Source: a virus. Taken from it: DNA of 64,000 bases. The translations under genes were made by a program, and so were the position numbers. The DNA lies in the IMG/VR virus record IMGVR_UViG_3300024264_000013, positions 32,060-96,059 of that record; one strand, given 5' to 3'. Shown piece after piece: positions 1 to 64,000 of this stretch. The notes under the pieces are model-generated. The model saw only the letters and a program-made list of their open reading frames with translations, ran no database searches and was not told where the DNA came from. Every line of letters starts with the position of its first letter. The stretch's first letter is position 1.

Positions 1-1484
1 GGACAGCAACGACTCTTCCAGCATCAAGTGCATGGTCAAGTGTAACCTGGGGCAAGGATAGATTTGTAGCAACTACAGCAAAAACTGATAGTAGTGTAGC
101 AGAAACAGCAGTAAGTCATGATGGTATAACTTGGGTTGCAGGAAGTATGGAACCAGGTGAATGGACTGGCATAGGCTATGCACAAGGAACATTTTGTGCT
201 GTGAAAAGTGATACAGGATCCGAATCAGATGTTATTGCATTTAGTAGAGATGGATATCATTGGAGAGCAAAATTATTACCAGCAGGATTTGAAACTAGGG
301 CAGGTGTTGCAGGCGCAAGTACAGAAAGTAAATGGGTTGTTGTAACAAGTGGCCAAGGTGATGCTAATAAAATTACATATGGTACACAAGCATTAGGTCG
401 TGCTGTTGTAAGCAGTGGACGTATTGGTTCGTTTACATTACACGAGCCGGGTGCAGGTTATACAACTGACCCTGTTGTGACAGTGCATGATAATACAAAC
501 ACATTAGATGTTACAACTAGAGCAGAAACAGCAAACGGTGTATTACCACAACCGACTATGACTAATAAAGGAGTTGGATACTTTAGATCAACTGCTGAAG
601 TCACTGCAGGTGACGGATATGCTGAAATACTACAAATTGCAGATACTTTAATTATAGAAAATGTAAGTAAACTTCCTGGACCGGGCGATAATATTAGTAT
701 TGACGGTATTGATGGTGTAACATATTTTGTTGTTAAAATACTTACAAGTTCAGGAGTACTTGGAGCATATAATTTAAAACTACAAATTAGTCCAAACTTA
801 GGTAGACAAGAAGCACCAGTACATGGTGAAAATATTGTTATTAGACAACAGTACAGTCAAATTAGATTAACAGGACATGATTTCCTAGATATTGGTACAG
901 GTAACTTTTCAAGCACAGCATATCCTGGACTATATGTATTTGGATACAATCCAGATGAAAACGCAGAACCAAAACAGTTCCAAGAAGTTAGTCAATTCAA
1001 CGGCGGGCGTGTATTCTACACAAGTACTGACCAAGATGGTAACTTTAGAGTTGGCGAACTATTTGAAGTTGAACAGGCAACAGGTACAATTAGTATTAAT
1101 GCTAGTTTCTTTGAATTAGATGGACTAGAAGAACTTAGACTTGGTGGTGTTGTACTTGGTGGTACAGGTGCTGTGATTAGAGAATTTAGTACAGATCCAA
1201 CGTTTGCGGCCAATAGTAACAATATTGTACCAACACAAAGAGCAATCGGCAAATATGTACAATCAAGAGTATCATCAGGTGGTTCAGATCTTAAAGTGAA
1301 CAGATTAAATGCTGGTGATATTAGTTTTGAAGGTAATAGAATCTTTAAAGTATTAGGTGGAGGCATTGATATTAATGTTGCCGCTAATATTACAGGCAAC
1401 GTATCGGGTGATATGGCGGCACAAGCATACTTCCAGTCTGGAGCATCAGTTCCTGAAGGCGGACCAGGATTTGGCGATGATTAA
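1..1484 (+). CDS. Tail fibre-like virion structural protein, 5'-truncated
   Basis: The reading frame is open from base 3 at the left edge to a TAA at 1482-1484, so the true start lies outside the window; the first internal ATG at 147 is not the start. The early part carries HDGITW and SRDGYHW motifs, like the Asp-box turns of beta-propeller proteins. The C-terminal ~360 residues are a paralogue of the end of the next protein: both share GHDFLDIGTGNF, VFYTSTDQDGNFRVG and a VPTQ.AI.KYV-like segment. These blocks are typical of fibre or baseplate-associated proteins of marine T4-like phages (family knowledge). A late promoter follows at 1492. I am confident it is a virion protein; the exact part is inferred. 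Confidence 0.75.
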   Translation, partial: TATTLPASSAWSSVTWGKDRFVATTAKTDSSVAETAVSHDGITWVAGSMEPGEWTGIGYAQGTFCAVKSDTGSESDVIAFSRDGYHWRAKLLPAGFETRAGVAGASTESKWVVVTSGQGDANKITYGTQALGRAVVSSGRIGSFTLHEPGAGYTTDPVVTVHDNTNTLDVTTRAETANGVLPQPTMTNKGVGYFRSTAEVTAGDGYAEILQIADTLIIENVSKLPGPGDNISIDGIDGVTYFVVKILTSSGVLGAYNLKLQISPNLGRQEAPVHGENIVIRQQYSQIRLTGHDFLDIGTGNFSSTAYPGLYVFGYNPDENAEPKQFQEVSQFNGGRVFYTSTDQDGNFRVGELFEVEQATGTISINASFFELDGLEELRLGGVVLGGTGAVIREFSTDPTFAANSNNIVPTQRAIGKYVQSRVSSGGSDLKVNRLNAGDISFEGNRIFKVLGGGIDINVAANITGNVSGDMAAQAYFQSGASVPEGGPGFGDD

Positions 1485-1491
1485 AGATAAT

Positions 1492-1499
1492 GATAAATA
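1492..1499 (+). promoter_or_regulatory. T4-type late promoter octamer GATAAATA
   Basis: GATAAATA, one base from the T4 late consensus TATAAATA, lies 23 bases before the ATG of the 1691-residue gene. The predicted start near 1505 leaves a short leader with a GGAG ribosome site at 1513-1516. Confidence 0.65.
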
Positions 1500-1522
1500 T
1501 AAAGTATACGGTGGAGTAACCA

Positions 1523-4500
1523 ATGGCAGAATTTAAACTAGGTAGAATCAGATTTATTTGGAAAGACGAATGGTCTGAAGCAACCACTTACTACAAAGAC
1601 GATGTAGTGCGTTACGGTGGTAAGACATTTATGTGTGTAGTAGGACACATTTCGCAAACTGACTTTATGTTGGATCTAAACGATTCTACAGCAAAGTGGC
1701 AACAATTTGCAGATGGTCAGACTTGGAGAGGCGATTGGGCAACAGGCACTGTTTACAAAATTAACGATATTGTAAAATATGGTGGACAACTTTATATTGC
1801 AAACACAGGACATATTTCAGACGCTAGTGCCATTGGCGGATTGGAAAGTAATCTAGGTGATGATAGTACTGCGGCATATTGGGATTTATTTGGTGAAGGA
1901 TTTGATTACAAAGGTGACTGGGCTATTAATACAAGATACAAACTTAATGATATTGTAAAATATGGATCAAGAGTTTATATTTGTACAGGGTATCATGTTA
2001 GTGCGCCAAACACAACCTCAGGTTTAGAACTAAATCAATCTAAGTGGGATATTATTAGTAACGGTTTTGATTGGAAAACAGACTGGGCTATAGGAGTTCG
2101 TTATAGAATTGGAGATTTAGTTAAGTATGGTGGACAAGTTTATTCTTGTAATACTGGACATACTTCAGCGGCAACGACTGTTCTTGGTCTTGAAGCCGAT
2201 CAAGCAAAATGGGATTACTTCCATAAAGGTATTGAATACTTAGGTGAATGGGCAAGTGCTTATAGATATAAAATTAACGATGTTGTAAAAGATTCAGGCG
2301 GACTTTGGATTTGTACAACGTATCATACATCAAGTGTTGCAGTAGACTTAAGATCAGACGAAGCAAACTGGGCACAGTTTATTCCAGGATTAGAATTTGA
2401 AGATAGTTGGGGACCATACTCACCATACCAACCAGGTGACATTGTTACTTATGGTGGTTATACTTATGTTGCAAAAACAAATAACTCAGAGAAAAAACCA
2501 AGCGAAGCACCAAACGATTGGGACGTATTTGCAACTGGCTTTAACTTAAGAGGCGACTACGGTGATGACTCTGCAAGTCAAGATTACTTAACAGGTGATG
2601 TTGTTAGAGTTGGTGGTTATACTTACCTTGCTATTACAAATTCAAATGGTGTTCGTCCACCAAACACAACATATTGGGAAAAGTTAAACGAAGGTGCTAA
2701 CTGGAGAAACACTTGGACTGACGCAACATATTATGACTTAGGTGATACAGTTCAACAAGGTGTTAACAGTTACATTGCAGTACAATCACATACATCAAGT
2801 AATTCAGTAAATGATCCAGCAACTGATACAGCAGGAGCATTTTGGAACTTCTTTAGTGGTGGTGCTGAATCTGGAAACTTAACAACTACAGGTGATATTG
2901 TTTATTACGGTGGTTCAGGACCTGCAAGATTACCAGTTGGTAAACCGGGTCAAGTATTAAAAGTTAATGATGCGGCAACTGCTCCTGAATGGACATACTT
3001 TGGTCAAATTAACCATGTATGGTATGTTGATACAGGCGCTGGTGTAGATGCTCCGGCTCCAGATAGAGGTATTACATTAGATAGACCATTTAAAAGTGTA
3101 CGTTATGCTACAGAACAAATTAGAGACGGTGGTGTGAATCAGCCAGATCGTATTTTAATTGAAGCAAATAGATCATTCTTACAAGCAGAAGTTACAGAAT
3201 GGATTGATTATCAAATTGCAAATGCAATTTCGCCATTCACAGGTTCATTCTCATATGATAAGGCAAAATGTTTAAGAGACACAGGACAAATTATTGATGC
3301 AGTTGCTTGGGATTTATCACACGGTGGTAATGTTAGATCAAGATTAGCGGCGCTGTCATATTTCCAACCAGGCGGTGCAAGTTACATTTCAGGACAAACA
3401 GGTGAAACTGTTGCGGCAATTAATTACTTAAAAAGTATTATGCCAAACATCCTTGCAAAAACAGATCCAGCGGCAAATTATCAAACACTAAACAGTGTTG
3501 GTACACCAATTACACAACAAAAATTAACAGCATATGGTGAAACAGAAGGAGCAATCACAACTATTAATGGATTGATTCCAATTATTACAGATGCAATTAC
3601 AGCAGGAGTTATAACAGGTATTCCAGCAGAACTACATGCACAAAAAACAATATTTGTAAAAACTGGAGAATATCAAGAAGTACTTCCAATTATTATTCCG
3701 GAAGATACAGCAGTTGTTGGTGACGAATTGCGTTCAACAAGAATTTCGCCTGCACCAAGTTTAACTGATGCGGCTGATGTTGCAAAAAGTATTGCGGCAC
3801 TAACAAGAGTAAGTGCAGTAGTAAGTAACATTATACAAAACGTAGCAATTACAAAATCTACAGGCAATACTGATACACAAGTAACTACAAGACCAGCAGG
3901 TAGTGCTAGTGCAGGTACAGCAACAGAAAACTTATTTAGAGAAATTTACGACTACATTGATTGGGGAATTAATGGTGCTTCGGGAGATAGTACAGAGCCT
4001 ACAAACAGAGGAGTAAACGATCCAGAAACATCAACAGGTTACACATACGCAGTAGAAACATTAGAAGCAAATAGAGATTTTATTATTGCAGAAGTACACG
4101 CTTATATTGCATTAACTTATCCAAGTTATACATATACACTAGCGGCTTGTGCAAGAGATATGAATGCATATATTGATGCTGTCAAACATGATTTAATTTA
4201 CTCAGGTAATTATAGATCATTATTAGCGGCAAAATATTATGTACACTCAGTAGAAGGTTGTTTATTAAAAGACATGTTCTATGCACGTAATGGTACAGGT
4301 GTAAGAAACTGTACTCTTACAGGATTAACAGGAACACTAAGTGGTGCAAATGCATACGGAACTAAACGTCCAACATCAGGTGCTTACGTTTCACTAGATC
4401 CAGGTTGGGGACCAGCACATAAAGATGCTTGGATCACTAATAAATCACCTTATGTACAAAACGTAACTACATTTGGTACAGCATGTATCGGATTAAAAGT

Positions 4501-6598
4501 TGACGGTGACTTACATGACGGTGGTAACGATTCAATTGTTGCTAACGACTTTACACAAATTTTAAGTGACGGTATTGGTTACTGGGTTACAAACTTAGGT
4601 AGATCAGAACTTGTATCAGTGTTTACATACTACAACCACATTGGTTACCTTGCAGAAAACGGTGGTAAGATTCGTGCTACAAACGGCAACAACTCTTACG
4701 GTGATTTTGGATCAGTTGCAGAAGGCATTGACTCTACAGAAACTCCAGTATTAGGTGAAGTTGATAACCAACAACTAGAAGCACAAATTGCAAATGTTGT
4801 TACAGATGGTGCAAATGAAATACTACAATTAGAATACGGAAATGCAGGTACAGGATATACTACAGAAGCAACAAGTGCAATCCTTACAGTTGACACAATT
4901 ATTAACAATGACCCAGACAGAACTACTGGTACATACAAAGGTATTACAGGTTCAACTTCAGGAAGTGGAACTGGACAAGAATTTGACATTCAAGTAACAG
5001 CAGTTGGCGGTGTTGAAGTTACAGTAATCAAAGGTGGTACTGGACATGCTCCAAATGATGTTATTACAATTAGTGATTCATTAGTTGGTGGTGGCGGAGC
5101 CGCAGATGTAACATTCCAAATTGATACAATTGGCGCGGCAACAAGATATTCACTACAAGGTGAAGGATTTGGAGCGGCAGTTGATACAGTAACAGTTACA
5201 AACGGTGCAGTATTTGAAGTACAGTTAGAAGAAGATTCAACTGTTTATGGTGGTGATGGCTTTGTTACTATTGCCTCAAATGCACAGTCTGGTAATGCTA
5301 CACAAATTACACTAGCGGCAACAGATGTTAATCCAACTGGTACATATAATGGTATGATGATTTATATTGTAAGTGGACTAGGTGCAGGACAATTTGGTGT
5401 TATTGGATCATATGATGCGTCAACAAAAATTGCAACTATTACAAAAGAATCAAATGGTAGTGCAGGATTTGAACATATTAAAGGCTCTGCAATAGCAAGT
5501 ACACTTGATGCTACATCATCATATGACATTACTCCAAGAGTGATATTCAGTGCACCAGCAAGTGGTACACGAGCAAGAGGTAGATGTAGAGTAGCAGACG
5601 AAAAAGTTGTTGAAGTTAAAATTATTACTCCAGGTAGCGGGTATACTAGTCCGCCATCAATGACATTAATTGATCCAAGTCATACTATTGAAGTTCCACA
5701 TACAGTAAGAATTGGTAACGGAGTACTAGGACAACCAACATACTCAAATAGAGGTACAGGGTTTATTACAGCAAGTGCTGAAGTTGTTGGTGATGGTCTT
5801 GCAGATATTAGACAACTTGGTACAAAAATTAGAGTTGATGGACTTGATAGCATTCCACAAAAAGGTGCTAACGTTGAATTTGCAAGTTTGCCGAATAGAT
5901 GGTTTAAACTTGTAAGTATTACTAACTTATTAGGTATTGGTCCATATAGTGCATTACTACAGATTAGTCCTGCATTAGAAGCAGACGAAAGACCACCTCA
6001 TACAGATGCAATTACAATTAGACGTAGATATTCACAAGTACGTTTAACAGGACACGATTTCCTAGATATTGGTACAGGTAACTTTAGTAATACAAACTAC
6101 CCAGGTGAACCATTAACAGCACCAGAGCCACTATACGAAACAAATGATTTTGGTGGAGGAAGAGTGTTCTACACAAGTACTGACCAAGATGGTAACTTTA
6201 GAGTTGGTGGATTGTTTAACGTTGAACAGGCAACAGGTATTGCTACACTAAACGTTGAAGCATTTAATATCTCAGGATTAAACGAACTACAACTTGGTAG
6301 TGTTGCACTTGGTGGTGCAGGAGCAGTTATCACAGAATTTAGTACAGATGGTACATTTAGTGCTGATAGTGATAATGTTGTTCCAACACAAAAAGCAATT
6401 AAAACGTATATTACATCACAAATTGGTGGTGGTGTTGCTACACTAAACGTTAACAGTGTAACAGCAGGTACAGTTGAGATTACGCAAAATCAAATATCAA
6501 CTACCGACGGCGGTAAGATAAATATACTTAACGCAGTAAACTTTAAAGGTGGAATAGACGGTGCTCCTGTAGCATTAAGTATGTTCCTAAATAATTAA
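1523..6598 (+). CDS. Giant virion protein with eight N-terminal carbohydrate-binding-like repeats
   Basis: A 1691-residue structural protein, probably a tail fibre or baseplate-attached adhesin. Residues ~9-447 hold eight tandem ~55-residue repeats of the pattern W...W....Y..DIVKYGG..Y.C...H.S, resembling the aromatic-rich CBM5/12 (chitin-binding type 3) fold. Two segments, CLRDTGQIIDAV and CARDMNAYIDAV, each followed by a DL.(H/Y).GN.RS block, recur and are also found in the 2474-residue protein at 15076. The C-terminal ~330 residues match the preceding truncated gene, including GHDFLDIGTGNF and VFYTSTDQDGNFRVG. The start at 1523 has a GGAG site seven bases upstream. Glycan binding is inferred from the repeat pattern; virion location is well supported by context. 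Confidence 0.8.
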   Translation: MAEFKLGRIRFIWKDEWSEATTYYKDDVVRYGGKTFMCVVGHISQTDFMLDLNDSTAKWQQFADGQTWRGDWATGTVYKINDIVKYGGQLYIANTGHISDASAIGGLESNLGDDSTAAYWDLFGEGFDYKGDWAINTRYKLNDIVKYGSRVYICTGYHVSAPNTTSGLELNQSKWDIISNGFDWKTDWAIGVRYRIGDLVKYGGQVYSCNTGHTSAATTVLGLEADQAKWDYFHKGIEYLGEWASAYRYKINDVVKDSGGLWICTTYHTSSVAVDLRSDEANWAQFIPGLEFEDSWGPYSPYQPGDIVTYGGYTYVAKTNNSEKKPSEAPNDWDVFATGFNLRGDYGDDSASQDYLTGDVVRVGGYTYLAITNSNGVRPPNTTYWEKLNEGANWRNTWTDATYYDLGDTVQQGVNSYIAVQSHTSSNSVNDPATDTAGAFWNFFSGGAESGNLTTTGDIVYYGGSGPARLPVGKPGQVLKVNDAATAPEWTYFGQINHVWYVDTGAGVDAPAPDRGITLDRPFKSVRYATEQIRDGGVNQPDRILIEANRSFLQAEVTEWIDYQIANAISPFTGSFSYDKAKCLRDTGQIIDAVAWDLSHGGNVRSRLAALSYFQPGGASYISGQTGETVAAINYLKSIMPNILAKTDPAANYQTLNSVGTPITQQKLTAYGETEGAITTINGLIPIITDAITAGVITGIPAELHAQKTIFVKTGEYQEVLPIIIPEDTAVVGDELRSTRISPAPSLTDAADVAKSIAALTRVSAVVSNIIQNVAITKSTGNTDTQVTTRPAGSASAGTATENLFREIYDYIDWGINGASGDSTEPTNRGVNDPETSTGYTYAVETLEANRDFIIAEVHAYIALTYPSYTYTLAACARDMNAYIDAVKHDLIYSGNYRSLLAAKYYVHSVEGCLLKDMFYARNGTGVRNCTLTGLTGTLSGANAYGTKRPTSGAYVSLDPGWGPAHKDAWITNKSPYVQNVTTFGTACIGLKVDGDLHDGGNDSIVANDFTQILSDGIGYWVTNLGRSELVSVFTYYNHIGYLAENGGKIRATNGNNSYGDFGSVAEGIDSTETPVLGEVDNQQLEAQIANVVTDGANEILQLEYGNAGTGYTTEATSAILTVDTIINNDPDRTTGTYKGITGSTSGSGTGQEFDIQVTAVGGVEVTVIKGGTGHAPNDVITISDSLVGGGGAADVTFQIDTIGAATRYSLQGEGFGAAVDTVTVTNGAVFEVQLEEDSTVYGGDGFVTIASNAQSGNATQITLAATDVNPTGTYNGMMIYIVSGLGAGQFGVIGSYDASTKIATITKESNGSAGFEHIKGSAIASTLDATSSYDITPRVIFSAPASGTRARGRCRVADEKVVEVKIITPGSGYTSPPSMTLIDPSHTIEVPHTVRIGNGVLGQPTYSNRGTGFITASAEVVGDGLADIRQLGTKIRVDGLDSIPQKGANVEFASLPNRWFKLVSITNLLGIGPYSALLQISPALEADERPPHTDAITIRRRYSQVRLTGHDFLDIGTGNFSNTNYPGEPLTAPEPLYETNDFGGGRVFYTSTDQDGNFRVGGLFNVEQATGIATLNVEAFNISGLNELQLGSVALGGAGAVITEFSTDGTFSADSDNVVPTQKAIKTYITSQIGGGVATLNVNSVTAGTVEITQNQISTTDGGKINILNAVNFKGGIDGAPVALSMFLNN
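1544..2863 (+). repeat. Eight tandem protein-coding repeats (CBM5/12-like)
   Basis: Eight degenerate units of roughly 50-60 codons, each ending in an F..G linker and containing a D(I/V)V.YGG..Y core and, in most, an H.S. The DNA copies have diverged, so the repeat is visible mainly at protein level. Units 3-5 are the most alike; units 6-8 lose the conserved His or the GG. Confidence 0.75.
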
Positions 6599-6610
6599 CG
6601 GAGAAACAAA

Positions 6611-6931
6611 ATGGCAACAGGAAGAATAGGCGCATCAGATTTGAGTGTGGGAGCAAATACTACAGTATATGAATGCCCTACAGATAACTATGCGGTTGTA
6701 AGTTTAAATATTTGCAACAGAGGAAACCAAGCAACGTCAATTAGAATTGCTGTTGCTGATCTGGCTACACCAACAGTAGGCGAGTACATTGAATATGAAG
6801 TAGAAGTACTATCAAAAGGTGTATTAGAAAGAACTGGAATAGTTTTAGCCGCAGGGCAAAAAATTGTATGTTACGCCTCAGGTGCTAACATTTCAGCAGT
6901 CGCTATGGGCATTGAAACGTCTACGGCATAA
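6611..6931 (+). CDS. Small virion protein of the fibre cluster
   Basis: 106 residues. It begins 12 bases after the 1691-residue gene, with a GGAGAA ribosome site. The sequence is beta-rich (TVYECPTDNYAVVSLNICNRG, then EYIEYEVEVLSKGVLERTGI) and ends with a short alanine/threonine tail; no catalytic motif is visible. Proteins of this look occur beside fibre genes in marine T4-like phages and are thought to be small tip or capping proteins (family impression, not tested). Two cysteines lie in the CPTDNY and NICNRG segments. Function is inferred from position only. Confidence 0.6.
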   Translation: MATGRIGASDLSVGANTTVYECPTDNYAVVSLNICNRGNQATSIRIAVADLATPTVGEYIEYEVEVLSKGVLERTGIVLAAGQKIVCYASGANISAVAMGIETSTA

Positions 6932-6934
6932 ATA
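6927..6934 (+). promoter_or_regulatory. T4-type late promoter octamer CATAAATA
   Basis: CATAAATA overlaps the stop codon of the 106-residue gene (TAA 6929-6931) and precedes the ATG at 6955. AGGAGAAGG between them serves as the ribosome site. It probably drives the run of genes from 6955 to the terminator at 9965. Confidence 0.6.
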
Positions 6935-6954
6935 CATAGGAGAAGGATAAAACC

Positions 6955-7287
6955 ATGGGAAGATATATAACAACTACAGGTACTGCTGGTGTTACTAGTC
7001 GAGAAATTAGTACAACTTTTAGTGCCACGGTAAACGATAGAATATTAGCAAATACTGCTAGTAGTGCTTACACTGTTACTTTACCGACGAATGCTTCATT
7101 GTTAGTAAATGATACAATACAAATTATTGATATTTCAAACAATGCGGCAAGTAATAATCTTACTGTTGGTAGAAACGGTAGTTTAATTAACGGTTCAGCA
7201 GAAAACTTAGTCATTGACGTAAGTGGTGCGATCGTTACATTAATTTACACAGGGTCTACTTACGGTTGGGTCGTTGGCTCGGTATAA
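6955..7287 (+). CDS. Small virion protein, fibre cluster
   Basis: 110 residues, almost all beta-forming, with the segment VNDRILANTASSAYTVTLP followed by NDTIQIIDIS and a C-terminal YTGSTYGWVVGS. The pattern of a leading MGRYITTTGTAG and a jelly-roll-like body is shared with small proteins next to fibre genes in marine myoviruses (family impression). No catalytic residues, signal peptide or membrane segment are visible. It starts behind a strong AGGAGAAGG site and its own late promoter, and is followed after 12 bases by the first cysteine-rich protein, so the two are likely co-transcribed. Confidence 0.6.
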   Translation: MGRYITTTGTAGVTSREISTTFSATVNDRILANTASSAYTVTLPTNASLLVNDTIQIIDISNNAASNNLTVGRNGSLINGSAENLVIDVSGAIVTLIYTGSTYGWVVGSV

Positions 7288-7299
7288 TAGGGGAAACAG

Positions 7300-8256
7300 A
7301 TGGCATCATTAGAAGCATTAATCAAAGCGAAACAGCCTCAGTCTGAAGAAGAAAATCTAGAATCAGGCAGACTGTATAGTTTTTCAGAAGGAAATACTTA
7401 CACAAAGTTTTGTAAGTGTTCATGTTGGTGCCCACAAGGTAACGGTACAGCAGTAATTGAAGTTTGGGGCGCAGGCGGCTCAGGCGCAAAAATGTGTTGC
7501 TGTGGTAACGGATTACCAGGTAACTCAGGATCTTATTCAAAAACAACAAAAGTAATGACTCCATCAGATTACATGTACGGTTGTACAGGGTTTGCATGTG
7601 GTAATTCAGACGCACTATGTTTTAGAGGTTGCTCAGAACCAACAATGGTTTGTATGGTAGCGGCGTCAGGAAACAGTTGTATGTGTGCAAGAGGCGGTAA
7701 AGGTGGCGTAAGTTACTGTTCAACAGGTACATCAATGTACTGTTGTTTTAGAGCAGGCGGATTTTGTCATACTAACACAGGACCAAACTGCGGTACAATT
7801 TGTAACCAATGTTCAGGACAGTGGGACGCTATTGCATATGGCGGTGACGTAAACAGATGCGGAAATATTTCATGTATGGGCTTTCATGGTTGCTATCCAG
7901 CATGTGTATGTTTATTTAGAGGCATGGTAGCATTTCCTCCAGGTATGATTACAGAGTGCGGTGGAATTGTACAGTACGGTATGTCAGATGATTCAGCACA
8001 CTCACGTTGGTCAGGTATGGGTCAGTTTGAAGCAAATGCTATGATTAATGGCGCAGGTAGATCACCAGGTGAAGGATTAACATGGAAAGCATGTTACCAA
8101 GGTGATACAAGTTGCGGTTGTTATAATACTAACGGTTGTCAAAGTACTTTACCATATGGCGTTGGAGGTCCAGGACCTCAACCTTGTCCAGGTGTGAGAG
8201 ATCACGCAACACGTGGTGGTATGGGTGCAATTAGAATTAAGTTTATAGAAAGTTAA
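7300..8256 (+). CDS. Cysteine- and glycine-rich virion protein A
   Basis: 318 residues, of which I count 32 cysteines (about one in ten), often clustered as CKCSCWC, MCCCG, CMC, YCCF and CGC. The core EVWGAGGSGAKMCCC resembles the glycine-rich EVWGAGGGG domain of phage adhesins and fibre tips. It is paralogous along its whole length to the next gene: same length, same order of Cys blocks, and the same ends (KA..S/R...(E/D)NLE.G and a C-terminal IK.IES). The Cys positions are conserved while the rest has diverged. Such density in a protein folded in the reducing cytoplasm suggests metal binding or oxidation after release. Function unknown; fibre-tip or receptor-binding role inferred from position. 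Confidence 0.7.
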   Translation: MASLEALIKAKQPQSEEENLESGRLYSFSEGNTYTKFCKCSCWCPQGNGTAVIEVWGAGGSGAKMCCCGNGLPGNSGSYSKTTKVMTPSDYMYGCTGFACGNSDALCFRGCSEPTMVCMVAASGNSCMCARGGKGGVSYCSTGTSMYCCFRAGGFCHTNTGPNCGTICNQCSGQWDAIAYGGDVNRCGNISCMGFHGCYPACVCLFRGMVAFPPGMITECGGIVQYGMSDDSAHSRWSGMGQFEANAMINGAGRSPGEGLTWKACYQGDTSCGCYNTNGCQSTLPYGVGGPGPQPCPGVRDHATRGGMGAIRIKFIES

Positions 8257-8272
8257 GGAACAGGAGTAATTT

Positions 8273-9229
8273 ATGGCAGGATTAAGAGCAATATTAGAAA
8301 GTAGGTCGACGCCGTTCGCAGAGGATAACCTTGAAAAAGGCAAATTGTGGGCTTACTCGACTGTTGCTACATATTCAACCTATCCAGGTTGCTTTTGTTG
8401 GATTTCACCAGGTACAGGTACAGTAGAACTTGAAGTCTGGGGAGCAGGTGGCGGCGGTTCTAGAATGTGTTGTTGTTCAGCAACAATATCAGGAAACTCT
8501 GGAGCGTACAGTAAAAGAAGTATTTCAGTGGCAACAAATTGTTACATATGTGGACACGCAGGTAAAAGTTGTCGAAACGGTAGCCTTTGTCATAGAGGGT
8601 GTTCAGAACCAGGCGAAGTATGTTGGACAGGCAACAGTGGCAATAACGGCTGTATGTGTGCTCAAGGTGGTTGGAGTGGTGCTAGTTGGTGTACAACTGG
8701 TACAGCACGTTGGTGTTGTTTTGCCGCTAACAACTGGTGTAAAACACAATATTCAGGGTATTGCGGTATTATTTGTAATGCTTGTAACAATAGTTGGAAA
8801 AACCAAGCATATGGTGGCACAACTAACTGTGAAGGTGTAAAGAGTTGTGTTACGTTTTGGCATTGTTATCCAAACTGTAACTGTTCAACTATTCATCACA
8901 CTGCGTTGCCAGCAGGTATGTTTAGTACATGCGGAGGCGTAGCATCGTATAGTTTAGATGATGATAACGGTCACGGTAGATGGTCCGGAAATGCTTTAAA
9001 TGGATACCAAAATTCACTAAATAGTTTGTCAAGAATGCCAGGTGGTGGTACATATTGGTCACAATGTTGGAACGGAGTTCGAGCATGTGGTTGTTATGAC
9101 ACACAAGGGTGTTCAATGTTTGTTCCACACGGTTCAGGTGGTCCAGCGGCAACACCGTGTTCGGGAGTTAGAGACAATGGATGGGCCGGCGGAGACGCAT
9201 TAATTAAAATTAAATACATAGAAAGTTAA
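8273..9229 (+). CDS. Cysteine- and glycine-rich virion protein B
   Basis: 318 residues with 31 cysteines by my count; tandem paralogue of the gene immediately upstream. Shared blocks include EVWGAGG.G..MCCC, HRGCSEP (FRGCSEP in A), GCMCA(Q/R)GG, WCCF/YCCF, CG.ICN.C and a final PC.GVRD. Tryptophan is also frequent. It starts 16 bases after its sister, behind a CAGGAG site. No enzyme motif or signal peptide is visible. The pair looks like a duplicated receptor-binding or tip component; this is inference from position between fibre genes and from the EVWGAGGGG motif. Confidence 0.7.
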   Translation: MAGLRAILESRSTPFAEDNLEKGKLWAYSTVATYSTYPGCFCWISPGTGTVELEVWGAGGGGSRMCCCSATISGNSGAYSKRSISVATNCYICGHAGKSCRNGSLCHRGCSEPGEVCWTGNSGNNGCMCAQGGWSGASWCTTGTARWCCFAANNWCKTQYSGYCGIICNACNNSWKNQAYGGTTNCEGVKSCVTFWHCYPNCNCSTIHHTALPAGMFSTCGGVASYSLDDDNGHGRWSGNALNGYQNSLNSLSRMPGGGTYWSQCWNGVRACGCYDTQGCSMFVPHGSGGPAATPCSGVRDNGWAGGDALIKIKYIES

Positions 9230-9242
9230 TGGAGATATAGAA

Positions 9243-9938
9243 ATGAACAAGACTTTTACAGTAACATATGCAGATGAGCCGTATAAAACGACTACTGCGG
9301 ATGGAAATACGTTTGAATGTACGTATAACGGTCCTAGATGGATTTTAGGACAGGTTGACAGAGATGACGACCAAGTTAGAGAAGCAGGACGTAGTGATGA
9401 ATCAGCAAGTGACCCAGCAGTAGATCCTACAGGATACGAACCTGATGAATATGACTACATCTTATTAGATGCAAATGAAAGCGATGCAATGACTGCTCGT
9501 TGTGCATATATGACAGATGATTATACGCATCCAGATGTTGCTGATTACACAGAAACAGTTACAGATGCTGATGGTACAGAAACTACATTCACTCATGTGT
9601 ACGAAGGTACAACAGGTATGCTTGCACACATTTATATGGGCGATAGTTTGTTATACAATCATGAAACGTCAACTTGGACAGATCCAACTTTACGTACTCA
9701 CAATAATACAAGAGAAGATACGTTAGCAACGTGGGCGGCGCAAGCGGCAGGTATTAGACGTGCTATATCATCAGACGGTGATGCACACAATAATTTAACT
9801 GATGCTGAAAAAACTACACTAGGTAATCATGCTACATGGTTAGAATCAATTCCAGTAAAATACGCAGGTATTAATCATTGGAAAATTCCTTATCCAGATG
9901 CAGTATTACCAAACTTTGTAGATCCAGCAGATCAATAA
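9243..9938 (+). CDS. Acidic protein closing the fibre cluster, function unknown
   Basis: 231 residues, strongly acidic in the first half (QVDRDDDQVREAGR, GYEPDEYDY). It starts with a beta segment KTFTVTYADEPY and has a Trp-containing C-terminus (HNNLTDAEKTTLGNHATWL, NHWKIPYPDAVLP). I recognise no family. Position after the Cys-rich pair, a GGAG site 13 bases after the previous stop, and a strong terminator right behind it make it the last gene of the fibre operon. It could be a fibre assembly chaperone or a small structural protein; neither can be decided from sequence. Confidence 0.55.
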   Translation: MNKTFTVTYADEPYKTTTADGNTFECTYNGPRWILGQVDRDDDQVREAGRSDESASDPAVDPTGYEPDEYDYILLDANESDAMTARCAYMTDDYTHPDVADYTETVTDADGTETTFTHVYEGTTGMLAHIYMGDSLLYNHETSTWTDPTLRTHNNTREDTLATWAAQAAGIRRAISSDGDAHNNLTDAEKTTLGNHATWLESIPVKYAGINHWKIPYPDAVLPNFVDPADQ

Positions 9939-9964
9939 AAACTAAAAATTCTATATCCAATCTT

Positions 9965-10015
9965 AATCGGATTCAACAGTATTTTTTATAACTATTGTTG
10001 AGTCCGATTTTTTTT
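9965..10015 (+). terminator. Rho-independent terminator
   Basis: A 17-pair stem (9965-9981 with 9993-10009, two G-U wobbles) with an 11-base loop, followed by a run of T. It ends the fibre operon and separates it from the sugar cassette. Confidence 0.9.
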
Positions 10016-10031
10016 ATGGAGACAAATATAG

Positions 10032-11000
10032 ATGACTAGAAGTAAAGCATTTTTTCTAAACGGCGGCGCTGGGCGTATGCTGTGTTCAATCCCTGCACTA
10101 GAATTATATGAACAAGAATCAGGTGATAAAGATTTTGTAATAGTATGTGAAGGCGGGACTGACATGTTTAAAGGTCATCCTAAATTACATAAACGTGCTT
10201 ATGATCCTTGGCACAAAAACCTATTTGAAGATATAATAAAACATAGACAAGTAGTTAATCCTGAACCATACCAAGTATGGGAATACTACAATCAAGAATG
10301 TAGTTTAGCACAAGCATTTGACATTATTCTTAATAATAAAGGTGTAAGAAAATTAGAAAAACCTTTTTTAAATTTAAGCAAAGATGAAATGCTAGTTGGT
10401 AGAAAACTAGTTAACGAAGTTAAAGAAAAACTTAAAAAAGATAAAGTGCTAGTATTCCAACCTTTTGGAAGAGGAATTGAAATACTCGATGATACCCCAA
10501 TTGATGTCACTGCACGTAGTTTTGAATTTAAAGATGTTAAAGAACTACTTAAAATTTTAGAAAAAGATTATGCTATTGTTATGATGAGTGAAATGAAAAT
10601 GGAACTTAAAGGCGAAGGTATTAAACAAGAAATAGCAATGCCCGAAGGATTAAGTCTACGACAATGGGCTGGAATGATTAAATTTTGTGATCACTTTTTG
10701 GGTTGCGATAGTGTAGGTCAACATTTATCATATGCTGTTGGTACAGAAACTACAACAGTAATTGGAGCAACTTATCCAGTTAATGTAAGTTATCCAAATA
10801 GTGAAGGTATTAAAATTGTAGATCTTGGAATGACTGAAAGAGTTTATGACCCTATAAGAATAACTCAAGACGAAACAGTTAATAGATCTAATGAAAAACT
10901 TATGCAAATGGATGACCAAATTCGAGATTATGTTATTGGTGTTGTTAAAAGAGAAATTGACCCTGATTCACCCGAAGATGATGTAGCAGAGAAAAAATGA
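10032..11000 (+). CDS. GT9-like (heptosyltransferase-type) glycosyltransferase
   Basis: 322 residues resembling the GT-B fold glycosyltransferase family 9, whose members transfer heptose from ADP-heptose to the LPS core. The N-terminus FFLNGGAGRMLCSIPALELY is the usual first beta-alpha unit with a glycine loop, and the C-terminal half has HFLGCDSVGQHLSYAVG, matching the GT9 block (D.G..H.A...G) that contacts the nucleotide sugar. A heptose donor is plausible because the same phage encodes ADP-heptose enzymes at 23-26.6 kb, but that link is inferred. The ribosome site is GGAG at 10018. It overlaps the next gene by four bases (ATGA), so the three sugar genes form one unit. Confidence 0.65.
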   Translation: MTRSKAFFLNGGAGRMLCSIPALELYEQESGDKDFVIVCEGGTDMFKGHPKLHKRAYDPWHKNLFEDIIKHRQVVNPEPYQVWEYYNQECSLAQAFDIILNNKGVRKLEKPFLNLSKDEMLVGRKLVNEVKEKLKKDKVLVFQPFGRGIEILDDTPIDVTARSFEFKDVKELLKILEKDYAIVMMSEMKMELKGEGIKQEIAMPEGLSLRQWAGMIKFCDHFLGCDSVGQHLSYAVGTETTTVIGATYPVNVSYPNSEGIKIVDLGMTERVYDPIRITQDETVNRSNEKLMQMDDQIRDYVIGVVKREIDPDSPEDDVAEKK

Positions 11001-11857
11001 GCCGACTCTTTGTATTAGGGTGTTCATTTAGTAATTATGCATGGCCAACTTGGGCAGATATGCTAGGGTTAGAATTTGACAAATTTGAAAACTGGGCATT
11101 TCCAGGCCTAGGCAACAGAGCAATAGCAGAACGTGTTGCAGAAATACATGCAAGAAATCAATTAACAAAAGATGATACTGTAATAATACAATGGACTAGT
11201 CATCTAAGACATGACTGGCATGCTACAGATAATAGACATCAAGACAACGCAGGCTGGAAAACTTCTGGTAGCATATTCAATTATATAAATGAAGAATTAT
11301 ATAACGAAAAATGGATACGAACATTTTGGGATGAAAATAGTTATATGATGCACACATTTAATAATATTTTACTAACACAAAACTTTTTAAATGGTATAGG
11401 ATGCAACTGGCGCATGACTAGTATGGGATATATTAATAAAATGAATAGCGACTACCCAGATGATACACATGGCGAAAAAACTAAAGAAGTAAACATATGG
11501 GAAAGTGCTCCAGGATTAAAAATATACGAAACTATATTTAAAGATAAATCAAAATGGATTACTCCAGTAGGATCTTTTGCATGGACACACGAAACTAAGC
11601 CTTACAAATTTATTTCAGTACAGGATAAATCTGTTTTTACATCAGACAGACATCCTACAATAATTCAGCATAATGATTACTTAAATAAGCATGTTTTGCC
11701 TAGTATAAACAAAAGCCAAAAACAATCAGATAAAGTAAATTTTTGGATAGATACTATTAACAATTTATATGATAACAGTCGTAAAGATTTTAATCAATTT
11801 GTTGGAAATATAAGCAAAAATATTAATGGTTGGAATAACAGTTATAGAGGATTTTAA
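10997..11857 (+). CDS. SGNH/GDSL-like hydrolase domain protein
   Basis: 286 residues. The start MSRLFVLGCSFSNYAWPTW places a G.S(F/Y) block at residues 8-11, as in SGNH esterases/acetylhydrolases. A GLGN motif follows (NWAFPGLGNRAI), and near the C-terminus DRHPTIIQHNDY supplies the DxxH pair of block V. These are the nucleophile, Gly/Asn oxyanion and His positions of the family. Such proteins often add or remove acyl groups on glycans. It is co-transcribed with the upstream GT9-like gene (ATGA overlap) and is followed after three bases by the carbamoyltransferase, which supports a glycan-decorating role (inference). Confidence 0.55.
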   Translation: MSRLFVLGCSFSNYAWPTWADMLGLEFDKFENWAFPGLGNRAIAERVAEIHARNQLTKDDTVIIQWTSHLRHDWHATDNRHQDNAGWKTSGSIFNYINEELYNEKWIRTFWDENSYMMHTFNNILLTQNFLNGIGCNWRMTSMGYINKMNSDYPDDTHGEKTKEVNIWESAPGLKIYETIFKDKSKWITPVGSFAWTHETKPYKFISVQDKSVFTSDRHPTIIQHNDYLNKHVLPSINKSQKQSDKVNFWIDTINNLYDNSRKDFNQFVGNISKNINGWNNSYRGF

Positions 11858-11860
11858 ATT

Positions 11861-13666
11861 ATGAGCAAACCAGTTTGGATAGCAGGTATAGCAAGAGGAC
11901 ACAACGCAGGCGTTTGTCTATTAAAGGACGGCGAAGTAGTATTTGCTGTTGAAGAAGAACGTTTAAGTAGACAAAAATATGACGGCGGACCTTTTGCAAC
12001 AATGGTAAAAATACTTGATTACACAGATAAGTTAGATTATCTAGTTGTTGCTCATACACAAAAATTACAAGACTCTGCAGGTACAATTGACTATAGCGGA
12101 GATGATGTGTATACTGGACTAGCACGTAAACTAGGCCTTATTGACAAAAAGTCAAATGCATATACATATGAACATCCACAAGTAATTGATCTTGCTTTTA
12201 TGCACCACAAACTTCATAGTGCTTGTGCATTTTATCGTTCAGGATTTGATAGTGCAGTAAGTGTTATTGTAGACGGAGCAGGAACTTTTGTTCCTATTGG
12301 AGTTAACAATGAACAAGTTATGAGTTGGGAAGTAGAAAGTATTATTGATTGTGCTTATCCTGCAACATTTAATACTTTGCATAAAGTCTACGGAACTAGA
12401 GATCCAATTCAAGGCGGCATTGTACAAATGGACAGTACACAATTTGGTGAGAATGGTCGAACACACTCAGCAGTTGTAAGTGACAGAGCAGGTATTGTAA
12501 AAGCATACGAAGCGGCAACTATGTACTGCGGTTGGCAAAGTATTGAAGCAGGTAAAACTATGGGATTATTTCCATATGGTAAGCCTAATGATAAATTTCC
12601 AAAACTATTTGAAGATACAGCAGATTATCCATTAACAAATAGAAACATTGTAGTACCAAATTATCCTAACGGTGCATTAATCAATGCTGGGCTGTATAAA
12701 GAACTTTCCGAACAACCTAAAGAAAAAGAAAATAGCGATCTTACATTACTACAAAGTAGACGTGATATTGCGTATGCTGTGCAAACAGAAACACAAGAAC
12801 AAGTTACAGATTTAATTAGAAATGCTGTTGAATTATCTGGTAACAAAAACGTTGTTATTAGTGGAGGATACGGATTAAACTGTGTTGCAAATTATCATTA
12901 TTTAGATGCATTAAAAGACGAAGGCATTAAAATTTATGTTGAACCAGTTTCAAATGATGCAGGTACAGCAATGGGTGCCGCAATGATGTTTTGGTATGGG
13001 TTAGAAGATGAAACAGAAAAACGTCAAACACAAACATTATATTTAGGCCCTGCCAATAATTACACATCAGAAGATATTGTTGCAAAATCTAAAGAAGCAA
13101 GTGTAGAATTATCAGATGCTACACACGAAGATGTTGTAGACTTAATTACTAACAAAAATATTGTAACTATTTTCCAAGGTCAAAGTGAAAACGGTCCGAG
13201 AGCGTTAGGTAATAGAAGTGTACTATACGATCCGACAGATCCAAACGGTAAAGACCATGTTAACAAAGTTAAACACAGAGAATACTTTAGACCATTTGCT
13301 GGAACTATTTTACAAGACGATGTACATGAATGGTTTGATCTACGCGGCATGGAAGATAGTCCACATATGATGTATGCTGTAAACTGTCAACCAGGTATTG
13401 AAGAAAAAATTCCTGCTATTATACATGTAGACGGTACATGTAGAATTCAAACAGTTACAAGAGAACAAAATAAACATTACTACGATTTAATTAAAGCATT
13501 TAAAGATAAAACAGGTTGTCCTATTATCTTTAATACTAGTTTTAATTTAGGTGGTGAACCTCTTGTTGAAACACTTGAAGATGCTATTTGGACACTACAA
13601 AATAGTGATATTGAATATCTTTACCTTCCTGAATTTGGAAAACTAATCACTGTTAAAAACGCATAG
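11861..13666 (+). CDS. Carbamoyltransferase (NodU/TobZ/WapO superfamily)
   Basis: 601 residues, full length for the family, which moves a carbamoyl group from carbamoyl phosphate (through carbamoyl-AMP) to a sugar hydroxyl. The N-terminal domain has GIARGHNAGVCLLKDG and EEERLSRQK, then MHHKLHSACAFY with the metal-binding histidines and VDGAGTF. The C-terminal YrdC-like part has GQSENGPRALGNRSVL, REYFRPFAG and NTSFNLGGEPLVE, all family hallmarks. In Pseudomonas a member (WapO) carbamoylates core heptose, which fits the heptose genes here (inference). The gene sits three bases after the SGNH-like gene and ends the cassette. Confidence 0.88.
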   Translation: MSKPVWIAGIARGHNAGVCLLKDGEVVFAVEEERLSRQKYDGGPFATMVKILDYTDKLDYLVVAHTQKLQDSAGTIDYSGDDVYTGLARKLGLIDKKSNAYTYEHPQVIDLAFMHHKLHSACAFYRSGFDSAVSVIVDGAGTFVPIGVNNEQVMSWEVESIIDCAYPATFNTLHKVYGTRDPIQGGIVQMDSTQFGENGRTHSAVVSDRAGIVKAYEAATMYCGWQSIEAGKTMGLFPYGKPNDKFPKLFEDTADYPLTNRNIVVPNYPNGALINAGLYKELSEQPKEKENSDLTLLQSRRDIAYAVQTETQEQVTDLIRNAVELSGNKNVVISGGYGLNCVANYHYLDALKDEGIKIYVEPVSNDAGTAMGAAMMFWYGLEDETEKRQTQTLYLGPANNYTSEDIVAKSKEASVELSDATHEDVVDLITNKNIVTIFQGQSENGPRALGNRSVLYDPTDPNGKDHVNKVKHREYFRPFAGTILQDDVHEWFDLRGMEDSPHMMYAVNCQPGIEEKIPAIIHVDGTCRIQTVTREQNKHYYDLIKAFKDKTGCPIIFNTSFNLGGEPLVETLEDAIWTLQNSDIEYLYLPEFGKLITVKNA

Positions 13667-13684
13667 CGACTTTCTTCAAACTCC

Positions 13685-13692
13685 GATAAATA
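13685..13692 (+). promoter_or_regulatory. T4-type late promoter octamer GATAAATA
   Basis: GATAAATA 20 bases before the ATG at 13712, in the short gap after the carbamoyltransferase gene. It marks the return to virion genes. Confidence 0.6.
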
Positions 13693-13711
13693 GTATAAAG
13701 CGAGTTTGATT

Positions 13712-14098
13712 ATGGATATATTAAAATACTTTAAAAAAGGCCTAAGAGGCACAGTACTGGTCCAAGGAAGTCATTTTTCCTATGGTGGATCATGGAAATC
13801 AGTAGAAACTTCTCTACCACTAGATAGATGGTATCAAGGTGACTTTGCAAGTGCTGAATATACAATTAGTATCGAACTAGGTAGAGATAAAAAAGAAATT
13901 ATAAAATGTCTATTAACTGCTTCACCAAACGAAGCAAGCGTAGTAGTGTATGGTAGAACTAGCACAACTACTGATTTAGTTAATGTAACTGCACAAGTTA
14001 CTAACTCTTATGTTGAATTAATTTTAACACCAAAAACAGATGCTAATAAAGGTGCTAAAGCATCGTTTAGTGCAACTTATTTTAAGAGTCATACCTAA
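13712..14098 (+). CDS. Small virion-associated protein, function unknown
   Basis: 128 residues from the ATG at 13712; an in-frame TTG at 13706 would add only two residues and is not needed. The body is beta-rich (GTVLVQGSHFSYGGSW, SAEYTISIELGRDKKEIIKC) with a C-terminal ASFSATYFKSHT. I recognise no catalytic motif. It lies between a late promoter and another late-promoter gene, inside the structural cluster, so a fibre or baseplate accessory role is likely. The ribosome site is weak (AGCGAG). Confidence 0.6.
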   Translation: MDILKYFKKGLRGTVLVQGSHFSYGGSWKSVETSLPLDRWYQGDFASAEYTISIELGRDKKEIIKCLLTASPNEASVVVYGRTSTTTDLVNVTAQVTNSYVELILTPKTDANKGAKASFSATYFKSHT

Positions 14099-14108
14099 AT
14101 TGTTGTTA

Positions 14109-14116
14109 GATAAATA
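14109..14116 (+). promoter_or_regulatory. T4-type late promoter octamer GATAAATA
   Basis: GATAAATA 20 bases before the GTG start at 14137, with GGAG at 14125-14128 as ribosome site. Confidence 0.6.
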
Positions 14117-14136
14117 TATAAAACTGGAGTACTAAA

Positions 14137-15072
14137 GTGGCCGTAGAAGAAAGACAATTTGAATCAGAATTTGGATTTAAAAGTCCAGGATTTACTGTAG
14201 ATAAACTAGGAAATATTACAGCAACATCTATTAATGCCGCAGGCGCCGGTGGCGGTGGATCAGGTGCTACAGGCGACTTTACTGTTACAGCAGATAACGG
14301 AAATTTTAGATTAGCAAGCGAAAGTGTAATTGTTGGTAGCGGTAATAATCCAACAATAACAATGACTCGTGGACAAGAGTATTCCTTTACTTTAAATTTA
14401 AGCGGATCACCTTTATCATTTAATATATTAGATTCTACAGGATTAGTTAGGTATAGTGATGGTCTTCAGCATCAAGCAGAAGATGGTACTATAACCAATG
14501 GAGCCGCGGCACAAGGATTTATTGCCGGTAAAGTTGTGTTTACAGTTCCTTCAGATGCAACTGATACATTATATTACGGTAACACAACAGGCAGTGTTAG
14601 AGGAACAATTAACGTTAGTGATGCTATTGCAGTTGATGCTACTTTTGCTGATTTAACTGTAACTGGAAATACAAGTTTACAAGCACTTACTGCTACATCA
14701 TTTACTTTAAATGGCAACGGCACAGTTACTGGTGATATGACTGTTGAAGGTAAATTAATTGGTGACTCATTAAGTGTTAATGGCCTAGGAGTTGCTGAAT
14801 TTAATGCTGGAACTAATATTGTTTTACGTGCTGGCAACAAAATAGATATTATTATCGATGATGTAATAATAGGAAAAATTGATAGTGCTGGTACAACAAT
14901 GCCAGTGATTAATACAACAGTAAATAACACGCCAATTGGTACAACTACAGCATCAACCGGCGCATTTACATCAGGAACCGTTGCTAGTCAACCGACGACA
15001 GCAAATGGCATAAGTAATAAAAAGTATGTAGACAACACATCGACAGCATTAGCGATTGCACTTGGGGTATAA
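14137..15072 (+). CDS. Tail fibre-like structural protein
   Basis: 311 residues with a GTG start at 14137, chosen because GGAG lies eight bases upstream and a late promoter before it. After EFGFKSPGFTVDKLGNITATSI comes a Gly-rich linker (AAGAGGGGSGATG), then beta-rich sequence. The C-terminus alternates short hydroxyl-rich repeats (FADLTVTGNTSLQALTATSFT) and ends with an ISNKKYVDN segment. This layout (short leader, Gly linker, repetitive beta shaft) is typical of phage fibre or collar proteins. It is followed after three bases by the giant repeat protein, so the two may form one structure. Confidence 0.65.
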   Translation: MAVEERQFESEFGFKSPGFTVDKLGNITATSINAAGAGGGGSGATGDFTVTADNGNFRLASESVIVGSGNNPTITMTRGQEYSFTLNLSGSPLSFNILDSTGLVRYSDGLQHQAEDGTITNGAAAQGFIAGKVVFTVPSDATDTLYYGNTTGSVRGTINVSDAIAVDATFADLTVTGNTSLQALTATSFTLNGNGTVTGDMTVEGKLIGDSLSVNGLGVAEFNAGTNIVLRAGNKIDIIIDDVIIGKIDSAGTTMPVINTTVNNTPIGTTTASTGAFTSGTVASQPTTANGISNKKYVDNTSTALAIALGV

Positions 15073-15075
15073 TTA

Positions 15076-18000
15076 ATGGCAAAGAAGAAAATTAATAATT
15101 ATAAGTTTAAACCAGGAATAGGTTATTTAGATAATTTATTTCCAAACGCTTATGCACTTTTAAATACAAACAAAGCATTTTTACAAGCAGAAACTGGACA
15201 GTTTATTACTGAACGAGTAAGTGATGCTACGGCTTTTCAAGCAGATTTAATTGCATTAGTTGATGACTTAGAACAAGAAATGGTTTTAGGAACGACTGCT
15301 ACACAAAGACTATGGGGACAAATTGAAAATAAAAAAGATGTCCAAGTAAAATTAACACGTAAAAGAACATTACAAAGATTAAAAACTGGCCTAGCGGCTT
15401 TAAGTAACGTAACAAGCACATATCAAACTGCAATGGAAAATGCAATTGATGAAATTATTGATATTGCTGATAACGGATTTACTAGTGCTACTGCACTTGT
15501 TACATCAGAGCGCACAGGTGAAGCAATAGGAGATATTGGCCTTGCTGTTGCAAGATTAAAATCTAATCGTGCTTTTATGATTCGTGAAACAAAAGCATTT
15601 ATAGATGATGATACTCCTGGTAATACAATTACTACTGCTAGTGATTTTGAAATAAATCTTGGATTATTAATAGACGGTATTACACAAGACGTATCAACAA
15701 CAGCAAACAATCTAACTAGAACAATTAATACTCAAATTTATGTTAATACAACTCCGTCAGATAGATCATTACTAGGTGATGGTATGACTAGACTTGGAAC
15801 TGTAATTAAACAAGTTGTTGAAGGTAGCACAGTTGTACGCACTACTGGAAATTCGTTATCACAAGACACATCAGGAACAAGTGCTGGTACAGTACTAGGT
15901 GACAGATGTAAAACACATATATTAGATACACAAACAGTTATTGCAAACGGAACTATAGCAAGTTTACCATCCGCTGTATATCCAAATTATAGTGACGAAC
16001 CAGCGGCAGGTTTAGCGGCCGCAACAGATTTAGAAAATAATAAAACTATTGTCTCTACAAATGTAAATGCGTTTTATAATTATACATTTAACCAAGCAAA
16101 ATGTGAAAGAGATACTGGATTAATTTTAAATGCATACTTGTTTGATTTACGCTATGGCGGCAATTTCAAAACTTATGATTATGCAAGCAAATATTGGGAA
16201 GGCGATGTAGCACAAGTTGATGGCACACGTTATCCAGAGTTAGACACTCATAGTTGGCTTACAACATTAATTAGAGATTATGTGTTTGACAAAATAGCAT
16301 ATCCAAAAGAACAATCAGCAACAGCACAAACAGTTACAGGTGACGATGCGGAAACAGGTGCTGACACACCAATTACAGATCTAGGCTCTTTAGTAGTAAC
16401 AACTATCGAAGGTGGATTAAGTGCAAGGCCTACTTTTGTAGATACCGGTGCTGGTTATGTAAAGTTTCCAGGTAACTATGATTCAAGCGACATATTATTA
16501 ATTACTAACACAACAGATAATGAAGTTATATATGCATTCAACGATGTAAATAATGGCGGCTTTACTGAACAACCATCAGAGTTTATTTCAACTAATGGCT
16601 ATGCATATGATGAAGATGAAGACTTTCCAAAATATTTACAAACAACAGATGCCATTACAAAAGTTTATTTTAATAAATCAACAGCATCTCAAATTTCAGA
16701 AGATAAGTTACAAATTTATGTTGACACTGATGAATTAATTGTTAGACCATATGAGTTTGGTACAGATTCAATTGAACGTCAGCGTACTGCTGAACCACAG
16801 TCAATGCTTGATGCTGACTTTGAATATGGACTTCAGCCTACTAAATGGAGTGCTATTGCAACAATGCGTGGTTATCCATCAGTATACGAAGTTCCAGGAA
16901 CTGAAACAAGTGTTATAACAGTTATATCAGATAGTAGTGCTGGAACAGAAGGAGTTGGTAGTTCATTAATTACTGTTACAACAGCAGGTGCTCACGGATT
17001 TGAACTTGGTGATGCTATTACTATTAAAGGATTAAAACAAGACGTACAAGGATACAGCAGAGCAGAAGGTGCATTTATAATAATCTCTGTACCCAATGCA
17101 ATTAGTTTCCAATTTTATGCAAAAGCAAAAGTCGGAACTGGTGGTAATGTTAATATCGAAGCAGAAGCAACACAACTAAGGCAAGCAGGATTTTACACAG
17201 GTGCAAGTATTGGTGTACCAACATTTAGTGTAGAAAGTCAAGGTAGTTCGGGTGTAATTAGGCCAGCATTAACTGTTGATTCCGGCGAAGACGTAATACC
17301 GTTCACAGTTACATCAGGCGCCGCACCAGAAATTGGTGCTCCATTATCAGCATCATCAGGAATTTCACTTGGTACACAGGTTACTGGTAGAGTTGGAACT
17401 GGTGGTATTGCTGTAACTCCAGTTACAACAGCAGACTTTCCTCCAGGAACAACAGAGATTACAGTACAATCTGCAACAGGCATACAACAGAATATGGCCG
17501 CTAACAAAGGTGACGGTACAGTAACACTTGTTAACACAGTTGTAGGAAATACAATTACACTTAATGAAGCAATAACAACCGATTTTTACGGTAACTTAGT
17601 TACGTACACAGCAGTTGAAGGTACTAATATTGTAAGTTTAGGATTTGGTGCGGCATTTAGTATTAGCAGAGCAGGCGGTAATTATTCATTAGTTGAAATT
17701 GTTAATTCAGGACAAGATTACCAAGTTGGTGATGTTTTAGAAATTCAAGGTGAATTTTTAGGTGGTATTACACCAACTCATGATTTAAATATAACAGTTA
17801 ATACTGTTGATACAGGTGGTGAAATATTAACTGTAACACTAGCAGGTAATGCTTTTGACGGAACTGCAACTTTTCCTAATACAAATGGTGAATATCAAAA
17901 CGGTCAAGGTACTGGCGGAACATGGGATATAGGTTATACTTCTAATGTTTTCAACTCAGTTACTCAAGTCAATCCAAGTTTTGTTGCACAAACAGGTCAA

Positions 18001-21000
18001 ACATCAGGCGGTGAAGGTACAGGTGTTTTATTAGATTTTACAATTACTGATAATGTTTATTCAGTAGCAATAGATCCTGTAGATGCAGGAGTAACAGGGT
18101 ATAGTGTTTATGATGTTATTGAAGTATCTGGTACTAATATGGGTGGCTTATCACCTGACAATGATGCCCAAGTTACTATTACATCAGTAGACAGTAATGG
18201 ATTTCCTACAGGTGCATCTGTAACTGGTAATGGTGCAAATGCGGCTAATAACTTTACTAGTGTAACATTTAGTACAAACAATGCTGGTATTGGTGCTAAC
18301 TTAAATATTAATACAGATGGTGCAACATACAATGCAACATTCACAGCACAAGGCACAGGATTTGCCGCACTAGATACTGTTACAGTATTAGGTACACAAG
18401 TAGGTGGATTAAGTCCTGCAAATGATGTTACAATTACAATTGATACTGTTGATACTGGTGGTGAAATTTTAACATTTACAGTATCAGGTACAGCAGTAAA
18501 CACACATTCTTATCCTGGAATAGCAAGTGGAACTAATTTAACTGGTGCAGGTGCTGACTTTGATATTGTTATTAATGGGCTTCTTGAAACATACGGAGTT
18601 ACTGTTGCAAATGCAGGTAGTAACTATGCTCCTAACCAAACAATTACAATTCAAGGTACACAATTAGGTGGAGCATCACCAGATAATGATTTAGTGTTAA
18701 CAATTACTGATGTTGACAATGATAGTACACTAACAGCAGGCGGAGTGTTAACAGTTAGCGTAGCAGGTACTGCACGAAAAGCAACTTCAGGATTTGCAGT
18801 TGCTGACAGATTAAAAATTCAAGGATCTAATTTTCCAGGCGGCGCAGATCCAACAAACGATGCAATTATCGAAATTACAAGTGTTGACGGCACTGGTGGA
18901 ATTACCGGATTTACAACTACTGGTACAGCACCAGACGGACAACAAACATATAATGCTGTAAGCGGTACAGCAAGTGCTTCGGGTACAAGTGCATCCTTTG
19001 ATATAACTAGACAAGGTACGATTTATTCAGCAGTATTTAATTCCCCAGGAGCAAACTTCGTTGCTACAGAAACAATTACATTTTTAGGTACTGACTTAGG
19101 CGGGGCTTCACCAGCAAACGATTGTACAATTACAGTTGACACTGTAGACGGTAGTGGAACTATTTTAACATTTACAGTAACAGGTACTGCGGCTAATTCC
19201 GGAGAATTACTTGGACAAAGCGCAGGCAATGTACTTGGTAGTGGAGCAACATTTAACGTTTCATTATCAGGCGGTAGTTATACTACAGCAGTTGCAGGTG
19301 GTGGCCAAGATTATTATCCAAGTCAGACATTTAAAATTCTAGGTAACACTTTAGCAGGTGCAACTCCAACTAACGACTTAACAGTTACTATATCAACAGT
19401 AGATGCTTCAGGAGCCATAACTGCAATTAGTTCATCAGGTTCAGCAAGTACTGATGTTGGATCATTTGCTAATGTAACTGCAACCGTAGCAGGTGCAACA
19501 GGTAATGGTGCAAGTTTTGATATTTTAAGAGACGGCACAAGTGCTGATAGTACTATTGGTACATACACAGTAAGTCAGAATGCTGGCGGTGGCAACTATA
19601 ATCCAAGTGATAAAATTAAAATTGGTGGCGAAAATTTAGGCGGTCAAGCCGCATCAAATGATATTATTGTAGTTGTAGATACTGTTGATAGTTCGGGTGC
19701 TGTATTAACATTTACAGCAACTGGTGAAGCCTTTGCAGGAACGTCATTTGATCTTTACAGTACTGTAACAGTTGATACACCAACTATTGCACAACTTGCA
19801 ACTACATTAGATATTAGTTTTAGTGCATTAGGTACTTTAAGAATTAACTTTGATTCAGCACATGGATTAGTTCCAGGTGATACATTTATTACAACAGTTG
19901 ATTCAGATGACGGAAGTAACAATCATGATTTAGCGGCAGGATCATTTATTGCAACTACTATACCAAGTCCGACAGCACTTACATTTACTGCTAGAGCGGC
20001 AGGAGCAATTGATGCGGTAGGTGATAATATTAACGGTACAGTTTATCCAAGACCAGACAGTTTCTTTATACACAGACCATTTGATGGCGGTGTACAATTA
20101 GGAACAGGCGGTCCGCAACACGGCGCACAAGCAATACGTCAAAGTAAAAAATATATTAGATATCAGTCAGGTAAAGGTATTATGTATACTACTGGTGCGT
20201 TGTTTGCACCAAGTTACGACTTGCGTACATGTACAGCAGATGGCGTAGAAGTAGGATCAGTAATTACTGTAACATGTGATGATAACGATCACGGTTTGCA
20301 AATTGGTGCAAAAATAAAACTAATTGGTATTGAAACAGTAGGATACAACGGAACATATACTGTAAATGATGTTATTGACGAACGTACATTTCAAGTTATA
20401 AACACATTAAACAGACTAGGTGGCACATCAGCAGTGCTAAGTTTTGGTGCTCAAATGTCAACATTCCAGTGGCATGGTGCTACTGTACGTTCAGGGGTGT
20501 TTGATGATCAAAACGGAATTTATTGGGAATATGACGGTGTTAATTTACAATGTTGTCAGCGTACTTCAACTAAGCAAATTTCAGGTACAGCAAACATTTT
20601 ACCAGATAATAACACAGTTACAGGTACAAACACTAGATTTAGAGATCAACTTAAAGCAGGCGATAGAATTGTTATTAGAGGAATGACTCATGTTATTAGC
20701 GGTATTGCAACACAAACGTCAATGACAGTTACACCAGACTATCGTGGAGTAAATGCGGCAGTAGGTACTAAGGTATGTTTAGTTTCTGATAAAAAAATTA
20801 GACAACAAGATTGGAACTTAGATAGAATGGACGGCACTGGTCCAAGTGGATACAACTTTGACCCTGCTAAGATGCAGATGATCGGGATTGAATATTCATG
20901 GTATGGTGCTGGTTTTATTGATTATATGGTACGTGGCGCCGACGGTAACTTTGTATACGGACATAGAATTAGAAACTCTAACGTAAACACAGAAGCATAT

Positions 21001-22500
21001 ATGCGTTCAGGTAACTTGCCTGTTCGTTATGAAATTACTAACGAAGGTCAAAATGGTAAATTAAAAGAAGATATTGATGCAACACAAACTTCAATTCCGT
21101 TAGAAACTGTTGCCTTCTTTCCAGAAAACGGTACAGTTTATATTGACAATGAATTAATTAGTTTTACAGGAAGAGATGAATCAAATAACTCTATTACAGG
21201 TTGTACAAGATCTGCAACACTTACAAACTTCCAAGCAGGTGCGGCACGTAGTTATACTGCTGGCGGCGCGGCGGCTCATGATGCTAGAACAGGTGTAATT
21301 TTAATTAGTAATACATGTACTCCACTTATATCACATTGGGGTTCAGCGTTTATTACAGACGGTGGATTTGATGAAGATCGTGGTTATATTTTCTCATACA
21401 CAGAACAAGCACTAACAGTTACTAATGTAAGACAAACCGCATTTATGATTAGACTAGCACCAAGTGTTAGTAATGCTATTATTGGTGATTTAGGAGATAG
21501 AGAACTTCTAAACAGAGCGCAGTTGCTACTAAGTTCGCTAGAAGTTACATCAGAAGCAAACGCATCAGGTACTATTGTTATTGAAGGTATTTTAAATCCA
21601 CAAAACTATCCTACTAACCCAGCATTGATTAGTTGGACAGGACTAGCAGGTCTTGCACAAGGTGGACAGCCAAGTTTTGCACAAATTGCGTCAGGTGGTG
21701 GTATTACATGGTCAACTGGTGCATCAACTACCACATCAAATTTAACTTCTCAAGCAGGCATTAACGCTGTACTTGATTCAGGACAATATAGATCAAGAAA
21801 CGGTAGTAGATATCTTTATGTTAGTGGTACAGATTTTAGAGCAACATTTGGATCTGAAAGTTTAGATCCAGTATTAGGTAAAACAATTAGTGGTAATAAT
21901 ATTAGAACTGGCACTAGAATTGATGGCGGATTTATTTCTGCTACATCTAACTACGGATACTTGTTCCTTTCACAAACACTAAGTGGTAACATTAACCAAA
22001 ACACATCAAATGCATCGACTATTACATCACATGGTAATTTGGCTAATGCTAACTTTGCTTACATTAATAAAGCAAGTTGGGAAGCAAGTGGTGGTAGAGA
22101 CGGCACAGCAGTAAGTTCAACAAGTGCATCACCAAGTTGGCCTGCCAACACAGTTATTAACAAAATTACATTACTTGATTTTGCTGGTACTGAATATTAC
22201 GAAGTTGAATTTAATAATGCTTCAAATGGTGATTTAGTAGCAGGTAGTGGTACTATTACACTTGAATTTAGTTCACCACCCTACGGACAACCAGGCGAAA
22301 CAGTTCTATCATTTATTGCACAACCAGGTGCTCGAGCAGACTTAGATTTAAGTCAGTTGAAAGAACTTACAAATACCACATTAGGTGGTAGAGGTACTTT
22401 TCCAAATGGTCCTGATGTATTAGCGATTAACGTGTTTAAAACTACTGGTACAGATGTTGAAGCCAACATCATTCTACGTTGGTCAGAGGCTCAAGCGTAA
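15076..22500 (+). CDS. Giant repeat-containing virion structural protein (2474 residues)
   Basis: The longest gene of the window. Residues 1-~340 are partly helical with repeated (N/S)(K/R)AF(L/M)..E motifs. At ~343 the CERDTGLILNAYLFDL block recurs, shared with the protein at 1523. Residues ~871-1561 hold eight ~60-100-residue beta repeats with the signature I.G..LGG..P.ND...T(I/V).(T/D)VD. A block around 1680 (QSKKYIRYQSGKG) and the ending ILRWSEAQA resemble long structural proteins of marine T4-like phages. It is probably a baseplate-attached fibre or tape-like exterior protein. It is followed by a convergent oxygenase gene whose stop overlaps its last ten bases. Confidence 0.78.
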   Translation: MAKKKINNYKFKPGIGYLDNLFPNAYALLNTNKAFLQAETGQFITERVSDATAFQADLIALVDDLEQEMVLGTTATQRLWGQIENKKDVQVKLTRKRTLQRLKTGLAALSNVTSTYQTAMENAIDEIIDIADNGFTSATALVTSERTGEAIGDIGLAVARLKSNRAFMIRETKAFIDDDTPGNTITTASDFEINLGLLIDGITQDVSTTANNLTRTINTQIYVNTTPSDRSLLGDGMTRLGTVIKQVVEGSTVVRTTGNSLSQDTSGTSAGTVLGDRCKTHILDTQTVIANGTIASLPSAVYPNYSDEPAAGLAAATDLENNKTIVSTNVNAFYNYTFNQAKCERDTGLILNAYLFDLRYGGNFKTYDYASKYWEGDVAQVDGTRYPELDTHSWLTTLIRDYVFDKIAYPKEQSATAQTVTGDDAETGADTPITDLGSLVVTTIEGGLSARPTFVDTGAGYVKFPGNYDSSDILLITNTTDNEVIYAFNDVNNGGFTEQPSEFISTNGYAYDEDEDFPKYLQTTDAITKVYFNKSTASQISEDKLQIYVDTDELIVRPYEFGTDSIERQRTAEPQSMLDADFEYGLQPTKWSAIATMRGYPSVYEVPGTETSVITVISDSSAGTEGVGSSLITVTTAGAHGFELGDAITIKGLKQDVQGYSRAEGAFIIISVPNAISFQFYAKAKVGTGGNVNIEAEATQLRQAGFYTGASIGVPTFSVESQGSSGVIRPALTVDSGEDVIPFTVTSGAAPEIGAPLSASSGISLGTQVTGRVGTGGIAVTPVTTADFPPGTTEITVQSATGIQQNMAANKGDGTVTLVNTVVGNTITLNEAITTDFYGNLVTYTAVEGTNIVSLGFGAAFSISRAGGNYSLVEIVNSGQDYQVGDVLEIQGEFLGGITPTHDLNITVNTVDTGGEILTVTLAGNAFDGTATFPNTNGEYQNGQGTGGTWDIGYTSNVFNSVTQVNPSFVAQTGQTSGGEGTGVLLDFTITDNVYSVAIDPVDAGVTGYSVYDVIEVSGTNMGGLSPDNDAQVTITSVDSNGFPTGASVTGNGANAANNFTSVTFSTNNAGIGANLNINTDGATYNATFTAQGTGFAALDTVTVLGTQVGGLSPANDVTITIDTVDTGGEILTFTVSGTAVNTHSYPGIASGTNLTGAGADFDIVINGLLETYGVTVANAGSNYAPNQTITIQGTQLGGASPDNDLVLTITDVDNDSTLTAGGVLTVSVAGTARKATSGFAVADRLKIQGSNFPGGADPTNDAIIEITSVDGTGGITGFTTTGTAPDGQQTYNAVSGTASASGTSASFDITRQGTIYSAVFNSPGANFVATETITFLGTDLGGASPANDCTITVDTVDGSGTILTFTVTGTAANSGELLGQSAGNVLGSGATFNVSLSGGSYTTAVAGGGQDYYPSQTFKILGNTLAGATPTNDLTVTISTVDASGAITAISSSGSASTDVGSFANVTATVAGATGNGASFDILRDGTSADSTIGTYTVSQNAGGGNYNPSDKIKIGGENLGGQAASNDIIVVVDTVDSSGAVLTFTATGEAFAGTSFDLYSTVTVDTPTIAQLATTLDISFSALGTLRINFDSAHGLVPGDTFITTVDSDDGSNNHDLAAGSFIATTIPSPTALTFTARAAGAIDAVGDNINGTVYPRPDSFFIHRPFDGGVQLGTGGPQHGAQAIRQSKKYIRYQSGKGIMYTTGALFAPSYDLRTCTADGVEVGSVITVTCDDNDHGLQIGAKIKLIGIETVGYNGTYTVNDVIDERTFQVINTLNRLGGTSAVLSFGAQMSTFQWHGATVRSGVFDDQNGIYWEYDGVNLQCCQRTSTKQISGTANILPDNNTVTGTNTRFRDQLKAGDRIVIRGMTHVISGIATQTSMTVTPDYRGVNAAVGTKVCLVSDKKIRQQDWNLDRMDGTGPSGYNFDPAKMQMIGIEYSWYGAGFIDYMVRGADGNFVYGHRIRNSNVNTEAYMRSGNLPVRYEITNEGQNGKLKEDIDATQTSIPLETVAFFPENGTVYIDNELISFTGRDESNNSITGCTRSATLTNFQAGAARSYTAGGAAAHDARTGVILISNTCTPLISHWGSAFITDGGFDEDRGYIFSYTEQALTVTNVRQTAFMIRLAPSVSNAIIGDLGDRELLNRAQLLLSSLEVTSEANASGTIVIEGILNPQNYPTNPALISWTGLAGLAQGGQPSFAQIASGGGITWSTGASTTTSNLTSQAGINAVLDSGQYRSRNGSRYLYVSGTDFRATFGSESLDPVLGKTISGNNIRTGTRIDGGFISATSNYGYLFLSQTLSGNINQNTSNASTITSHGNLANANFAYINKASWEASGGRDGTAVSSTSASPSWPANTVINKITLLDFAGTEYYEVEFNNASNGDLVAGSGTITLEFSSPPYGQPGETVLSFIAQPGARADLDLSQLKELTNTTLGGRGTFPNGPDVLAINVFKTTGTDVEANIILRWSEAQA
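17690..19760 (+). repeat. Eight beta-rich protein repeats (LGG..P.ND type)
   Basis: Eight copies of a repeat whose core reads roughly Y...D.(I/V).I.G..LGG.(S/T)P.ND.(T)I.(V/I).(T/S)VD..G.(I/L), spaced 60-130 codons apart with hydroxyl-rich linkers. Codon use has drifted, so copies are clear at protein level and patchy at DNA level. They probably form a repeated beta-sandwich shaft. Confidence 0.75.
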
Positions 22501-23018
22501 AGATTAAAGTTTACAATGCAACGGGGATTATCTGTTGGGAATCCACCTGAGTGAAAAGTATTTCCGTCAAATAGAACTATGCGTCCTTTTTTAGGTGAAA
22601 CACGTTTAATGATTTCTTTGTTTTTAAAGAATACTGTATCTCCGTCGCTGTCGTTGACATAATAAATTAGACCTAAATGTTCTTCTGGTCTGTCTGTATG
22701 AGGAGCATAGTATTCAAGTTTTGTTTTATGCGGTACTGTTATAAAAAGTCTTGCCGCTATAATATCTATAAAATTTATATTTAATTTTGAACACACAACT
22801 TGAGGTATTTTACTAAAGTTGCCATAATGTTCTGTAAGTTTAGTACTGCTTTTGAGAACATGTTCAAAACTAATAGGTATTGAATCGCCTTCAAAAGCAG
22901 TAGGTTCGTACTTGCATACTAACGGTAGCATGGCATTAACATTCACACTACCAAATACAAGCATATGATAATAATCTTGTAATTCTTGAGATACTAAGTT
23001 ATCTTCTACAATTATCAT
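22491..23018 (-). CDS. 2OG-Fe(II) oxygenase (prolyl-hydroxylase-like)
   Basis: 175 residues. Predicted to use 2-oxoglutarate, O2 and iron to hydroxylate a substrate. The iron ligands are visible as H.D in YAPHTDRPEEHLG and the distal His in NTFHSGG, followed by PRCIVNFNL with the Arg expected to hold 2-oxoglutarate; together they form the double-stranded beta-helix. It is the last gene of the minus-strand heptose operon, overlapping gmhB by one base, and its stop overlaps that of the convergent giant gene by ten bases. Substrate unknown: sugar, protein or nucleotide are all possible. Confidence 0.75.
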   Translation of the reverse strand: MIIVEDNLVSQELQDYYHMLVFGSVNVNAMLPLVCKYEPTAFEGDSIPISFEHVLKSSTKLTEHYGNFSKIPQVVCSKLNINFIDIIAARLFITVPHKTKLEYYAPHTDRPEEHLGLIYYVNDSDGDTVFFKNKEIIKRVSPKKGRIVLFDGNTFHSGGFPTDNPRCIVNFNLYA

Positions 23019-23653
23019 TAATGTGCAGTTTCTAAATAGTCTACAAATGCGGCTAAGTTATCAAACACTAAGCACTTCTTTTTAATATCACGATATGAAA
23101 AACGTTTCATAACTAATTCTTCTGTTTCTTTACCATGACCTGTGCGTATAATTACTGGAATAGCACCAATCTTCATAGCGGCTTTTAAATCACGAAGTCT
23201 ATCGCCAGCATAGTAACCTTTGTTAAATTTTACATGAGGTACTTCTTTTTCACAACGCTTAAACATTCCTGCATTTGGTTTTGCATACATATCAGTTTTA
23301 TGACTACTTGCACTATAATATAAACCGTCTATACTTGGACAGCCTGCTTTACCTAGTTCTTCAAACATGTGATTATGTACTTTTTCAACATCTTCTTCGG
23401 TATAGATACCTTTTTCAATACCGCCTTGGTTCGTAATAATAACTATTTTGTGTCCAAGTTTGCGTAGTTTAACTATTGCTTCTAAACTACCTTCTTCAAA
23501 TTCCCAGTCATCTACTTTGTAAACATAATCTCCAATGTCTACATTAATAACACCATCTCTATCTAAACCAACTACACACTTTGGTGCAATATAATCTGGT
23601 TTATAAAAGTCGACATTAACATCGTCACTCCATACTATCTTCGGATTGCTCAT
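23018..23653 (-). CDS. gmhB: GmhB-like D,D-heptose 1,7-bisphosphate phosphatase (HAD family)
   Basis: 211 residues. GmhB removes the C7 phosphate from heptose 1,7-bisphosphate between the two HldE reactions. The HAD motif I GLDRDGVINVDIGDY, motif II IITNQGGIEKG and motif IV YAGDRLRDLKAA are present, and KPNAGM matches the KP.PGM loop of the family. Unusually, the Cys/His zinc-binding loop before that motif is shortened and has no cysteine (YYSASSHKTDMYAKP). It overlaps the cupin gene upstream by 29 bases and sits with hldD and hldE, which strongly supports the assignment. Confidence 0.85.
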   Translation of the reverse strand: MSNPKIVWSDDVNVDFYKPDYIAPKCVVGLDRDGVINVDIGDYVYKVDDWEFEEGSLEAIVKLRKLGHKIVIITNQGGIEKGIYTEEDVEKVHNHMFEELGKAGCPSIDGLYYSASSHKTDMYAKPNAGMFKRCEKEVPHVKFNKGYYAGDRLRDLKAAMKIGAIPVIIRTGHGKETEELVMKRFSYRDIKKKCLVFDNLAAFVDYLETAH

Positions 23654-24050
23654 TTGCTACTTTTCCTTTTAATTCTTCCATTAAGCCTTCCTGACTATCA
23701 CCAGGTATAAGCCTATAATTGTCTTCCACACTATCAGCAGTACTTACTTCAGTAATACTACTGTTGTCTTCAAGTGCTTCTAATTGATGTGGCAATAAAG
23801 GTTTATTGCGCCACGTCATTCCTTGTGTAAGTGTTTGACTAAACAGTGTTGCAGTTTTAGTATCAATCCATCTTACAATAAAACTTCCTTCATTTACAAA
23901 CCATGATTCGTCTTTTTCTTTATGGAAGTGCATACTAAATTTATTACCTTTTTTAGTAAACACCATCATTTTACCACAGTAGTGTTCATTGGTTGCCCAA
24001 ATTAATTCGAATCCCCAACCTTTATCTACTTTACCTTCTAATCGTTCCAT
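23625..24050 (-). CDS. Cupin protein, sugar-isomerase-like
   Basis: 141 residues forming a single cupin barrel. The first cupin motif is seen in KFSMHFHKEKDESWFVNEG (H.H....E), and the strand RLEGKVDKGWGFELIW before it resembles the start of type II mannose-6-phosphate isomerase cupins. A second-motif His lies in LLPHQLEAL. Its place between gmhB and hldD suggests an isomerase or epimerase acting on a sugar phosphate, or a sensor; the sequence cannot decide. It overlaps neighbours on both sides, so it is translated as part of the operon. Confidence 0.65.
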   Translation of the reverse strand: MERLEGKVDKGWGFELIWATNEHYCGKMMVFTKKGNKFSMHFHKEKDESWFVNEGSFIVRWIDTKTATLFSQTLTQGMTWRNKPLLPHQLEALEDNSSITEVSTADSVEDNYRLIPGDSQEGLMEELKGKVANEQSEDSME

Positions 24051-24682
24051 TCTTTAATCTCCAATTGTTTTACTTTATTATAACCAAATTCTCCAAAAGC
24101 AAAAAAGTTACTTGCTAAACTATATCTGTCTGTATCACTAGAATTAGGTTCTACACTGTGTTCTAAATTACTCGGAAACATAATTAACATATCTTCTTCT
24201 ACTTCAAATGGCCATCCCGATGCGGCTACTGGAGTATAATTTTCTACAGGAATTTCAACTGTTTCACTAAAAACATTATCATAATGTTTACGTCTATGTA
24301 CAATAAGTCTACCACAGTTAGTTGGAGTTGTTAAATAGTACACAGCACTTATTAAACTATTTGCATGATTATGCATATAAACTTGTTCACCTGGTGGTTG
24401 TTTACTAACCCAACTATTAGTCATTTTAAAATCTAATGCATTTGAATAGCCTAAACAACCTTTTACAAAAGAATTTACTTGATCTGTAATATCGTTTTTA
24501 AGTTGTGTGAAATCATTTAATAATACTAATGTATCGTTTGGCGAATTTGAATTAGGTCTTTGAACAACTTCTTTATTATTAATTAACTTTTCTTTTGTTT
24601 TACTATCTAACTTAGGCATACGTACAATACCAACAGGAACTGAAAATAGTTGATGCAATTCTAAATTTCCTAATTTAAGCAT
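24038..24682 (-). CDS. 2OG-Fe(II) oxygenase-like protein (2OG-FeII_Oxy_5 type)
   Basis: 214 residues. The core VYMHNHANSLISAVYYL and the end MFPSNLEHSVEPNSSDTDRY match the 2OG-FeII_Oxy_5 family common in marine phages (first His pair, then distal His and Arg). In place of the usual H.D, H.H.N is seen, as in other members of this family. It is paralogous to the two proteins at 30745 and 31386. Neighbours are the cupin (13-base overlap) and hldD (8-base overlap). The substrate is unknown; its place in the operon suggests a sugar or glycan (inference). Confidence 0.7.
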   Translation of the reverse strand: MLKLGNLELHQLFSVPVGIVRMPKLDSKTKEKLINNKEVVQRPNSNSPNDTLVLLNDFTQLKNDITDQVNSFVKGCLGYSNALDFKMTNSWVSKQPPGEQVYMHNHANSLISAVYYLTTPTNCGRLIVHRRKHYDNVFSETVEIPVENYTPVAASGWPFEVEEDMLIMFPSNLEHSVEPNSSDTDRYSLASNFFAFGEFGYNKVKQLEIKEWND

Positions 24683-25511
24683 TTTGTATCCATTCTTTAG
24701 GTGTTGTAAATTTAAAGTCGCCTATTGTTTTTAAAAGTCTAGTATTATCACTACATGTGTATTTTTGATATTGTCCTTGTAATGCTTCGGGCATCGGAAT
24801 AGGTTCTATAGTTGCATTATATTTGTCTGCAATAGTATTAGCAATAGAACCAAAACTAGTTGTTTCTCCCATACCAACATTCCATATACCCATTTCATCA
24901 ATATTCATCATTTTTTCAATAATTTTACATACATCTCCTACGTATATAAAATCTCGTAAATATTCATCACTACCCTCAAATGGATGTACTTTTCCTGTTT
25001 CTTTTGCTTGCTTTGTAAATTTATGAAACACACTCATTTGGTCGCCTTTGTGTTCTTCATGTTCTCCGTATACATTAAAGAAACGTAATCCTTTGATATT
25101 ACATTTATAATCTTCCCATGTTAACATTTCTACACTACGATCAAACAAATATTTTGACCACGAATATGGACTTTGTGGTTGCTTAGGAGCATCTTCATTA
25201 AATTTTTGACCATCGCCATATACACTAGCACTTGATGCATAAATTAAATCAACTCCTTGCATATCACATACTTGTAATAATCTATGACTAAAGTCTAAAT
25301 TTTGTTTTAAAACTTTTTCAACATCGCGTTCTGTTGTGCTTGATATTGCACCCATATGTATAACTTTATCAAATTGACTGCAATCAGGTACAACATTTTC
25401 TATAAAATCATATTCAGCAATACCATGCCCCTTGCTCATTAGGTATTTTTTTAAATTCTTTGCTATAAATCCGTCAGGACCTGTAATTAATATTTTTAGT
25501 TTATCACTCAT
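24675..25511 (-). CDS. hldD: ADP-L-glycero-D-manno-heptose 6-epimerase
   Basis: 278 residues, slightly shorter than the bacterial enzyme (~310). It converts ADP-D,D-heptose to ADP-L,D-heptose with bound NADP. It is a short-chain dehydrogenase-like epimerase: ITGPDGFIA forms the dinucleotide loop (residues 9-17), YASSASVYG the Ser region, and Y116/K120 in PYSWSK the catalytic pair. HldD-specific features are FFNVYGEHEEHKGDQMSVFH, FEGSDEYLRDFIYVGDV and PMPEALQGQYQKYT. Position directly after hldE (8-base overlap) gives the same order of pathway steps as in bacteria. Confidence 0.92.
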   Translation of the reverse strand: MSDKLKILITGPDGFIAKNLKKYLMSKGHGIAEYDFIENVVPDCSQFDKVIHMGAISSTTERDVEKVLKQNLDFSHRLLQVCDMQGVDLIYASSASVYGDGQKFNEDAPKQPQSPYSWSKYLFDRSVEMLTWEDYKCNIKGLRFFNVYGEHEEHKGDQMSVFHKFTKQAKETGKVHPFEGSDEYLRDFIYVGDVCKIIEKMMNIDEMGIWNVGMGETTSFGSIANTIADKYNATIEPIPMPEALQGQYQKYTCSDNTRLLKTIGDFKFTTPKEWIQNA

Positions 25512-26646
25512 TTATTTTCTCTAATATACTTGTAGTTGAAAAGTCTTCAACTGTAGGAACAATGTATACACTAGTTAAGTCGTGTCCTACTACTTCGTTA
25601 ACTTTATAATCGCCACCCTTTACAATCAAGGTTGGCTTTAATGATTTAATTAAATTGTATGGTGTGTCTTCACTAAACACAATAACTTCGTCTACCCAAG
25701 ATAAAATTTCTAATTGCTTTTTACGTATTTCTACAGGATTTATAGGTCTGTTTTTTCCTTTTAATCTTTGTACACTAGTATCATCATTAAGCCCTACAAT
25801 AAGTTTATCACCTTTTTCTTTAGCCGCTTTTAATAATTCAAAATGCCCTGTGTGCAATATATCAAAACAGCCGTTAGTAAACACAATAGTATTTTCTAAA
25901 TCTTCTTTTAATAATTGGTATGTGCCACTATGCTTTACACTTTCAGTTGAACCTTTTGTTGCAATTTCTAAACATTTTTTATGTGTGTAACCTTTTGTAA
26001 GACCATAAACAAATGCGGCCATAAAACAATCACCTGCACCTGTTACGTCTGATACTTCAACAGCATCTACTTCAATCTCATAGTTTTTACCATCAATGTG
26101 TGCAATAACTTCTTCGCCAGCATTAGTTGTAATAATATTACCCTGCCATTCATCAAATCCTAAGTCATGAAATTCGTTGTAGTTAGGTTTTACTAACCAA
26201 GCACCTTCATAGAACCAAGCATTTTCTTTTGGATCGACAACTACTTTACAATTATACTTGTTAATGTGTGCAATGATATCTTTTGCTTCGTCTAATACAC
26301 CTTTGTTATAATCACTTAGCACAACATAATCATACTGAGAAAAATCTGTTGATTGTACTTTCTTAAGCACTTCTCCTCCGCTTGCCGGCTTGTCATCATC
26401 TATACGTGTAATATAATGTCCGTCACACATGATACGTGTCTTTACACTACGTGGTTGATCCATTTCAAACAACGTAACATCTACATCTAAGTTTTTTAAA
26501 TTTTCATATACAAGGCCTGCACCGCCTAATGTTTCTTTTTCTTCGATATATGTAATTACAGGCACTGGTGCTTCGGGACTAATTCGCGAACTAGTGCCGT
26601 ACACATACTTGTCAATTATTACATCGCCGATTACTAAGACCTTCAT
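25504..26646 (-). CDS. hldE: Bifunctional heptose-7-phosphate kinase / heptose-1-phosphate adenylyltransferase
   Basis: 380 residues against ~475 in bacteria. The N-terminal ribokinase-like domain (1-~245) has GDVIIDKYVYG, SRISPEAPVPV, GGAG and the catalytic DVTGAGDCF (200-208); about 40-50 residues that normally lie between the second and third strand blocks are missing near residue 62. The C-terminal nucleotidyltransferase domain has FTNGCFDILHTGH (HxGH at 265-268), VGLNDDTSV and FSTTSIL. The start codon lies five bases after a perfect TATAAT on the minus strand, so the mRNA is probably leaderless. It is the first gene of the heptose operon. Confidence 0.92.
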   Translation of the reverse strand: MKVLVIGDVIIDKYVYGTSSRISPEAPVPVITYIEEKETLGGAGLVYENLKNLDVDVTLFEMDQPRSVKTRIMCDGHYITRIDDDKPASGGEVLKKVQSTDFSQYDYVVLSDYNKGVLDEAKDIIAHINKYNCKVVVDPKENAWFYEGAWLVKPNYNEFHDLGFDEWQGNIITTNAGEEVIAHIDGKNYEIEVDAVEVSDVTGAGDCFMAAFVYGLTKGYTHKKCLEIATKGSTESVKHSGTYQLLKEDLENTIVFTNGCFDILHTGHFELLKAAKEKGDKLIVGLNDDTSVQRLKGKNRPINPVEIRKKQLEILSWVDEVIVFSEDTPYNLIKSLKPTLIVKGGDYKVNEVVGHDLTSVYIVPTVEDFSTTSILEKINE

Positions 26647-26651
26647 ATTTT

Positions 26652-26680
26652 ATTATAACTTACTATCTAATTTTTGTCAA
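26652..26680 (-). promoter_or_regulatory. Sigma-70-type promoter of hldE
   Basis: On the minus strand TTGACA (26680-26675), a 17-base spacer, then TATAAT (26657-26652), a perfect consensus. Only five bases separate it from the ATG at 26646. It overlaps the end of the Nudix gene. Confidence 0.8.
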
Positions 26681-27107
26681 GCAAATTCAAAACTTTTGTT
26701 ACAGTTTCTAACTTACTTTGATTAATTTTACTTTGTAGGGTATTGCGTAAACCGTGGTGCAATGGCTTAGGCCAACTACCATTATTAACCCAAGCATACC
26801 CATCATGTTCAGTATTTAATTTAGGAATAAATTCTTCTTTTACTGCACACAAATATGTATGAAATTGAAATTGATGATCAGTTGAAATAAAAGTTTCTAA
26901 AGGAATTGTTTTTTCTATTTTAGGTAAAAATCCTAATTCTTCTTTAATTTCTCTTTTTAAAACTTCCCATGGAGTTTCTTTACCTTCTCCAGTACCTCCA
27001 ACTAATCCCCACTGGTTTTTAGTCTTACCTTGAGTACGATGTAATAAAAGAAAACGCTTTGTATCGAGACTGTAGAACAGAGTTCCACTGCAAATTATCT
27101 TGTTCAT
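26667..27107 (-). CDS. Nudix hydrolase
   Basis: 146 residues. The complete Nudix box G-x5-E-x7-REUxEExGU is visible at residues ~38-60 (GGTGEGKETPWEV then KREIKEELGF), so it should hydrolyse a nucleoside diphosphate linked to another group. The N-terminus NKIICSGTLFYS and the LLHRTQGK strand are typical. Candidate substrates are NDP-sugars, NADH-like molecules or damaged nucleotides; the nearby heptose genes make a nucleotide sugar worth testing. It lies eight bases after gp15 on the same strand and may be read with the neck genes. Confidence 0.85.
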   Translation of the reverse strand: MNKIICSGTLFYSLDTKRFLLLHRTQGKTKNQWGLVGGTGEGKETPWEVLKREIKEELGFLPKIEKTIPLETFISTDHQFQFHTYLCAVKEEFIPKLNTEHDGYAWVNNGSWPKPLHHGLRNTLQSKINQSKLETVTKVLNLLDKN

Positions 27108-27115
27108 AAAAATAA

Positions 27116-28555
27116 TTAGCCGTTGAGAGCGATTCGCCAGGTACCTTTTGGATATAATCCCTCAACACTTAATAGCCATTCTTCGCCGTCCCAGCGATAT
27201 TGAATGCCTGTTTTCAGATTAGTTGTATATGTAACTTCTTTAGTTGTAGATGCTGTAAACACAACTTCCCATTTTATACCATTCCATTCAACAATATCGT
27301 TGCGTTTAGCAACTAGATCTTCGTTTGCTGTGCCTTTCCATGCATCAGCACCGTCATAGTTATCTTCGTCACCAATATCATTTAACAATAATATTCTACC
27401 ACCTAAACCTTTCATTACTGACGTTGGTACAGTTTTTTGTGGATCAATAATGTAATCAATAGTTGTCCATTGATTATTGTTTCTAGTAGGACCTTGTATA
27501 ATAGTATTACTTGGAAATGTATCGGCATCCCAATCAATAACCAATTGTGATTCATCCATAGGATTCATACTAATTGTACCAGTAATTTCGTGTGTTTCTT
27601 CATTAAGTTTTGTAAAGTAAATTCTACTAATACCGTCTTGATATTGTCCAGGATGTGAGTCTAATATTTGTCTCCAATTAGTAGCACCTACTATGCCACG
27701 ACTTTCTATTTGTGCTAATGTGCCCTGTACATATATACCGTAATCTTGATAATTAGTTCCAACTACATGTTTAGCCGCAGTAGTTTCAACTGAACGATTT
27801 CCGTCTTTGTCTACTACTCCAGGCACAACACTATCATCATATGAATTCAGTGTTGGCATACTTAATCCTAAGTCTAATGTTCCTGTATTTTCATCAAAAA
27901 TACTTGTTATAATGTTTGTAATTACACCAAGTCTTTTAACTTTAACTGGAGGACTAATGTAAATTGGTGTACTAAATGTTAGTGTCGAAACATCAATTTC
28001 ACTATCAACACCTACAGGTACACTTCTTGAACTCCAAGTAACACTATCTAACATAACCGCAGTTAGACTAGTCCAGTCAATATAGTTATCTGTAGTTTGT
28101 AATTCTAAACTAGGATTAAACAATACTAATATTTGTTCTAATATTTGTAATTTCATATCTGTATTAGTTGACCAAATATCACAATTAAATGTTAACTTAT
28201 ATGGTGTAGGCATTAAACGTTCAACAGTATAGTTTTTACCTTCGTAATTTAAATACTCTTCGCCGTCAGTATCATATGCACGTTCTCTAATATTAACTTT
28301 ACTAACATAACTAGCATCACTTGTGCGTTCTCTGTCAATTTCCATGCCAGTTACATGCACAGCAATACGTGGTGCACTAGGTATTTTGTTTTCAGTATTA
28401 TCGCGTATAATATTTGCAACCTGACGTGTAAGATCACCGTATGTTACAGGTATTTGTGTTAAATTTCCCTTACCGTCTTTGACCGAAAAGTTACTCATTA
28501 GTCTTACCATTTGAGTAACATACCGTCTTACTTGACCATCATAAAAATGTTCCAT
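27116..28555 (-). CDS. gp15: Tail sheath stabiliser/completion protein, gp15-like
   Basis: 479 residues. The first ~270 residues resemble T4 gp15, which caps the tail tube and sheath and joins the tail to the head: MEHFYDGQVRRYVTQMVRLM, then LPVTYGD-like and MPTPYKLTFNCDIWSTNTD and ILEQILVLFNPSLEL. The last ~200 residues are an extension absent from T4 (272 residues), containing TTKEVTYTTNLKTGIQYRW-like strands. It overlaps gp14 by one base (stop TAA and ATG share an A), as expected for neighbouring neck genes. The family call rests on remembered motifs. Confidence 0.72.
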   Translation of the reverse strand: MEHFYDGQVRRYVTQMVRLMSNFSVKDGKGNLTQIPVTYGDLTRQVANIIRDNTENKIPSAPRIAVHVTGMEIDRERTSDASYVSKVNIRERAYDTDGEEYLNYEGKNYTVERLMPTPYKLTFNCDIWSTNTDMKLQILEQILVLFNPSLELQTTDNYIDWTSLTAVMLDSVTWSSRSVPVGVDSEIDVSTLTFSTPIYISPPVKVKRLGVITNIITSIFDENTGTLDLGLSMPTLNSYDDSVVPGVVDKDGNRSVETTAAKHVVGTNYQDYGIYVQGTLAQIESRGIVGATNWRQILDSHPGQYQDGISRIYFTKLNEETHEITGTISMNPMDESQLVIDWDADTFPSNTIIQGPTRNNNQWTTIDYIIDPQKTVPTSVMKGLGGRILLLNDIGDEDNYDGADAWKGTANEDLVAKRNDIVEWNGIKWEVVFTASTTKEVTYTTNLKTGIQYRWDGEEWLLSVEGLYPKGTWRIALNG

Positions 28556-29709
28556 TAGTTATCCGCCTTTGGACGTAGTGCCTTTGAAAGACTTTGTTTC
28601 TCTTTAACTGTTTCGCCACCAATTTGTGATTGCGCTGGGTTATTAATAAATGTAGTTTTTTGTGTATTACGTGTATCAGTATTTGTAAGGTCAACACGTA
28701 TACCGTCTTGCATTTTAATCCAACGGTTGTTATTGTACTTAAATAATCTTTTAGGTGAATAATCTGTTCTCATAAAGTAATCTCCATCAACTGGCGTAGT
28801 TGGAAAACTAATACCCATTCCGTATGGAGCACCGTTATTGCCTTCAACTCCTAGTAAGTATCCTTGATAACCTGATCTATCAGGTCGATCACTTATATCG
28901 CCTGCTTGAACACCTATGTTACTTGCATCTATATCAGTTTCGTCAGCAGTTTTTAATGCAACAGTTCCATCATCATTAGTTGCTAGTGTATAATAGTGTC
29001 CTGTATCATAACCTGACTTAGGAGCATCTGCTTCTGCTTGTGCAATTACTGCGTCATTAATTTGCATTTCTTTTTCGTAGGTTGATAATACATCACGTAA
29101 TGTATCACTTGAACCTTCTTGTGCTGGTAAATCTAATATTTCTTTAAACTCTTGACTGTCAACAATTTGTTTCAATTTTATTCTATATAAATGTGGATAC
29201 CATGTAGGAGAAAATCCTTCTGCGGCTCTGTTTACATCCTCAACAACGTAAAATCTTTTTAATGCTACACTGTGATCGTTAAGAGCGTATTCATCTTTTA
29301 AATGAGGAAGTTCAATTACGTCCCCTGATATAATTTTTCTGCCCAACGTTTTAACACTTCCGTTAATTGGAATAGTCATAAACAAAGTATCATTTTGTAA
29401 AAATAAACCAAATTGACTCATATCAAAATCGATATCTTGTACATTATAGATACCACGCATTGTATAAATGTCTGGATCGTATTTTCTATCCCTGTTTTCA
29501 AGGAATAGCATGTCTTGTATGTTAGTTGTTGCAACAGCATTATAGCGAGGCTGGTCAGCAGTTGCATCAATCTCTTCAGGATTATTTGGGCCTAAATACT
29601 TGTGTACGAATATATCTGTTCCGCCCACAGTAAACATTTCATGGATCTGTTTGTCCATAAAATGATAGTCATTGCCCTTTTCTGGTTTATATAAGGATAG
29701 TCTCGGCAT
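28555..29709 (-). CDS. gp14: Neck protein, gp14-like
   Basis: 384 residues from the ATG at 29709. Longer readings start at a TTG (29733) or ATG (29715), but both lie at or upstream of the predicted transcription start, and the family begins MPRL. Features: MPRLSLYKPEKGNDYHFMD, MFTVGGTDIFVHKYLGP, QDMLFLENRDRKYDPDIY and NRAAEGFSPTWYPHLYR, matching gp14 of marine T4-like phages, which with gp13 forms the neck between portal and tail. The C-terminal region has extra low-complexity sequence. A GATAAATA on the minus strand ends exactly six bases before the start codon, so the message is predicted to be leaderless. Confidence 0.8.
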   Translation of the reverse strand: MPRLSLYKPEKGNDYHFMDKQIHEMFTVGGTDIFVHKYLGPNNPEEIDATADQPRYNAVATTNIQDMLFLENRDRKYDPDIYTMRGIYNVQDIDFDMSQFGLFLQNDTLFMTIPINGSVKTLGRKIISGDVIELPHLKDEYALNDHSVALKRFYVVEDVNRAAEGFSPTWYPHLYRIKLKQIVDSQEFKEILDLPAQEGSSDTLRDVLSTYEKEMQINDAVIAQAEADAPKSGYDTGHYYTLATNDDGTVALKTADETDIDASNIGVQAGDISDRPDRSGYQGYLLGVEGNNGAPYGMGISFPTTPVDGDYFMRTDYSPKRLFKYNNNRWIKMQDGIRVDLTNTDTRNTQKTTFINNPAQSQIGGETVKEKQSLSKALRPKADN

Positions 29710-29714
29710 ACACA

Positions 29715-29722
29715 TATTTATC
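29715..29722 (-). promoter_or_regulatory. Late promoter octamer of gp14 (leaderless geometry)
   Basis: GATAAATA on the minus strand ends at 29715; the ATG of gp14 starts at 29709, the expected transcription start for a T4 late promoter. It is only 16 bases from the oppositely oriented gp13 promoter. Confidence 0.65.
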
Positions 29723-29738
29723 GTAAGAGACAACTATC

Positions 29739-29746
29739 GATAAATA
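29739..29746 (+). promoter_or_regulatory. Late promoter octamer of gp13
   Basis: GATAAATA with a predicted start near 29752. That rules out the upstream ATG at 29750 and supports ATG 29765, which has GGAG at 29752-29755. Confidence 0.65.
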
Positions 29747-29764
29747 CTAATGGAGACTATACAT

Positions 29765-30523
29765 ATGGCTACACTAGCAACTAAAAAACAAGAAGTTTAT
29801 GACTACGTTTACGCACTATTAGGTGGCGGAATGATAGACGTTGAACTTGACCCAATTCATTATGAGACTGCTCTAGGCAAAGCATTGTCAAGATTTAGAC
29901 AGCGCAGTGATAATTCAGTAGAAGAGTCATACATGTTTATGCCAACAGTGACTGATCAAAATACTTATGTACTACCTGATAATGTAATTGAAGTAAGAAA
30001 AATATTTAGACGTTCAATAGGATCACGCTCAGGAGGCGGTGACGGCGGTACTTTGTTTGAACCATTTAACATGGCATATACAAATACATATTTGTTATCA
30101 AGTTCAAACATGGGTGGATTAGCAACATATGATATGTTCAGTCAACACCAAGAATTAGTAGGACGTATGTTTGGATCATATATTGAATTTAAATGGAACA
30201 CGACTACAAAAGAACTTACGATGCTACAAAGACCACGCACACAAGAAACGCTATTATTATTTTGTTATAATTATAGAGCAGATGAAAACTTATTATCAGA
30301 TTATCTTGCAAGTCAGTGGATTAAAGATTATACACTAGCAACATGTAAATTTATGTTAGGCGAAGCACGTAGTAAATTTGCACAAATTGCAGGCCCACAA
30401 GGTGGTAGTTCACTTAACGGTGATGCACTTAAAGCAGAAGCACAATCAGAATTAGAAAAACTTGAAATGGAAGTATCACAACAAGTATCCGGCGGAGCAG
30501 GATACGGATTCTTGATTGGTTAA
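29765..30523 (+). CDS. gp13: Neck protein, gp13-like
   Basis: 252 residues from the ATG at 29765, preferred over 29750 because GGAG lies nine bases upstream and the late promoter would start transcription at about 29752. The protein resembles T4 gp13, which joins the portal to the tail: KKQEVYDYVYALLGGGMIDVELDP, ALGKALSRFRQRS, VEESYMFMP and LPDNVIEVRKIFRR at the front, and QWIKDYTLATCKFMLGEARSKF near the end. Divergent from gp14. It ends in an overlap (TAATG) with a small gene. Confidence 0.85.
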   Translation: MATLATKKQEVYDYVYALLGGGMIDVELDPIHYETALGKALSRFRQRSDNSVEESYMFMPTVTDQNTYVLPDNVIEVRKIFRRSIGSRSGGGDGGTLFEPFNMAYTNTYLLSSSNMGGLATYDMFSQHQELVGRMFGSYIEFKWNTTTKELTMLQRPRTQETLLLFCYNYRADENLLSDYLASQWIKDYTLATCKFMLGEARSKFAQIAGPQGGSSLNGDALKAEAQSELEKLEMEVSQQVSGGAGYGFLIG

Positions 30524-30732
30524 TGGATCAAGATGAACTTAAAGAAGCCTATAGGCTTTTTTGGTTAGTCAAAGGACATCTCAATACAACCGAACAAACA
30601 GTACTAAGTTCAGCAAATAGTTATTTTAAAAGACTTTGGGTTGCAGGTAGCAATGGTGCGCCATTGTACGAGTACGAAGAAGGCTTTGAAAAAGAATATC
30701 AAAAAGTACTTGACAAACAACATAATAGATAG
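30523..30732 (+). CDS. Small conserved-looking protein after gp13
   Basis: 69 residues starting in the stop codon of gp13 (TAATG), so it is translationally coupled. Sequence is charged and helical, with EAYRLFWLVKGHLNTTEQ and YEYEEGFEKEYQKVL. No domain recognised. The coupling to gp13 suggests a neck or head-tail joining accessory, but this is only positional. The -35 box of the next promoter lies within its last codons. Confidence 0.55.
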   Translation: MDQDELKEAYRLFWLVKGHLNTTEQTVLSSANSYFKRLWVAGSNGAPLYEYEEGFEKEYQKVLDKQHNR

Positions 30733-30738
30733 TATTAT
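30710..30738 (+). promoter_or_regulatory. Sigma-70-type promoter, leaderless geometry
   Basis: TTGACA (30710-30715), 17-base spacer, TATTAT (30733-30738), then six bases to the ATG at 30745, which should be the transcription start. Confidence 0.7.
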
Positions 30739-30744
30739 TATACT

Positions 30745-31389
30745 ATGCATTATGAAACAACACCTTTATTCTCTACACCTCTTCTAAAGTCACACTTAGG
30801 ACCATTAGATCCTATTACACTTGCATGGCTCAAGCGTTTAGATTATCCAAATAGCGCAGTTGCTCAGTATGGTAACGAAGATCATTTGCCTGAGTCAGAA
30901 AGAGGATTTGATGTATTAAGCCAACCAAAGTTATTGAATTTACAAATTTTAATTAAACGTGCAGTAGATTATTTTGCTTATACAGTACTAGATGTTATTG
31001 ACGATGTTGAATTTCAACTTACTACTAGTTGGATTAATAAAATGAACACTGGTAGTGATATAGAATTACACAATCATGCTAATGCTGTAATTAGTGGAGT
31101 ATATTATCCTGATGTAGGACCAACTAGTAATCCTCTTACGTTTAAAAAGAACAGGCAACACTTGAACAGTTTTCCTGAACATATACGTCCAGATACAAAA
31201 CAAAACTGGAGTCAATATACTTCAGGTGAATGGACAGTAAAACCAATGACAGGTGACGTATTAATCTTCCCTAGCCATTTAGAACATACAGTTGCTAAGA
31301 GTTTGGATAAACAAGATAGATATAGTTTGGCTTTTAATTATTTTCCAAAAGGAAGAATAGGACAAAATTCAGTTAGGACTTTTATATGA
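30745..31389 (+). CDS. 2OG-Fe(II) oxygenase-like protein (2OG-FeII_Oxy_5 type), copy 1
   Basis: 214 residues. The family blocks are ELHNHANAVISGVYY and FPSHLEHTVAKSLDKQDRY, followed by SLAFNYFPKG. It is paralogous to the next gene and to the oxygenase in the heptose operon (24038). No ribosome site is seen; instead the promoter sits six bases upstream, so a leaderless early mRNA is predicted. It overlaps the next gene by four bases (ATGA). Possible roles are hydroxylation of nucleotides, proteins or sugars; unproven. Confidence 0.7.
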   Translation: MHYETTPLFSTPLLKSHLGPLDPITLAWLKRLDYPNSAVAQYGNEDHLPESERGFDVLSQPKLLNLQILIKRAVDYFAYTVLDVIDDVEFQLTTSWINKMNTGSDIELHNHANAVISGVYYPDVGPTSNPLTFKKNRQHLNSFPEHIRPDTKQNWSQYTSGEWTVKPMTGDVLIFPSHLEHTVAKSLDKQDRYSLAFNYFPKGRIGQNSVRTFI

Positions 31390-32003
31390 AATATCAAACC
31401 ACACCGTTATTTTCAATTCCGTTATTTTATGCAAATATAGGATCAGTTAATGCTGAAACAATGACATGGATTGAAAACTTAGATTATCCAGACGAAGCGG
31501 CTGGACATGATCATACTTCAGACAAATATATTTTAAATAGTCCTCAACTATCGTCACTTAAAGAACAAATTCAAAATGCTTGTAATGTGTTTACAAAAGA
31601 AGAATTAAAAATAAATGATGATGTAGAATTTGAAATGCAAAATAGTTGGATTAATAGACATGTAAAGGATGAACAAAATACTCTACACTGGCACAGCAAT
31701 GCTATGTTAAGTGGAGTATATTATATACAAAATGAACCAGATGCTGGAGATATTGTATTTCAAAAGTCACATTTATACTATAACTTATTTCATGACACAG
31801 TAAGGGTATCTTTTAAAGAACCTACACAATACAATACGAACGAATTTTATGTATCACCTAGGTCAGGCGATCTAGTGTTATTTCCAAGTCATTTGGAACA
31901 TATGGTTACCCCAAATCTAACAACAACTCCACGATACAGTTTAGCATTTAATTTCTTTGCTAGGGGGACTGTCGGCGGCGGAACATCGGAACTTAAATTA
32001 TGA
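31386..32003 (+). CDS. 2OG-Fe(II) oxygenase-like protein (2OG-FeII_Oxy_5 type), copy 2
   Basis: 205 residues, tandem paralogue of the previous gene: same start (YQTTPLFSIPLF against YETTPLFSTPLL), TLHWHSNAMLSGVYY, GDLVLFPSHLEHMV and RYSLAFNFFARG. The first metal motif reads HWHSN. It lies between its sister and the dNMP kinase with four-base overlaps (ATGA) on both sides, so the three genes form one tight early operon. Duplication in place is the simplest history. Confidence 0.7.
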   Translation: MKYQTTPLFSIPLFYANIGSVNAETMTWIENLDYPDEAAGHDHTSDKYILNSPQLSSLKEQIQNACNVFTKEELKINDDVEFEMQNSWINRHVKDEQNTLHWHSNAMLSGVYYIQNEPDAGDIVFQKSHLYYNLFHDTVRVSFKEPTQYNTNEFYVSPRSGDLVLFPSHLEHMVTPNLTTTPRYSLAFNFFARGTVGGGTSELKL

Positions 32004-32611
32004 TTATAGGAATATGCGGCCTTATAGGCTGTGGCAAAGGAACAGTCGGCGACATACTAGTTGAAGAATATGGATTTACAAAACTTAGTTTTGCTGATAA
32101 ATTAAAAGATGGTGTAGCAACAGTATTCAATTGGGATCGTGCTATGCTTGAAGGAGATACTGTAGAAAGCAGAGAATGGCGAGAAACACAAGATGACTTT
32201 TGGTCTAGAGAAACAGGACGCACAATTACTCCTAGACTAGTATTACAAGAGTTTGGCACTGACTGTATGCGACATGGATTTGATGACAGCATTTGGGTAA
32301 GTTTAGTTAAACAAGAACTTGTAAAATATCCTAAAAAGAACTTTGTTATTCCTGACGTAAGATTTCCTAATGAAGCAAATATGATTAAGAGCATACACGG
32401 CGAAGTATGGCGTGTAAGACGTGGACAAGATCCTGTATGGATGCGTATGTATCAAGACATTGGTGTTGAACCTAAAGATGTACATGAGTCTGAATGGCGC
32501 TGGGCAAACGTTGATTTTAATAATATTATATACAACGACTTAGGTATTGACGAACTTAAAAGTCAGGTAAAAGGTCTCCTTGTTTCCAACGAACACCTTG
32601 TTTCTGCATAA
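32000..32611 (+). CDS. Deoxynucleoside monophosphate kinase
   Basis: 203 residues. Phosphorylates dNMPs to dNDPs for phage DNA synthesis, as T4 gp1. Residues 5-15 hold the P-loop CGLIGCGKGT; LSFADKLKDGVATVF, TPRLVLQEFGTDCMR and NFVIPDVRFPNEA follow in the usual family order. The last ~18 codons overlap, in antisense, the 3' end of an HNH endonuclease gene, and the tail after KGLL looks like an added stretch. It is coupled to the upstream oxygenase by an ATGA overlap. Confidence 0.85.
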   Translation: MIIGICGLIGCGKGTVGDILVEEYGFTKLSFADKLKDGVATVFNWDRAMLEGDTVESREWRETQDDFWSRETGRTITPRLVLQEFGTDCMRHGFDDSIWVSLVKQELVKYPKKNFVIPDVRFPNEANMIKSIHGEVWRVRRGQDPVWMRMYQDIGVEPKDVHESEWRWANVDFNNIIYNDLGIDELKSQVKGLLVSNEHLVSA

Positions 32612-32891
32612 TACGTTGACAGTTAGCACATATAGTTTTTAAATTTAATACTGAACAATTATCTAAGTTGCCGTCAATATGGTAAACATTGAACTGTTCA
32701 GGATGATTACTTTTAAACCCACACTTCTCACAACTGTCTTTTTTTGTATACCCACGTTGTTTCCATTTAGGAATACCATGTCTAGGACCATTACGTAAAC
32801 ATGTTTCGCACTTTTTTCGATAGTACGTTTTTCCGGCTTTCTTATAGTTTATAGCCGCAGGTCGTAGTTTACAATCACATAAAGGTCTCAT
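32556..32891 (-). CDS. HNH endonuclease with zinc-finger cysteines
   Basis: 111 residues. Three Cys pairs are visible (CDC near the start, CETC, and CEKCG), then NVYHIDGNLDNCSVLNLKTICANCQ, which is the HNH core (H, N and N positions) with a final CxxC. The start RPLCDCKLRPAAINY and the YRKKCETC segment match small stand-alone HNH proteins scattered in marine T4-like phages. It opposes its neighbours and overlaps the dNMP kinase gene by 56 bases, the look of a mobile homing-type gene. Confidence 0.8.
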   Translation of the reverse strand: MRPLCDCKLRPAAINYKKAGKTYYRKKCETCLRNGPRHGIPKWKQRGYTKKDSCEKCGFKSNHPEQFNVYHIDGNLDNCSVLNLKTICANCQRIMQKQGVRWKQGDLLPDF

Positions 32892-32958
32892 ACTGTATTT
32901 ACCACACCTTTTTGGTGCCTTTTTCTGGTACTATTATAGGCAATTTAATTTCAATTCA

Positions 32959-32966
32959 TATAAATA
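32959..32966 (+). promoter_or_regulatory. Consensus T4 late promoter TATAAATA of gp18
   Basis: Exact T4 consensus octamer followed by C, 31 bases before the sheath gene ATG; AAGGAGA precedes the start codon. Confidence 0.75.
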
Positions 32967-32996
32967 CTACGAACACTTTTATTAAGGAGAAACACA

Positions 32997-35900
32997 ATGG
33001 CATTATCATCACCAGGTGTTGAGGTTAAAGTAATAGACGAAAGTTTTTACACGCCCAGCGAACCAGGCACCGTACCAATGATATTTGTTGCTACCGCACA
33101 AGATAAACAAAATGGCGGCGGGACTGGAACAGCACCAGGAACAACAGCGGCAAATGCAGGTAAACCTTACTTGGTTACCTCACAAAGAGATTTAGTAGAA
33201 ACATTCGGCGAACCAAAATTTTATACGGATACCAACAACAATCCGATACATGCAGGTGAACTTAATGAATATGGACTACAAGCGGCTTACTCACTATTAG
33301 GTGTAAGTAACAGAGCATATGTAGTTAGAGCAGGCATTGACCTAAGTGGGTTAACAGCAAGTGCAGAGGCTCCAACAAGTAACCCAACGAATGGCACATA
33401 TTGGGTAGATACAGCAAGTAATGTATATGGTATCTTTGAATGGAATTCAGCAGGAGCAGAAACGCTCGGCGGACAATCGTTTGGATATAAAAAGCCATTA
33501 GTAATTACAGATGCAACTAGACTATTTGGCGAAGTTGCAACAGGCGCACCAAAAACGTCAGTAGGCGGAGTAGGCGAATATGCTATTACAGCGGCAAGTA
33601 CACTACACAAACTATACTACAAAAATGAAAGTGGTACATGGGTTGAAGTAGGAACTGGCGCATGGAAAGCAAGTTGGGCTACAACATCAGGTGTTGCTGG
33701 TTCAACAACAACTTCAGGTTTGACTTTTACTCTTAACAGTACAACAGTAACAGCAAACGCAACAGACGCAACAGCATTGGCGGCAGTAATTAATGGTTTA
33801 GGCATTAGTGGTGTTACAGCAACAGTTGAAGCGGCTAACGATATATTAAGATTACACTCAACAGGTGTTAACATTGTACTAGCAGAAGGCACAGGCGCAC
33901 TAGGCGACATGGGTCTTGTAGCAGGAACATATGCGGCACCAGCGTTGAATATTGCTCCTCATACAAGTGTTCCCGAGTTTGGTGCAAGCGATACAACTCC
34001 ACGTCCAACAGGAAGTGTTTGGGCAAAGACTACTACACCAAATAAAGGTGCTAAATGGGCAATCAAAGTTTGGAATGATGCAACTAAATTATGGGACTTA
34101 AAAGATGTTCCAATTTTTAGTTCAAACCAAGCGGCTCTAGCAACACTTGATAAAGCAGGCGGCGGTTTAAATCTTGCAACATCAAGTCTTTATATTAAAT
34201 CAAACGATGCTGAAGCATCTGATTTAGTAGGAAACTTTAAAGTGTACAAACGCAATTCAACAGGTGCAACAAGTATTACTTCAAGTGCAGTAACTACACA
34301 AGCATCTAGTGGTACAGCATCATTTACTCTTCAAGAGTCAATTGTAGGCAGTGCAACACTAGGAAGTGCAGTAACAATTTCACAGGCAGTTGATGGTGAT
34401 GCAGGTGATGCTGATCATATTGCAGGTGCAATTAACTCAGCAGGACTTACAAATGTAAGTGCAAGTGTTGACTCACAAAACAGAGTTGTAATTTCACACT
34501 CAAAAGGTGGTGATTTTAGAATTGCTGACACAAGTGGTCACTTAGCAGAAATTGGTTTTAGTACAACAGATACTGCAAACTTATATACTGCACCAGCAGG
34601 TGATACAAGTGCAGACTTTATTGCAACTAACTGGAAAGTTTTATCAGCAACTAATAGTTCAAGTGCTCCAACTGCTTTAGCAGTAGACGGAACATTATGG
34701 TACAATAGTATTGTTGACGAAGCAGACATTATGGTACACAATGGTACAACTTGGGTAGGTTATCAAGATACGTCTAGTCCGTACTTTGCGAATGCGGCAG
34801 GTGATAAAACTGATCCAAACGGACCAATTGTAAGTGCAACAGAACCAGTAGCGGCAACAGGACAATCAGATGGAACAGCATTGAAAGATGGTGACCTTTG
34901 GATTAACACTACAAATATTGACAAGTATCCAGAAATTTATCGCTGGTCACATGCTAAACAAATTTGGGTGTTATTAGATTCAAGTGATCAAACAACATCA
35001 GATGGTGTATTGTTTGGTGATGCACGTTGGTCAACAGCAGGTTCACTTAGTAAAGAAGCAACTATTGTAGATTTACTAGCAAGTAACTTCTTAGATCCAG
35101 ATGCTCCAGATCCAGCATTGTATCCAAAAGGTATGATTTTATTTAACACACGCAGAAGCGGATTTAATGTTAAGAAATTTGTACGTAACTATATTGATAC
35201 AACAGGTGAAAACGGACGTCAAGCAGATGCATTAATGAATTCTTACTATCCACACAGATGGGTAACTGAGTCAGCAAATAATGCAGACGGTTCAGGTAAG
35301 TTTGGTCAATCAGCACAGAGAGCAGTTGTTGTACAAGCAATGCAATCAATGATTAACAGCAACCAAGACATTCGAGATGATGAATCAAGAGTGTTTAACT
35401 TAATGGCGGCACCAGGGTATCCAGAACTAATTGGCGAAATGATTTCACTAAACTATGACAGAGGCTTAACAGCATTTGTTGTAGGTGATTCACCAGCAAC
35501 ACTAGATTCAAGTGCTACATCAATTAACGAATGGGGCACAAACGTTGCTCTTGCAGTTGAAGATAACAGCGACGGTCTAGTAAGTAGAGATGAATACTTA
35601 GGTGTTTACTACCCATGGGGCTTCACAAGTGATAACGCAGGTAACAACGTTGTTGTTCCGCCAAGTCACATGATGCTAAGAACTATTGCACTAAGCGATC
35701 AAGTATCGTTTCCATGGTTTGCTCCAGCAGGAACAAGACGTGGTGGAATTACTAACGCAACAGCAACAGGGTATATTGATAACGAAGGCGAATTTGTTTC
35801 AATTGCACTAAACGAAGGACAGCGTGATACGTTGTTTGGTATTAGTGTAAACCCAATTACATTTATTACAGGCGCAGGACTTGTTTGTTTCGGTCAGAAA

Positions 35901-36245
35901 ACAAGAGCAAGAAATGCAAGTGCATTAGATAGAGTAAACGTTGCTAGACTAGTAATTTACATGCGTAGCCAACTTAATAAACTTGCTAAGCCTTATATCT
36001 TTGAGCCAAATGATAAAATCACACGTGATGAAATCAAACAAGCGGCAGAAAGTCTAATGCTTGAGTTAGTTGGTAGTAGAGCACTATATGACTACATTGT
36101 AGTATGTGACGAATCTAACAATACTCCTAGTAGAATTGATAGAAACGAACTATACTTAGACATTGCAATTGAACCAGTTAAGGCTGTGGAATTCATTTAC
36201 ATTCCACTTAGACTTAAGAATACAGGAGAGATTGCAGGATTATAA
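32997..36245 (+). CDS. gp18: Contractile tail sheath protein, gp18
   Basis: 1082 residues, much longer than T4 gp18 (659). The N-terminus LSSPGVEVKVIDESFYTPS and VTSQRDLVETFGEPKF are family signatures, and the C-terminal third has the conserved sheath domain (NVVVPPSHMMLRTIALSDQ, FPWFAPAGTRRGGITNA, INPI-like, then ARLVIYMRSQLNKL and DYIVVCDESNNTPSRID). Between residues ~120 and ~690 lie extra threonine/alanine-rich outer domains with repeated GT.W-type strands. An exact late promoter and an AAGGAGA site precede it, and a hairpin terminator follows. Confidence 0.93.
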   Translation: MALSSPGVEVKVIDESFYTPSEPGTVPMIFVATAQDKQNGGGTGTAPGTTAANAGKPYLVTSQRDLVETFGEPKFYTDTNNNPIHAGELNEYGLQAAYSLLGVSNRAYVVRAGIDLSGLTASAEAPTSNPTNGTYWVDTASNVYGIFEWNSAGAETLGGQSFGYKKPLVITDATRLFGEVATGAPKTSVGGVGEYAITAASTLHKLYYKNESGTWVEVGTGAWKASWATTSGVAGSTTTSGLTFTLNSTTVTANATDATALAAVINGLGISGVTATVEAANDILRLHSTGVNIVLAEGTGALGDMGLVAGTYAAPALNIAPHTSVPEFGASDTTPRPTGSVWAKTTTPNKGAKWAIKVWNDATKLWDLKDVPIFSSNQAALATLDKAGGGLNLATSSLYIKSNDAEASDLVGNFKVYKRNSTGATSITSSAVTTQASSGTASFTLQESIVGSATLGSAVTISQAVDGDAGDADHIAGAINSAGLTNVSASVDSQNRVVISHSKGGDFRIADTSGHLAEIGFSTTDTANLYTAPAGDTSADFIATNWKVLSATNSSSAPTALAVDGTLWYNSIVDEADIMVHNGTTWVGYQDTSSPYFANAAGDKTDPNGPIVSATEPVAATGQSDGTALKDGDLWINTTNIDKYPEIYRWSHAKQIWVLLDSSDQTTSDGVLFGDARWSTAGSLSKEATIVDLLASNFLDPDAPDPALYPKGMILFNTRRSGFNVKKFVRNYIDTTGENGRQADALMNSYYPHRWVTESANNADGSGKFGQSAQRAVVVQAMQSMINSNQDIRDDESRVFNLMAAPGYPELIGEMISLNYDRGLTAFVVGDSPATLDSSATSINEWGTNVALAVEDNSDGLVSRDEYLGVYYPWGFTSDNAGNNVVVPPSHMMLRTIALSDQVSFPWFAPAGTRRGGITNATATGYIDNEGEFVSIALNEGQRDTLFGISVNPITFITGAGLVCFGQKTRARNASALDRVNVARLVIYMRSQLNKLAKPYIFEPNDKITRDEIKQAAESLMLELVGSRALYDYIVVCDESNNTPSRIDRNELYLDIAIEPVKAVEFIYIPLRLKNTGEIAGL

Positions 36246-36255
36246 TTCATAAAAT

Positions 36256-36280
36256 GAGCCCCTGAAATATGGGGCTCGTT
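36256..36280 (+). terminator. Hairpin terminator after gp18
   Basis: GAGCCCC (36256-36262) pairs with GGGGCTC (36271-36277) across an eight-base loop. The T-run is short, so it may be leaky. Confidence 0.7.
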
Positions 36281-36283
36281 AAT

Positions 36284-36291
36284 GATAAATA
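36284..36291 (+). promoter_or_regulatory. Late promoter octamer of gp19
   Basis: GATAAATA just after the gp18 terminator and 22 bases before the ATG at 36314; CAGGAGC serves as ribosome site. Confidence 0.65.
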
Positions 36292-36313
36292 CTTGTAACA
36301 GGAGCAAAAAGAT

Positions 36314-36943
36314 ATGGCAATTTCAACACTCTCAAAAATTACAGTACCACTAGCGAGCGATAGTAGTTCATCAACACAAGGTTTGTTGATGCCGAAACTA
36401 CAGTATCGCTTTAGAGTGACACTTGAGAACTTCGGTGTATCAACACCAACTACAGAATTAACAAAACAAGTTATTGATGTAACACGCCCAACAGTAAACT
36501 TTGAGGAATTAGAAATCCCAATTTACAACAGTAGAGCATACCTAGCAGGTCGTCCTACTTGGGAACCAATTACACTTAACTTGCGTGAAGATGTAAACAA
36601 CAATGTACAAAAACTTGTTGGTGAACAACTTCAGAAACAGTTTGACTTTTTCGAACAGTCAAGTGCGGCATCAGGTATTGATTACAAATACACAACACGT
36701 ATTGAAATCTTAGATGGTGGTAACGGAGCAAATACTCCAAACGTACTAGAAACATTTGAGTTATACGGTTGCTTTATCCAAAACGCAAACTATAACACAC
36801 TAGCATACAGTTCAAACGAACCAGTAACTATTCAATTAGCAATGCGTTACGACAATGCTATCCAATCACCACAAGGTGAAGGAATTGGTACAGCAGTTGG
36901 TAGAACTATTAATAGTCTAGTAACAGGCGGCGGCGGACTATAA
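36314..36943 (+). CDS. gp19: Tail tube protein, gp19
   Basis: 209 residues. The tail tube subunit of the contractile tail. LMPKLQYRFRVTLENFG at the front, VIDVTRPTVNFEELEIPIYNSRAYLAG and PITLNLREDVNN in the middle, and FELYGCFIQNANYN near the end match gp19 of T4-like phages. It lies directly after the sheath gene, as in T4, with its own late promoter and a terminator behind, allowing very high expression of this one gene. Confidence 0.92.
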   Translation: MAISTLSKITVPLASDSSSSTQGLLMPKLQYRFRVTLENFGVSTPTTELTKQVIDVTRPTVNFEELEIPIYNSRAYLAGRPTWEPITLNLREDVNNNVQKLVGEQLQKQFDFFEQSSAASGIDYKYTTRIEILDGGNGANTPNVLETFELYGCFIQNANYNTLAYSSNEPVTIQLAMRYDNAIQSPQGEGIGTAVGRTINSLVTGGGGL

Positions 36944-36975
36944 TAAGTCTATAACATTGCCATAGTATTCAGAAG

Positions 36976-37000
36976 AGGGTGGCTTAGGTCACCCTTTTTT
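36976..37000 (+). terminator. Rho-independent terminator after gp19
   Basis: AGGGTG (36976-36981) pairs with CACCCT (36990-36995), followed by TTTTT. Confidence 0.85.
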
Positions 37001-37025
37001 ATTTTATACGCACTTTTCTTTAGAG

Positions 37026-37033
37026 GATAAATA
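37026..37033 (+). promoter_or_regulatory. Late promoter octamer, leaderless geometry
   Basis: GATAAATA ends at 37033; the ATG starts at 37039, the position expected for the first base of the transcript. Confidence 0.65.
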
Positions 37034-37038
37034 TTTGT

Positions 37039-38220
37039 ATGGCGAATATACTCAACGGATTTTTAAATAATGTTTTGCAGGGTGCTTCTAACCCTAAGGG
37101 CAATCTTGGTGACTATCAACATGCCGCTAGACTATTTACAGACGACGGCATGCGTCTTGCACCAAAAACTAAATTCCTTTATCATGTTGTATTTGAATTA
37201 AGTGCAAGTGCTCAAAAAGTTATACCTCAATTAGATCAAAGACATAAACAAGAAATTAATATGCTTGTTAAGTCAGCAGATTTACCTAAGTTTAGTATTC
37301 AAACTGCAACTAAAAATATGTATAATCGTAAAAAGAATTTACAGACTAGTATTGAATATGATCCAGTGAACATTACATTCCATGATGATAATATGGGATT
37401 GACTACAACATTGATGGAAGCATATTATAGATACTACTATAGAGATGGAAATTATAGAAGCGAAGGAATTTCTCCGCCATACAATCCTCGTAATACATAT
37501 CAAGGTAAAGAATTACAAAACTATCGTTATGGATTAGACAATGATCATACTGAACCTTTCTTTAATAAAATTACAATCTTTCAAATGGCAAGACATGAAT
37601 ACTTAGGATATACTTTAGTTAATCCGTTAATTACAGGTCTTACACACGATCAAATGGATAGTGCCGATAACAGCACACCTTCACAAAACCAAATTAGTGT
37701 AGCATACGAAGCAGTATTTTACAGTAGAGGTCCAGTAGGTGAAAACAGTCCTAAAGGATTTGCAACTGCTCATTATGATAAAACTCCTAGTCCACTAACA
37801 ATAAGTGGAGGCGGTACTAGCAGTCTGTTTGGTGGCGGCGGCGTTATAGGCGGTATTAGTGATGTCCTTGGAGACATTGCTGGTGGACAATTTAATTTAG
37901 GTACTGCATTGACAGCATTTAATACATTTAAAAATGCAAAAAGTTTATCAAAAGAAGGCTTGCGAGAAGAAGGATTTAATATCTTGAAACGTACAGTTAC
38001 AAATATTGGTAGAGAAGGTGTTAGTGGATTAGGTAATATTAGTATTCCAAAACAGTCAGGCAATGGCGGAACTGCTTCAACTACTTCAACAGTAGGAGGC
38101 ACAGTAAATACTACTAGTGCATTATATCAAGATAAGATACTACAAGCGGCGGCAAAAAATAGTTCAAATGGCCCAGTTGGAAGTAATCAATCAAGTTTAC
38201 AAGCGGAGCGTAATTCATGA
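37039..38220 (+). CDS. Tail tube-like virion protein (gp19/gp54 superfamily candidate)
   Basis: 393 residues. Residues ~1-240 resemble the T4 gp19 tail-tube fold: KTKFLYHVVFELSA, INMLVKSADLPKFSIQT, YNRKKNLQTSIEYDPVNI then FHDDNMG, and YLGYTLVNPLITGLTHDQM. The C-terminal ~150 residues are a Gly/Ser/Thr-rich low-complexity extension with no clear domain. In T4 the tube initiator gp54 shares this fold, so this may be a tube initiator or terminator; I cannot assign the exact T4 counterpart. Leaderless late-promoter geometry. It overlaps the next gene by four bases (ATGA). Confidence 0.65.
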   Translation: MANILNGFLNNVLQGASNPKGNLGDYQHAARLFTDDGMRLAPKTKFLYHVVFELSASAQKVIPQLDQRHKQEINMLVKSADLPKFSIQTATKNMYNRKKNLQTSIEYDPVNITFHDDNMGLTTTLMEAYYRYYYRDGNYRSEGISPPYNPRNTYQGKELQNYRYGLDNDHTEPFFNKITIFQMARHEYLGYTLVNPLITGLTHDQMDSADNSTPSQNQISVAYEAVFYSRGPVGENSPKGFATAHYDKTPSPLTISGGGTSSLFGGGGVIGGISDVLGDIAGGQFNLGTALTAFNTFKNAKSLSKEGLREEGFNILKRTVTNIGREGVSGLGNISIPKQSGNGGTASTTSTVGGTVNTTSALYQDKILQAAAKNSSNGPVGSNQSSLQAERNS

Positions 38221-38582
38221 GTAGTAGTTTAAAAATAACACCTGTTGATAGTTCAAACGAAACAAAAGAATTCTTCAACAAATATTTTACTGAAACAATT
38301 TCTTATAGTGCAAATCAAGTTGACTCTGTAGTAGGGTTTTTTCTTAAAAGAGGATTTGATGAAACTTCTGCAACAGGTATTGCTACAGTGCTTTTGCAAC
38401 AAGCGAAAATAGATGAAGTAAATGTATTCACTTTATTAGATACTCTTAAAGGATTAACTGATGTACAAGTTAGTGGTCTAGTTGGTGAAATTGTAAATTA
38501 TAATAGATCCAAAATAAGTGTTATCGGATTTAAAGTTACTGACATGGTCACGAAGCAAGAGCAACGAAACATAGTGGTGTAA
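38217..38582 (+). CDS. Conserved-looking tail/head region protein, function unknown
   Basis: 121 residues, mostly helical, starting in the end of the tube-like gene (ATGA overlap). Segments include NETKEFFNKYFTETISYSA and DSVVGFFLKRGFDETSATGI. No catalytic motif or membrane segment. It is followed after three bases by the gp4 head-completion gene, so it belongs to a late morphogenesis operon. An assembly-factor role is inferred from position only. Confidence 0.55.
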   Translation: MSSSLKITPVDSSNETKEFFNKYFTETISYSANQVDSVVGFFLKRGFDETSATGIATVLLQQAKIDEVNVFTLLDTLKGLTDVQVSGLVGEIVNYNRSKISVIGFKVTDMVTKQEQRNIVV

Positions 38583-38585
38583 ACC

Positions 38586-39020
38586 ATGGGACGTTTTGCT
38601 CAAGGAAAATATAATCTAAAAAATCCAGACAAGTATATCGGAAACAGAACTCCTACATATAGAAGTAGTTGGGAATTTGCGTTTATGAAAATGTGTGATG
38701 AACATGCTTATATTCAAGCATGGGCTAGTGAGGCAGTAAAAATTCCTTATAGAAATCCGTTAACTGGCAAGCATACAATATATGTGCCTGACTTTTTTAT
38801 TGCATATGCAAATAAAGGCGGCAGTAGAAAAGTTGAAATAATAGAAGTTAAACCTGAAAATCAAACATTAAAAGAAAAACTTGGGCGTAGCAAACACAAT
38901 CAAGCGGCATGGATTGTAAATCAAGCAAAATGGGAAGCCGCTAGAGCATGGTGTAAACAAAAGGGTATGTTTTTTAGAATCGTTACTGAAAAAGATATTT
39001 TCCATAGCGGCAAACGATAA
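38586..39020 (+). CDS. gp4: Head completion protein, gp4-like nuclease fold
   Basis: 144 residues. T4 gp4 completes the filled head before tail joining. The family signature is visible as KYNLKNPDKYIGN, YRSSWEFAFMKMCDEH, then VPDFFIAY and VEIIEVKPE. The E, D and ExK positions form a PD-(D/E)xK-type nuclease core. ARAWCKQKGMFFRIVTEKDI closes the protein. No good ribosome site is seen; coupling to the upstream gene three bases away is likely. Its stop codon overlaps the next late promoter. Confidence 0.85.
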   Translation: MGRFAQGKYNLKNPDKYIGNRTPTYRSSWEFAFMKMCDEHAYIQAWASEAVKIPYRNPLTGKHTIYVPDFFIAYANKGGSRKVEIIEVKPENQTLKEKLGRSKHNQAAWIVNQAKWEAARAWCKQKGMFFRIVTEKDIFHSGKR

Positions 39021-39023
39021 ATA
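39016..39023 (+). promoter_or_regulatory. Late promoter octamer of gp16
   Basis: GATAAATA overlapping the stop codon of gp4, 26 bases before the ATG at 39050. Confidence 0.6.
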
Positions 39024-39049
39024 ATAGTAGCAGTTAATGGAATATTAAA

Positions 39050-39553
39050 ATGACAAAGAAACTACAAGATTTGCTAGATTTACCAGATTCGAAAAAAATT
39101 ATCGATGAAGCATCTAATCAAGAAAAGCAACAAAAGAAATACGAAGTTGCTGAGCAAAAAGAAACTATGCGTGATATAGCAGAGTTTGATAAGATTGCTA
39201 GTGCGTTGCCTAGTGTCAAAGGACTAGGCGAAAAAGCAGATAGTGAATTGAATGAAATTGCAGATAAAGCACTACAAAGTTATGAAGATTTAATGGATCT
39301 TGGTATGAATGTAGAAAGTAGATATAGCGGTAGAGTATTTGAAGTAGCAGGATCTATGCTTAAGACATCATTAGATGCAAAAGTTGCAAAAATGGATAAA
39401 AAATTAAAGATGATCGATTTACAACTTAAAAAAGAAAAACAAGATAAAGATCAACCCATAGAAGACGCTGGTATTGTAAACGGGCATGGCGCTATTGTCA
39501 CTGATAGGAACAGTCTATTAGCGAGATTAAAAGATATGGATAAAGATAAATAG
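39050..39553 (+). CDS. gp16: Terminase small subunit, gp16-like
   Basis: 167 residues, highly charged and helical. The central block FDKIASALPSVKGLGEKADSELNEIADKAL-type helix, then DLMDLGMNVESRYSGRVFEV and LKTSLDAKVAKMDKKLKMIDLQLKKEKQ form the antiparallel coiled coil expected for a ring-forming gp16, which loads DNA to the gp17 motor. Position two genes before gp17 agrees. The assignment rests on recognised marine T4-like sequence blocks. Confidence 0.8.
   Translation: MTKKLQDLLDLPDSKKIIDEASNQEKQQKKYEVAEQKETMRDIAEFDKIASALPSVKGLGEKADSELNEIADKALQSYEDLMDLGMNVESRYSGRVFEVAGSMLKTSLDAKVAKMDKKLKMIDLQLKKEKQDKDQPIEDAGIVNGHGAIVTDRNSLLARLKDMDKDK
39545..39552 (+). promoter_or_regulatory. Late promoter octamer within the end of gp16
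   Basis: GATAAATA covers the last codons of gp16 and precedes the ATG at 39572, with AGAGGA between. Confidence 0.5.
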
Positions 39554-39571
39554 TAATAGAGGATAACCGTC

Positions 39572-40135
39572 ATGAAAACATTTACACAAATATTAACAGA
39601 GTCTAAAAAGACTTATGAATTTAAAATTGGTCTTGCAGGCGATATGGCAGAAGGATTTCAAGATAAACTTGAAACTGCTCTTAAAAAGTTTGATGTTGTA
39701 TCAATGTCAAATGGCAAGAAAACACCTATACAAGAAAGACCACTAGATTTTCCACAGTTGCAAAACATGGAAGTTACATACTATGATGCAGAAGTAGGAT
39801 ATCCAACTACTCCGCAAGTATTACAAGATTATATTTGTAAGTGTTGTGAATGTGACCAAAGTTATATTATTGTAAGAAATGCTAACGATCCTAGAGAAGA
39901 ATACCAAGCACCAAAAAATAGCGAACCTTACGAAACAAGACTTGATACTTTAGAGATGGAACAAGCAGATCCAAAAGCACAAGATAGTGTTGCTGGTAAC
40001 AGAGTAATGGATTTACTCAAAGAGTTAGAAGTAGCACGTAAAGAACGTAATACAGATCCAATGGAAGCGGCGCCGCAAGGCACAAGCAAAGACATTGATG
40101 ATTCAGAAAATACTAAAGCAGTTGTAGGAGGCTAA
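39572..40135 (+). CDS. Packaging-region protein, function unknown
   Basis: 187 residues starting KTFTQILTESKKTYEFKIGL, a leader also seen on several head-region proteins of marine T4-like phages (family impression). A CKCCECD cluster near residue 90 could bind a metal. The C-terminal half is acidic and helical (LDTLEMEQADPKAQ, LLKELEVARKERNTDPME). Placed between gp16 and gp17 in the same orientation. A virion or scaffold-associated role is likely, unproven. Confidence 0.6.
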   Translation: MKTFTQILTESKKTYEFKIGLAGDMAEGFQDKLETALKKFDVVSMSNGKKTPIQERPLDFPQLQNMEVTYYDAEVGYPTTPQVLQDYICKCCECDQSYIIVRNANDPREEYQAPKNSEPYETRLDTLEMEQADPKAQDSVAGNRVMDLLKELEVARKERNTDPMEAAPQGTSKDIDDSENTKAVVGG

Positions 40136-40136
40136 T

Positions 40137-40868
40137 ATGAAAGATCTATTACAAAAATTAACGGACCTAGAGAACACTTTAGATTCAATGGACCCAACAC
40201 CAAAAGAAGTTAAGCAAATTAATGAAGCGGCTTCAATGAGTATTAATATGTCAGGTGAAACAGCAGATGATGTTGCACGCCTAGTACAAATTATGCGTGA
40301 CGGCGGAGCACCAGATGCAGGCGAAATGAAGCCAGACATGATGCCACCAATGGGACCACCAGATATGGGTAAGATGCGTGACCTAGTTAAAATGGCACCA
40401 CCAATTGACATGGACGGAATGGACGGACCACCAGATATGCCAGGCATGGACAAAGGTGATGACAAAGATGCTATTATGGGCATGGATATGGAAGATGACG
40501 TAGAAGAAGCAGGCTACGACAACTCACCAGAAGAAGATTATAAAGATCATAACTATATGACTAAAGATTTATCAGGCGGTATTAACCGTGAGAAGAAAGC
40601 ATATGCGGCCGCTCAAGCCGGCGATAATGCAATGGCTGTAGAAGAATTACAATCAGCATTACGTGATGCACTTATGTCTAAAATGGCAGAAACAGATGAA
40701 GTAGTTGAAGCAGAAGAAGATGACTTTGACGAATCAGGATGTGTAGGCGAAATGAAAAAACTTATGGCAAGCGGCTGTACTAAAACAGAAATGTTCCAAA
40801 AAGTACAAGACGGATACGGTTGCGGTAAAGGTAAATTCGAAAAACTATTCGCGGCACACTGCGGCTAA
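40137..40868 (+). CDS. Acidic Met/Pro-rich packaging-region protein
   Basis: 243 residues in three parts: a helical start (LLQKLTDLENTLDSMDPTPKE), a low-complexity middle rich in Met, Pro, Gly and Asp (PDMMPPMGPPDMGKMRD, DGMDGPPDMPGMDKGDDKD), and an acidic end with a folded-looking Cys segment (ESGCVGEMKKLMASGCTK, DGYGCGKGKFEKLF). It starts right after the previous stop codon and ends just before a UUCG terminator. It could be scaffold- or core-related; nothing in sequence proves it. Confidence 0.6.
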   Translation: MKDLLQKLTDLENTLDSMDPTPKEVKQINEAASMSINMSGETADDVARLVQIMRDGGAPDAGEMKPDMMPPMGPPDMGKMRDLVKMAPPIDMDGMDGPPDMPGMDKGDDKDAIMGMDMEDDVEEAGYDNSPEEDYKDHNYMTKDLSGGINREKKAYAAAQAGDNAMAVEELQSALRDALMSKMAETDEVVEAEEDDFDESGCVGEMKKLMASGCTKTEMFQKVQDGYGCGKGKFEKLFAAHCG

Positions 40869-40884
40869 TCCCCCCAAACTATTC

Positions 40885-40912
40885 AATAGGACCTTCGGGT
40901 CCTATTTTTTTC
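40885..40912 (+). terminator. Rho-independent terminator with UUCG tetraloop
   Basis: Nine-pair stem AATAGGACC (40885-40893) / GGTCCTATT (40898-40906) closed by the extra-stable C(TTCG)G loop and followed by T-rich sequence. Confidence 0.92.
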
Positions 40913-40920
40913 GGTAAATA
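40913..40920 (+). promoter_or_regulatory. Late promoter octamer of gp17 (leaderless geometry)
   Basis: GGTAAATA ends at 40920; the ATG of gp17 starts at 40926. No ribosome site fits in the gap. Confidence 0.6.
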
Positions 40921-40925
40921 TTACT

Positions 40926-42506
40926 ATGAGCAAATCACTTGACGGCGTATTAATTAAAAAAGCCAATAAACGAGAAACATTTACTAATGATCAAGTAGAG
41001 GCGTTACTTAAATGTAGCGACACGAAACTTGGGTACGACTACTTTGCTCGTAACTTTGCATACATACAACACCCTGTTAAAGGTAAACTTTTGTTTGATC
41101 CATTTGAATATCAAGAACGTTTATTACAAAGTTATCACGATTATAGATTTAATATTAACATGTTGCCAAGACAAACAGGAAAGACAACCTGTGCGGCAAT
41201 TTACTTATTATGGTATGCTATGTTTGTACCAGATCAAACCATTCTTATTGCGGCACACAAATATACAGGCGCACAAGAAATTATGCAACGTATTCGTTAT
41301 GGATATGAAATGTGTCCAGATCATATTAGAGCAGGGGTTACAAACTATAACAAAGGTAGCATTGAATTTGAAAACGGAAGTAGAATTGTAAGTGCTACTA
41401 CAACAGGAAACACAGGACGTGGTATGTCCATATCATTACTATACTGTGACGAGTTTGCATTTGTACAACCTAATGTTGCCACAGACTTTTGGACATCAAT
41501 ATCACCTACACTAGCAACAGGTGGTCGTGCTATTCTTACATCAACACCTAACTCGGATGAAGATACATTTGCTACTATATGGAAACAAGCAGAAGATAAG
41601 TTTGATGAACATGGCAACGAAAACGAATTAGGTAAAAACGGATTTCATAGTTTTCGTAGTTATTGGCAAGAGCATCCTGATAGAGATGACGAATGGAAAA
41701 GAGAAGAACTAGGACGTATTGGTGAAGAAAGATTCAAGCGTGAGTACGATTGCGAATTCTTAGTATATGATGAAACCTTAATTAACTCAATTAAATTAGC
41801 CACACTAGAAGGTGACACTCCTATTATTAATATGGGACAAACACGTTGGTATAAAAAACCTAGTCGAGAGTTTACATACGCAGTTGCACTTGATCCTAGT
41901 ATGGGTACAGGTGGAGACAATGCGGCTATCCAAGTATTTGAATTACCTAGTTACGAACAGGTAGCAGAATGGCAACACAATACTACAGCAATACCTGCAC
42001 AAATTAGAATAATGACAGATATATGTAAGCATATTGAACAAGAAACTGGCGATGCAAGTACTATCTATTGGAGTGTTGAGAACAACGGATTAGGAGAAGC
42101 CGCACTTATTGTTATTAATGACTTTGGTGAAGAGAATATACCCGGATTATTTGTAAGTGAACCTATTAGAAAAGGGCATGTACGTAAGTTCCGTAAAGGA
42201 TTTAATACTACACATGGTACCAAAGTAACAGCATGTAGTCGACTAAAGACCATGGTCGAAAACGATAAAATGATACTGCATAGTAAGCCTATGATAAGTG
42301 AACTTAAAAATTATGTAGCCACAGGGTCAAGTTATAATGCAAAACTAGGTCAAACAGACGATTTAATTAGTGCAACGCTATTAGCACTTAGAATGATGGA
42401 TGTATTGAAGGATTGGGATCCTAGAATCTATGATACGTTTAATCAGTCAGATCAGCACGGAGATTATGTAGAACCAATGCCAATCTTCGTTAGTAACAAT
42501 TATTGA
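40926..42506 (+). CDS. gp17: Terminase large subunit, gp17
   Basis: 526 residues against 610 in T4. ATPase and nuclease that pumps and cuts packaged DNA. The ATPase domain has the Walker A MLPRQTGKTT (79-88), Walker B LLYCDE (171-176) and coupling motif TSTPNS (205-210). The RNase H-like nuclease has ALDPSMGTGGDN with D323, E385 in SVENNG, and D478/D479 in GQTDD. The N-terminal ~50 residues carry FARNFAYIQHPVKGKL, typical of the family. It follows a strong terminator, and a late promoter six bases upstream predicts a leaderless mRNA. Confidence 0.95.
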   Translation: MSKSLDGVLIKKANKRETFTNDQVEALLKCSDTKLGYDYFARNFAYIQHPVKGKLLFDPFEYQERLLQSYHDYRFNINMLPRQTGKTTCAAIYLLWYAMFVPDQTILIAAHKYTGAQEIMQRIRYGYEMCPDHIRAGVTNYNKGSIEFENGSRIVSATTTGNTGRGMSISLLYCDEFAFVQPNVATDFWTSISPTLATGGRAILTSTPNSDEDTFATIWKQAEDKFDEHGNENELGKNGFHSFRSYWQEHPDRDDEWKREELGRIGEERFKREYDCEFLVYDETLINSIKLATLEGDTPIINMGQTRWYKKPSREFTYAVALDPSMGTGGDNAAIQVFELPSYEQVAEWQHNTTAIPAQIRIMTDICKHIEQETGDASTIYWSVENNGLGEAALIVINDFGEENIPGLFVSEPIRKGHVRKFRKGFNTTHGTKVTACSRLKTMVENDKMILHSKPMISELKNYVATGSSYNAKLGQTDDLISATLLALRMMDVLKDWDPRIYDTFNQSDQHGDYVEPMPIFVSNNY

Positions 42507-42512
42507 TAAATA
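42505..42512 (+). promoter_or_regulatory. Late promoter octamer, leaderless geometry
   Basis: GATAAATA overlaps the gp17 stop codon and ends six bases before the ATG at 42518. Confidence 0.65.
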
Positions 42513-42517
42513 TTAAC

Positions 42518-44281
42518 ATGAAAGACTTAGACAAAATTGGCGAAGAACTGTTTTCTAAACTACGTGGTAGATTTAAAAACATTCAAATCGGAAATCAAGA
42601 AGGTGCAGTTACAAATGTACCTGGACAATCTCGCTTTTACGACTTTGCATACGGCAATCAAGGCGGCAAAGTAAGTGTTAGTTTAGATGAAGAAAGTATT
42701 GTAGTAATGTACAGTGAGAAACTTTTTTCTGAAAACGATGCAAGTAATAAGAAAGAATGGTACGATTTTCTAAAAGAAATGAGAGTATTTGCCAAGAAAA
42801 GAATGTTAAATTTTGAAGTAAGAGACATACAAAAGTCAAACTTAGAAAAGAGAGATTACAAATTCTTATCTAATAAGAACGGAGATAACACCATGACAGA
42901 ATCAACAATGTACGGAACTAGCAAAACTAGTTACCAGAATATATCAGATGCAAGAATTTGTGTGAAACACAGTGAAAGCATAAACCAAGAATTAGTAGGC
43001 GGACGATCACAAAAGATTGGAAGCATTTACATTGAAAGTGCAAACGGCGAACGTTTTAAATATCCATACAAACATTTAAACGGTGCAAGAGCAATGGCAA
43101 GACATGTAGCAGAAGGTGGCAACATGTACGATGACTTTGGTAAACACATTGTTGGGTTATCAGAAGAAATGAATAAACTACGTAAGTTCAAAACATATAT
43201 GTCAAGAAGCAGTGTCATGGCTGAAGGTCTTGCAGGATATATGGATGTTGTTAACGAGCGTCTCGAAGCAGTTAAGAGTACAGTAGCAAAACTTCAAAAC
43301 AAATCACACTACACAGAAGCAACAACAAACTTTACAAGTGTTGTACTTGAAGAAGTACCAGAAGATGTAGCAACTGATTGGACTGCACAACTTACTATTA
43401 AACAGTTCAATGAAGAACTAAAAAGTGTGTTCCCGTACATATATAAACTTGTAAGCGAGGCAAATGCAGTGAAAGAATTAGGACCAGAAGATTTATTAGG
43501 TGAAGCAGAAGATGACAACAAGCAAGATAACGGATCAGATAAAATGGACGTTACTGACGCTGATAAAAAAGCAAATACACCTGCATATCAAAAAATGAAA
43601 GCAGGAGACAAACGCTATAACGATAAGACTACAAAAGAAGAATCAGCAATTCCATCAGAAGCAGACATTGATGCAGGCTTTGATGAAATGATGGGTCAGT
43701 TTAGCGAAAAAGCAAAACCAGACTTTTTAGATATGGATGGCGATGGCGACAAAGAAGAGCCAATGAAAAAAGCAATCGATGATAAAGAAGATGGCGACGA
43801 AGACGAAACAGATGAAGGTAATGCATACGCACAAGCAGTACGTAAAGCAAAAATGGACGGTAAGAAAAAAGGTGATAAAATAGATCATCCAGATAGTGAC
43901 GAAGATGATATTACACTTGAAAAAGACCAAAACATACCGTTACCAGAAAAGATTTTATCATTGTTTGATAGAGAAGAAGGATCATTTCCAAAAGGCGAAA
44001 CAGCAGTACTAACTATGGTTGAAAAAGACTATGGTGAGCAGTATATTGAGCCAGCAAAGCAATTTATTGAAAAAATACTTAGTAAGTATGAATCAGTAAT
44101 GACTGGTCCAGCAGTACAAGAGATGGAAGCAGAGCATGAGCCAGAGAAGATTACACTGGCTGTAACAGCAGATATTGAAGCAATGAAAAGAGCGGCAGGC
44201 ATAGGCGAGAGCGAAAGACCTGCTTCGAACACAAAATTAGACGTTAGTCAAAACGATCTTTACAAATTAGCAGGGCTATAA
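42518..44281 (+). CDS. Large acidic head-region protein, function unknown
   Basis: 587 residues from the ATG at 42518; an upstream in-frame TTG at 42503 lies inside the promoter and is rejected. Residues 1-~115 form a compact mixed domain (KLRGRFKNIQIGNQEGAVT, FYDFAYGNQGGKVSVSLDE). A middle helical part (DMYDDFGKHIVGLSEEMNKL-like) follows, then a long Asp/Glu/Lys low-complexity C-terminus (DMDGDGDKEEPMKKAIDDKE). Comparable proteins follow the terminase gene in marine T4-like phages (family impression) and may be virion components. No enzyme motif is seen. Confidence 0.65.
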   Translation: MKDLDKIGEELFSKLRGRFKNIQIGNQEGAVTNVPGQSRFYDFAYGNQGGKVSVSLDEESIVVMYSEKLFSENDASNKKEWYDFLKEMRVFAKKRMLNFEVRDIQKSNLEKRDYKFLSNKNGDNTMTESTMYGTSKTSYQNISDARICVKHSESINQELVGGRSQKIGSIYIESANGERFKYPYKHLNGARAMARHVAEGGNMYDDFGKHIVGLSEEMNKLRKFKTYMSRSSVMAEGLAGYMDVVNERLEAVKSTVAKLQNKSHYTEATTNFTSVVLEEVPEDVATDWTAQLTIKQFNEELKSVFPYIYKLVSEANAVKELGPEDLLGEAEDDNKQDNGSDKMDVTDADKKANTPAYQKMKAGDKRYNDKTTKEESAIPSEADIDAGFDEMMGQFSEKAKPDFLDMDGDGDKEEPMKKAIDDKEDGDEDETDEGNAYAQAVRKAKMDGKKKGDKIDHPDSDEDDITLEKDQNIPLPEKILSLFDREEGSFPKGETAVLTMVEKDYGEQYIEPAKQFIEKILSKYESVMTGPAVQEMEAEHEPEKITLAVTADIEAMKRAAGIGESERPASNTKLDVSQNDLYKLAGL

Positions 44282-44323
44282 TAGTCCTGTTATAAGTTTT
44301 ATTTCTTTTTCTTAAAAAAAGAC

Positions 44324-44352
44324 TTGACAAAGTTTGTAAAACAGTATATAAT
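44324..44352 (+). promoter_or_regulatory. Consensus sigma-70 promoter of gp32
   Basis: TTGACA (44324-44329), 17-base spacer, TATAAT (44347-44352): perfect consensus, predicted start near 44359. Confidence 0.85.
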
Positions 44353-44358
44353 AATAAC

Positions 44359-44379
44359 TGTGCTACAAACAAAGGCACA
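44359..44379 (+). promoter_or_regulatory. Possible 5' hairpin in the gp32 leader
   Basis: TGTGC (44359-44363) can pair with GCACA (44375-44379) across 11 bases at the very 5' end of the predicted gp32 mRNA. T4 gp32 represses its own translation through a leader structure, so a similar role is conceivable; a five-pair stem is weak evidence. Confidence 0.25.
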
Positions 44380-44414
44380 AAGGCTATAAGGCAATTACAT
44401 AGGAGGCATTTATT

Positions 44415-45413
44415 ATGGCATCATTAGCAGAAATCAGAGCAAAACTGAAATCTCAAGAAACGAACACTGGCGGACAACGCAGTGGCGGCGGCGACAACGC
44501 AATTTACCCATTTTGGAATATGCAAGAAGGACAGAGTGCAACACTCCGTTTCCTTCCTGATGGTAACGCAGATAATACGTTTTTCTGGACAGAAAGACTT
44601 ATGATCAAATTACCTTTTCCAAGCATTAAAGGTGAACCAGGCAGTAAGCCTGTACAAGTACAAGTTCCATGTATGGAAATGTATGGCGAAACATGTACTA
44701 TTCTTAACGAAGTACGTGGTTGGTTTAAAGATCCATCATTAGAAGATATGGGTCGTAAGTATTGGAAGAAGCGTTCATACGTATTCCAAGGCTTTGTAAC
44801 TGAAAACCCAATTGGAGAAGATGCTACTCCAGAAAATCCAATTAGACGTTTTATTATTGGTCCACAGATTTTTCAAATCATTAAGCAGGCGCTTATGGAT
44901 CCAGACATGGAAGAATTACCAACAGATTATACTGCTGGTGTAGACTTCCGTCTTAACAAAACATCTAAAGGTGGTTATGCTGATTACTCAACATCAAGTT
45001 GGGCTCGTAGAGAGCGTCCACTTGTTGATGCAGAAATGAATGCTGTAAACACAAACGGGTTGTTTAATCTAGGTGATTTCCTTCCTAAGAAGCCAGACGA
45101 GATTGGCGTAAAGGTAATGCAAGAGATGTTCGAAGCATCTGTTGACGGACAACCTTATGATGCAGATCGTTGGTCACAGTACTTCCGTCCAAGCGGGATG
45201 CAAGCACGTACAGGTGATCCAATGGTGGCGGCAAGCCCACAAGCAACCGCAGTAAGTCAAAGTGCTCCAGTAGCACCTACACCGGCACCAGAAGCGGCAC
45301 CTGCTCCAGTAGCAGAAGCAACTCCTGCGGCACCGGCGACTGAAACTGCACCTGCAGACGGCAATGGCGCACAAGATATTCTAGCAATGATTAGAAATCG
45401 TCAAGCACAATAA
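44415..45413 (+). CDS. gp32: Single-stranded DNA-binding protein, gp32
   Basis: 332 residues. It coats single-stranded DNA during replication and recombination. The N-terminal LAEIRAKLKSQ is the basic LAST-type region for cooperative binding. The OB-fold core includes YPFWNMQEGQSATLRFLPDG, FFWTERLMIKLPF and YWKKRSYVFQGFV. The zinc ribbon of T4 gp32 is reduced: PCMEMYGETCTIL keeps two cysteines but lacks the CxxC partner. The C-terminus is Ala/Pro/Glu-rich rather than purely acidic. It has a perfect sigma-70 promoter and AGGAGG ribosome site. Confidence 0.93.
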   Translation: MASLAEIRAKLKSQETNTGGQRSGGGDNAIYPFWNMQEGQSATLRFLPDGNADNTFFWTERLMIKLPFPSIKGEPGSKPVQVQVPCMEMYGETCTILNEVRGWFKDPSLEDMGRKYWKKRSYVFQGFVTENPIGEDATPENPIRRFIIGPQIFQIIKQALMDPDMEELPTDYTAGVDFRLNKTSKGGYADYSTSSWARRERPLVDAEMNAVNTNGLFNLGDFLPKKPDEIGVKVMQEMFEASVDGQPYDADRWSQYFRPSGMQARTGDPMVAASPQATAVSQSAPVAPTPAPEAAPAPVAEATPAAPATETAPADGNGAQDILAMIRNRQAQ

Positions 45414-45423
45414 TCAACATAAT

Positions 45424-45445
45424 GTAGGGGATTAATTTCCCCTAC
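45424..45445 (+). terminator. Hairpin between gp32 and uvsX
   Basis: GTAGGGGA (45424-45431) pairs with TCCCCTAC (45438-45445). The T-run after it is only three bases, so it may attenuate rather than stop, giving more gp32 than uvsX. Confidence 0.7.
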
Positions 45446-45469
45446 ACTTTGGCTTAACAAGGAGTAACT

Positions 45470-46567
45470 ATGGCTAAATCGTTCGACGTTAGTAAGTTCC
45501 GTAAGGACTTAACTAAAAGCATCTCAGGCATGAGTAGCGGCTTTAATGATCCTACAGATTGGATCTCAACAGGCTCATATGCACTTAACTATCTTATTAG
45601 TGGCGACTTCCACAAAGGTGTTCCACTAGGTAAGGTAACTGTATTTGCAGGTGAATCAGGCGCAGGTAAATCTTACTTTTGTTCTGGTAACATTGTAAAA
45701 CACGCACAAGACCAAGGCATCTTTGTAGTACTAATTGACTCAGAGAATGCACTTGATGAAAGTTGGCTACAAGCATTAGATGTAGACACATCAGAAGAAA
45801 AACTACTAAAACTTAACATGAGTATGATTGATGATGTTGCTAAAACAGTATCAACATTTGTAGCAGACTATAAAGCAATGCCAGAGGAAGATCGTCCTAA
45901 AGTATTATTTGTAGTTGACTCATTAGGTATGTTATTAACACCTACAGACGTAGATCAGTTTAACAAAGGTGATATGAAAGGTGATATGGGTCGTAAGCCT
46001 AAGCAATTGACTGCACTTGTTCGTAACACAGTTAACATGATTGGTTCACTTAATGTAGGACTAGTATGTACTAACCACACATATGCATCACAGGATATGT
46101 TTGATCCAGATGACAAGATTAGTGGTGGACAAGGTTTTGTTTATGCATCAAGTATTGTTGTTGCAATGAAGAAAATGAAACTTAAAGAAGACGAGGCTGG
46201 TAACAAGATTTCAGAAGTACGTGGTATACGTGCAGGCTGTAAAGTTATGAAAACTCGTTATGCAAAACCGTTTGAAGGTGTACAAGTAAAGATCCCATAC
46301 GAAACAGGTATGAATCCTTACAGTGGTCTTATTGAATTATTTGAGAAAAAAGGCTTGTTAGAGAAGCAAGGCAACAGACTCAAGTATGTTGATCTAAACG
46401 GAGAAGAACATATTGATTATCGTAAAGCATGGATGGTAGGTGATAAACTTGATTTGATTATGTCGGAATATGCAGACAAAACAGCACCTTTGGTAAATAC
46501 CGAGGAAGATGATGTAGAAGAAGCATTAACTGATAATCAAATTGAGGAAACAGCCGCACATGAATGA
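45470..46567 (+). CDS. uvsX: RecA-like recombinase UvsX
   Basis: 365 residues. Strand-exchange ATPase of phage recombination and replication restart. Walker A GESGAGKS at 61-68, Walker B KVLFVVD at 144-150, and the DNA-binding region LVCTNHTYASQDMFDPDDKISGG-type loop with KISGGQGFVYASS. The N-terminal SISGMSSGFNDPTDWISTGSYALN is the usual entry to the core. It follows gp32 with an AAGGAG site; no own promoter is visible. It overlaps the next small gene by eight bases. Confidence 0.95.
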   Translation: MAKSFDVSKFRKDLTKSISGMSSGFNDPTDWISTGSYALNYLISGDFHKGVPLGKVTVFAGESGAGKSYFCSGNIVKHAQDQGIFVVLIDSENALDESWLQALDVDTSEEKLLKLNMSMIDDVAKTVSTFVADYKAMPEEDRPKVLFVVDSLGMLLTPTDVDQFNKGDMKGDMGRKPKQLTALVRNTVNMIGSLNVGLVCTNHTYASQDMFDPDDKISGGQGFVYASSIVVAMKKMKLKEDEAGNKISEVRGIRAGCKVMKTRYAKPFEGVQVKIPYETGMNPYSGLIELFEKKGLLEKQGNRLKYVDLNGEEHIDYRKAWMVGDKLDLIMSEYADKTAPLVNTEEDDVEEALTDNQIEETAAHE

Positions 46568-46796
46568 AGAACAAATACAGGAAGTTTGGACCTTATTTAA
46601 AGAATATTTAGATAAGAAACATGTAGAGACTGCCGCAGAACGCTATGTTGATTTATTAGCAGACTACGGCACAGACGATCACGTGTTAATAGAGTCTATG
46701 GGATCGTGTACAATACTAGACAATGCAATAAAGTATTATCTAGATGATGATGAAGAAGTACACGACGACGAAGATGGATATGATTGGGAAGAATAA
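46560..46796 (+). CDS. Small acidic protein between uvsX and uvsY
   Basis: 78 residues from the ATG at 46560, which overlaps the end of uvsX; an upstream TTG (46542) is not needed. The body is helical (QIQEVWTLFKEYLDKKHVE, AAERYVDLLADYGTDD), with an acidic tail (YYLDDDEEVHDDEDGY). A protein of this kind sits between uvsX and uvsY in other marine T4-like phages (family memory), suggesting a conserved accessory of recombination. It shares an A with uvsY (TAATG). Confidence 0.65.
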   Translation: MNEEQIQEVWTLFKEYLDKKHVETAAERYVDLLADYGTDDHVLIESMGSCTILDNAIKYYLDDDEEVHDDEDGYDWEE

Positions 46797-47248
46797 TGTG
46801 GTATAGTGAAGTATCTAGAAACATAAACAAAATACCAGATGCGATTGCATACTTTGAAGCAGAATTAAATGATGCAAAGAATGAAGTCAAATTAACTGGT
46901 AACGTTGAACGTGCTTCTAGTGCTATGCCTGGTTTAGTTGAGCATCGTTTTAATCAATTACAAGAGATCGAAGCGATACTCAATTACCTTAATATTGAAC
47001 TACGTAGATTACGTAGTGCTTATTTTAAAAAATATCTTGAAAACTATCAACGTGCTTTGTCTAGTAGAGATGTTGATAGATATGTTGACGGCGAAGCAGA
47101 TGTTGTTGACTATGAAAAAATTATAAATGAATTCGCCCTCATGCGTAATAAATGGTTAGGAGTCTTAAAAGGCCTTGATCAAAAGCAATGGCAGATAACT
47201 AATATTGTAAAGTTAAGAGTTGCTGGCATGGAGGACGCATCCGTTTAA
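46796..47248 (+). CDS. uvsY: Recombination mediator UvsY
   Basis: 150 residues from the ATG at 46796, in the TAATG junction with the upstream gene; GGGAAG at 46786-46791 is the ribosome site, and the TTG at 46784 is rejected. UvsY loads UvsX on gp32-covered DNA. The helical sequence IPDAIAYFEAELNDAKNEVKL, LNYLNIELRRLRSAYFKKYLE and MRNKWLGVLKGLDQKQWQI fits the family and the gene order gp32-uvsX-uvsY. In T4 uvsW lies beside uvsY; here about 10 kb separates them. Confidence 0.85.
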   Translation: MWYSEVSRNINKIPDAIAYFEAELNDAKNEVKLTGNVERASSAMPGLVEHRFNQLQEIEAILNYLNIELRRLRSAYFKKYLENYQRALSSRDVDRYVDGEADVVDYEKIINEFALMRNKWLGVLKGLDQKQWQITNIVKLRVAGMEDASV

Positions 47249-48045
47249 TGTATACATTTGTTACTAGCCTAAACAAGGCATATTGGAATTCAACTTCCAA
47301 AGTTAATATTAATAGTTGGGTAGAATGTTTACCAGAAGATGTAAACATTGTAATTTACAGTGAAGAAGACATTGACATTGGCATCTTTCCAGAGCCACGT
47401 GTAAGTTTAAAGCCATTGTATGATTGTAAACCTTTGCTAGAATTTATTAATAAACATAAAGAAGATCCACACTATAATGGTCAAGTTGGTCGTAAGTTAG
47501 AAGGCAGTAGTAAGTCTTTTAAATGGCAAGGTATTAAGTTTGCACATAAAACTTTTGCTATATTTGAAGAAGCAAAACTACACGACAGTGGTAAACTGTT
47601 TTGGTTAGATGCTGACGTGCTTATGCACAATATGATTGATCATAAATGGTTAGATAATTTATTGCCAGACAATAAAGCAATTAGTTACCTAGGCAGACCT
47701 GCAGAATATGATGAATGCGGATTAATGGGATATAATTTAAACACACAATTTGCTAAAGATTTTCTTACAAGTTTTGAAAACCAATACACGGGTGGATTAG
47801 AACACTTAAGAGAAACTCACGACAGTTGGGTATTTTATCAATTACGACTAGGTTTTGAAGATCAAAGTCCGTTCCTTAATTTAAATCCAACACCAAAAGA
47901 TAATAAAAGTCCTTTTAATAATAGTGGAATTAATAGTCATATGGTACACACAAAAGGAAAAAGTAAAGAACGTTTACAACAAAAATTCTTAAAAAGATTT
48001 GCATTAGCAAAAGAACGGGCATTGAGAGAAAAGCATGGAACTTGA
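47248..48045 (+). CDS. GT-A glycosyltransferase with DxD motif
   Basis: 265 residues starting in the stop of uvsY (TAATG). Nucleotide-sugar-dependent transferase: the metal-binding motif is LFWLDADVL (DAD), preceded by FKWQGIKFAHKTFAIFEEA and followed by YLGRPAEYDECGLMGYN and THDSWVFYQL. It is paralogous to the protein at 54276, which has the same order of blocks. No membrane segment. It opens the glycan island; acceptor and donor are unknown. Confidence 0.7.
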   Translation: MYTFVTSLNKAYWNSTSKVNINSWVECLPEDVNIVIYSEEDIDIGIFPEPRVSLKPLYDCKPLLEFINKHKEDPHYNGQVGRKLEGSSKSFKWQGIKFAHKTFAIFEEAKLHDSGKLFWLDADVLMHNMIDHKWLDNLLPDNKAISYLGRPAEYDECGLMGYNLNTQFAKDFLTSFENQYTGGLEHLRETHDSWVFYQLRLGFEDQSPFLNLNPTPKDNKSPFNNSGINSHMVHTKGKSKERLQQKFLKRFALAKERALREKHGT

Positions 48046-48601
48046 AGCACACCTAGGCGGACACCAGGGTAAAACACATACTGATGAAGGAACACTTCGT
48101 TGGGCAATAGATAAACTAAAAGTAAAATCAATGTTAGATGTTGGCTGTGGACCAGGCGGTATGGTTGAACTTGCAAATAGTTTAGATGTTGATGCATACG
48201 GAGTTGATGGCGACTATACTCTTGAACGTTATAACGAATCTAAATTTATCATACACGACTTTACTAAAGGACCAGCGCCAGTAGGTGGAAGTTACGACTT
48301 AGCATGGAGTGTTGAATTTGTTGAACATGTGTACGAAGAATACATTCCTAATTATATTCAAGCAATGCAAAAATGTAAATTTTTAATTATGACTTATGCT
48401 CCTGTTGGACACGGTGGCCATCATCATGTAAACGAAAATACACAAGACTATTGGATTCAAACAATGTCTGATTATGGGTTTAAATATCTTGAAGATCTAA
48501 CGTTAGAAATGCGTAGACACTCTACTATGGGTAGCAAGAAGAAACATAAATTTTTAGCACGAACAGGATTACTTTTTAAAAATGAACGTAGTAGCAATTA
48601 A
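48035..48601 (+). CDS. SAM-dependent methyltransferase
   Basis: 188 residues with a class I fold: motif I MLDVGCGPGGMVELA binds S-adenosylmethionine, VDGDYT is the acidic strand-2 end, and YDLAWSVEFVEHVYEEY is motif IV with post-motif helix. HHHVNENTQDYWIQTM is a family-like loop seen in glycan methyltransferases. It overlaps the upstream glycosyltransferase by 11 bases and the next gene by 20. The context suggests methylation of a sugar; DNA or protein substrates cannot be excluded. Confidence 0.8.
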   Translation: MELEAHLGGHQGKTHTDEGTLRWAIDKLKVKSMLDVGCGPGGMVELANSLDVDAYGVDGDYTLERYNESKFIIHDFTKGPAPVGGSYDLAWSVEFVEHVYEEYIPNYIQAMQKCKFLIMTYAPVGHGGHHHVNENTQDYWIQTMSDYGFKYLEDLTLEMRRHSTMGSKKKHKFLARTGLLFKNERSSN

Positions 48602-49490
48602 AGAACTACTATGGAGTTGGCATCCATTACCAACCAACTGGACTGTTGTACCATATGCTGATAAGGCAACTATTAACAGTGCAGATGTACTTGTACAATC
48701 AAACCAATCAGGAAGTAAAAAAGAACGCAAACTCGGCCACATATATAACTATGTGAAAGATTGTGGAAAGCCTTATATTGTAACAGAAAGTGCAGTCTTT
48801 AGAAAAAATATGGCAGACCCAGATCCAGGTAAGCCAGGAAAAACATATCATCGATTTAGTTGGACAAGTTATTTTAGAGACGAAGGTGACTATTGTAATG
48901 CTAACAGTCCTAGTGATAGATGGGAACAAGTTCAAAAAGATCAAGACTTAGTTGTTAAAGATTGGCGCACTAAAGGTGACTATGTCTTAGTAATGTTACA
49001 GCGTCCGGGCGATAGTAGTTTAGTAAACCTACTTAAAAAGCACGGAAGTTATGAAGGATTTGTTACACATACACTAAATGAAATAAAAAAGTATACTGAT
49101 AGACCTATACGAGTACGTATGCATCCATCACGTATAGATAGACAACAAAAAATATTAAAAGACTTTGATGTACAATTAAGTGACAACTTACAAGGCGCAG
49201 GATTATTATCAGGCGGCGCAGGACTACAAGCAGACTTTGATAATGCGTGGTGTGTAGTAGGTTTTAATTCAAACGGACTTACTGAAAGTATAATGGAAGG
49301 CATCCCAACATTTAGTATGTGTCCTAGTTCAATGGCGTGGGATTGTAGTAATAAAGATTTAGCAAACATTGAAAACCCAGAAATGTTTGAGAGACAACAG
49401 TGGTTAAATAATTTAGCATACTGCCAGTGGCGCGAAGACGAATGCCTAGCAGGATTGCCGTGGGAACATTTAAGGAAAAGATATGCCTAA
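48582..49490 (+). CDS. GT-B-like glycan transferase, island family copy 1
   Basis: 302 residues, one of four paralogues in the island (also 52455, 53333, 55111). Shared landmarks: IKKYTDRPIRVRMHP in the middle, CVVGFNSNGLTESIMEGIPTF, and the closing IENPEMF.R.QWLNNLAYCQW...E...G.PWEHL. The S/N-rich loop before the GIP motif is the kind of donor-site loop found in capsule (Kdo/CDP-glycerol) transferases, so a GT-B transferase is likely (inference). The very C-terminal W..L.YCQW signature looks family-specific. Confidence 0.55.
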   Translation: MNVVAIKELLWSWHPLPTNWTVVPYADKATINSADVLVQSNQSGSKKERKLGHIYNYVKDCGKPYIVTESAVFRKNMADPDPGKPGKTYHRFSWTSYFRDEGDYCNANSPSDRWEQVQKDQDLVVKDWRTKGDYVLVMLQRPGDSSLVNLLKKHGSYEGFVTHTLNEIKKYTDRPIRVRMHPSRIDRQQKILKDFDVQLSDNLQGAGLLSGGAGLQADFDNAWCVVGFNSNGLTESIMEGIPTFSMCPSSMAWDCSNKDLANIENPEMFERQQWLNNLAYCQWREDECLAGLPWEHLRKRYA

Positions 49491-50433
49491 GAATAAATTT
49501 GCAGATATAACAATACATCCTAATAGTGCTAAACTAAGTGCTGGTAATTTTAAAGTAGAAAAAAGTGCATGGCACAAAGGCGATGTAAATTATTTTCCTG
49601 CTAAGAAAGAACAGTTTGCAGACTTAGATGCAATGGCAAAAGAGTTTATATTTAAAGGATATGGTCCTGATACACCTATGTTTAGTAACGACGATACAGT
49701 AGTTACTATGGGTAGTTGCTTTGCAGATAGATTACGTAATTGGTTAAATGCAAACGGTAAAGGCACTAGTTATATTAATGTACCTGAAGGACTTAATAAT
49801 AGTTTTGCTGTAAGACAATATTTAGAGTGGGCGTTAACAGGCGACAGAAGTACTGATGCATATTGGTACGATAATGACAAGACACTAGGTGCATTTCAAT
49901 GGCAACCGGACCAAGAACAACAAAAATTGTTACAACATTTCAAAGAAGTTAGTGCAGTTGTTGTTACATTTGGACTAGGCGAAGTATGGAAAGACGTAGA
50001 AACAAACAACGTATTTTGGAGAGGTGTACCTGCAAAAAGTTACGATCCTGCAAAACATAAATGTGTATCTAGTACAGTACAAGAAAATGTAGATAATATG
50101 AAACGCATTGTTGAACTTATCAAGACATATGCAGGTGCAGATAAAACTGTAATCTTTACACTAAGTCCAGTACCTCTAAATGCAACATTCAGCAACCGAC
50201 CTACAATGGTAAGTGACTGTGTTAGTAAAAGTATCTTACGTGTAAGTTTAGACCAGTTCTTTAATGAAAACAAGCACAATAATATTCATTACTGGCCTAG
50301 TTTTGAAATGGTACGTTGGGTAGGCGCACATACAGATATTCCTACACTGTTTGAAGATAATACAACAAGACATGTTAATAATGATATTGTAAAAATTATT
50401 ATTGAAAACTTTGTTGCTAAATTTTTTAAGTAA
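49483..50433 (+). CDS. GSCFA-domain protein (SGNH-related)
   Basis: 316 residues. The name-giving motif is intact in VTMGSCFADRLRNWL, followed by VVVTFGLGEVWKD, LSPVPLNATF and SKSILRV, the known order of blocks in GSCFA proteins, which resemble SGNH esterases and are often found in polysaccharide loci. The Ser of GSCFA is the likely nucleophile. It begins eight bases inside the previous gene and converges on the alpha/beta hydrolase gene, with overlapping ends. Confidence 0.8.
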   Translation: MPKNKFADITIHPNSAKLSAGNFKVEKSAWHKGDVNYFPAKKEQFADLDAMAKEFIFKGYGPDTPMFSNDDTVVTMGSCFADRLRNWLNANGKGTSYINVPEGLNNSFAVRQYLEWALTGDRSTDAYWYDNDKTLGAFQWQPDQEQQKLLQHFKEVSAVVVTFGLGEVWKDVETNNVFWRGVPAKSYDPAKHKCVSSTVQENVDNMKRIVELIKTYAGADKTVIFTLSPVPLNATFSNRPTMVSDCVSKSILRVSLDQFFNENKHNNIHYWPSFEMVRWVGAHTDIPTLFEDNTTRHVNNDIVKIIIENFVAKFFK

Positions 50434-51043
50434 ACAAACTATCTAAGTAACTTTGTTCTATTACTTTATCTTCTTTAAAGTATAAATTAATTACATCATA
50501 TAACTTATCTGAGTCTTTAAATTTAGTTGCAACGTCATGACTGCCATATGTAACTAACTTATTAATATTTGGATTATTAGGAATAAGGTCCATGTGTTTA
50601 GTTTCATATCCTTTGTGTCCTGATATAAACGTGTAGTCGATCCAGGGTAAGAATTTTAAATGCGGATGTTTATATTTTTTAATATCTTTCCTATATCTAT
50701 GCCAACGCTTCTCCCAAGGAACGATTGTAGGATCAACACTGTACTGGGGAGCAAATCCTAATACTTTGTTAACGTTATGTAATAAACTAAAAATTGTTGC
50801 GTTGTAGGCACCCATGCTATTACCAATAGCATAAACTTTATCAGTTTTAATGTGCTTAACAATTTCTTTATGATCAATATTATTGAACCAACTTCTAGTT
50901 TCATCTAATACCCATATTACATTGTAACCGTGATTTTTTAGATTGTAAAACTCTAAGTTTGTGCCTTGTAGTGTATTACCTACACCACTAAAACTTATAA
51001 CAGTATGCTTACTACCAGTGTATAAACTTTTAATCTGTGCCAT
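50426..51043 (-). CDS. Alpha/beta hydrolase fold protein
   Basis: 205 residues. The nucleophile elbow AIGNSMGAYNA (GxSxG) and a late YGSHDVATKF with the probable catalytic His are visible; VISFSGVGNTLQG supplies an oxyanion-type loop. It may act as an esterase or thioesterase; no lid domain or signal peptide is seen. It is the only minus-strand gene in the island. GGTAAATA on the minus strand ends six bases before its ATG, mirroring the gene at 51083 on the other strand. Confidence 0.7.
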   Translation of the reverse strand: MAQIKSLYTGSKHTVISFSGVGNTLQGTNLEFYNLKNHGYNVIWVLDETRSWFNNIDHKEIVKHIKTDKVYAIGNSMGAYNATIFSLLHNVNKVLGFAPQYSVDPTIVPWEKRWHRYRKDIKKYKHPHLKFLPWIDYTFISGHKGYETKHMDLIPNNPNINKLVTYGSHDVATKFKDSDKLYDVINLYFKEDKVIEQSYLDSLFT

Positions 51044-51048
51044 AATAT

Positions 51049-51056
51049 TATTTACC
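51049..51056 (-). promoter_or_regulatory. Late promoter octamer, minus strand, leaderless geometry
   Basis: Minus-strand GGTAAATA ends at 51049; the ATG of the hydrolase begins at 51043. Confidence 0.55.
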
Positions 51057-51069
51057 GATTAACTACGCA

Positions 51070-51077
51070 CATAAATA
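51070..51077 (+). promoter_or_regulatory. Late promoter octamer, leaderless geometry
   Basis: CATAAATA ends at 51077; the ATG begins at 51083. It is divergent from the hydrolase promoter 14 bases away. Confidence 0.6.
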
Positions 51078-51082
51078 TCTAC

Positions 51083-51856
51083 ATGGACGTAGTATTAGTT
51101 ACAGGAGGGTTTGACCCTCTACACTCAGGACATATTGAGTATTTCAAAGAAGCACGTAAACTCGGTGGTAAATTAATCGTCGGATTAAATAGTGATGATT
51201 GGCTAACTCGTAAAAAAGGTAGGCCTTTTATGCAGTTTAAAGATAGGATTGCAATTATAAAAGAACTAAGCATTGTTGACGATGTTATTAGTTTTGATGA
51301 TTCCGACGATAGTGCATGTGGAGCAATTTACAAAGCACTAGCAACACATGGCAGTGGTACAAAAGTTATTTTCGCCAATGGCGGAGATAGAACAAATACT
51401 ACTACTCCTGAATACAAAACATATGGCGATCTGCCTTATTGTGATTTTGTATTTGGAGTAGGTGGTGACAATAAGATGAATTCAAGCAGTTGGATCTTAG
51501 ACGAATGGAAAACACAAAAGACCGAACGTAATTGGGGATATTGGAGAGTGTTAGATCATAAACCAGAAAAGGGTTATAAGGTAAAAGAACTTGTAATCTA
51601 TCCCGGAAAAAGTTTAAGTGATCAAAAACATTTCAAACGATCAGAACAATGGATTGTATTAGAAGGCGAAGTTGATATGAAGACTGAATGGAACGGAAAC
51701 GTATCATCACTAAAATTAATACCGCACGGAATGCCTTATGAAATTGGCAAAGAAGTTTGGCATCTACCATCTAATAGCGGAACAGAAAATGCACACATCC
51801 TTGAGATACAATGGGGTAGTGAGTGCATTGAAGAAGATATAGAAAGAAGAGATTAA
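51083..51856 (+). CDS. Nucleotidyltransferase-cupin fusion protein
   Basis: 257 residues in two domains. Residues 1-~140 are a HxGH nucleotidyltransferase (VLVTGGFDPLHSGHIEYF, LIVGLNSDDWLTRKKGRPFM), the fold of the HldE C-terminal half and of glycerol-3-phosphate cytidylyltransferase. Residues ~150-257 form a cupin like that of type II mannose-6-phosphate isomerases (WGYWRVLDHKPEKGYKVKEL, PGKSLSDQKHFKRSEQWIV, and a closing IEEDIERRD). Such a fusion could activate a sugar phosphate and isomerise it. It overlaps the next glycosyltransferase by one base (TAATG). Confidence 0.75.
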   Translation: MDVVLVTGGFDPLHSGHIEYFKEARKLGGKLIVGLNSDDWLTRKKGRPFMQFKDRIAIIKELSIVDDVISFDDSDDSACGAIYKALATHGSGTKVIFANGGDRTNTTTPEYKTYGDLPYCDFVFGVGGDNKMNSSSWILDEWKTQKTERNWGYWRVLDHKPEKGYKVKELVIYPGKSLSDQKHFKRSEQWIVLEGEVDMKTEWNGNVSSLKLIPHGMPYEIGKEVWHLPSNSGTENAHILEIQWGSECIEEDIERRD

Positions 51857-52530
51857 TGAAAGTATTTGTAGGATACGACACTAGAGAAGATATTGCATAT
51901 CAAGTATGTAAGCACAGTATCTTGACTAAACAACCAGATGCTGATGTACGTCCATTGAAGCAAAAAGAATTAAGAGAAGCAGGATGGTATAATCGTCCTA
52001 TTGATAAACTAGCATCAACTGAATTTACTTTTACACGTTTTCTTATTCCTGAACTTACTAACTTTAAAGGATGGGCAGTGTTTATGGATTGCGACATGAT
52101 CCTTACAACAGACATTAAAGAACTATTTGATCAAGCGGATGACAAGTATGCTGTTATGTGTGTGCAACATGATTACAAAGTTAAAGAAGAATTTAAAATG
52201 GATGGACAAAAACAAACTATCTATCCACGCAAGAATTGGTCAAGTGTAATGTTATTTAATTGCGGACATCCTAGCAATGCTACCCTTACACAAGACTTAG
52301 TAAACAGTCCAGAAATTAACGGAGCATACTTACATCGCTTTAGTTGGTTAAAGGACGAAGAAGTCGGTAAATTAGATCATACATGGAACTATCTAGTTGG
52401 TGTGTATGACGATATCGAAACACCAAAGTTAATACATTATACAGAAGGAGGACCGTGGTTCGAAAATTACAGGAACTGCGAATTTCACAAATTATGGAAG
52501 CAAGAACTAAAATCAATGATGGAAGTGTAA
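51856..52530 (+). CDS. GT8-like glycosyltransferase
   Basis: 224 residues. KVFVGYDTREDIAYQVCKHS is the N-terminal strand-helix, VFMDCDMILTTDI holds the DxD metal site, NWSSVMLFNC is the acceptor-side block, and HYTEGGPWFENY closes the domain, as in small GT8-type transferases. No membrane anchor. It is coupled to the fusion gene upstream and its 3' end contains the start region of the next gene (76-base overlap). Confidence 0.75.
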   Translation: MKVFVGYDTREDIAYQVCKHSILTKQPDADVRPLKQKELREAGWYNRPIDKLASTEFTFTRFLIPELTNFKGWAVFMDCDMILTTDIKELFDQADDKYAVMCVQHDYKVKEEFKMDGQKQTIYPRKNWSSVMLFNCGHPSNATLTQDLVNSPEINGAYLHRFSWLKDEEVGKLDHTWNYLVGVYDDIETPKLIHYTEGGPWFENYRNCEFHKLWKQELKSMMEV

Positions 52531-53336
52531 TTAATCATTTAGCAATTGACCCTCATGACGGTATAGTATTATGCTGGCAACAAGGAACAAAAGCACACTG
52601 GTTAGATAATTGGAAACATTTAAGAAACTGGCCTATTGACAGACCAGTAGCGTTTAGAGGTATGACTGGTCGTAAGATTGTTGCTGAATGTAAAAAAACA
52701 GGACGCGATTATTTTTATATCGATACAGGATATTTAGGTAATAGACAAAAGCGTAAGTTATATCATCGTGTAGTACTCAACGGAATGCAACACAGCAATT
52801 ATGTTGAAGTACCCGACGACCGTTGGAAAAAATTAGACTACGATAGTAAAACAATGAACATTAATTTTCCTGGTTGGAAAAGAGATGGTAAAGCAATACT
52901 AATTGTTACACCTAGTGAAAAACCATGTAAGTTCTATGGAATTAAAAGAGATGATTGGGTCAATGAAACTGTTGCAACTATTAAAGAAAATACAGACCGT
53001 CCTATAATTATTAGAGACAAAGGACTACGTCGAGAACGTATTGGTGACGGAAGTTTATATAATCAACTAGACGAAGATAAAATTTTTGCAGTAGTAACTT
53101 ACAATAGTATTGCGGCAACTGAAGCAGTAGGATATGGTGTTCCTGCATTTACATCAGCGCCGGGTGCGGCAGATATGTTGTGTGAAAAGGACTTTAGTAA
53201 GATCGAAACTCCTCGTTACGAAGACGATTATACAGTACGCAAATGGCAACATTGGTTAGCATACTGTCAATTTAGAGTTGAAGAAATGTCATCTGGACAT
53301 GCATTAGACGTTATAGAAAAGTGGGATATAAGATGA
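52455..53336 (+). CDS. GT-B-like glycan transferase, island family copy 2
   Basis: 293 residues from a GTG at 52455, chosen because AGGAGG lies just upstream (only three bases away, unusually close) and the N-terminal length then matches copy 1; the alternative is ATG 52494. Shared blocks: IKENTDRPIIIR, VVTYNSIAATEAVGYGVPAF, and KWQHWLAYCQFRVEE. The HP that follows the IIR strand in the other copies is replaced by DKGL, so this copy may have lost activity or changed donor. It overlaps copy 3 by four bases (ATGA). Confidence 0.5.
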   Translation: MVRKLQELRISQIMEARTKINDGSVINHLAIDPHDGIVLCWQQGTKAHWLDNWKHLRNWPIDRPVAFRGMTGRKIVAECKKTGRDYFYIDTGYLGNRQKRKLYHRVVLNGMQHSNYVEVPDDRWKKLDYDSKTMNINFPGWKRDGKAILIVTPSEKPCKFYGIKRDDWVNETVATIKENTDRPIIIRDKGLRRERIGDGSLYNQLDEDKIFAVVTYNSIAATEAVGYGVPAFTSAPGAADMLCEKDFSKIETPRYEDDYTVRKWQHWLAYCQFRVEEMSSGHALDVIEKWDIR

Positions 53337-54274
53337 GTCAGTTGTCAGTTGCTTCATACTTAATGGGTATTCCACCAGGTAATTCAAATCCTGAAAAACC
53401 TAAAATTATCCATAACTTTATTAAAGGAGTAAATGCATGTGGCGATAAAGGTGCTGTTGTTACAGGCTGGCATCCTATGAATACCGATGTTGGTGTTATA
53501 CAAGGCTTTGTACATCCTGGAAGTAAAGACACTAGACACTTACGTTTACGTAAGGGAGTATTTGACAATCAAATTAATAGAGGCAAGCGTTGTATGATTG
53601 TAGATGCTAATTTATTTTTAGCATATGATCGTGGTAATAAACACGGATATTTAAGATATAGTTATGACGGTATTTTTCCTACTACAGGTGAATATTGTTA
53701 CGATGCACCTGATCCTAATCGTTGGGCAAGGATGCAAACTCAATTAGGAATTAAAGTCAAACCTTGGAACCTTGATAACGGACCTACTGTACTAATTTGT
53801 TGTCAACGTGACGGCGGATGGAGTATGGATGAGCAACAAGTAGTTCCTTGGTTAGTGCGAACTATTAATGAGATTAGACATCATACTGACAGACAAATTA
53901 TTATTAGATTTCATCCCGGCGATAAAAAGAAAAGAGATCATATACGCAATTTAGCAAAATATAAAATATCCAAAATACGTATAAGTTCCAATGAAGATAT
54001 TATGCAAGACTTTGCTATTGCAAAATGTGTAGTAAATTATAACAGTAGTCCTGCTATTGTAAGTGCTATTGAAGGAATACCAACTATACAATTAGATGCA
54101 AATAGAAGTCAAGCCGGCGGAGTAGTTCATACAAATTTTGAGGCAATTGAAAATCCACAAATGTTTGATAGAGACCCTTGGTTAAATAAATTAGCACAGT
54201 GCCATTGGACATTAGACGAATTAGCAACAGGAGAAGCCTGGCGCCATTTGCGTAGATGGGCAGTAAAGGAATAA
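53333..54274 (+). CDS. GT-B-like glycan transferase, island family copy 3
   Basis: 313 residues from the ATG at 53333 (ATGA overlap); the upstream TTG (53321) is rejected. Shared blocks: TDRQIIIRFHPGDKKKRD, CVVNYNSSPAIVSAIEGIPT and IENPQMFDRDPWLNKLAQCHW, with ATGEAWRHLRRW at the end. CCQRDGGWSMDEQQVVPW resembles the acceptor-side loop of the family. Tandem position after copy 2 suggests local duplication followed by divergence. Donor and acceptor unknown. Confidence 0.55.
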   Translation: MSQLSVASYLMGIPPGNSNPEKPKIIHNFIKGVNACGDKGAVVTGWHPMNTDVGVIQGFVHPGSKDTRHLRLRKGVFDNQINRGKRCMIVDANLFLAYDRGNKHGYLRYSYDGIFPTTGEYCYDAPDPNRWARMQTQLGIKVKPWNLDNGPTVLICCQRDGGWSMDEQQVVPWLVRTINEIRHHTDRQIIIRFHPGDKKKRDHIRNLAKYKISKIRISSNEDIMQDFAIAKCVVNYNSSPAIVSAIEGIPTIQLDANRSQAGGVVHTNFEAIENPQMFDRDPWLNKLAQCHWTLDELATGEAWRHLRRWAVKE

Positions 54275-54275
54275 T

Positions 54276-55121
54276 ATGAAAATTACAGCAGTAACAACAT
54301 TTCATGCAGAAGGCATGTTGACATACGGCCAACGTTTAATTGACAGTTGGCAAGAGAAAGTAGATCCATCAATTACACTATTAGTATATGCTGAAGATTG
54401 TGTTCCGGAGACAAACGGAACCAATGTTGAACTACTAGATGCAACAGTCTGTTTACCGAAACTTACTGCATTTAAAAAGAAATGGGGCAATGTACCTAAG
54501 GCAAATGGTAAGTGTCCATTTCCAGAAAAGCGTCCAAGAGATTATCATAAAGAATTTAAATGGGACGCAGTACGTTTTGCTAACAAGGTATATGCAGTAT
54601 TTGATGCATGTGAAACAGAAGATACAGATTATGTAGTTTGGGTTGACGGAGATACTTATGTACACAGTCCGTGGAGTTATGAAGATTTTGCTAGGCTATT
54701 ACCTAAAGAAAGTTGGCTAACATATGTTGGTAGAGGACAAGGATCACAAACATGGCCTGAATGTGGGTTCTATGGTCTTAACGTTCAAGATAAACAATGT
54801 CGAAAATTTTTAGCAGACTTTGAAGAAGCATACGACGATGCTGAAGGTCCTAACGGAATTTTCAAGATGGCAGAGTGGCATGACAGTTATGTGTTTGGAG
54901 AAATACTTAATAAACATAAAAACTACAACCCACGAGTATTAGATTACAGTGCAACAATCTACGTTAAAACTGCTAAAACAGGTGGTGGCGGTCATCCGCT
55001 AATTAATACTGAACTTGGCAGATGGATAGATCACATGAAAGGTGGTCGCAAACACGATGGACATAGTAAGCGTAAAGACTTAATGAGTCATCGGAAAGAA
55101 GCATATTGGAATGAAATTTAG
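54276..55121 (+). CDS. GT-A glycosyltransferase with DxD motif, paralogue of 47248
   Basis: 281 residues. KWDAVRFANKVYAVFDACE, VVWVDGDTYVHSPW (DGD metal motif), YVGRGQGSQTWPECGFYGLN and EWHDSYVFGEIL match the order in the gene at 47248. It ends with a very basic stretch (GGRKHDGHSKRKDLMSHRKE), perhaps for binding a charged acceptor. It starts two bases after copy 3 and overlaps copy 4 by 11 bases, so it is part of the island operon. Confidence 0.7.
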   Translation: MKITAVTTFHAEGMLTYGQRLIDSWQEKVDPSITLLVYAEDCVPETNGTNVELLDATVCLPKLTAFKKKWGNVPKANGKCPFPEKRPRDYHKEFKWDAVRFANKVYAVFDACETEDTDYVVWVDGDTYVHSPWSYEDFARLLPKESWLTYVGRGQGSQTWPECGFYGLNVQDKQCRKFLADFEEAYDDAEGPNGIFKMAEWHDSYVFGEILNKHKNYNPRVLDYSATIYVKTAKTGGGGHPLINTELGRWIDHMKGGRKHDGHSKRKDLMSHRKEAYWNEI

Positions 55122-55944
55122 CCTTTGGACTAATTATGGCGCACTTAATAGCAAGCCTATTTTTTCTGCTTTTGAGCGCAGTCTTTTGGATCGCAAGCAT
55201 ACTGTTGTATATAATGATAATGATGCCGATGTTAATGTTATTTGGAGTGTACTATGGAATGGTAGAATGGCTCCAAACCAAGCAATTTGGGAACAGAAAA
55301 AACCAACAATAGTATTAGAAGTTGGCGGGATCAAACGCGGAACTACATGGAAAGTTGGACTAAATGGCATTAATAGAGATGCTTACTTTGGTCCTAGTGG
55401 CAACGATAATACTCGTGTCAATGAACTAGGACTTAAACTAAAACCGTGGAAGTATAACGGTGAATATATTCTTATAGCAGGCCAACACGAAAAAAGTTTA
55501 CAATGGCAAGATATGCCTCGCATGAGTCAATGGGTAATGGATACTATACAATTTATTAGAGCCCAAACGAAGCGTCCTATCATATTTAGACCACATCCAC
55601 GCTGTCCTCTACCGGCTATTGAACACGAATTTAAAGACGTAAAAAGACAAGATCCCTTACAAATTAAAGGGTCATATGACGACTTTGATATGCAATTTAA
55701 TAACATATGGGCTACTGTAAGTTGGTCAAGTAACCCAGGTATACACAGTGTAATCAACGGTGTGCCTGCATTTACTGGCCCAAGTAGTTTAGCATTTGAT
55801 GTTGCAGAACAAAATTTACATAACATTGAAAACCCTCTGTATAGTGATCGAACACAATGGCTTAACGATTACGCACATACTGAATATACCGTTGAAGAAA
55901 TTTCTAAAGGAATCCCACTTAAACACTTGACTTCTAAGTTATAA
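55111..55944 (+). CDS. GT-B-like glycan transferase, island family copy 4
   Basis: 277 residues. Blocks: AQTKRPIIFRPHPRCPLP, VSWSSNPGIHSVINGVPAF, and IENPLYSDRTQWLNDYAHTEY followed by GIPLKHL. EVGGIKRGTTWKVGLNGI near residue 75 is a probable nucleotide-side loop. It is the last gene of the island; the -35 and -10 boxes of the next promoter lie in its last codons or just past the stop. Confidence 0.55.
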   Translation: MKFSLWTNYGALNSKPIFSAFERSLLDRKHTVVYNDNDADVNVIWSVLWNGRMAPNQAIWEQKKPTIVLEVGGIKRGTTWKVGLNGINRDAYFGPSGNDNTRVNELGLKLKPWKYNGEYILIAGQHEKSLQWQDMPRMSQWVMDTIQFIRAQTKRPIIFRPHPRCPLPAIEHEFKDVKRQDPLQIKGSYDDFDMQFNNIWATVSWSSNPGIHSVINGVPAFTGPSSLAFDVAEQNLHNIENPLYSDRTQWLNDYAHTEYTVEEISKGIPLKHLTSKL

Positions 55945-55955
55945 TATAGTATAAT
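55927..55955 (+). promoter_or_regulatory. Sigma-70-type promoter, leaderless geometry
   Basis: TTGACT (55927-55932), 17-base spacer, TATAAT (55950-55955), then six bases to the ATG at 55962. Confidence 0.75.
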
Positions 55956-55961
55956 GTAAAC

Positions 55962-57248
55962 ATGAAGTTAGAAACAGTTGAAGATTATCTTGAAGTTCTG
56001 GCTGGATTTCAAGGTGATACAAAAATTAAAATTGAAAGTACTGATTGCACTATTCTTTATAGTATTGCAAAACAAGTCTTTAGAGGTAAAGCACTTACTG
56101 ATAGACAACTTGATGTTGTATGCTTAAAACTTAATCAGTATAGCGATCAATTTACTACTGCGGGATATATTAACTTAGGAGATGTTGTTAGTATGCAGTC
56201 TACAAGACAACCATTAAGATCAGTTGATCGTTCTCAATGGATTAGAATTGTAGATAAGCCTGTTATGAATAAACCACAATTTGTATCTTCAAGATTAAAA
56301 AAAGCCACCGAACCTGAACCAAGTAAAGATTCCTATGTTGCTATTAGATTTCCTTTCAGTAAAAAAATAATTATGCTAATTGAAACTCTTGCTTATAAGC
56401 ATAGACAGGGATACTATCATGAAAAAGGAACGCACATACATTATTTTAAAATAACTGAAAATACTTTGTATGATATTGTAAAAGCATTTGAAAATAAAAA
56501 TTATGATATTGATTCTGAAATTTTAGAATACGTAGAACAAATTAAAGATATTAAAAACAATCCAAAAGATTATGTTCCTGGAGTATATGATTTAGAATTA
56601 AAAAATACAACAACTTCTTTGAACAAAAAAATTACTAATCATCTTGGTGAATTATCTGCTCAAAATGTTTATCTATACAAAGATAGATCATTGCTATATG
56701 GATTAACTCACTTTGACGATATACATACACATACTAATAGTAAGTCAATTCTTACCCAAAGAATTATTAAAAGAATTGAACCTAGTATTTTTATTTCCCA
56801 AAACGAATGGCACTTTGATGCAGTTGTATCTTCAGTTGTTGAATTAAAACGTTTTCCTTTATTGATAGTATTACCTGATACAAATATATTAGATCATCTT
56901 TCAAAAACATATAATAGTTTTAAAGGATTTATTAAGCCTGATAAAATTTCAGTAATGTTTAGATTAGACAACAAAACAGACAAAGAATTTAATCAATATA
57001 TAAAAGACCATAACCTAAATAATTCTCTTGCAAAAGATACACAAGTAGTGTATATTAGTAGTAGTAAGAAGTTTCCAAAACCTCTTTTTAATTCAGATTG
57101 GCAAATGGAGTCAGTGTTGTTTTTAGAAAGTATTAGAAATACAAAATTAGAACACTATCTTGTTAGCGATTTAATTATTCATTATGACGAGATAGAATCA
57201 CAGTTTGGAACTTATACTAAAGGAACTGGGACGATACAAAAAATATGA
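55962..57248 (+). CDS. Unrecognised protein coupled to uvsW
   Basis: 428 residues, lysine- and isoleucine-rich. The start KLETVEDYLEVLAGFQGDTKI and KQVFRGKALTDRQLDVVCLK look like a small helical domain; the middle has SYVAIRFPFSKKIIMLIETLAYK, and the end alternates strands and helices without a P-loop or other catalytic motif I can name. It shares a four-base overlap (ATGA) with uvsW, suggesting a joint role, perhaps an accessory or decayed helicase-like protein. The start codon lies at the predicted transcription start, so the mRNA should be leaderless. Confidence 0.6.
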   Translation: MKLETVEDYLEVLAGFQGDTKIKIESTDCTILYSIAKQVFRGKALTDRQLDVVCLKLNQYSDQFTTAGYINLGDVVSMQSTRQPLRSVDRSQWIRIVDKPVMNKPQFVSSRLKKATEPEPSKDSYVAIRFPFSKKIIMLIETLAYKHRQGYYHEKGTHIHYFKITENTLYDIVKAFENKNYDIDSEILEYVEQIKDIKNNPKDYVPGVYDLELKNTTTSLNKKITNHLGELSAQNVYLYKDRSLLYGLTHFDDIHTHTNSKSILTQRIIKRIEPSIFISQNEWHFDAVVSSVVELKRFPLLIVLPDTNILDHLSKTYNSFKGFIKPDKISVMFRLDNKTDKEFNQYIKDHNLNNSLAKDTQVVYISSSKKFPKPLFNSDWQMESVLFLESIRNTKLEHYLVSDLIIHYDEIESQFGTYTKGTGTIQKI

Positions 57249-58708
57249 GTACATGTAAACTTATAATTGAAGACGAAGTAAACATTAAACTAGAAGGTCT
57301 TGATGTAGATATTCGACGCAAACTTAGTAATGCACTAAAGTTTGAAGTACCATATGCACGTTATATGCCACAATATAAACTAGGACGCTGGGATGGTAAG
57401 GTTGCTTTCTTTGGCTTAGGAGGTACAGGATATGTTAATCATCTTGGTATAGTTAGCGAAGTACTAGAAAAGTATAACGTACAAATAGTCGACATTGAAG
57501 ATAGAAGACATCCAATTGATTTAAAATTTACTCCAGTTACAGAACGCTATTGGGCAGACCAAGGTGTTGTGTGGCCGGAAGGACACCCTGCAGAAGGTGA
57601 AGAAATTATTCTGCGAGATTATCAAGTTGACGCAATCAACAACTTTATTTCTAATCCACAAAGTCTACAACAGATTGCTACAGGCGCTGGTAAAACAATT
57701 ACAACTGCTACGTTATCACACATAAGTGAACCGTATGGGCGTAGTATTGTTATTGTACCTAATAAGTCCTTAGTAGAGCAAACCGAAGAAGACTATATTA
57801 ACTGTGGATTAGACGTAGGGGTATATTTTGGAGACAGGAAACAATTAGGTAAGACTCATACTATATGCACTTGGCAAAGTTTGAATATACTTGACAAGAA
57901 GCACAAAGATGGTTCAGCAGTGTTATCACTTGCAGAGTTTCTTGAAGATGTGAGCACTATCATTGTCGACGAAGTACACCAAGCGAAAGCAGAAGTTCTT
58001 AAGAACTTGCTCACTCGCAACCTACGTAACGCTCCTATCCGCTGGGGACTAACAGGCACTGTGCCAAAAGAAAAGTTTGAATTCGAAAGTATTCATGCTA
58101 GTCTTGGTCCTGTAATTGGTAACATCTCAGCAAAGGAATTACAAGACAAAGGAGTATTATCCCAATGTCATGTTAATGTAGTACAACTAATTGATACAGT
58201 AGCACATAGTGGCTACCAAGAAGAATTAAAATACCTTGTAACTAATCAAGCAAGAGTAGAATATATAGGCAAACTATTAAACACAGTAAAACAATCAGGC
58301 AACACACTAATACTAGTAGACAGGATTAGTGCAGGCGAAATGTTAGCAGAACTAATACCAGATAGTACATTTGTAAATGGTTCTGTTAAAGTTAAAGACA
58401 GGAAAGAAACATACGATACGATTCGCGAAGGAACTAATGAAGTTATTATTGCAACTTATGGAGTTGCGGCAGTAGGACTTAATATCCCTCGTATCTTTAA
58501 TTTGGTTCTACTTGAACCAGGTAAAAGTTTTGTAAGAGTTATCCAATCTATCGGTAGAGGCGTAAGAAAGGCAAAGGACAAAGACTTCGTGCAAATATGG
58601 GATCTTACATCAACATGTAAGTATGCGAAGCGGCACCTTACCCAGCGTAAAAAGTTTTATAAGGAAGCCCAATACCCATTCACAATAGAAAAAGTGGATT
58701 GGAATTAA
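57245..58708 (+). CDS. uvsW: DNA helicase UvsW
   Basis: 487 residues. SF2 helicase that unwinds branched DNA and promotes the switch from origin- to recombination-dependent replication. The N-terminal domain has YMPQYKLGRWDGKVAFF. Helicase motifs: I ATGAGKT (145-151), II DEVH (242-245), III LTGT (269-272) and VI QSIGRGVR (434-441), in the normal order and spacing. Same length as the T4 protein range. It overlaps the preceding unknown gene by four bases. Confidence 0.93.
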   Translation: MSTCKLIIEDEVNIKLEGLDVDIRRKLSNALKFEVPYARYMPQYKLGRWDGKVAFFGLGGTGYVNHLGIVSEVLEKYNVQIVDIEDRRHPIDLKFTPVTERYWADQGVVWPEGHPAEGEEIILRDYQVDAINNFISNPQSLQQIATGAGKTITTATLSHISEPYGRSIVIVPNKSLVEQTEEDYINCGLDVGVYFGDRKQLGKTHTICTWQSLNILDKKHKDGSAVLSLAEFLEDVSTIIVDEVHQAKAEVLKNLLTRNLRNAPIRWGLTGTVPKEKFEFESIHASLGPVIGNISAKELQDKGVLSQCHVNVVQLIDTVAHSGYQEELKYLVTNQARVEYIGKLLNTVKQSGNTLILVDRISAGEMLAELIPDSTFVNGSVKVKDRKETYDTIREGTNEVIIATYGVAAVGLNIPRIFNLVLLEPGKSFVRVIQSIGRGVRKAKDKDFVQIWDLTSTCKYAKRHLTQRKKFYKEAQYPFTIEKVDWN

Positions 58709-58710
58709 CT

Positions 58711-59217
58711 ATGAGAATATTAACATTAGAAAATCAAACTTATCATTTAGATAAAGTCCCTGACGAGATTGAGGAAGACATTAGATTTAGTGTACTTGAT
58801 AATAGTAACCCTAAAGAGCCTGATTTCTTCTTTATGCCTTTGATTTTTTTAGAATCGTTTAGTGCGCCTGCTATGGTACTTGATATCGGCGGTAATGAAA
58901 TTACTATGCCGTTAGATTGGTGTATAGCAGTTGGCGACAGTGAGTCTGGAAATGATTTAGAGGTATTACCATTAACAAGTTTAAACGATAGAGGATTTGA
59001 AGCGTTTCTTTTTAATCCTTTAACAAGTTATACAACTAGTTTTACAGAAATAAAAATTGTAAACTTTTATAATGACGTTAAATGGTATTTTCCCAAAATG
59101 AAAAATGGACAACTATTGAGTGTACCAATACAAGAAGGTACTAATTCAAAGTGTGCATTTTTTGTAAAAGACATTAGTCGACAAAGTGAACTAATCGACT
59201 ACGCGGCATTGCTTTAA
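58711..59217 (+). CDS. Conserved-looking protein after uvsW, function unknown
   Basis: 168 residues from the ATG at 58711, two bases after the uvsW stop; a TTG at 58699 inside uvsW is not needed. It is beta-rich (AMVLDIGGNEITMPLDWCIA, YTTSFTEIKIVNFYNDVKWYFP) with an SVPIQEGTNSKCAFFV segment near the end. No catalytic motif. A protein of this type lies near uvsW in other marine T4-like phages (family memory, not checked). A replication or recombination accessory role is inferred from position. Confidence 0.55.
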   Translation: MRILTLENQTYHLDKVPDEIEEDIRFSVLDNSNPKEPDFFFMPLIFLESFSAPAMVLDIGGNEITMPLDWCIAVGDSESGNDLEVLPLTSLNDRGFEAFLFNPLTSYTTSFTEIKIVNFYNDVKWYFPKMKNGQLLSVPIQEGTNSKCAFFVKDISRQSELIDYAALL

Positions 59218-59227
59218 GGAGGTAATT

Positions 59228-59575
59228 ATGAAAGCAGGAAAAGTATGGGGTCAAACAGAATTGATCCACGCAAACGGTGTATTAGAGTTTCACCGTATTG
59301 AATACAAAGCAGGATACAAATGTTCAGAACATGAACATCAATATAAATGGAACGGATTCTTTGTTGAATCGGGCAAGATGCTTGTTCGTGTTTGGCAAGA
59401 TGATCAAGGTCTAGTTGATGAAACTATTCTTGAAGCAGGAGACTTTACACAAGTTAAGCCTGGAAAGATTCATCAGTTTGAAGGACTAGAAGATGGTGTA
59501 GCATTTGAACTATACTGGGCTGAGTTTAATCATAATGATATTGTACGCAGAACAAGCGGAACGTCAGTGAAGTAA
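59228..59575 (+). CDS. Small cupin protein
   Basis: 115 residues, one cupin barrel. Motif 1 is GYKCSEHEHQYKWNGFFVESG (H.H with the Glu replaced by an aromatic stretch) and motif 2 is PGKIHQFEG. The start GKVWGQTELIHANGVLEF resembles sugar-isomerase or ectoine-type cupins. It has a very strong AGGAGGT ribosome site, so it should be well expressed. It is followed directly by an oxygenase gene (no gap). Possible sugar-phosphate isomerase; not provable here. Confidence 0.65.
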   Translation: MKAGKVWGQTELIHANGVLEFHRIEYKAGYKCSEHEHQYKWNGFFVESGKMLVRVWQDDQGLVDETILEAGDFTQVKPGKIHQFEGLEDGVAFELYWAEFNHNDIVRRTSGTSVK

Positions 59576-60244
59576 ATGATTAACATCAAACAAAATATGC
59601 TATGGCCTACAATGGTTTTTGAAATTGAAATGCCAGATTACAACAAGATCAAAAAAGATCTTGTTGAGTATATCAAAGTTTGTAAAGTTGAAGAAATACC
59701 TTTGAAGAACGGTATAGGACCTCATGAGCAAAGACACAAAAAGTTTTTACAAGAAAGTTATCCAACATTGTTTGCTAATAATGACAATGAAGTATTTAAT
59801 AAAGTAAAAGAGTTTTGTATGCAAATGACTCTAGAAGTTGCTCAAGGTGTAAACAAAGATCATACAGACACTAGTGATTGGATCATACGTCCATCAGATA
59901 GTTGGTACCATATAACAAAAGATAAAGGGTATCATGATATACATACACATGCATTTAGTCCGTGGTGTGGAATCTTTTATGTTGATAAAGGAGATTCTGA
60001 TAACGAAACACAAAATGGTATAAATCGATTCTATAATAATATGGAGTTTCCTATACTTGGACTAGGCAATGATTATTATGGAGATTACTTTGATGTTGAC
60101 ATTGAAGATGGTAAACTTATTGTGTTTCCAGGTAACTTAGGTCATTCAGCATTACCTTATTACGGAGACAAAGATAGAATAGTAATAAGTTTCAATACAG
60201 AAATAACAGATAAAAAAATGCTAGATAATAATGAAAGCAAATAA
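59576..60244 (+). CDS. 2OG-Fe(II) oxygenase-like protein
   Basis: 222 residues. Iron motif region YHDIHTHAFSPWCGIFYV and distal VFPGNLGHSALPYYGDKDR then ISFN match the 2OG-FeII_Oxy_5 layout, making this the fourth of that type (with 24038, 30745, 31386) and the fifth oxygenase in the window. It starts immediately after the cupin stop and its 3' end contains the start of the next gene (14-base overlap). The front half is divergent from the others. Substrate unknown. Confidence 0.6.
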   Translation: MINIKQNMLWPTMVFEIEMPDYNKIKKDLVEYIKVCKVEEIPLKNGIGPHEQRHKKFLQESYPTLFANNDNEVFNKVKEFCMQMTLEVAQGVNKDHTDTSDWIIRPSDSWYHITKDKGYHDIHTHAFSPWCGIFYVDKGDSDNETQNGINRFYNNMEFPILGLGNDYYGDYFDVDIEDGKLIVFPGNLGHSALPYYGDKDRIVISFNTEITDKKMLDNNESK

Positions 60245-60710
60245 ACTAAATCAATGGATTGCTGATTGGGTTGAGCAGTTAGACAAAAATAAAAAATGTC
60301 CTTATGCAAAACCAACTGTTGACAAAGATAAAATGAAAGCAGTTATGTTAAATAGCATTGATGCTTACCACTTCTGGTCAAGCGTTTCCAATGAAGCAGA
60401 ACAATTTGACGACACATACGATGTAGTAATAGTAGCAATGGATACTGACGAAACTATAATAACTCCGCAACAAATGCAAGGCGGAGTCGATAGTTTTAAT
60501 GCAGGCTACAATAACAGGAATATAGATTTGTGGTGTTTGAATCTATATAACGATGTATACACAATGGTATTAATACAACGTGTATCCAAATTAGACGATG
60601 CAAGTAGGACGTTTGAAAAGAAAGATTATTACAAAGACCAACATCCTTACATGTTTAATAAACACATAATAACAAGAAGAAATATGAGAAAACGGTTGAC
60701 AAAAACCTAA
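60231..60710 (+). CDS. Unknown protein with CPYAKP motif
   Basis: 159 residues. The start LNQWIADWVEQLDKNKKCPYAKP has the W..., CP(Y/F)A block reminiscent of the small bacterial family DUF1415, but the rest (DTYDVVIVAMDTDETII, NLYNDVYTMVLIQRVSKL) does not let me confirm it. The C-terminus is basic (RRNMRKRLTKT) and contains the -35 box of the folE promoter. It overlaps the oxygenase gene by 14 bases. Function unknown. Confidence 0.5.
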   Translation: MKANKLNQWIADWVEQLDKNKKCPYAKPTVDKDKMKAVMLNSIDAYHFWSSVSNEAEQFDDTYDVVIVAMDTDETIITPQQMQGGVDSFNAGYNNRNIDLWCLNLYNDVYTMVLIQRVSKLDDASRTFEKKDYYKDQHPYMFNKHIITRRNMRKRLTKT

Positions 60711-60724
60711 ATAACTTATATAAT
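60696..60724 (+). promoter_or_regulatory. Consensus sigma-70 promoter of folE
   Basis: TTGACA (60696-60701), 17-base spacer, TATAAT (60719-60724), perfect consensus; predicted start near 60731, then a 38-base leader with CGGAGA. Confidence 0.85.
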
Positions 60725-60768
60725 ATAACAACTATAGACATCCACGTCTAAAACTCGGAGAATAAAAA

Positions 60769-61476
60769 ATGGATATTAAATACGAAGATGCTAACGTTTC
60801 AGAACTAATTAAAGAAAGAATTAGTGATGACAATGCTCGCTTTTGGGCTGGAGATAACATTAGTCAATACCTTGAAGAAGGTGATAAACAAAAACTTATT
60901 GAAGAACTTACACCTAAGTTTGAAGCAGTACTAGATAGTTTAGTAATTGATCGATTCAACGACCCTAACAGTATGGATACTGGTAAGCGTCTTGCAAAGA
61001 TGTATATTAACGAAATTATGAGTGGTAGGTATGATCCAATGCCTAATGCAACTGCATTTCCTAATCATGTAGATGATGGTTATAAAGGATTGCTAGTAGT
61101 ACGTAGTGAACTTAAAAGTATGTGTTCACATCATCACCAACCAGTTAGTGGCGTTGCATACATTGGTATCATTGCGGCAGACAATCTAATTGGTCTTTCA
61201 AAGTACACAAGAATTGCACAGTGGTGTGCGAGGCGCGGGACATTACAAGAAGAATTAAACAACGTAATTGCTCGTGAGATCATGGCGGCAACTGGTAGTG
61301 AAAACGTCGGCGTTTACATTCAAGCAACACACGGATGTTGTGAGAATAGAGGCATCGGTGCTCACTCTAGTCTAACACAAACCACAGTGTTAGAAGGGGC
61401 GTTTAAGAATGATGCAGGAACAAAGAAGGAATTCTTTGACAACATCAAACTACAACAACAATTTGCTCCACGATAA
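60769..61476 (+). CDS. folE: GTP cyclohydrolase I
   Basis: 235 residues. Converts GTP to dihydroneopterin triphosphate, first step of both folate and 7-deazaguanine (queuosine) synthesis. The zinc and catalytic residues are visible: C119 with HHH 121-123 in SMCSHHHQPVSG, and C190/C191 in ATHGCCENRG. The LIGLSKYTRIAQWCARRGTLQEEL block is diagnostic. It has a perfect promoter and GGAG site and is followed by a queuosine-precursor transporter, which favours the deazaguanine role (inference). Confidence 0.95.
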   Translation: MDIKYEDANVSELIKERISDDNARFWAGDNISQYLEEGDKQKLIEELTPKFEAVLDSLVIDRFNDPNSMDTGKRLAKMYINEIMSGRYDPMPNATAFPNHVDDGYKGLLVVRSELKSMCSHHHQPVSGVAYIGIIAADNLIGLSKYTRIAQWCARRGTLQEELNNVIAREIMAATGSENVGVYIQATHGCCENRGIGAHSSLTQTTVLEGAFKNDAGTKKEFFDNIKLQQQFAPR

Positions 61477-61496
61477 TTTTAACAAAAGGAGAACAT

Positions 61497-62189
61497 ATGT
61501 TCAATAAACTATTAGAAGGTGTCGATAGGACACTCGTAAGAAATCTAGTTATTTTACACACGCTTGTAATTGCTGTGTCAAACTACCTAGTAACAATTAG
61601 ATTTGATTTATTTCCAGGAGCAGAATTGCCCTTGTTTGGATCATTTCCACTAGCGGCGGCGGCGTTTACATTTCCGATCGTTGTTGTAGCAACTGATTTG
61701 ACAGTACGTCTAGTTGGTAAGCAAGCAGGTAGAGCCGTTGTAGCAATGGCAATTATTCCTGCTATTGTAGCATCAGTACTAGTACTATTAGCACTAGGCG
61801 ACGAACATGCATACAGAGTAGGACTAGCATCAGGTACTGCATATGCAGTAGGTACAATGCTTGACGTATATGTATTCCAACACATTCGTGAGCGTATGAA
61901 TGCATGGTGGATTGCTCCAGCAGTATCAACTGTTGCGGCAAACATCATTGATACATATGCATTCTTCTACACAGCATTTTATCCTGCACCGTGGGTTGGA
62001 CCAGTAGCATTCAACAATACATTAACAAAAATTGTTGTAGGCTTAATTGTGTTCCTACCAGCATACGGCTTGTTACTTTCATACTTGAAAAACAAGTTTG
62101 GTGTAGACGCTTTAGTTCTCAAAGACGAAGTAAAGCCAACAACTAAAAAGAAAGCACCAGCCAAGAAAAAAGCAAAAATTAAGAAATAA
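61497..62189 (+). CDS. yhhQ: Queuosine precursor transporter, YhhQ/VUT family
   Basis: 230 residues with about six hydrophobic membrane segments. The family block FTFPIVVVATDLTVRLVGKQAGR and GTAYAVGTMLDVYVFQHIRER, WWIAPAVST and IIDTYAFFYTAFY match YhhQ proteins, which import preQ0/preQ1. The C-terminus carries a Lys-rich tail (TTKKKAPAKKKAKIKK) unusual for the family. AAGGAGA ribosome site. Next to folE it suggests the phage gets 7-deazaguanine bases by import; no DpdA or queC-E lies in the window. Confidence 0.85.
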   Translation: MFNKLLEGVDRTLVRNLVILHTLVIAVSNYLVTIRFDLFPGAELPLFGSFPLAAAAFTFPIVVVATDLTVRLVGKQAGRAVVAMAIIPAIVASVLVLLALGDEHAYRVGLASGTAYAVGTMLDVYVFQHIRERMNAWWIAPAVSTVAANIIDTYAFFYTAFYPAPWVGPVAFNNTLTKIVVGLIVFLPAYGLLLSYLKNKFGVDALVLKDEVKPTTKKKAPAKKKAKIKK

Positions 62190-62722
62190 TGTTTTTTTCA
62201 TCGTCATATGTCAAGCAATTAAAAAGTGTTCATAACTACGAACACAGGCCTTCAGGGTTCGGAGCCAATACAAAAAAGTTAGGACAGTTTAATAACTATT
62301 TTGAAAAATGGCAACCCCAAAGTATGCTAGACTATGGCTGTGGTAAAGGTTGGATTTTAAATTCATTAGTAGAGTCGTACCCTTCATGTAATATTGTTGG
62401 GTACGATCCTGCTGTTGAAGAATATAAAGTTTGTCCACAAACAACATTTGACTGTGTGTTTAGTATAGATGTTCTTGAACACATAGAACCAAATTATATA
62501 GATTCGGTATTAGATCACATTAACCAATTATCAAATAAATTTATTTGGTTAAGGATAGATACGTTACCAGCAAGAAAAAGATTACCAGACAAAAGAAATG
62601 CACATCTTATTATTGAACAACCTCCGTATTGGATTGAAAAAATAAAAAAACATATTGACGGTGAAATTGTTTATGAGATGTTTGGAAAAAAGGCAAAACT
62701 AGATGTCGCAATTGAGAAGTAA
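62189..62722 (+). CDS. SAM-dependent methyltransferase
   Basis: 177 residues, class I fold: MLDYGCGKGWILNSL is motif I, YDPAVEEY the second strand end, and FDCVFSIDVLEHIEPNY motif IV with the following helix. The first ~45 residues (VHNYEHRPSGFGANTKKLG) are basic. It starts at the last base of the transporter stop (TAATG). The substrate is unknown; sugar, nucleobase or pterin-derived molecules fit the neighbours equally well. Confidence 0.75.
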   Translation: MFFSSSYVKQLKSVHNYEHRPSGFGANTKKLGQFNNYFEKWQPQSMLDYGCGKGWILNSLVESYPSCNIVGYDPAVEEYKVCPQTTFDCVFSIDVLEHIEPNYIDSVLDHINQLSNKFIWLRIDTLPARKRLPDKRNAHLIIEQPPYWIEKIKKHIDGEIVYEMFGKKAKLDVAIEK

Positions 62723-62723
62723 A

Positions 62724-62978
62724 ATGATACCAGGAGAAGCATTACTATACACTAGGGCTAATGGTGTTGTATATGCTCAGTACAGAGATCCACCGCATAA
62801 TGATATACCAAGATGGATTATAGGCGGCGATCCAGGAGCAGTATCAAAGGCACAAGGGGACTTATTAGATTATGCAGAATGGAAACATTTATGCGAGATA
62901 GCAGAAGATAATCCAACAATAAAACTTTTGTTAGACAAATTAATTAACACATACTATATTGCAAAGGAGGAACAATGA
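62724..62978 (+). CDS. Small conserved-looking protein, function unknown
   Basis: 84 residues from the ATG at 62724, one base after the previous stop and behind GAGAAG; an in-frame ATG at 62703 inside the previous gene is less likely. MIPGEALLYTRANGVVYAQY and DPPHNDIPRWIIGGDPGA form a compact beta part, then two helices. Similar small proteins occur in marine T4-like phages (family impression). It overlaps the aldolase by four bases (ATGA) and carries its AAGGAGG ribosome site. Confidence 0.6.
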   Translation: MIPGEALLYTRANGVVYAQYRDPPHNDIPRWIIGGDPGAVSKAQGDLLDYAEWKHLCEIAEDNPTIKLLLDKLINTYYIAKEEQ

Positions 62979-63766
62979 AATTTATTGCGGCAATGGACCA
63001 TAGTGGTGGATCAACAGGTGGTGTACTAGAACGTTACGGTTGCGAGTACACAGAAGAAAACAAAATGGACTTAGTACATGAAATGCGATTACGCATGATT
63101 GCTTCGCCCGACTTTAACAGTAATAATATTTGGGCGGCAATTTTATATAAAGATAGTGTCGATAGAGGAGCAGTTAATGTATTAGGCAATAAAGGTATTG
63201 AGGCCATACTTAAAATTGATAGTGGCTGTCATATGAACGGGTTACTAAAAGATTTTAATGTAGACGATATGATTGACTATGCTCTTGCAAAAGGGTGTAC
63301 AGGAACTAAGATGCGTAGTATTGTAAAGACACCTAATATACTAAATGCAATATTAGAGCAACAATTTGAACTTGCAACAGTAATATATGCCGCAGGACTT
63401 ATGCCAATTGTTGAACCAGAAATTCCTATCGAACATGACATGAAAAACATGTTGGAAGAAATGCTTACTAGAGAATTACAAAATAGATTAGACAAATTTG
63501 AAGGCAAGTGTATATTAAAACTTACATTGCCAAACACACCAAATCTACATTACAAACTAACACAACATCCTAATGTTTCAAAAGTAGTAGGTCTTAGTGG
63601 TGGATATGATACCAATGAAGCATGTAATAGACTAGGTCTACAAGAAAACATGACTGCAAGTTTTAGTAGAGCCTTAAGTGAAGGACTATTTGTTACACAG
63701 TCAGAAGAAGAGTTTAATCAAAGACTTAGTAACAATATTAAACTAATAACAAAGGCGAGTGAATAA
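62975..63766 (+). CDS. Class I fructose-bisphosphate aldolase-like enzyme
   Basis: 263 residues against ~300 in bacteria. It has FIAAMDHSGGSTGGVLERYG, a GCTGTKMRSIVKTP loop, IVEPEIPIEHD and CILKLTLPNTPNLHY, whose Lys in LKLTLP is the expected Schiff-base residue, then VVGLSGGYDTNEA and ASFSRALSEGLF. These are in the family order. It can cleave or form fructose 1,6-bisphosphate and, by family knowledge, also sedoheptulose 1,7-bisphosphate. Directly followed by kdsA (TAATG), which needs sugar phosphates, so a role in precursor supply is plausible. Confidence 0.88.
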   Translation: MKFIAAMDHSGGSTGGVLERYGCEYTEENKMDLVHEMRLRMIASPDFNSNNIWAAILYKDSVDRGAVNVLGNKGIEAILKIDSGCHMNGLLKDFNVDDMIDYALAKGCTGTKMRSIVKTPNILNAILEQQFELATVIYAAGLMPIVEPEIPIEHDMKNMLEEMLTRELQNRLDKFEGKCILKLTLPNTPNLHYKLTQHPNVSKVVGLSGGYDTNEACNRLGLQENMTASFSRALSEGLFVTQSEEEFNQRLSNNIKLITKASE

Positions 63767-64000
63767 TGAGAATAATAGCAGGACCATGTCAGCACGAAAG
63801 TTTAGAACAGTCGTTAGAGATTGCAACAGAATGTAAACGGGTATGTGACAAATACGGTATTGAGTATTACTTTAAAGCAAGTTTTGATAAAGCAAATCGT
63901 ACAAGCGCAGATGGTATCCGAGGACAAGGTTTGCCTACAACAATGACAGACTTTCGTGTATTAAAAGAAAAATTAAATGTAAAAACACTAACTGATGTAC
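63766..64000 (+). CDS. kdsA: Kdo-8-phosphate synthase, 3'-truncated at window edge
   Basis: The first 78 codons are present, starting at ATG 63766 in the aldolase stop (TAATG). KdsA joins arabinose-5-phosphate and phosphoenolpyruvate to Kdo-8-phosphate for LPS. RIIAGPCQHES, FKASFDKANRTSADGIRGQG and LTDV at the cut are the family's N-terminal blocks with substrate-binding Lys and Asn/Arg. DAHP-type synthases share the fold, but SFDKANR with a following RG.G is KdsA-like. The end lies outside the window. Confidence 0.85.
   Translation, partial: MRIIAGPCQHESLEQSLEIATECKRVCDKYGIEYYFKASFDKANRTSADGIRGQGLPTTMTDFRVLKEKLNVKTLTDV

Follow-up and report, generated by a model that had tools for sequence, protein, structure and literature searches.

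A 64,000-nucleotide stretch of phage DNA (the window; bases 32060-96059 of the 96-kb virus record IMGVR_UViG_3300024264_000013, labelled L001) is free of both GCWGC, that is GCAGC and GCTGC, and AGCT, and we consider it probable, at roughly 80 %, that its genome was purged of the two words by two separate Type II-like restriction activities of the host. The agent we infer is a restriction endonuclease, encoded by the host. The loss is exact to the site, differs from lineage to lineage and runs through synonymous codons; a very large phage would have been shaped by restriction across its whole genome, down to its choice of alanine codons.

Counts and codon choice in the window

1-64000, both strands: stretch free of GCWGC and AGCT, by exact counts and codon shuffling

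A preliminary description had reported GCAGC/GCTGC as apparently absent and GCGGC/GCCGC as common, which exact counting upholds: neither GCWGC nor AGCT occurs once on either strand, while GCCGC and GCGGC are found 24 and 106 times (130 in total). A maximum-order Markov model expects 64-66 GCWGC and 136-141 AGCT in the window. As a further null, synonymous codons were permuted within the window's own 61 genes in 500 shuffles, keeping proteins and codon usage, which gave a mean of 91.9 GCWGC (minimum 80 in the 500 shuffles) and of 171.7 AGCT (minimum 140), against none observed for either word. The earlier chance estimate of about 20 GCWGC per strand was therefore too low, as codon shuffling expects 92 and the Markov model about 65. 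Both deficits are present in genes of either strand, as had been described; that of AGCT spans all three codon phases, and the Ala-Ala phase holds 85 of the 92 expected GCWGC. The remainder of the 96-kb record outside the window contains a single GCWGC (L001 at 12446) and no AGCT. With elimination defined as an observed/expected ratio below 0.1 at an expectation of at least 15, both words are eliminated in the window and in the lineage to which it belongs (clade A, see below).

The codon-level route can be followed in the alanine pairs, of which three examples are given here:

15997-16023, + strand: Ala-Ala pairs written GCG-GCA and GCG-GCC-GCA
40606-40614, + strand: alanine run GCG-GCC-GCT
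61653-61664, + strand: four-alanine run, written GCGGCGGCGGCG

These had been cited before (the second from 40609, the third now placed exactly) and read as described. GCA is the favoured alanine codon of the window (901 of 1443, with 341 GCT, 134 GCG and 67 GCC), yet the first alanine of a pair is GCG in 77 and GCC in 23 cases and never GCA or GCT, so that GCG and GCC account for 100 of 100 first codons compared with 201 of 1443 alanine codons overall. The claims made for glycine hold as well: Gly-Cys is never written GGC-TGC, and GGC in front of an AGY serine is always followed by AGT. Likewise, AGC before an AGY serine always gives AGC-AGT.

The phage, its lineage and its probable host

The following genes were used to place the phage:

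32997-36245, + strand: tail sheath (PHROG 10581, E=9e-229), marking a contractile-tailed phage
40926-42506, + strand: terminase large subunit (PHROG 36964, E=4e-122), used for placing the phage and its relatives
44415-45413, + strand: T4-type ssDNA-binding protein of a T4-like replication module (PHROG 1192, E=1.5e-60)
45470-46567, + strand: UvsX-like recombinase (PHROG 97, E=1e-70)

Together with a tail tube protein, these predicted products identify the window as part of a T4-like myovirus. The best named match of the terminase in tblastn is the PA5oct group (Arenbergviridae) at no more than about 54 % identity; close terminase relatives are encoded on hundreds of viral-collection contigs, and a megablast search of the window's first 25 kb against named phages gave no match. 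The phage belongs to the marine jumbo myoviruses of bacteria, and we infer its marine origin from a Red Sea MAG as well as from a search based on ribonucleotide reductase (RNR), which relates it to phages of Pelagibacter and Synechococcus. Clade A, the window's own lineage, comprises the double avoiders at terminase identities of at least 91 %. It includes G001, a 182-kb sister contig of the window's record, and its genome is sampled over about 200 kb; G014, a near-complete relative, measures 335 kb.

Several further genes were observed in these records. The window carries a large auxiliary gene at 11861-13666 for a Nol-like carbamoyltransferase with a strong PHROG match, and glutamine riboswitch and manA RNA motifs lie upstream of the window at L001:13287-13333 and 13571-13776. 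At window positions 60769-62189, a gene for FolE (GTP cyclohydrolase I) is followed by one for a 7-cyano-7-deazaguanine/queuosine precursor transporter. Taken with the QueC- and QueE-like genes that G001 carries and with a PTPS (QueD-type) gene of G014, they suggest a preQ0 pathway in these phages. No TGT/DpdA domain was found, and 7-deazaguanine in DNA and in tRNA are both possible.

Clues to the host come from tmRNA genes carried by the relatives:

L125:2048-2355, L180:7277-7613 and L144:20051-20436: permuted alphaproteobacterial tmRNA genes with the tag ANDNYAPEMAMAA or ANDNYAPEMALAA

The tag ANDNYAPEMAMAA, for which a literature search gave no match, is shared between G014 and the double-avoiding contig L180, the latter being placed in clade A on the strength of its avoidance signature and of the metagenome it shares with L015 (3300012953), not by physical linkage. 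Other phage contigs show diverse tmRNA tags, some of about 30 residues (e.g. L196). As permuted tmRNAs are also carried by Pelagibacter phages and no psbA (PF00124) was detected in the relatives searched, the alpha-type tmRNA points to a host that is probably an alphaproteobacterium. A cyanobacterial host, hinted at by heme oxygenase, bilin reductase and the glutamine riboswitch, was rejected in view of the psbA missing from those relatives, and Neomarinimicrobiota, to which the MAG holding G014 is assigned, was distrusted because the link is made by binning only. G014 (L123-L128, 1-120 kb) encodes heme oxygenase and bilin reductase next to many host-like metabolic genes, among them those for a phosphate ABC transporter, PEP carboxykinase, alternative oxidase and NifU.

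Exactness of the sites and their loss among relatives

Across the 182 kb of G001, AGCT is observed 0 times against 394 expected and GCWGC 0 times against 193, or against 455 and 218 by codon shuffling. No other word of four or five bases is as depleted in this contig; near neighbours of the avoided words are spared, and GATC, CATG and TTAA are close to expectation. GCSGC reaches 267 occurrences where codon shuffling expects 56, a 4.7-fold excess that arises because alanine pairs begin with GCG or GCC, and that rules out a general dislike of GCNGC. Over 278 kb of clade-A sequence, in which both sites are at or nearly at zero, there are 0 of 611 expected AGCT and 1 of 307 expected GCWGC; the other clade-A terminase contigs pooled hold one of each.

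Ahead of another alanine, GCA or GCT is used in only 1 of 384 clade-A cases, while in relatives of like codon preference this first codon is GCA in 63 % and GCT in 31 %, no different from other alanine positions. The same Ala-Ala bias without a link to restriction, which would have spoken against the preliminary reading, is thus absent from phage relatives of equal codon preference. Where alanine follows an A, clade A uses GCA, GCG and GCC at fractions of.83,.10 and.07; after other bases the values are.55,.07 and.05, which match the former once rescaled. The lost GCT is hence replaced in proportion to the other alanine codons, which indicates selection on the site rather than one type of mutation. 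Deamination of m5C destroys such sites, and sites methylated in the phage could in principle vanish in this way; the lack of an excess of any one mutation product, together with the consideration that a count of exactly 0 of 611 would not be maintained by mutation on its own, leaves this explanation with next to no credibility. The words were removed by selection against the exact sequence through synonymous change.

Among 80 relatives, three states were found: neither site present (clade A), GCWGC depleted with AGCT normal, and both at normal frequency. At 83-87 % terminase identity there are relatives, some of them recovered from the same metagenomes, in which both sites occur at normal frequency; a few relatives have eliminated AGCT and kept GCWGC. 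The existence of contigs lacking one word and retaining the other, in both directions, agrees with the earlier proposal of two separate avoided sites. In metagenome 3300025849, AGCT stands at 0 of 20 expected in L042 against 44 of 61 in L067, and in 3300049740 at 0 of 26 in L006 against 30 of 45 in L058. Contigs of one sample in different states rule out a sequencing artefact. A codon-pair or base-composition bias would fit the fact that some palindromes such as CGCG are low across the whole phage family, but nothing of the kind was found for GCWGC or AGCT: relatives of the same GC content and alanine preference are near expectation for both sites (the non-avoiding G004 has 244 GCWGC for 245 expected), and a mechanical codon-pair effect is ruled out by these relatives and by the permutation. 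We regard bias or artefact as extremely improbable.

In the terminase tree, AGCT avoidance amounts to one change leading to a clade of 19 rows with a support of 100, whereas GCWGC avoidance requires at least four changes. As PA5oct lies outside the tree group and does not avoid the sites, a gain of avoidance is the simpler reading. Other lineages have lost other words. G014, which is found in a public MAG, shows 35 GCWGC for 413 expected and 2 GTGCAC for 69, with AGCT at 1280 for 1278. ACGT is missing from L072 (0 of 20) and CATG from L216 (0 of 55), CTAG is eliminated in L209, L211 and L212 (0 of 28 to 0 of 45, the latter in L212), and the G005 group has lost AAGCTT and GACGTC. By trees and counts, the avoidance state thus differs from one related phage to another, which is what dependence on the host would predict.

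A second, wider set of 65 contigs was picked by RNR and, like the terminase sets, tested for elimination of 4-base palindromes and selected 5-base words. Of these words, the two most often eliminated in the RNR set were GCWGC, in 26 of 65 contigs, and AGCT, in 18; the tree of this set requires at least 5 state changes for AGCT and 8 for GCWGC. The terminase sets gave 20 of 114 for GCWGC, 13 of 84 for CGCG and 10 of 114 for AGCT. Losses of AGCT and GCWGC are associated by raw counts (Fisher p 2e-5), with too few independent pairs once relatedness is allowed for.

Proposed host restriction, rival causes and known systems

We propose that the host has two separate restriction activities of Type II-like character, which would cut phage DNA carrying GCWGC or AGCT and from which the phage would escape by shedding the sites through synonymous changes. 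The GCWGC pressure would be common in the phage family and recur in several lineages, and the AGCT pressure would be a single later addition in the window's lineage. Escape by synonymous change is proposed because no protecting methyltransferase of the phage's own was found: C5- and N4/N6-methyltransferase domains (PF00145 DNA_methylase, PF01555 N6_N4_Mtase) were absent from the phage records searched, which sample clade A in part, and DPPY-type motifs in these records were confined to proteins that are large or structural. One candidate, L095:112-909, was rejected as a DNA methyltransferase; its PHROG match covers only positions 52-108 of 633, a ParB match lies over the same residues, and we read the similarity as a ParB-like part common to both families rather than as a catalytic domain.

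The avoided words equal the known Type II recognition sites of AluI (AGCT) and TseI/BbvI (GCWGC), their neighbours are spared, the state shifts between close relatives and the lost palindromes vary by lineage, all of which argues for a pair of Type II systems in the host. Lineage-specific losses of various palindromes fit several such systems and exclude codon-context or compositional causes. In the literature, orthodox Type II sites are reported as the only ones commonly avoided, and non-temperate dsDNA phages as the only ones with raised near-exclusion (PMC6286503); methylation of GCWGC and of AGCT is described from aquatic prokaryotes (PMC6329791). Elimination below 10 % is, however, a minority outcome at 4-8 % of phage-site pairs (PMC6286503), which makes two complete eliminations at once unusual and counts against our reading. 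BbvI/TseI-like restriction in the host with a separate AGCT system, as suggested in the preliminary description, nevertheless stands as the best explanation.

A modification-dependent (Type IIM/IV) host enzyme could act instead, with a host methyltransferase modifying GCWGC or AGCT in incoming DNA and a BisI- or McrBC-like enzyme cutting the methylated sites. BisI-family enzymes are described to cut methylated GCNGC, and avoidance alone does not tell which enzyme cuts; two enzymes per site would be required, though, GCSGC would not be spared unless the methyltransferase were specific for GCWGC, and only weak avoidance is reported for such enzymes (Rusinov et al., PMC6286503), so that we consider this unlikely.

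Fainter still is the prospect that the phage itself encodes one or two site-specific nucleases directed against host DNA or rival phages and cleared its own sites for immunity. Complete elimination in a large phage lacking a methyltransferase would fit, about a third of the clade-A genome is unsampled and could hide the gene, and nuclease-like genes do exist. Of these, HNH_5 occurs in G014 and is absent from the sampled clade-A records, and phrog_1314 ('HNH endonuclease') is found in avoiders and non-avoiders alike (G001, G014, G021, G022), as is phrog_274 'endonuclease V', which was rejected for this reason. Much of clade A (the window and the opening 50 kb of G001) was scanned against Pfam and PHROG, as was the rest of G014; among the 25 commonest families per set, there was no restriction-type nuclease and none confined to avoiders. 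The many different lineage-specific losses would moreover call for a different nuclease each time.

Returning to host restriction, the set of words eliminated in each lineage offers a fingerprint, open to testing, of the restriction systems that uncultured phages encounter, and could link these phages to hosts with methylomes determined by long-read sequencing. A wider proposal, about which we hold more doubt than conviction, is that GCWGC and AGCT denote two restriction specificities common worldwide among the marine, probably alphaproteobacterial, hosts of large myoviruses, and that these drive repeated, independent and complete purging of both words in separate lineages, the eliminated words forming a readable record of host range for uncultured phages.

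Compared with known GCWGC systems (BbvI, TseI/ApeKI and M.AbaBS3I, an m4C methyltransferase of lake Chloroflexi; PMC6329791), the avoided word is exactly the recognition sequence and GCSGC is spared; the phage sequences searched yielded no enzyme of this kind. Likewise, the second word is exactly the AGCT of AluI-type systems, of which no enzyme was found either, and AGCT m4C methylation is described for lake Thaumarchaeota (PMC6329791). The Pelagibacter myophages HTVC008M and Mosig EXVC030M are also marine, eliminate palindromes and carry a permuted tmRNA, but they belong to the Kyanoviridae, keep GCWGC and have lost other sites (TCGA and CGCG; ACGT and GATC), with ACGT at 0 of 63 and GATC at 5 of 112 in Mosig (L295). 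Pseudomonas phage PA5oct (Arenbergviridae, Wroclawvirus), which its terminase (54 %) places among the closest relatives that have a name, shows no avoidance over 41 kb, with 84 AGCT for 90 expected and 51 GCWGC for 41. The non-temperate dsDNA phages of Rusinov et al. 2018 (PMC6286503) show the same elimination (<0.1) of short palindromic Type II-like sites, whereas here two sites are near zero over 278 kb of uncultured marine jumbo phages and their state can be traced on a family tree. Site elimination is already known; what is new is a complete double elimination in large uncultured phages that shifts lineage by lineage.
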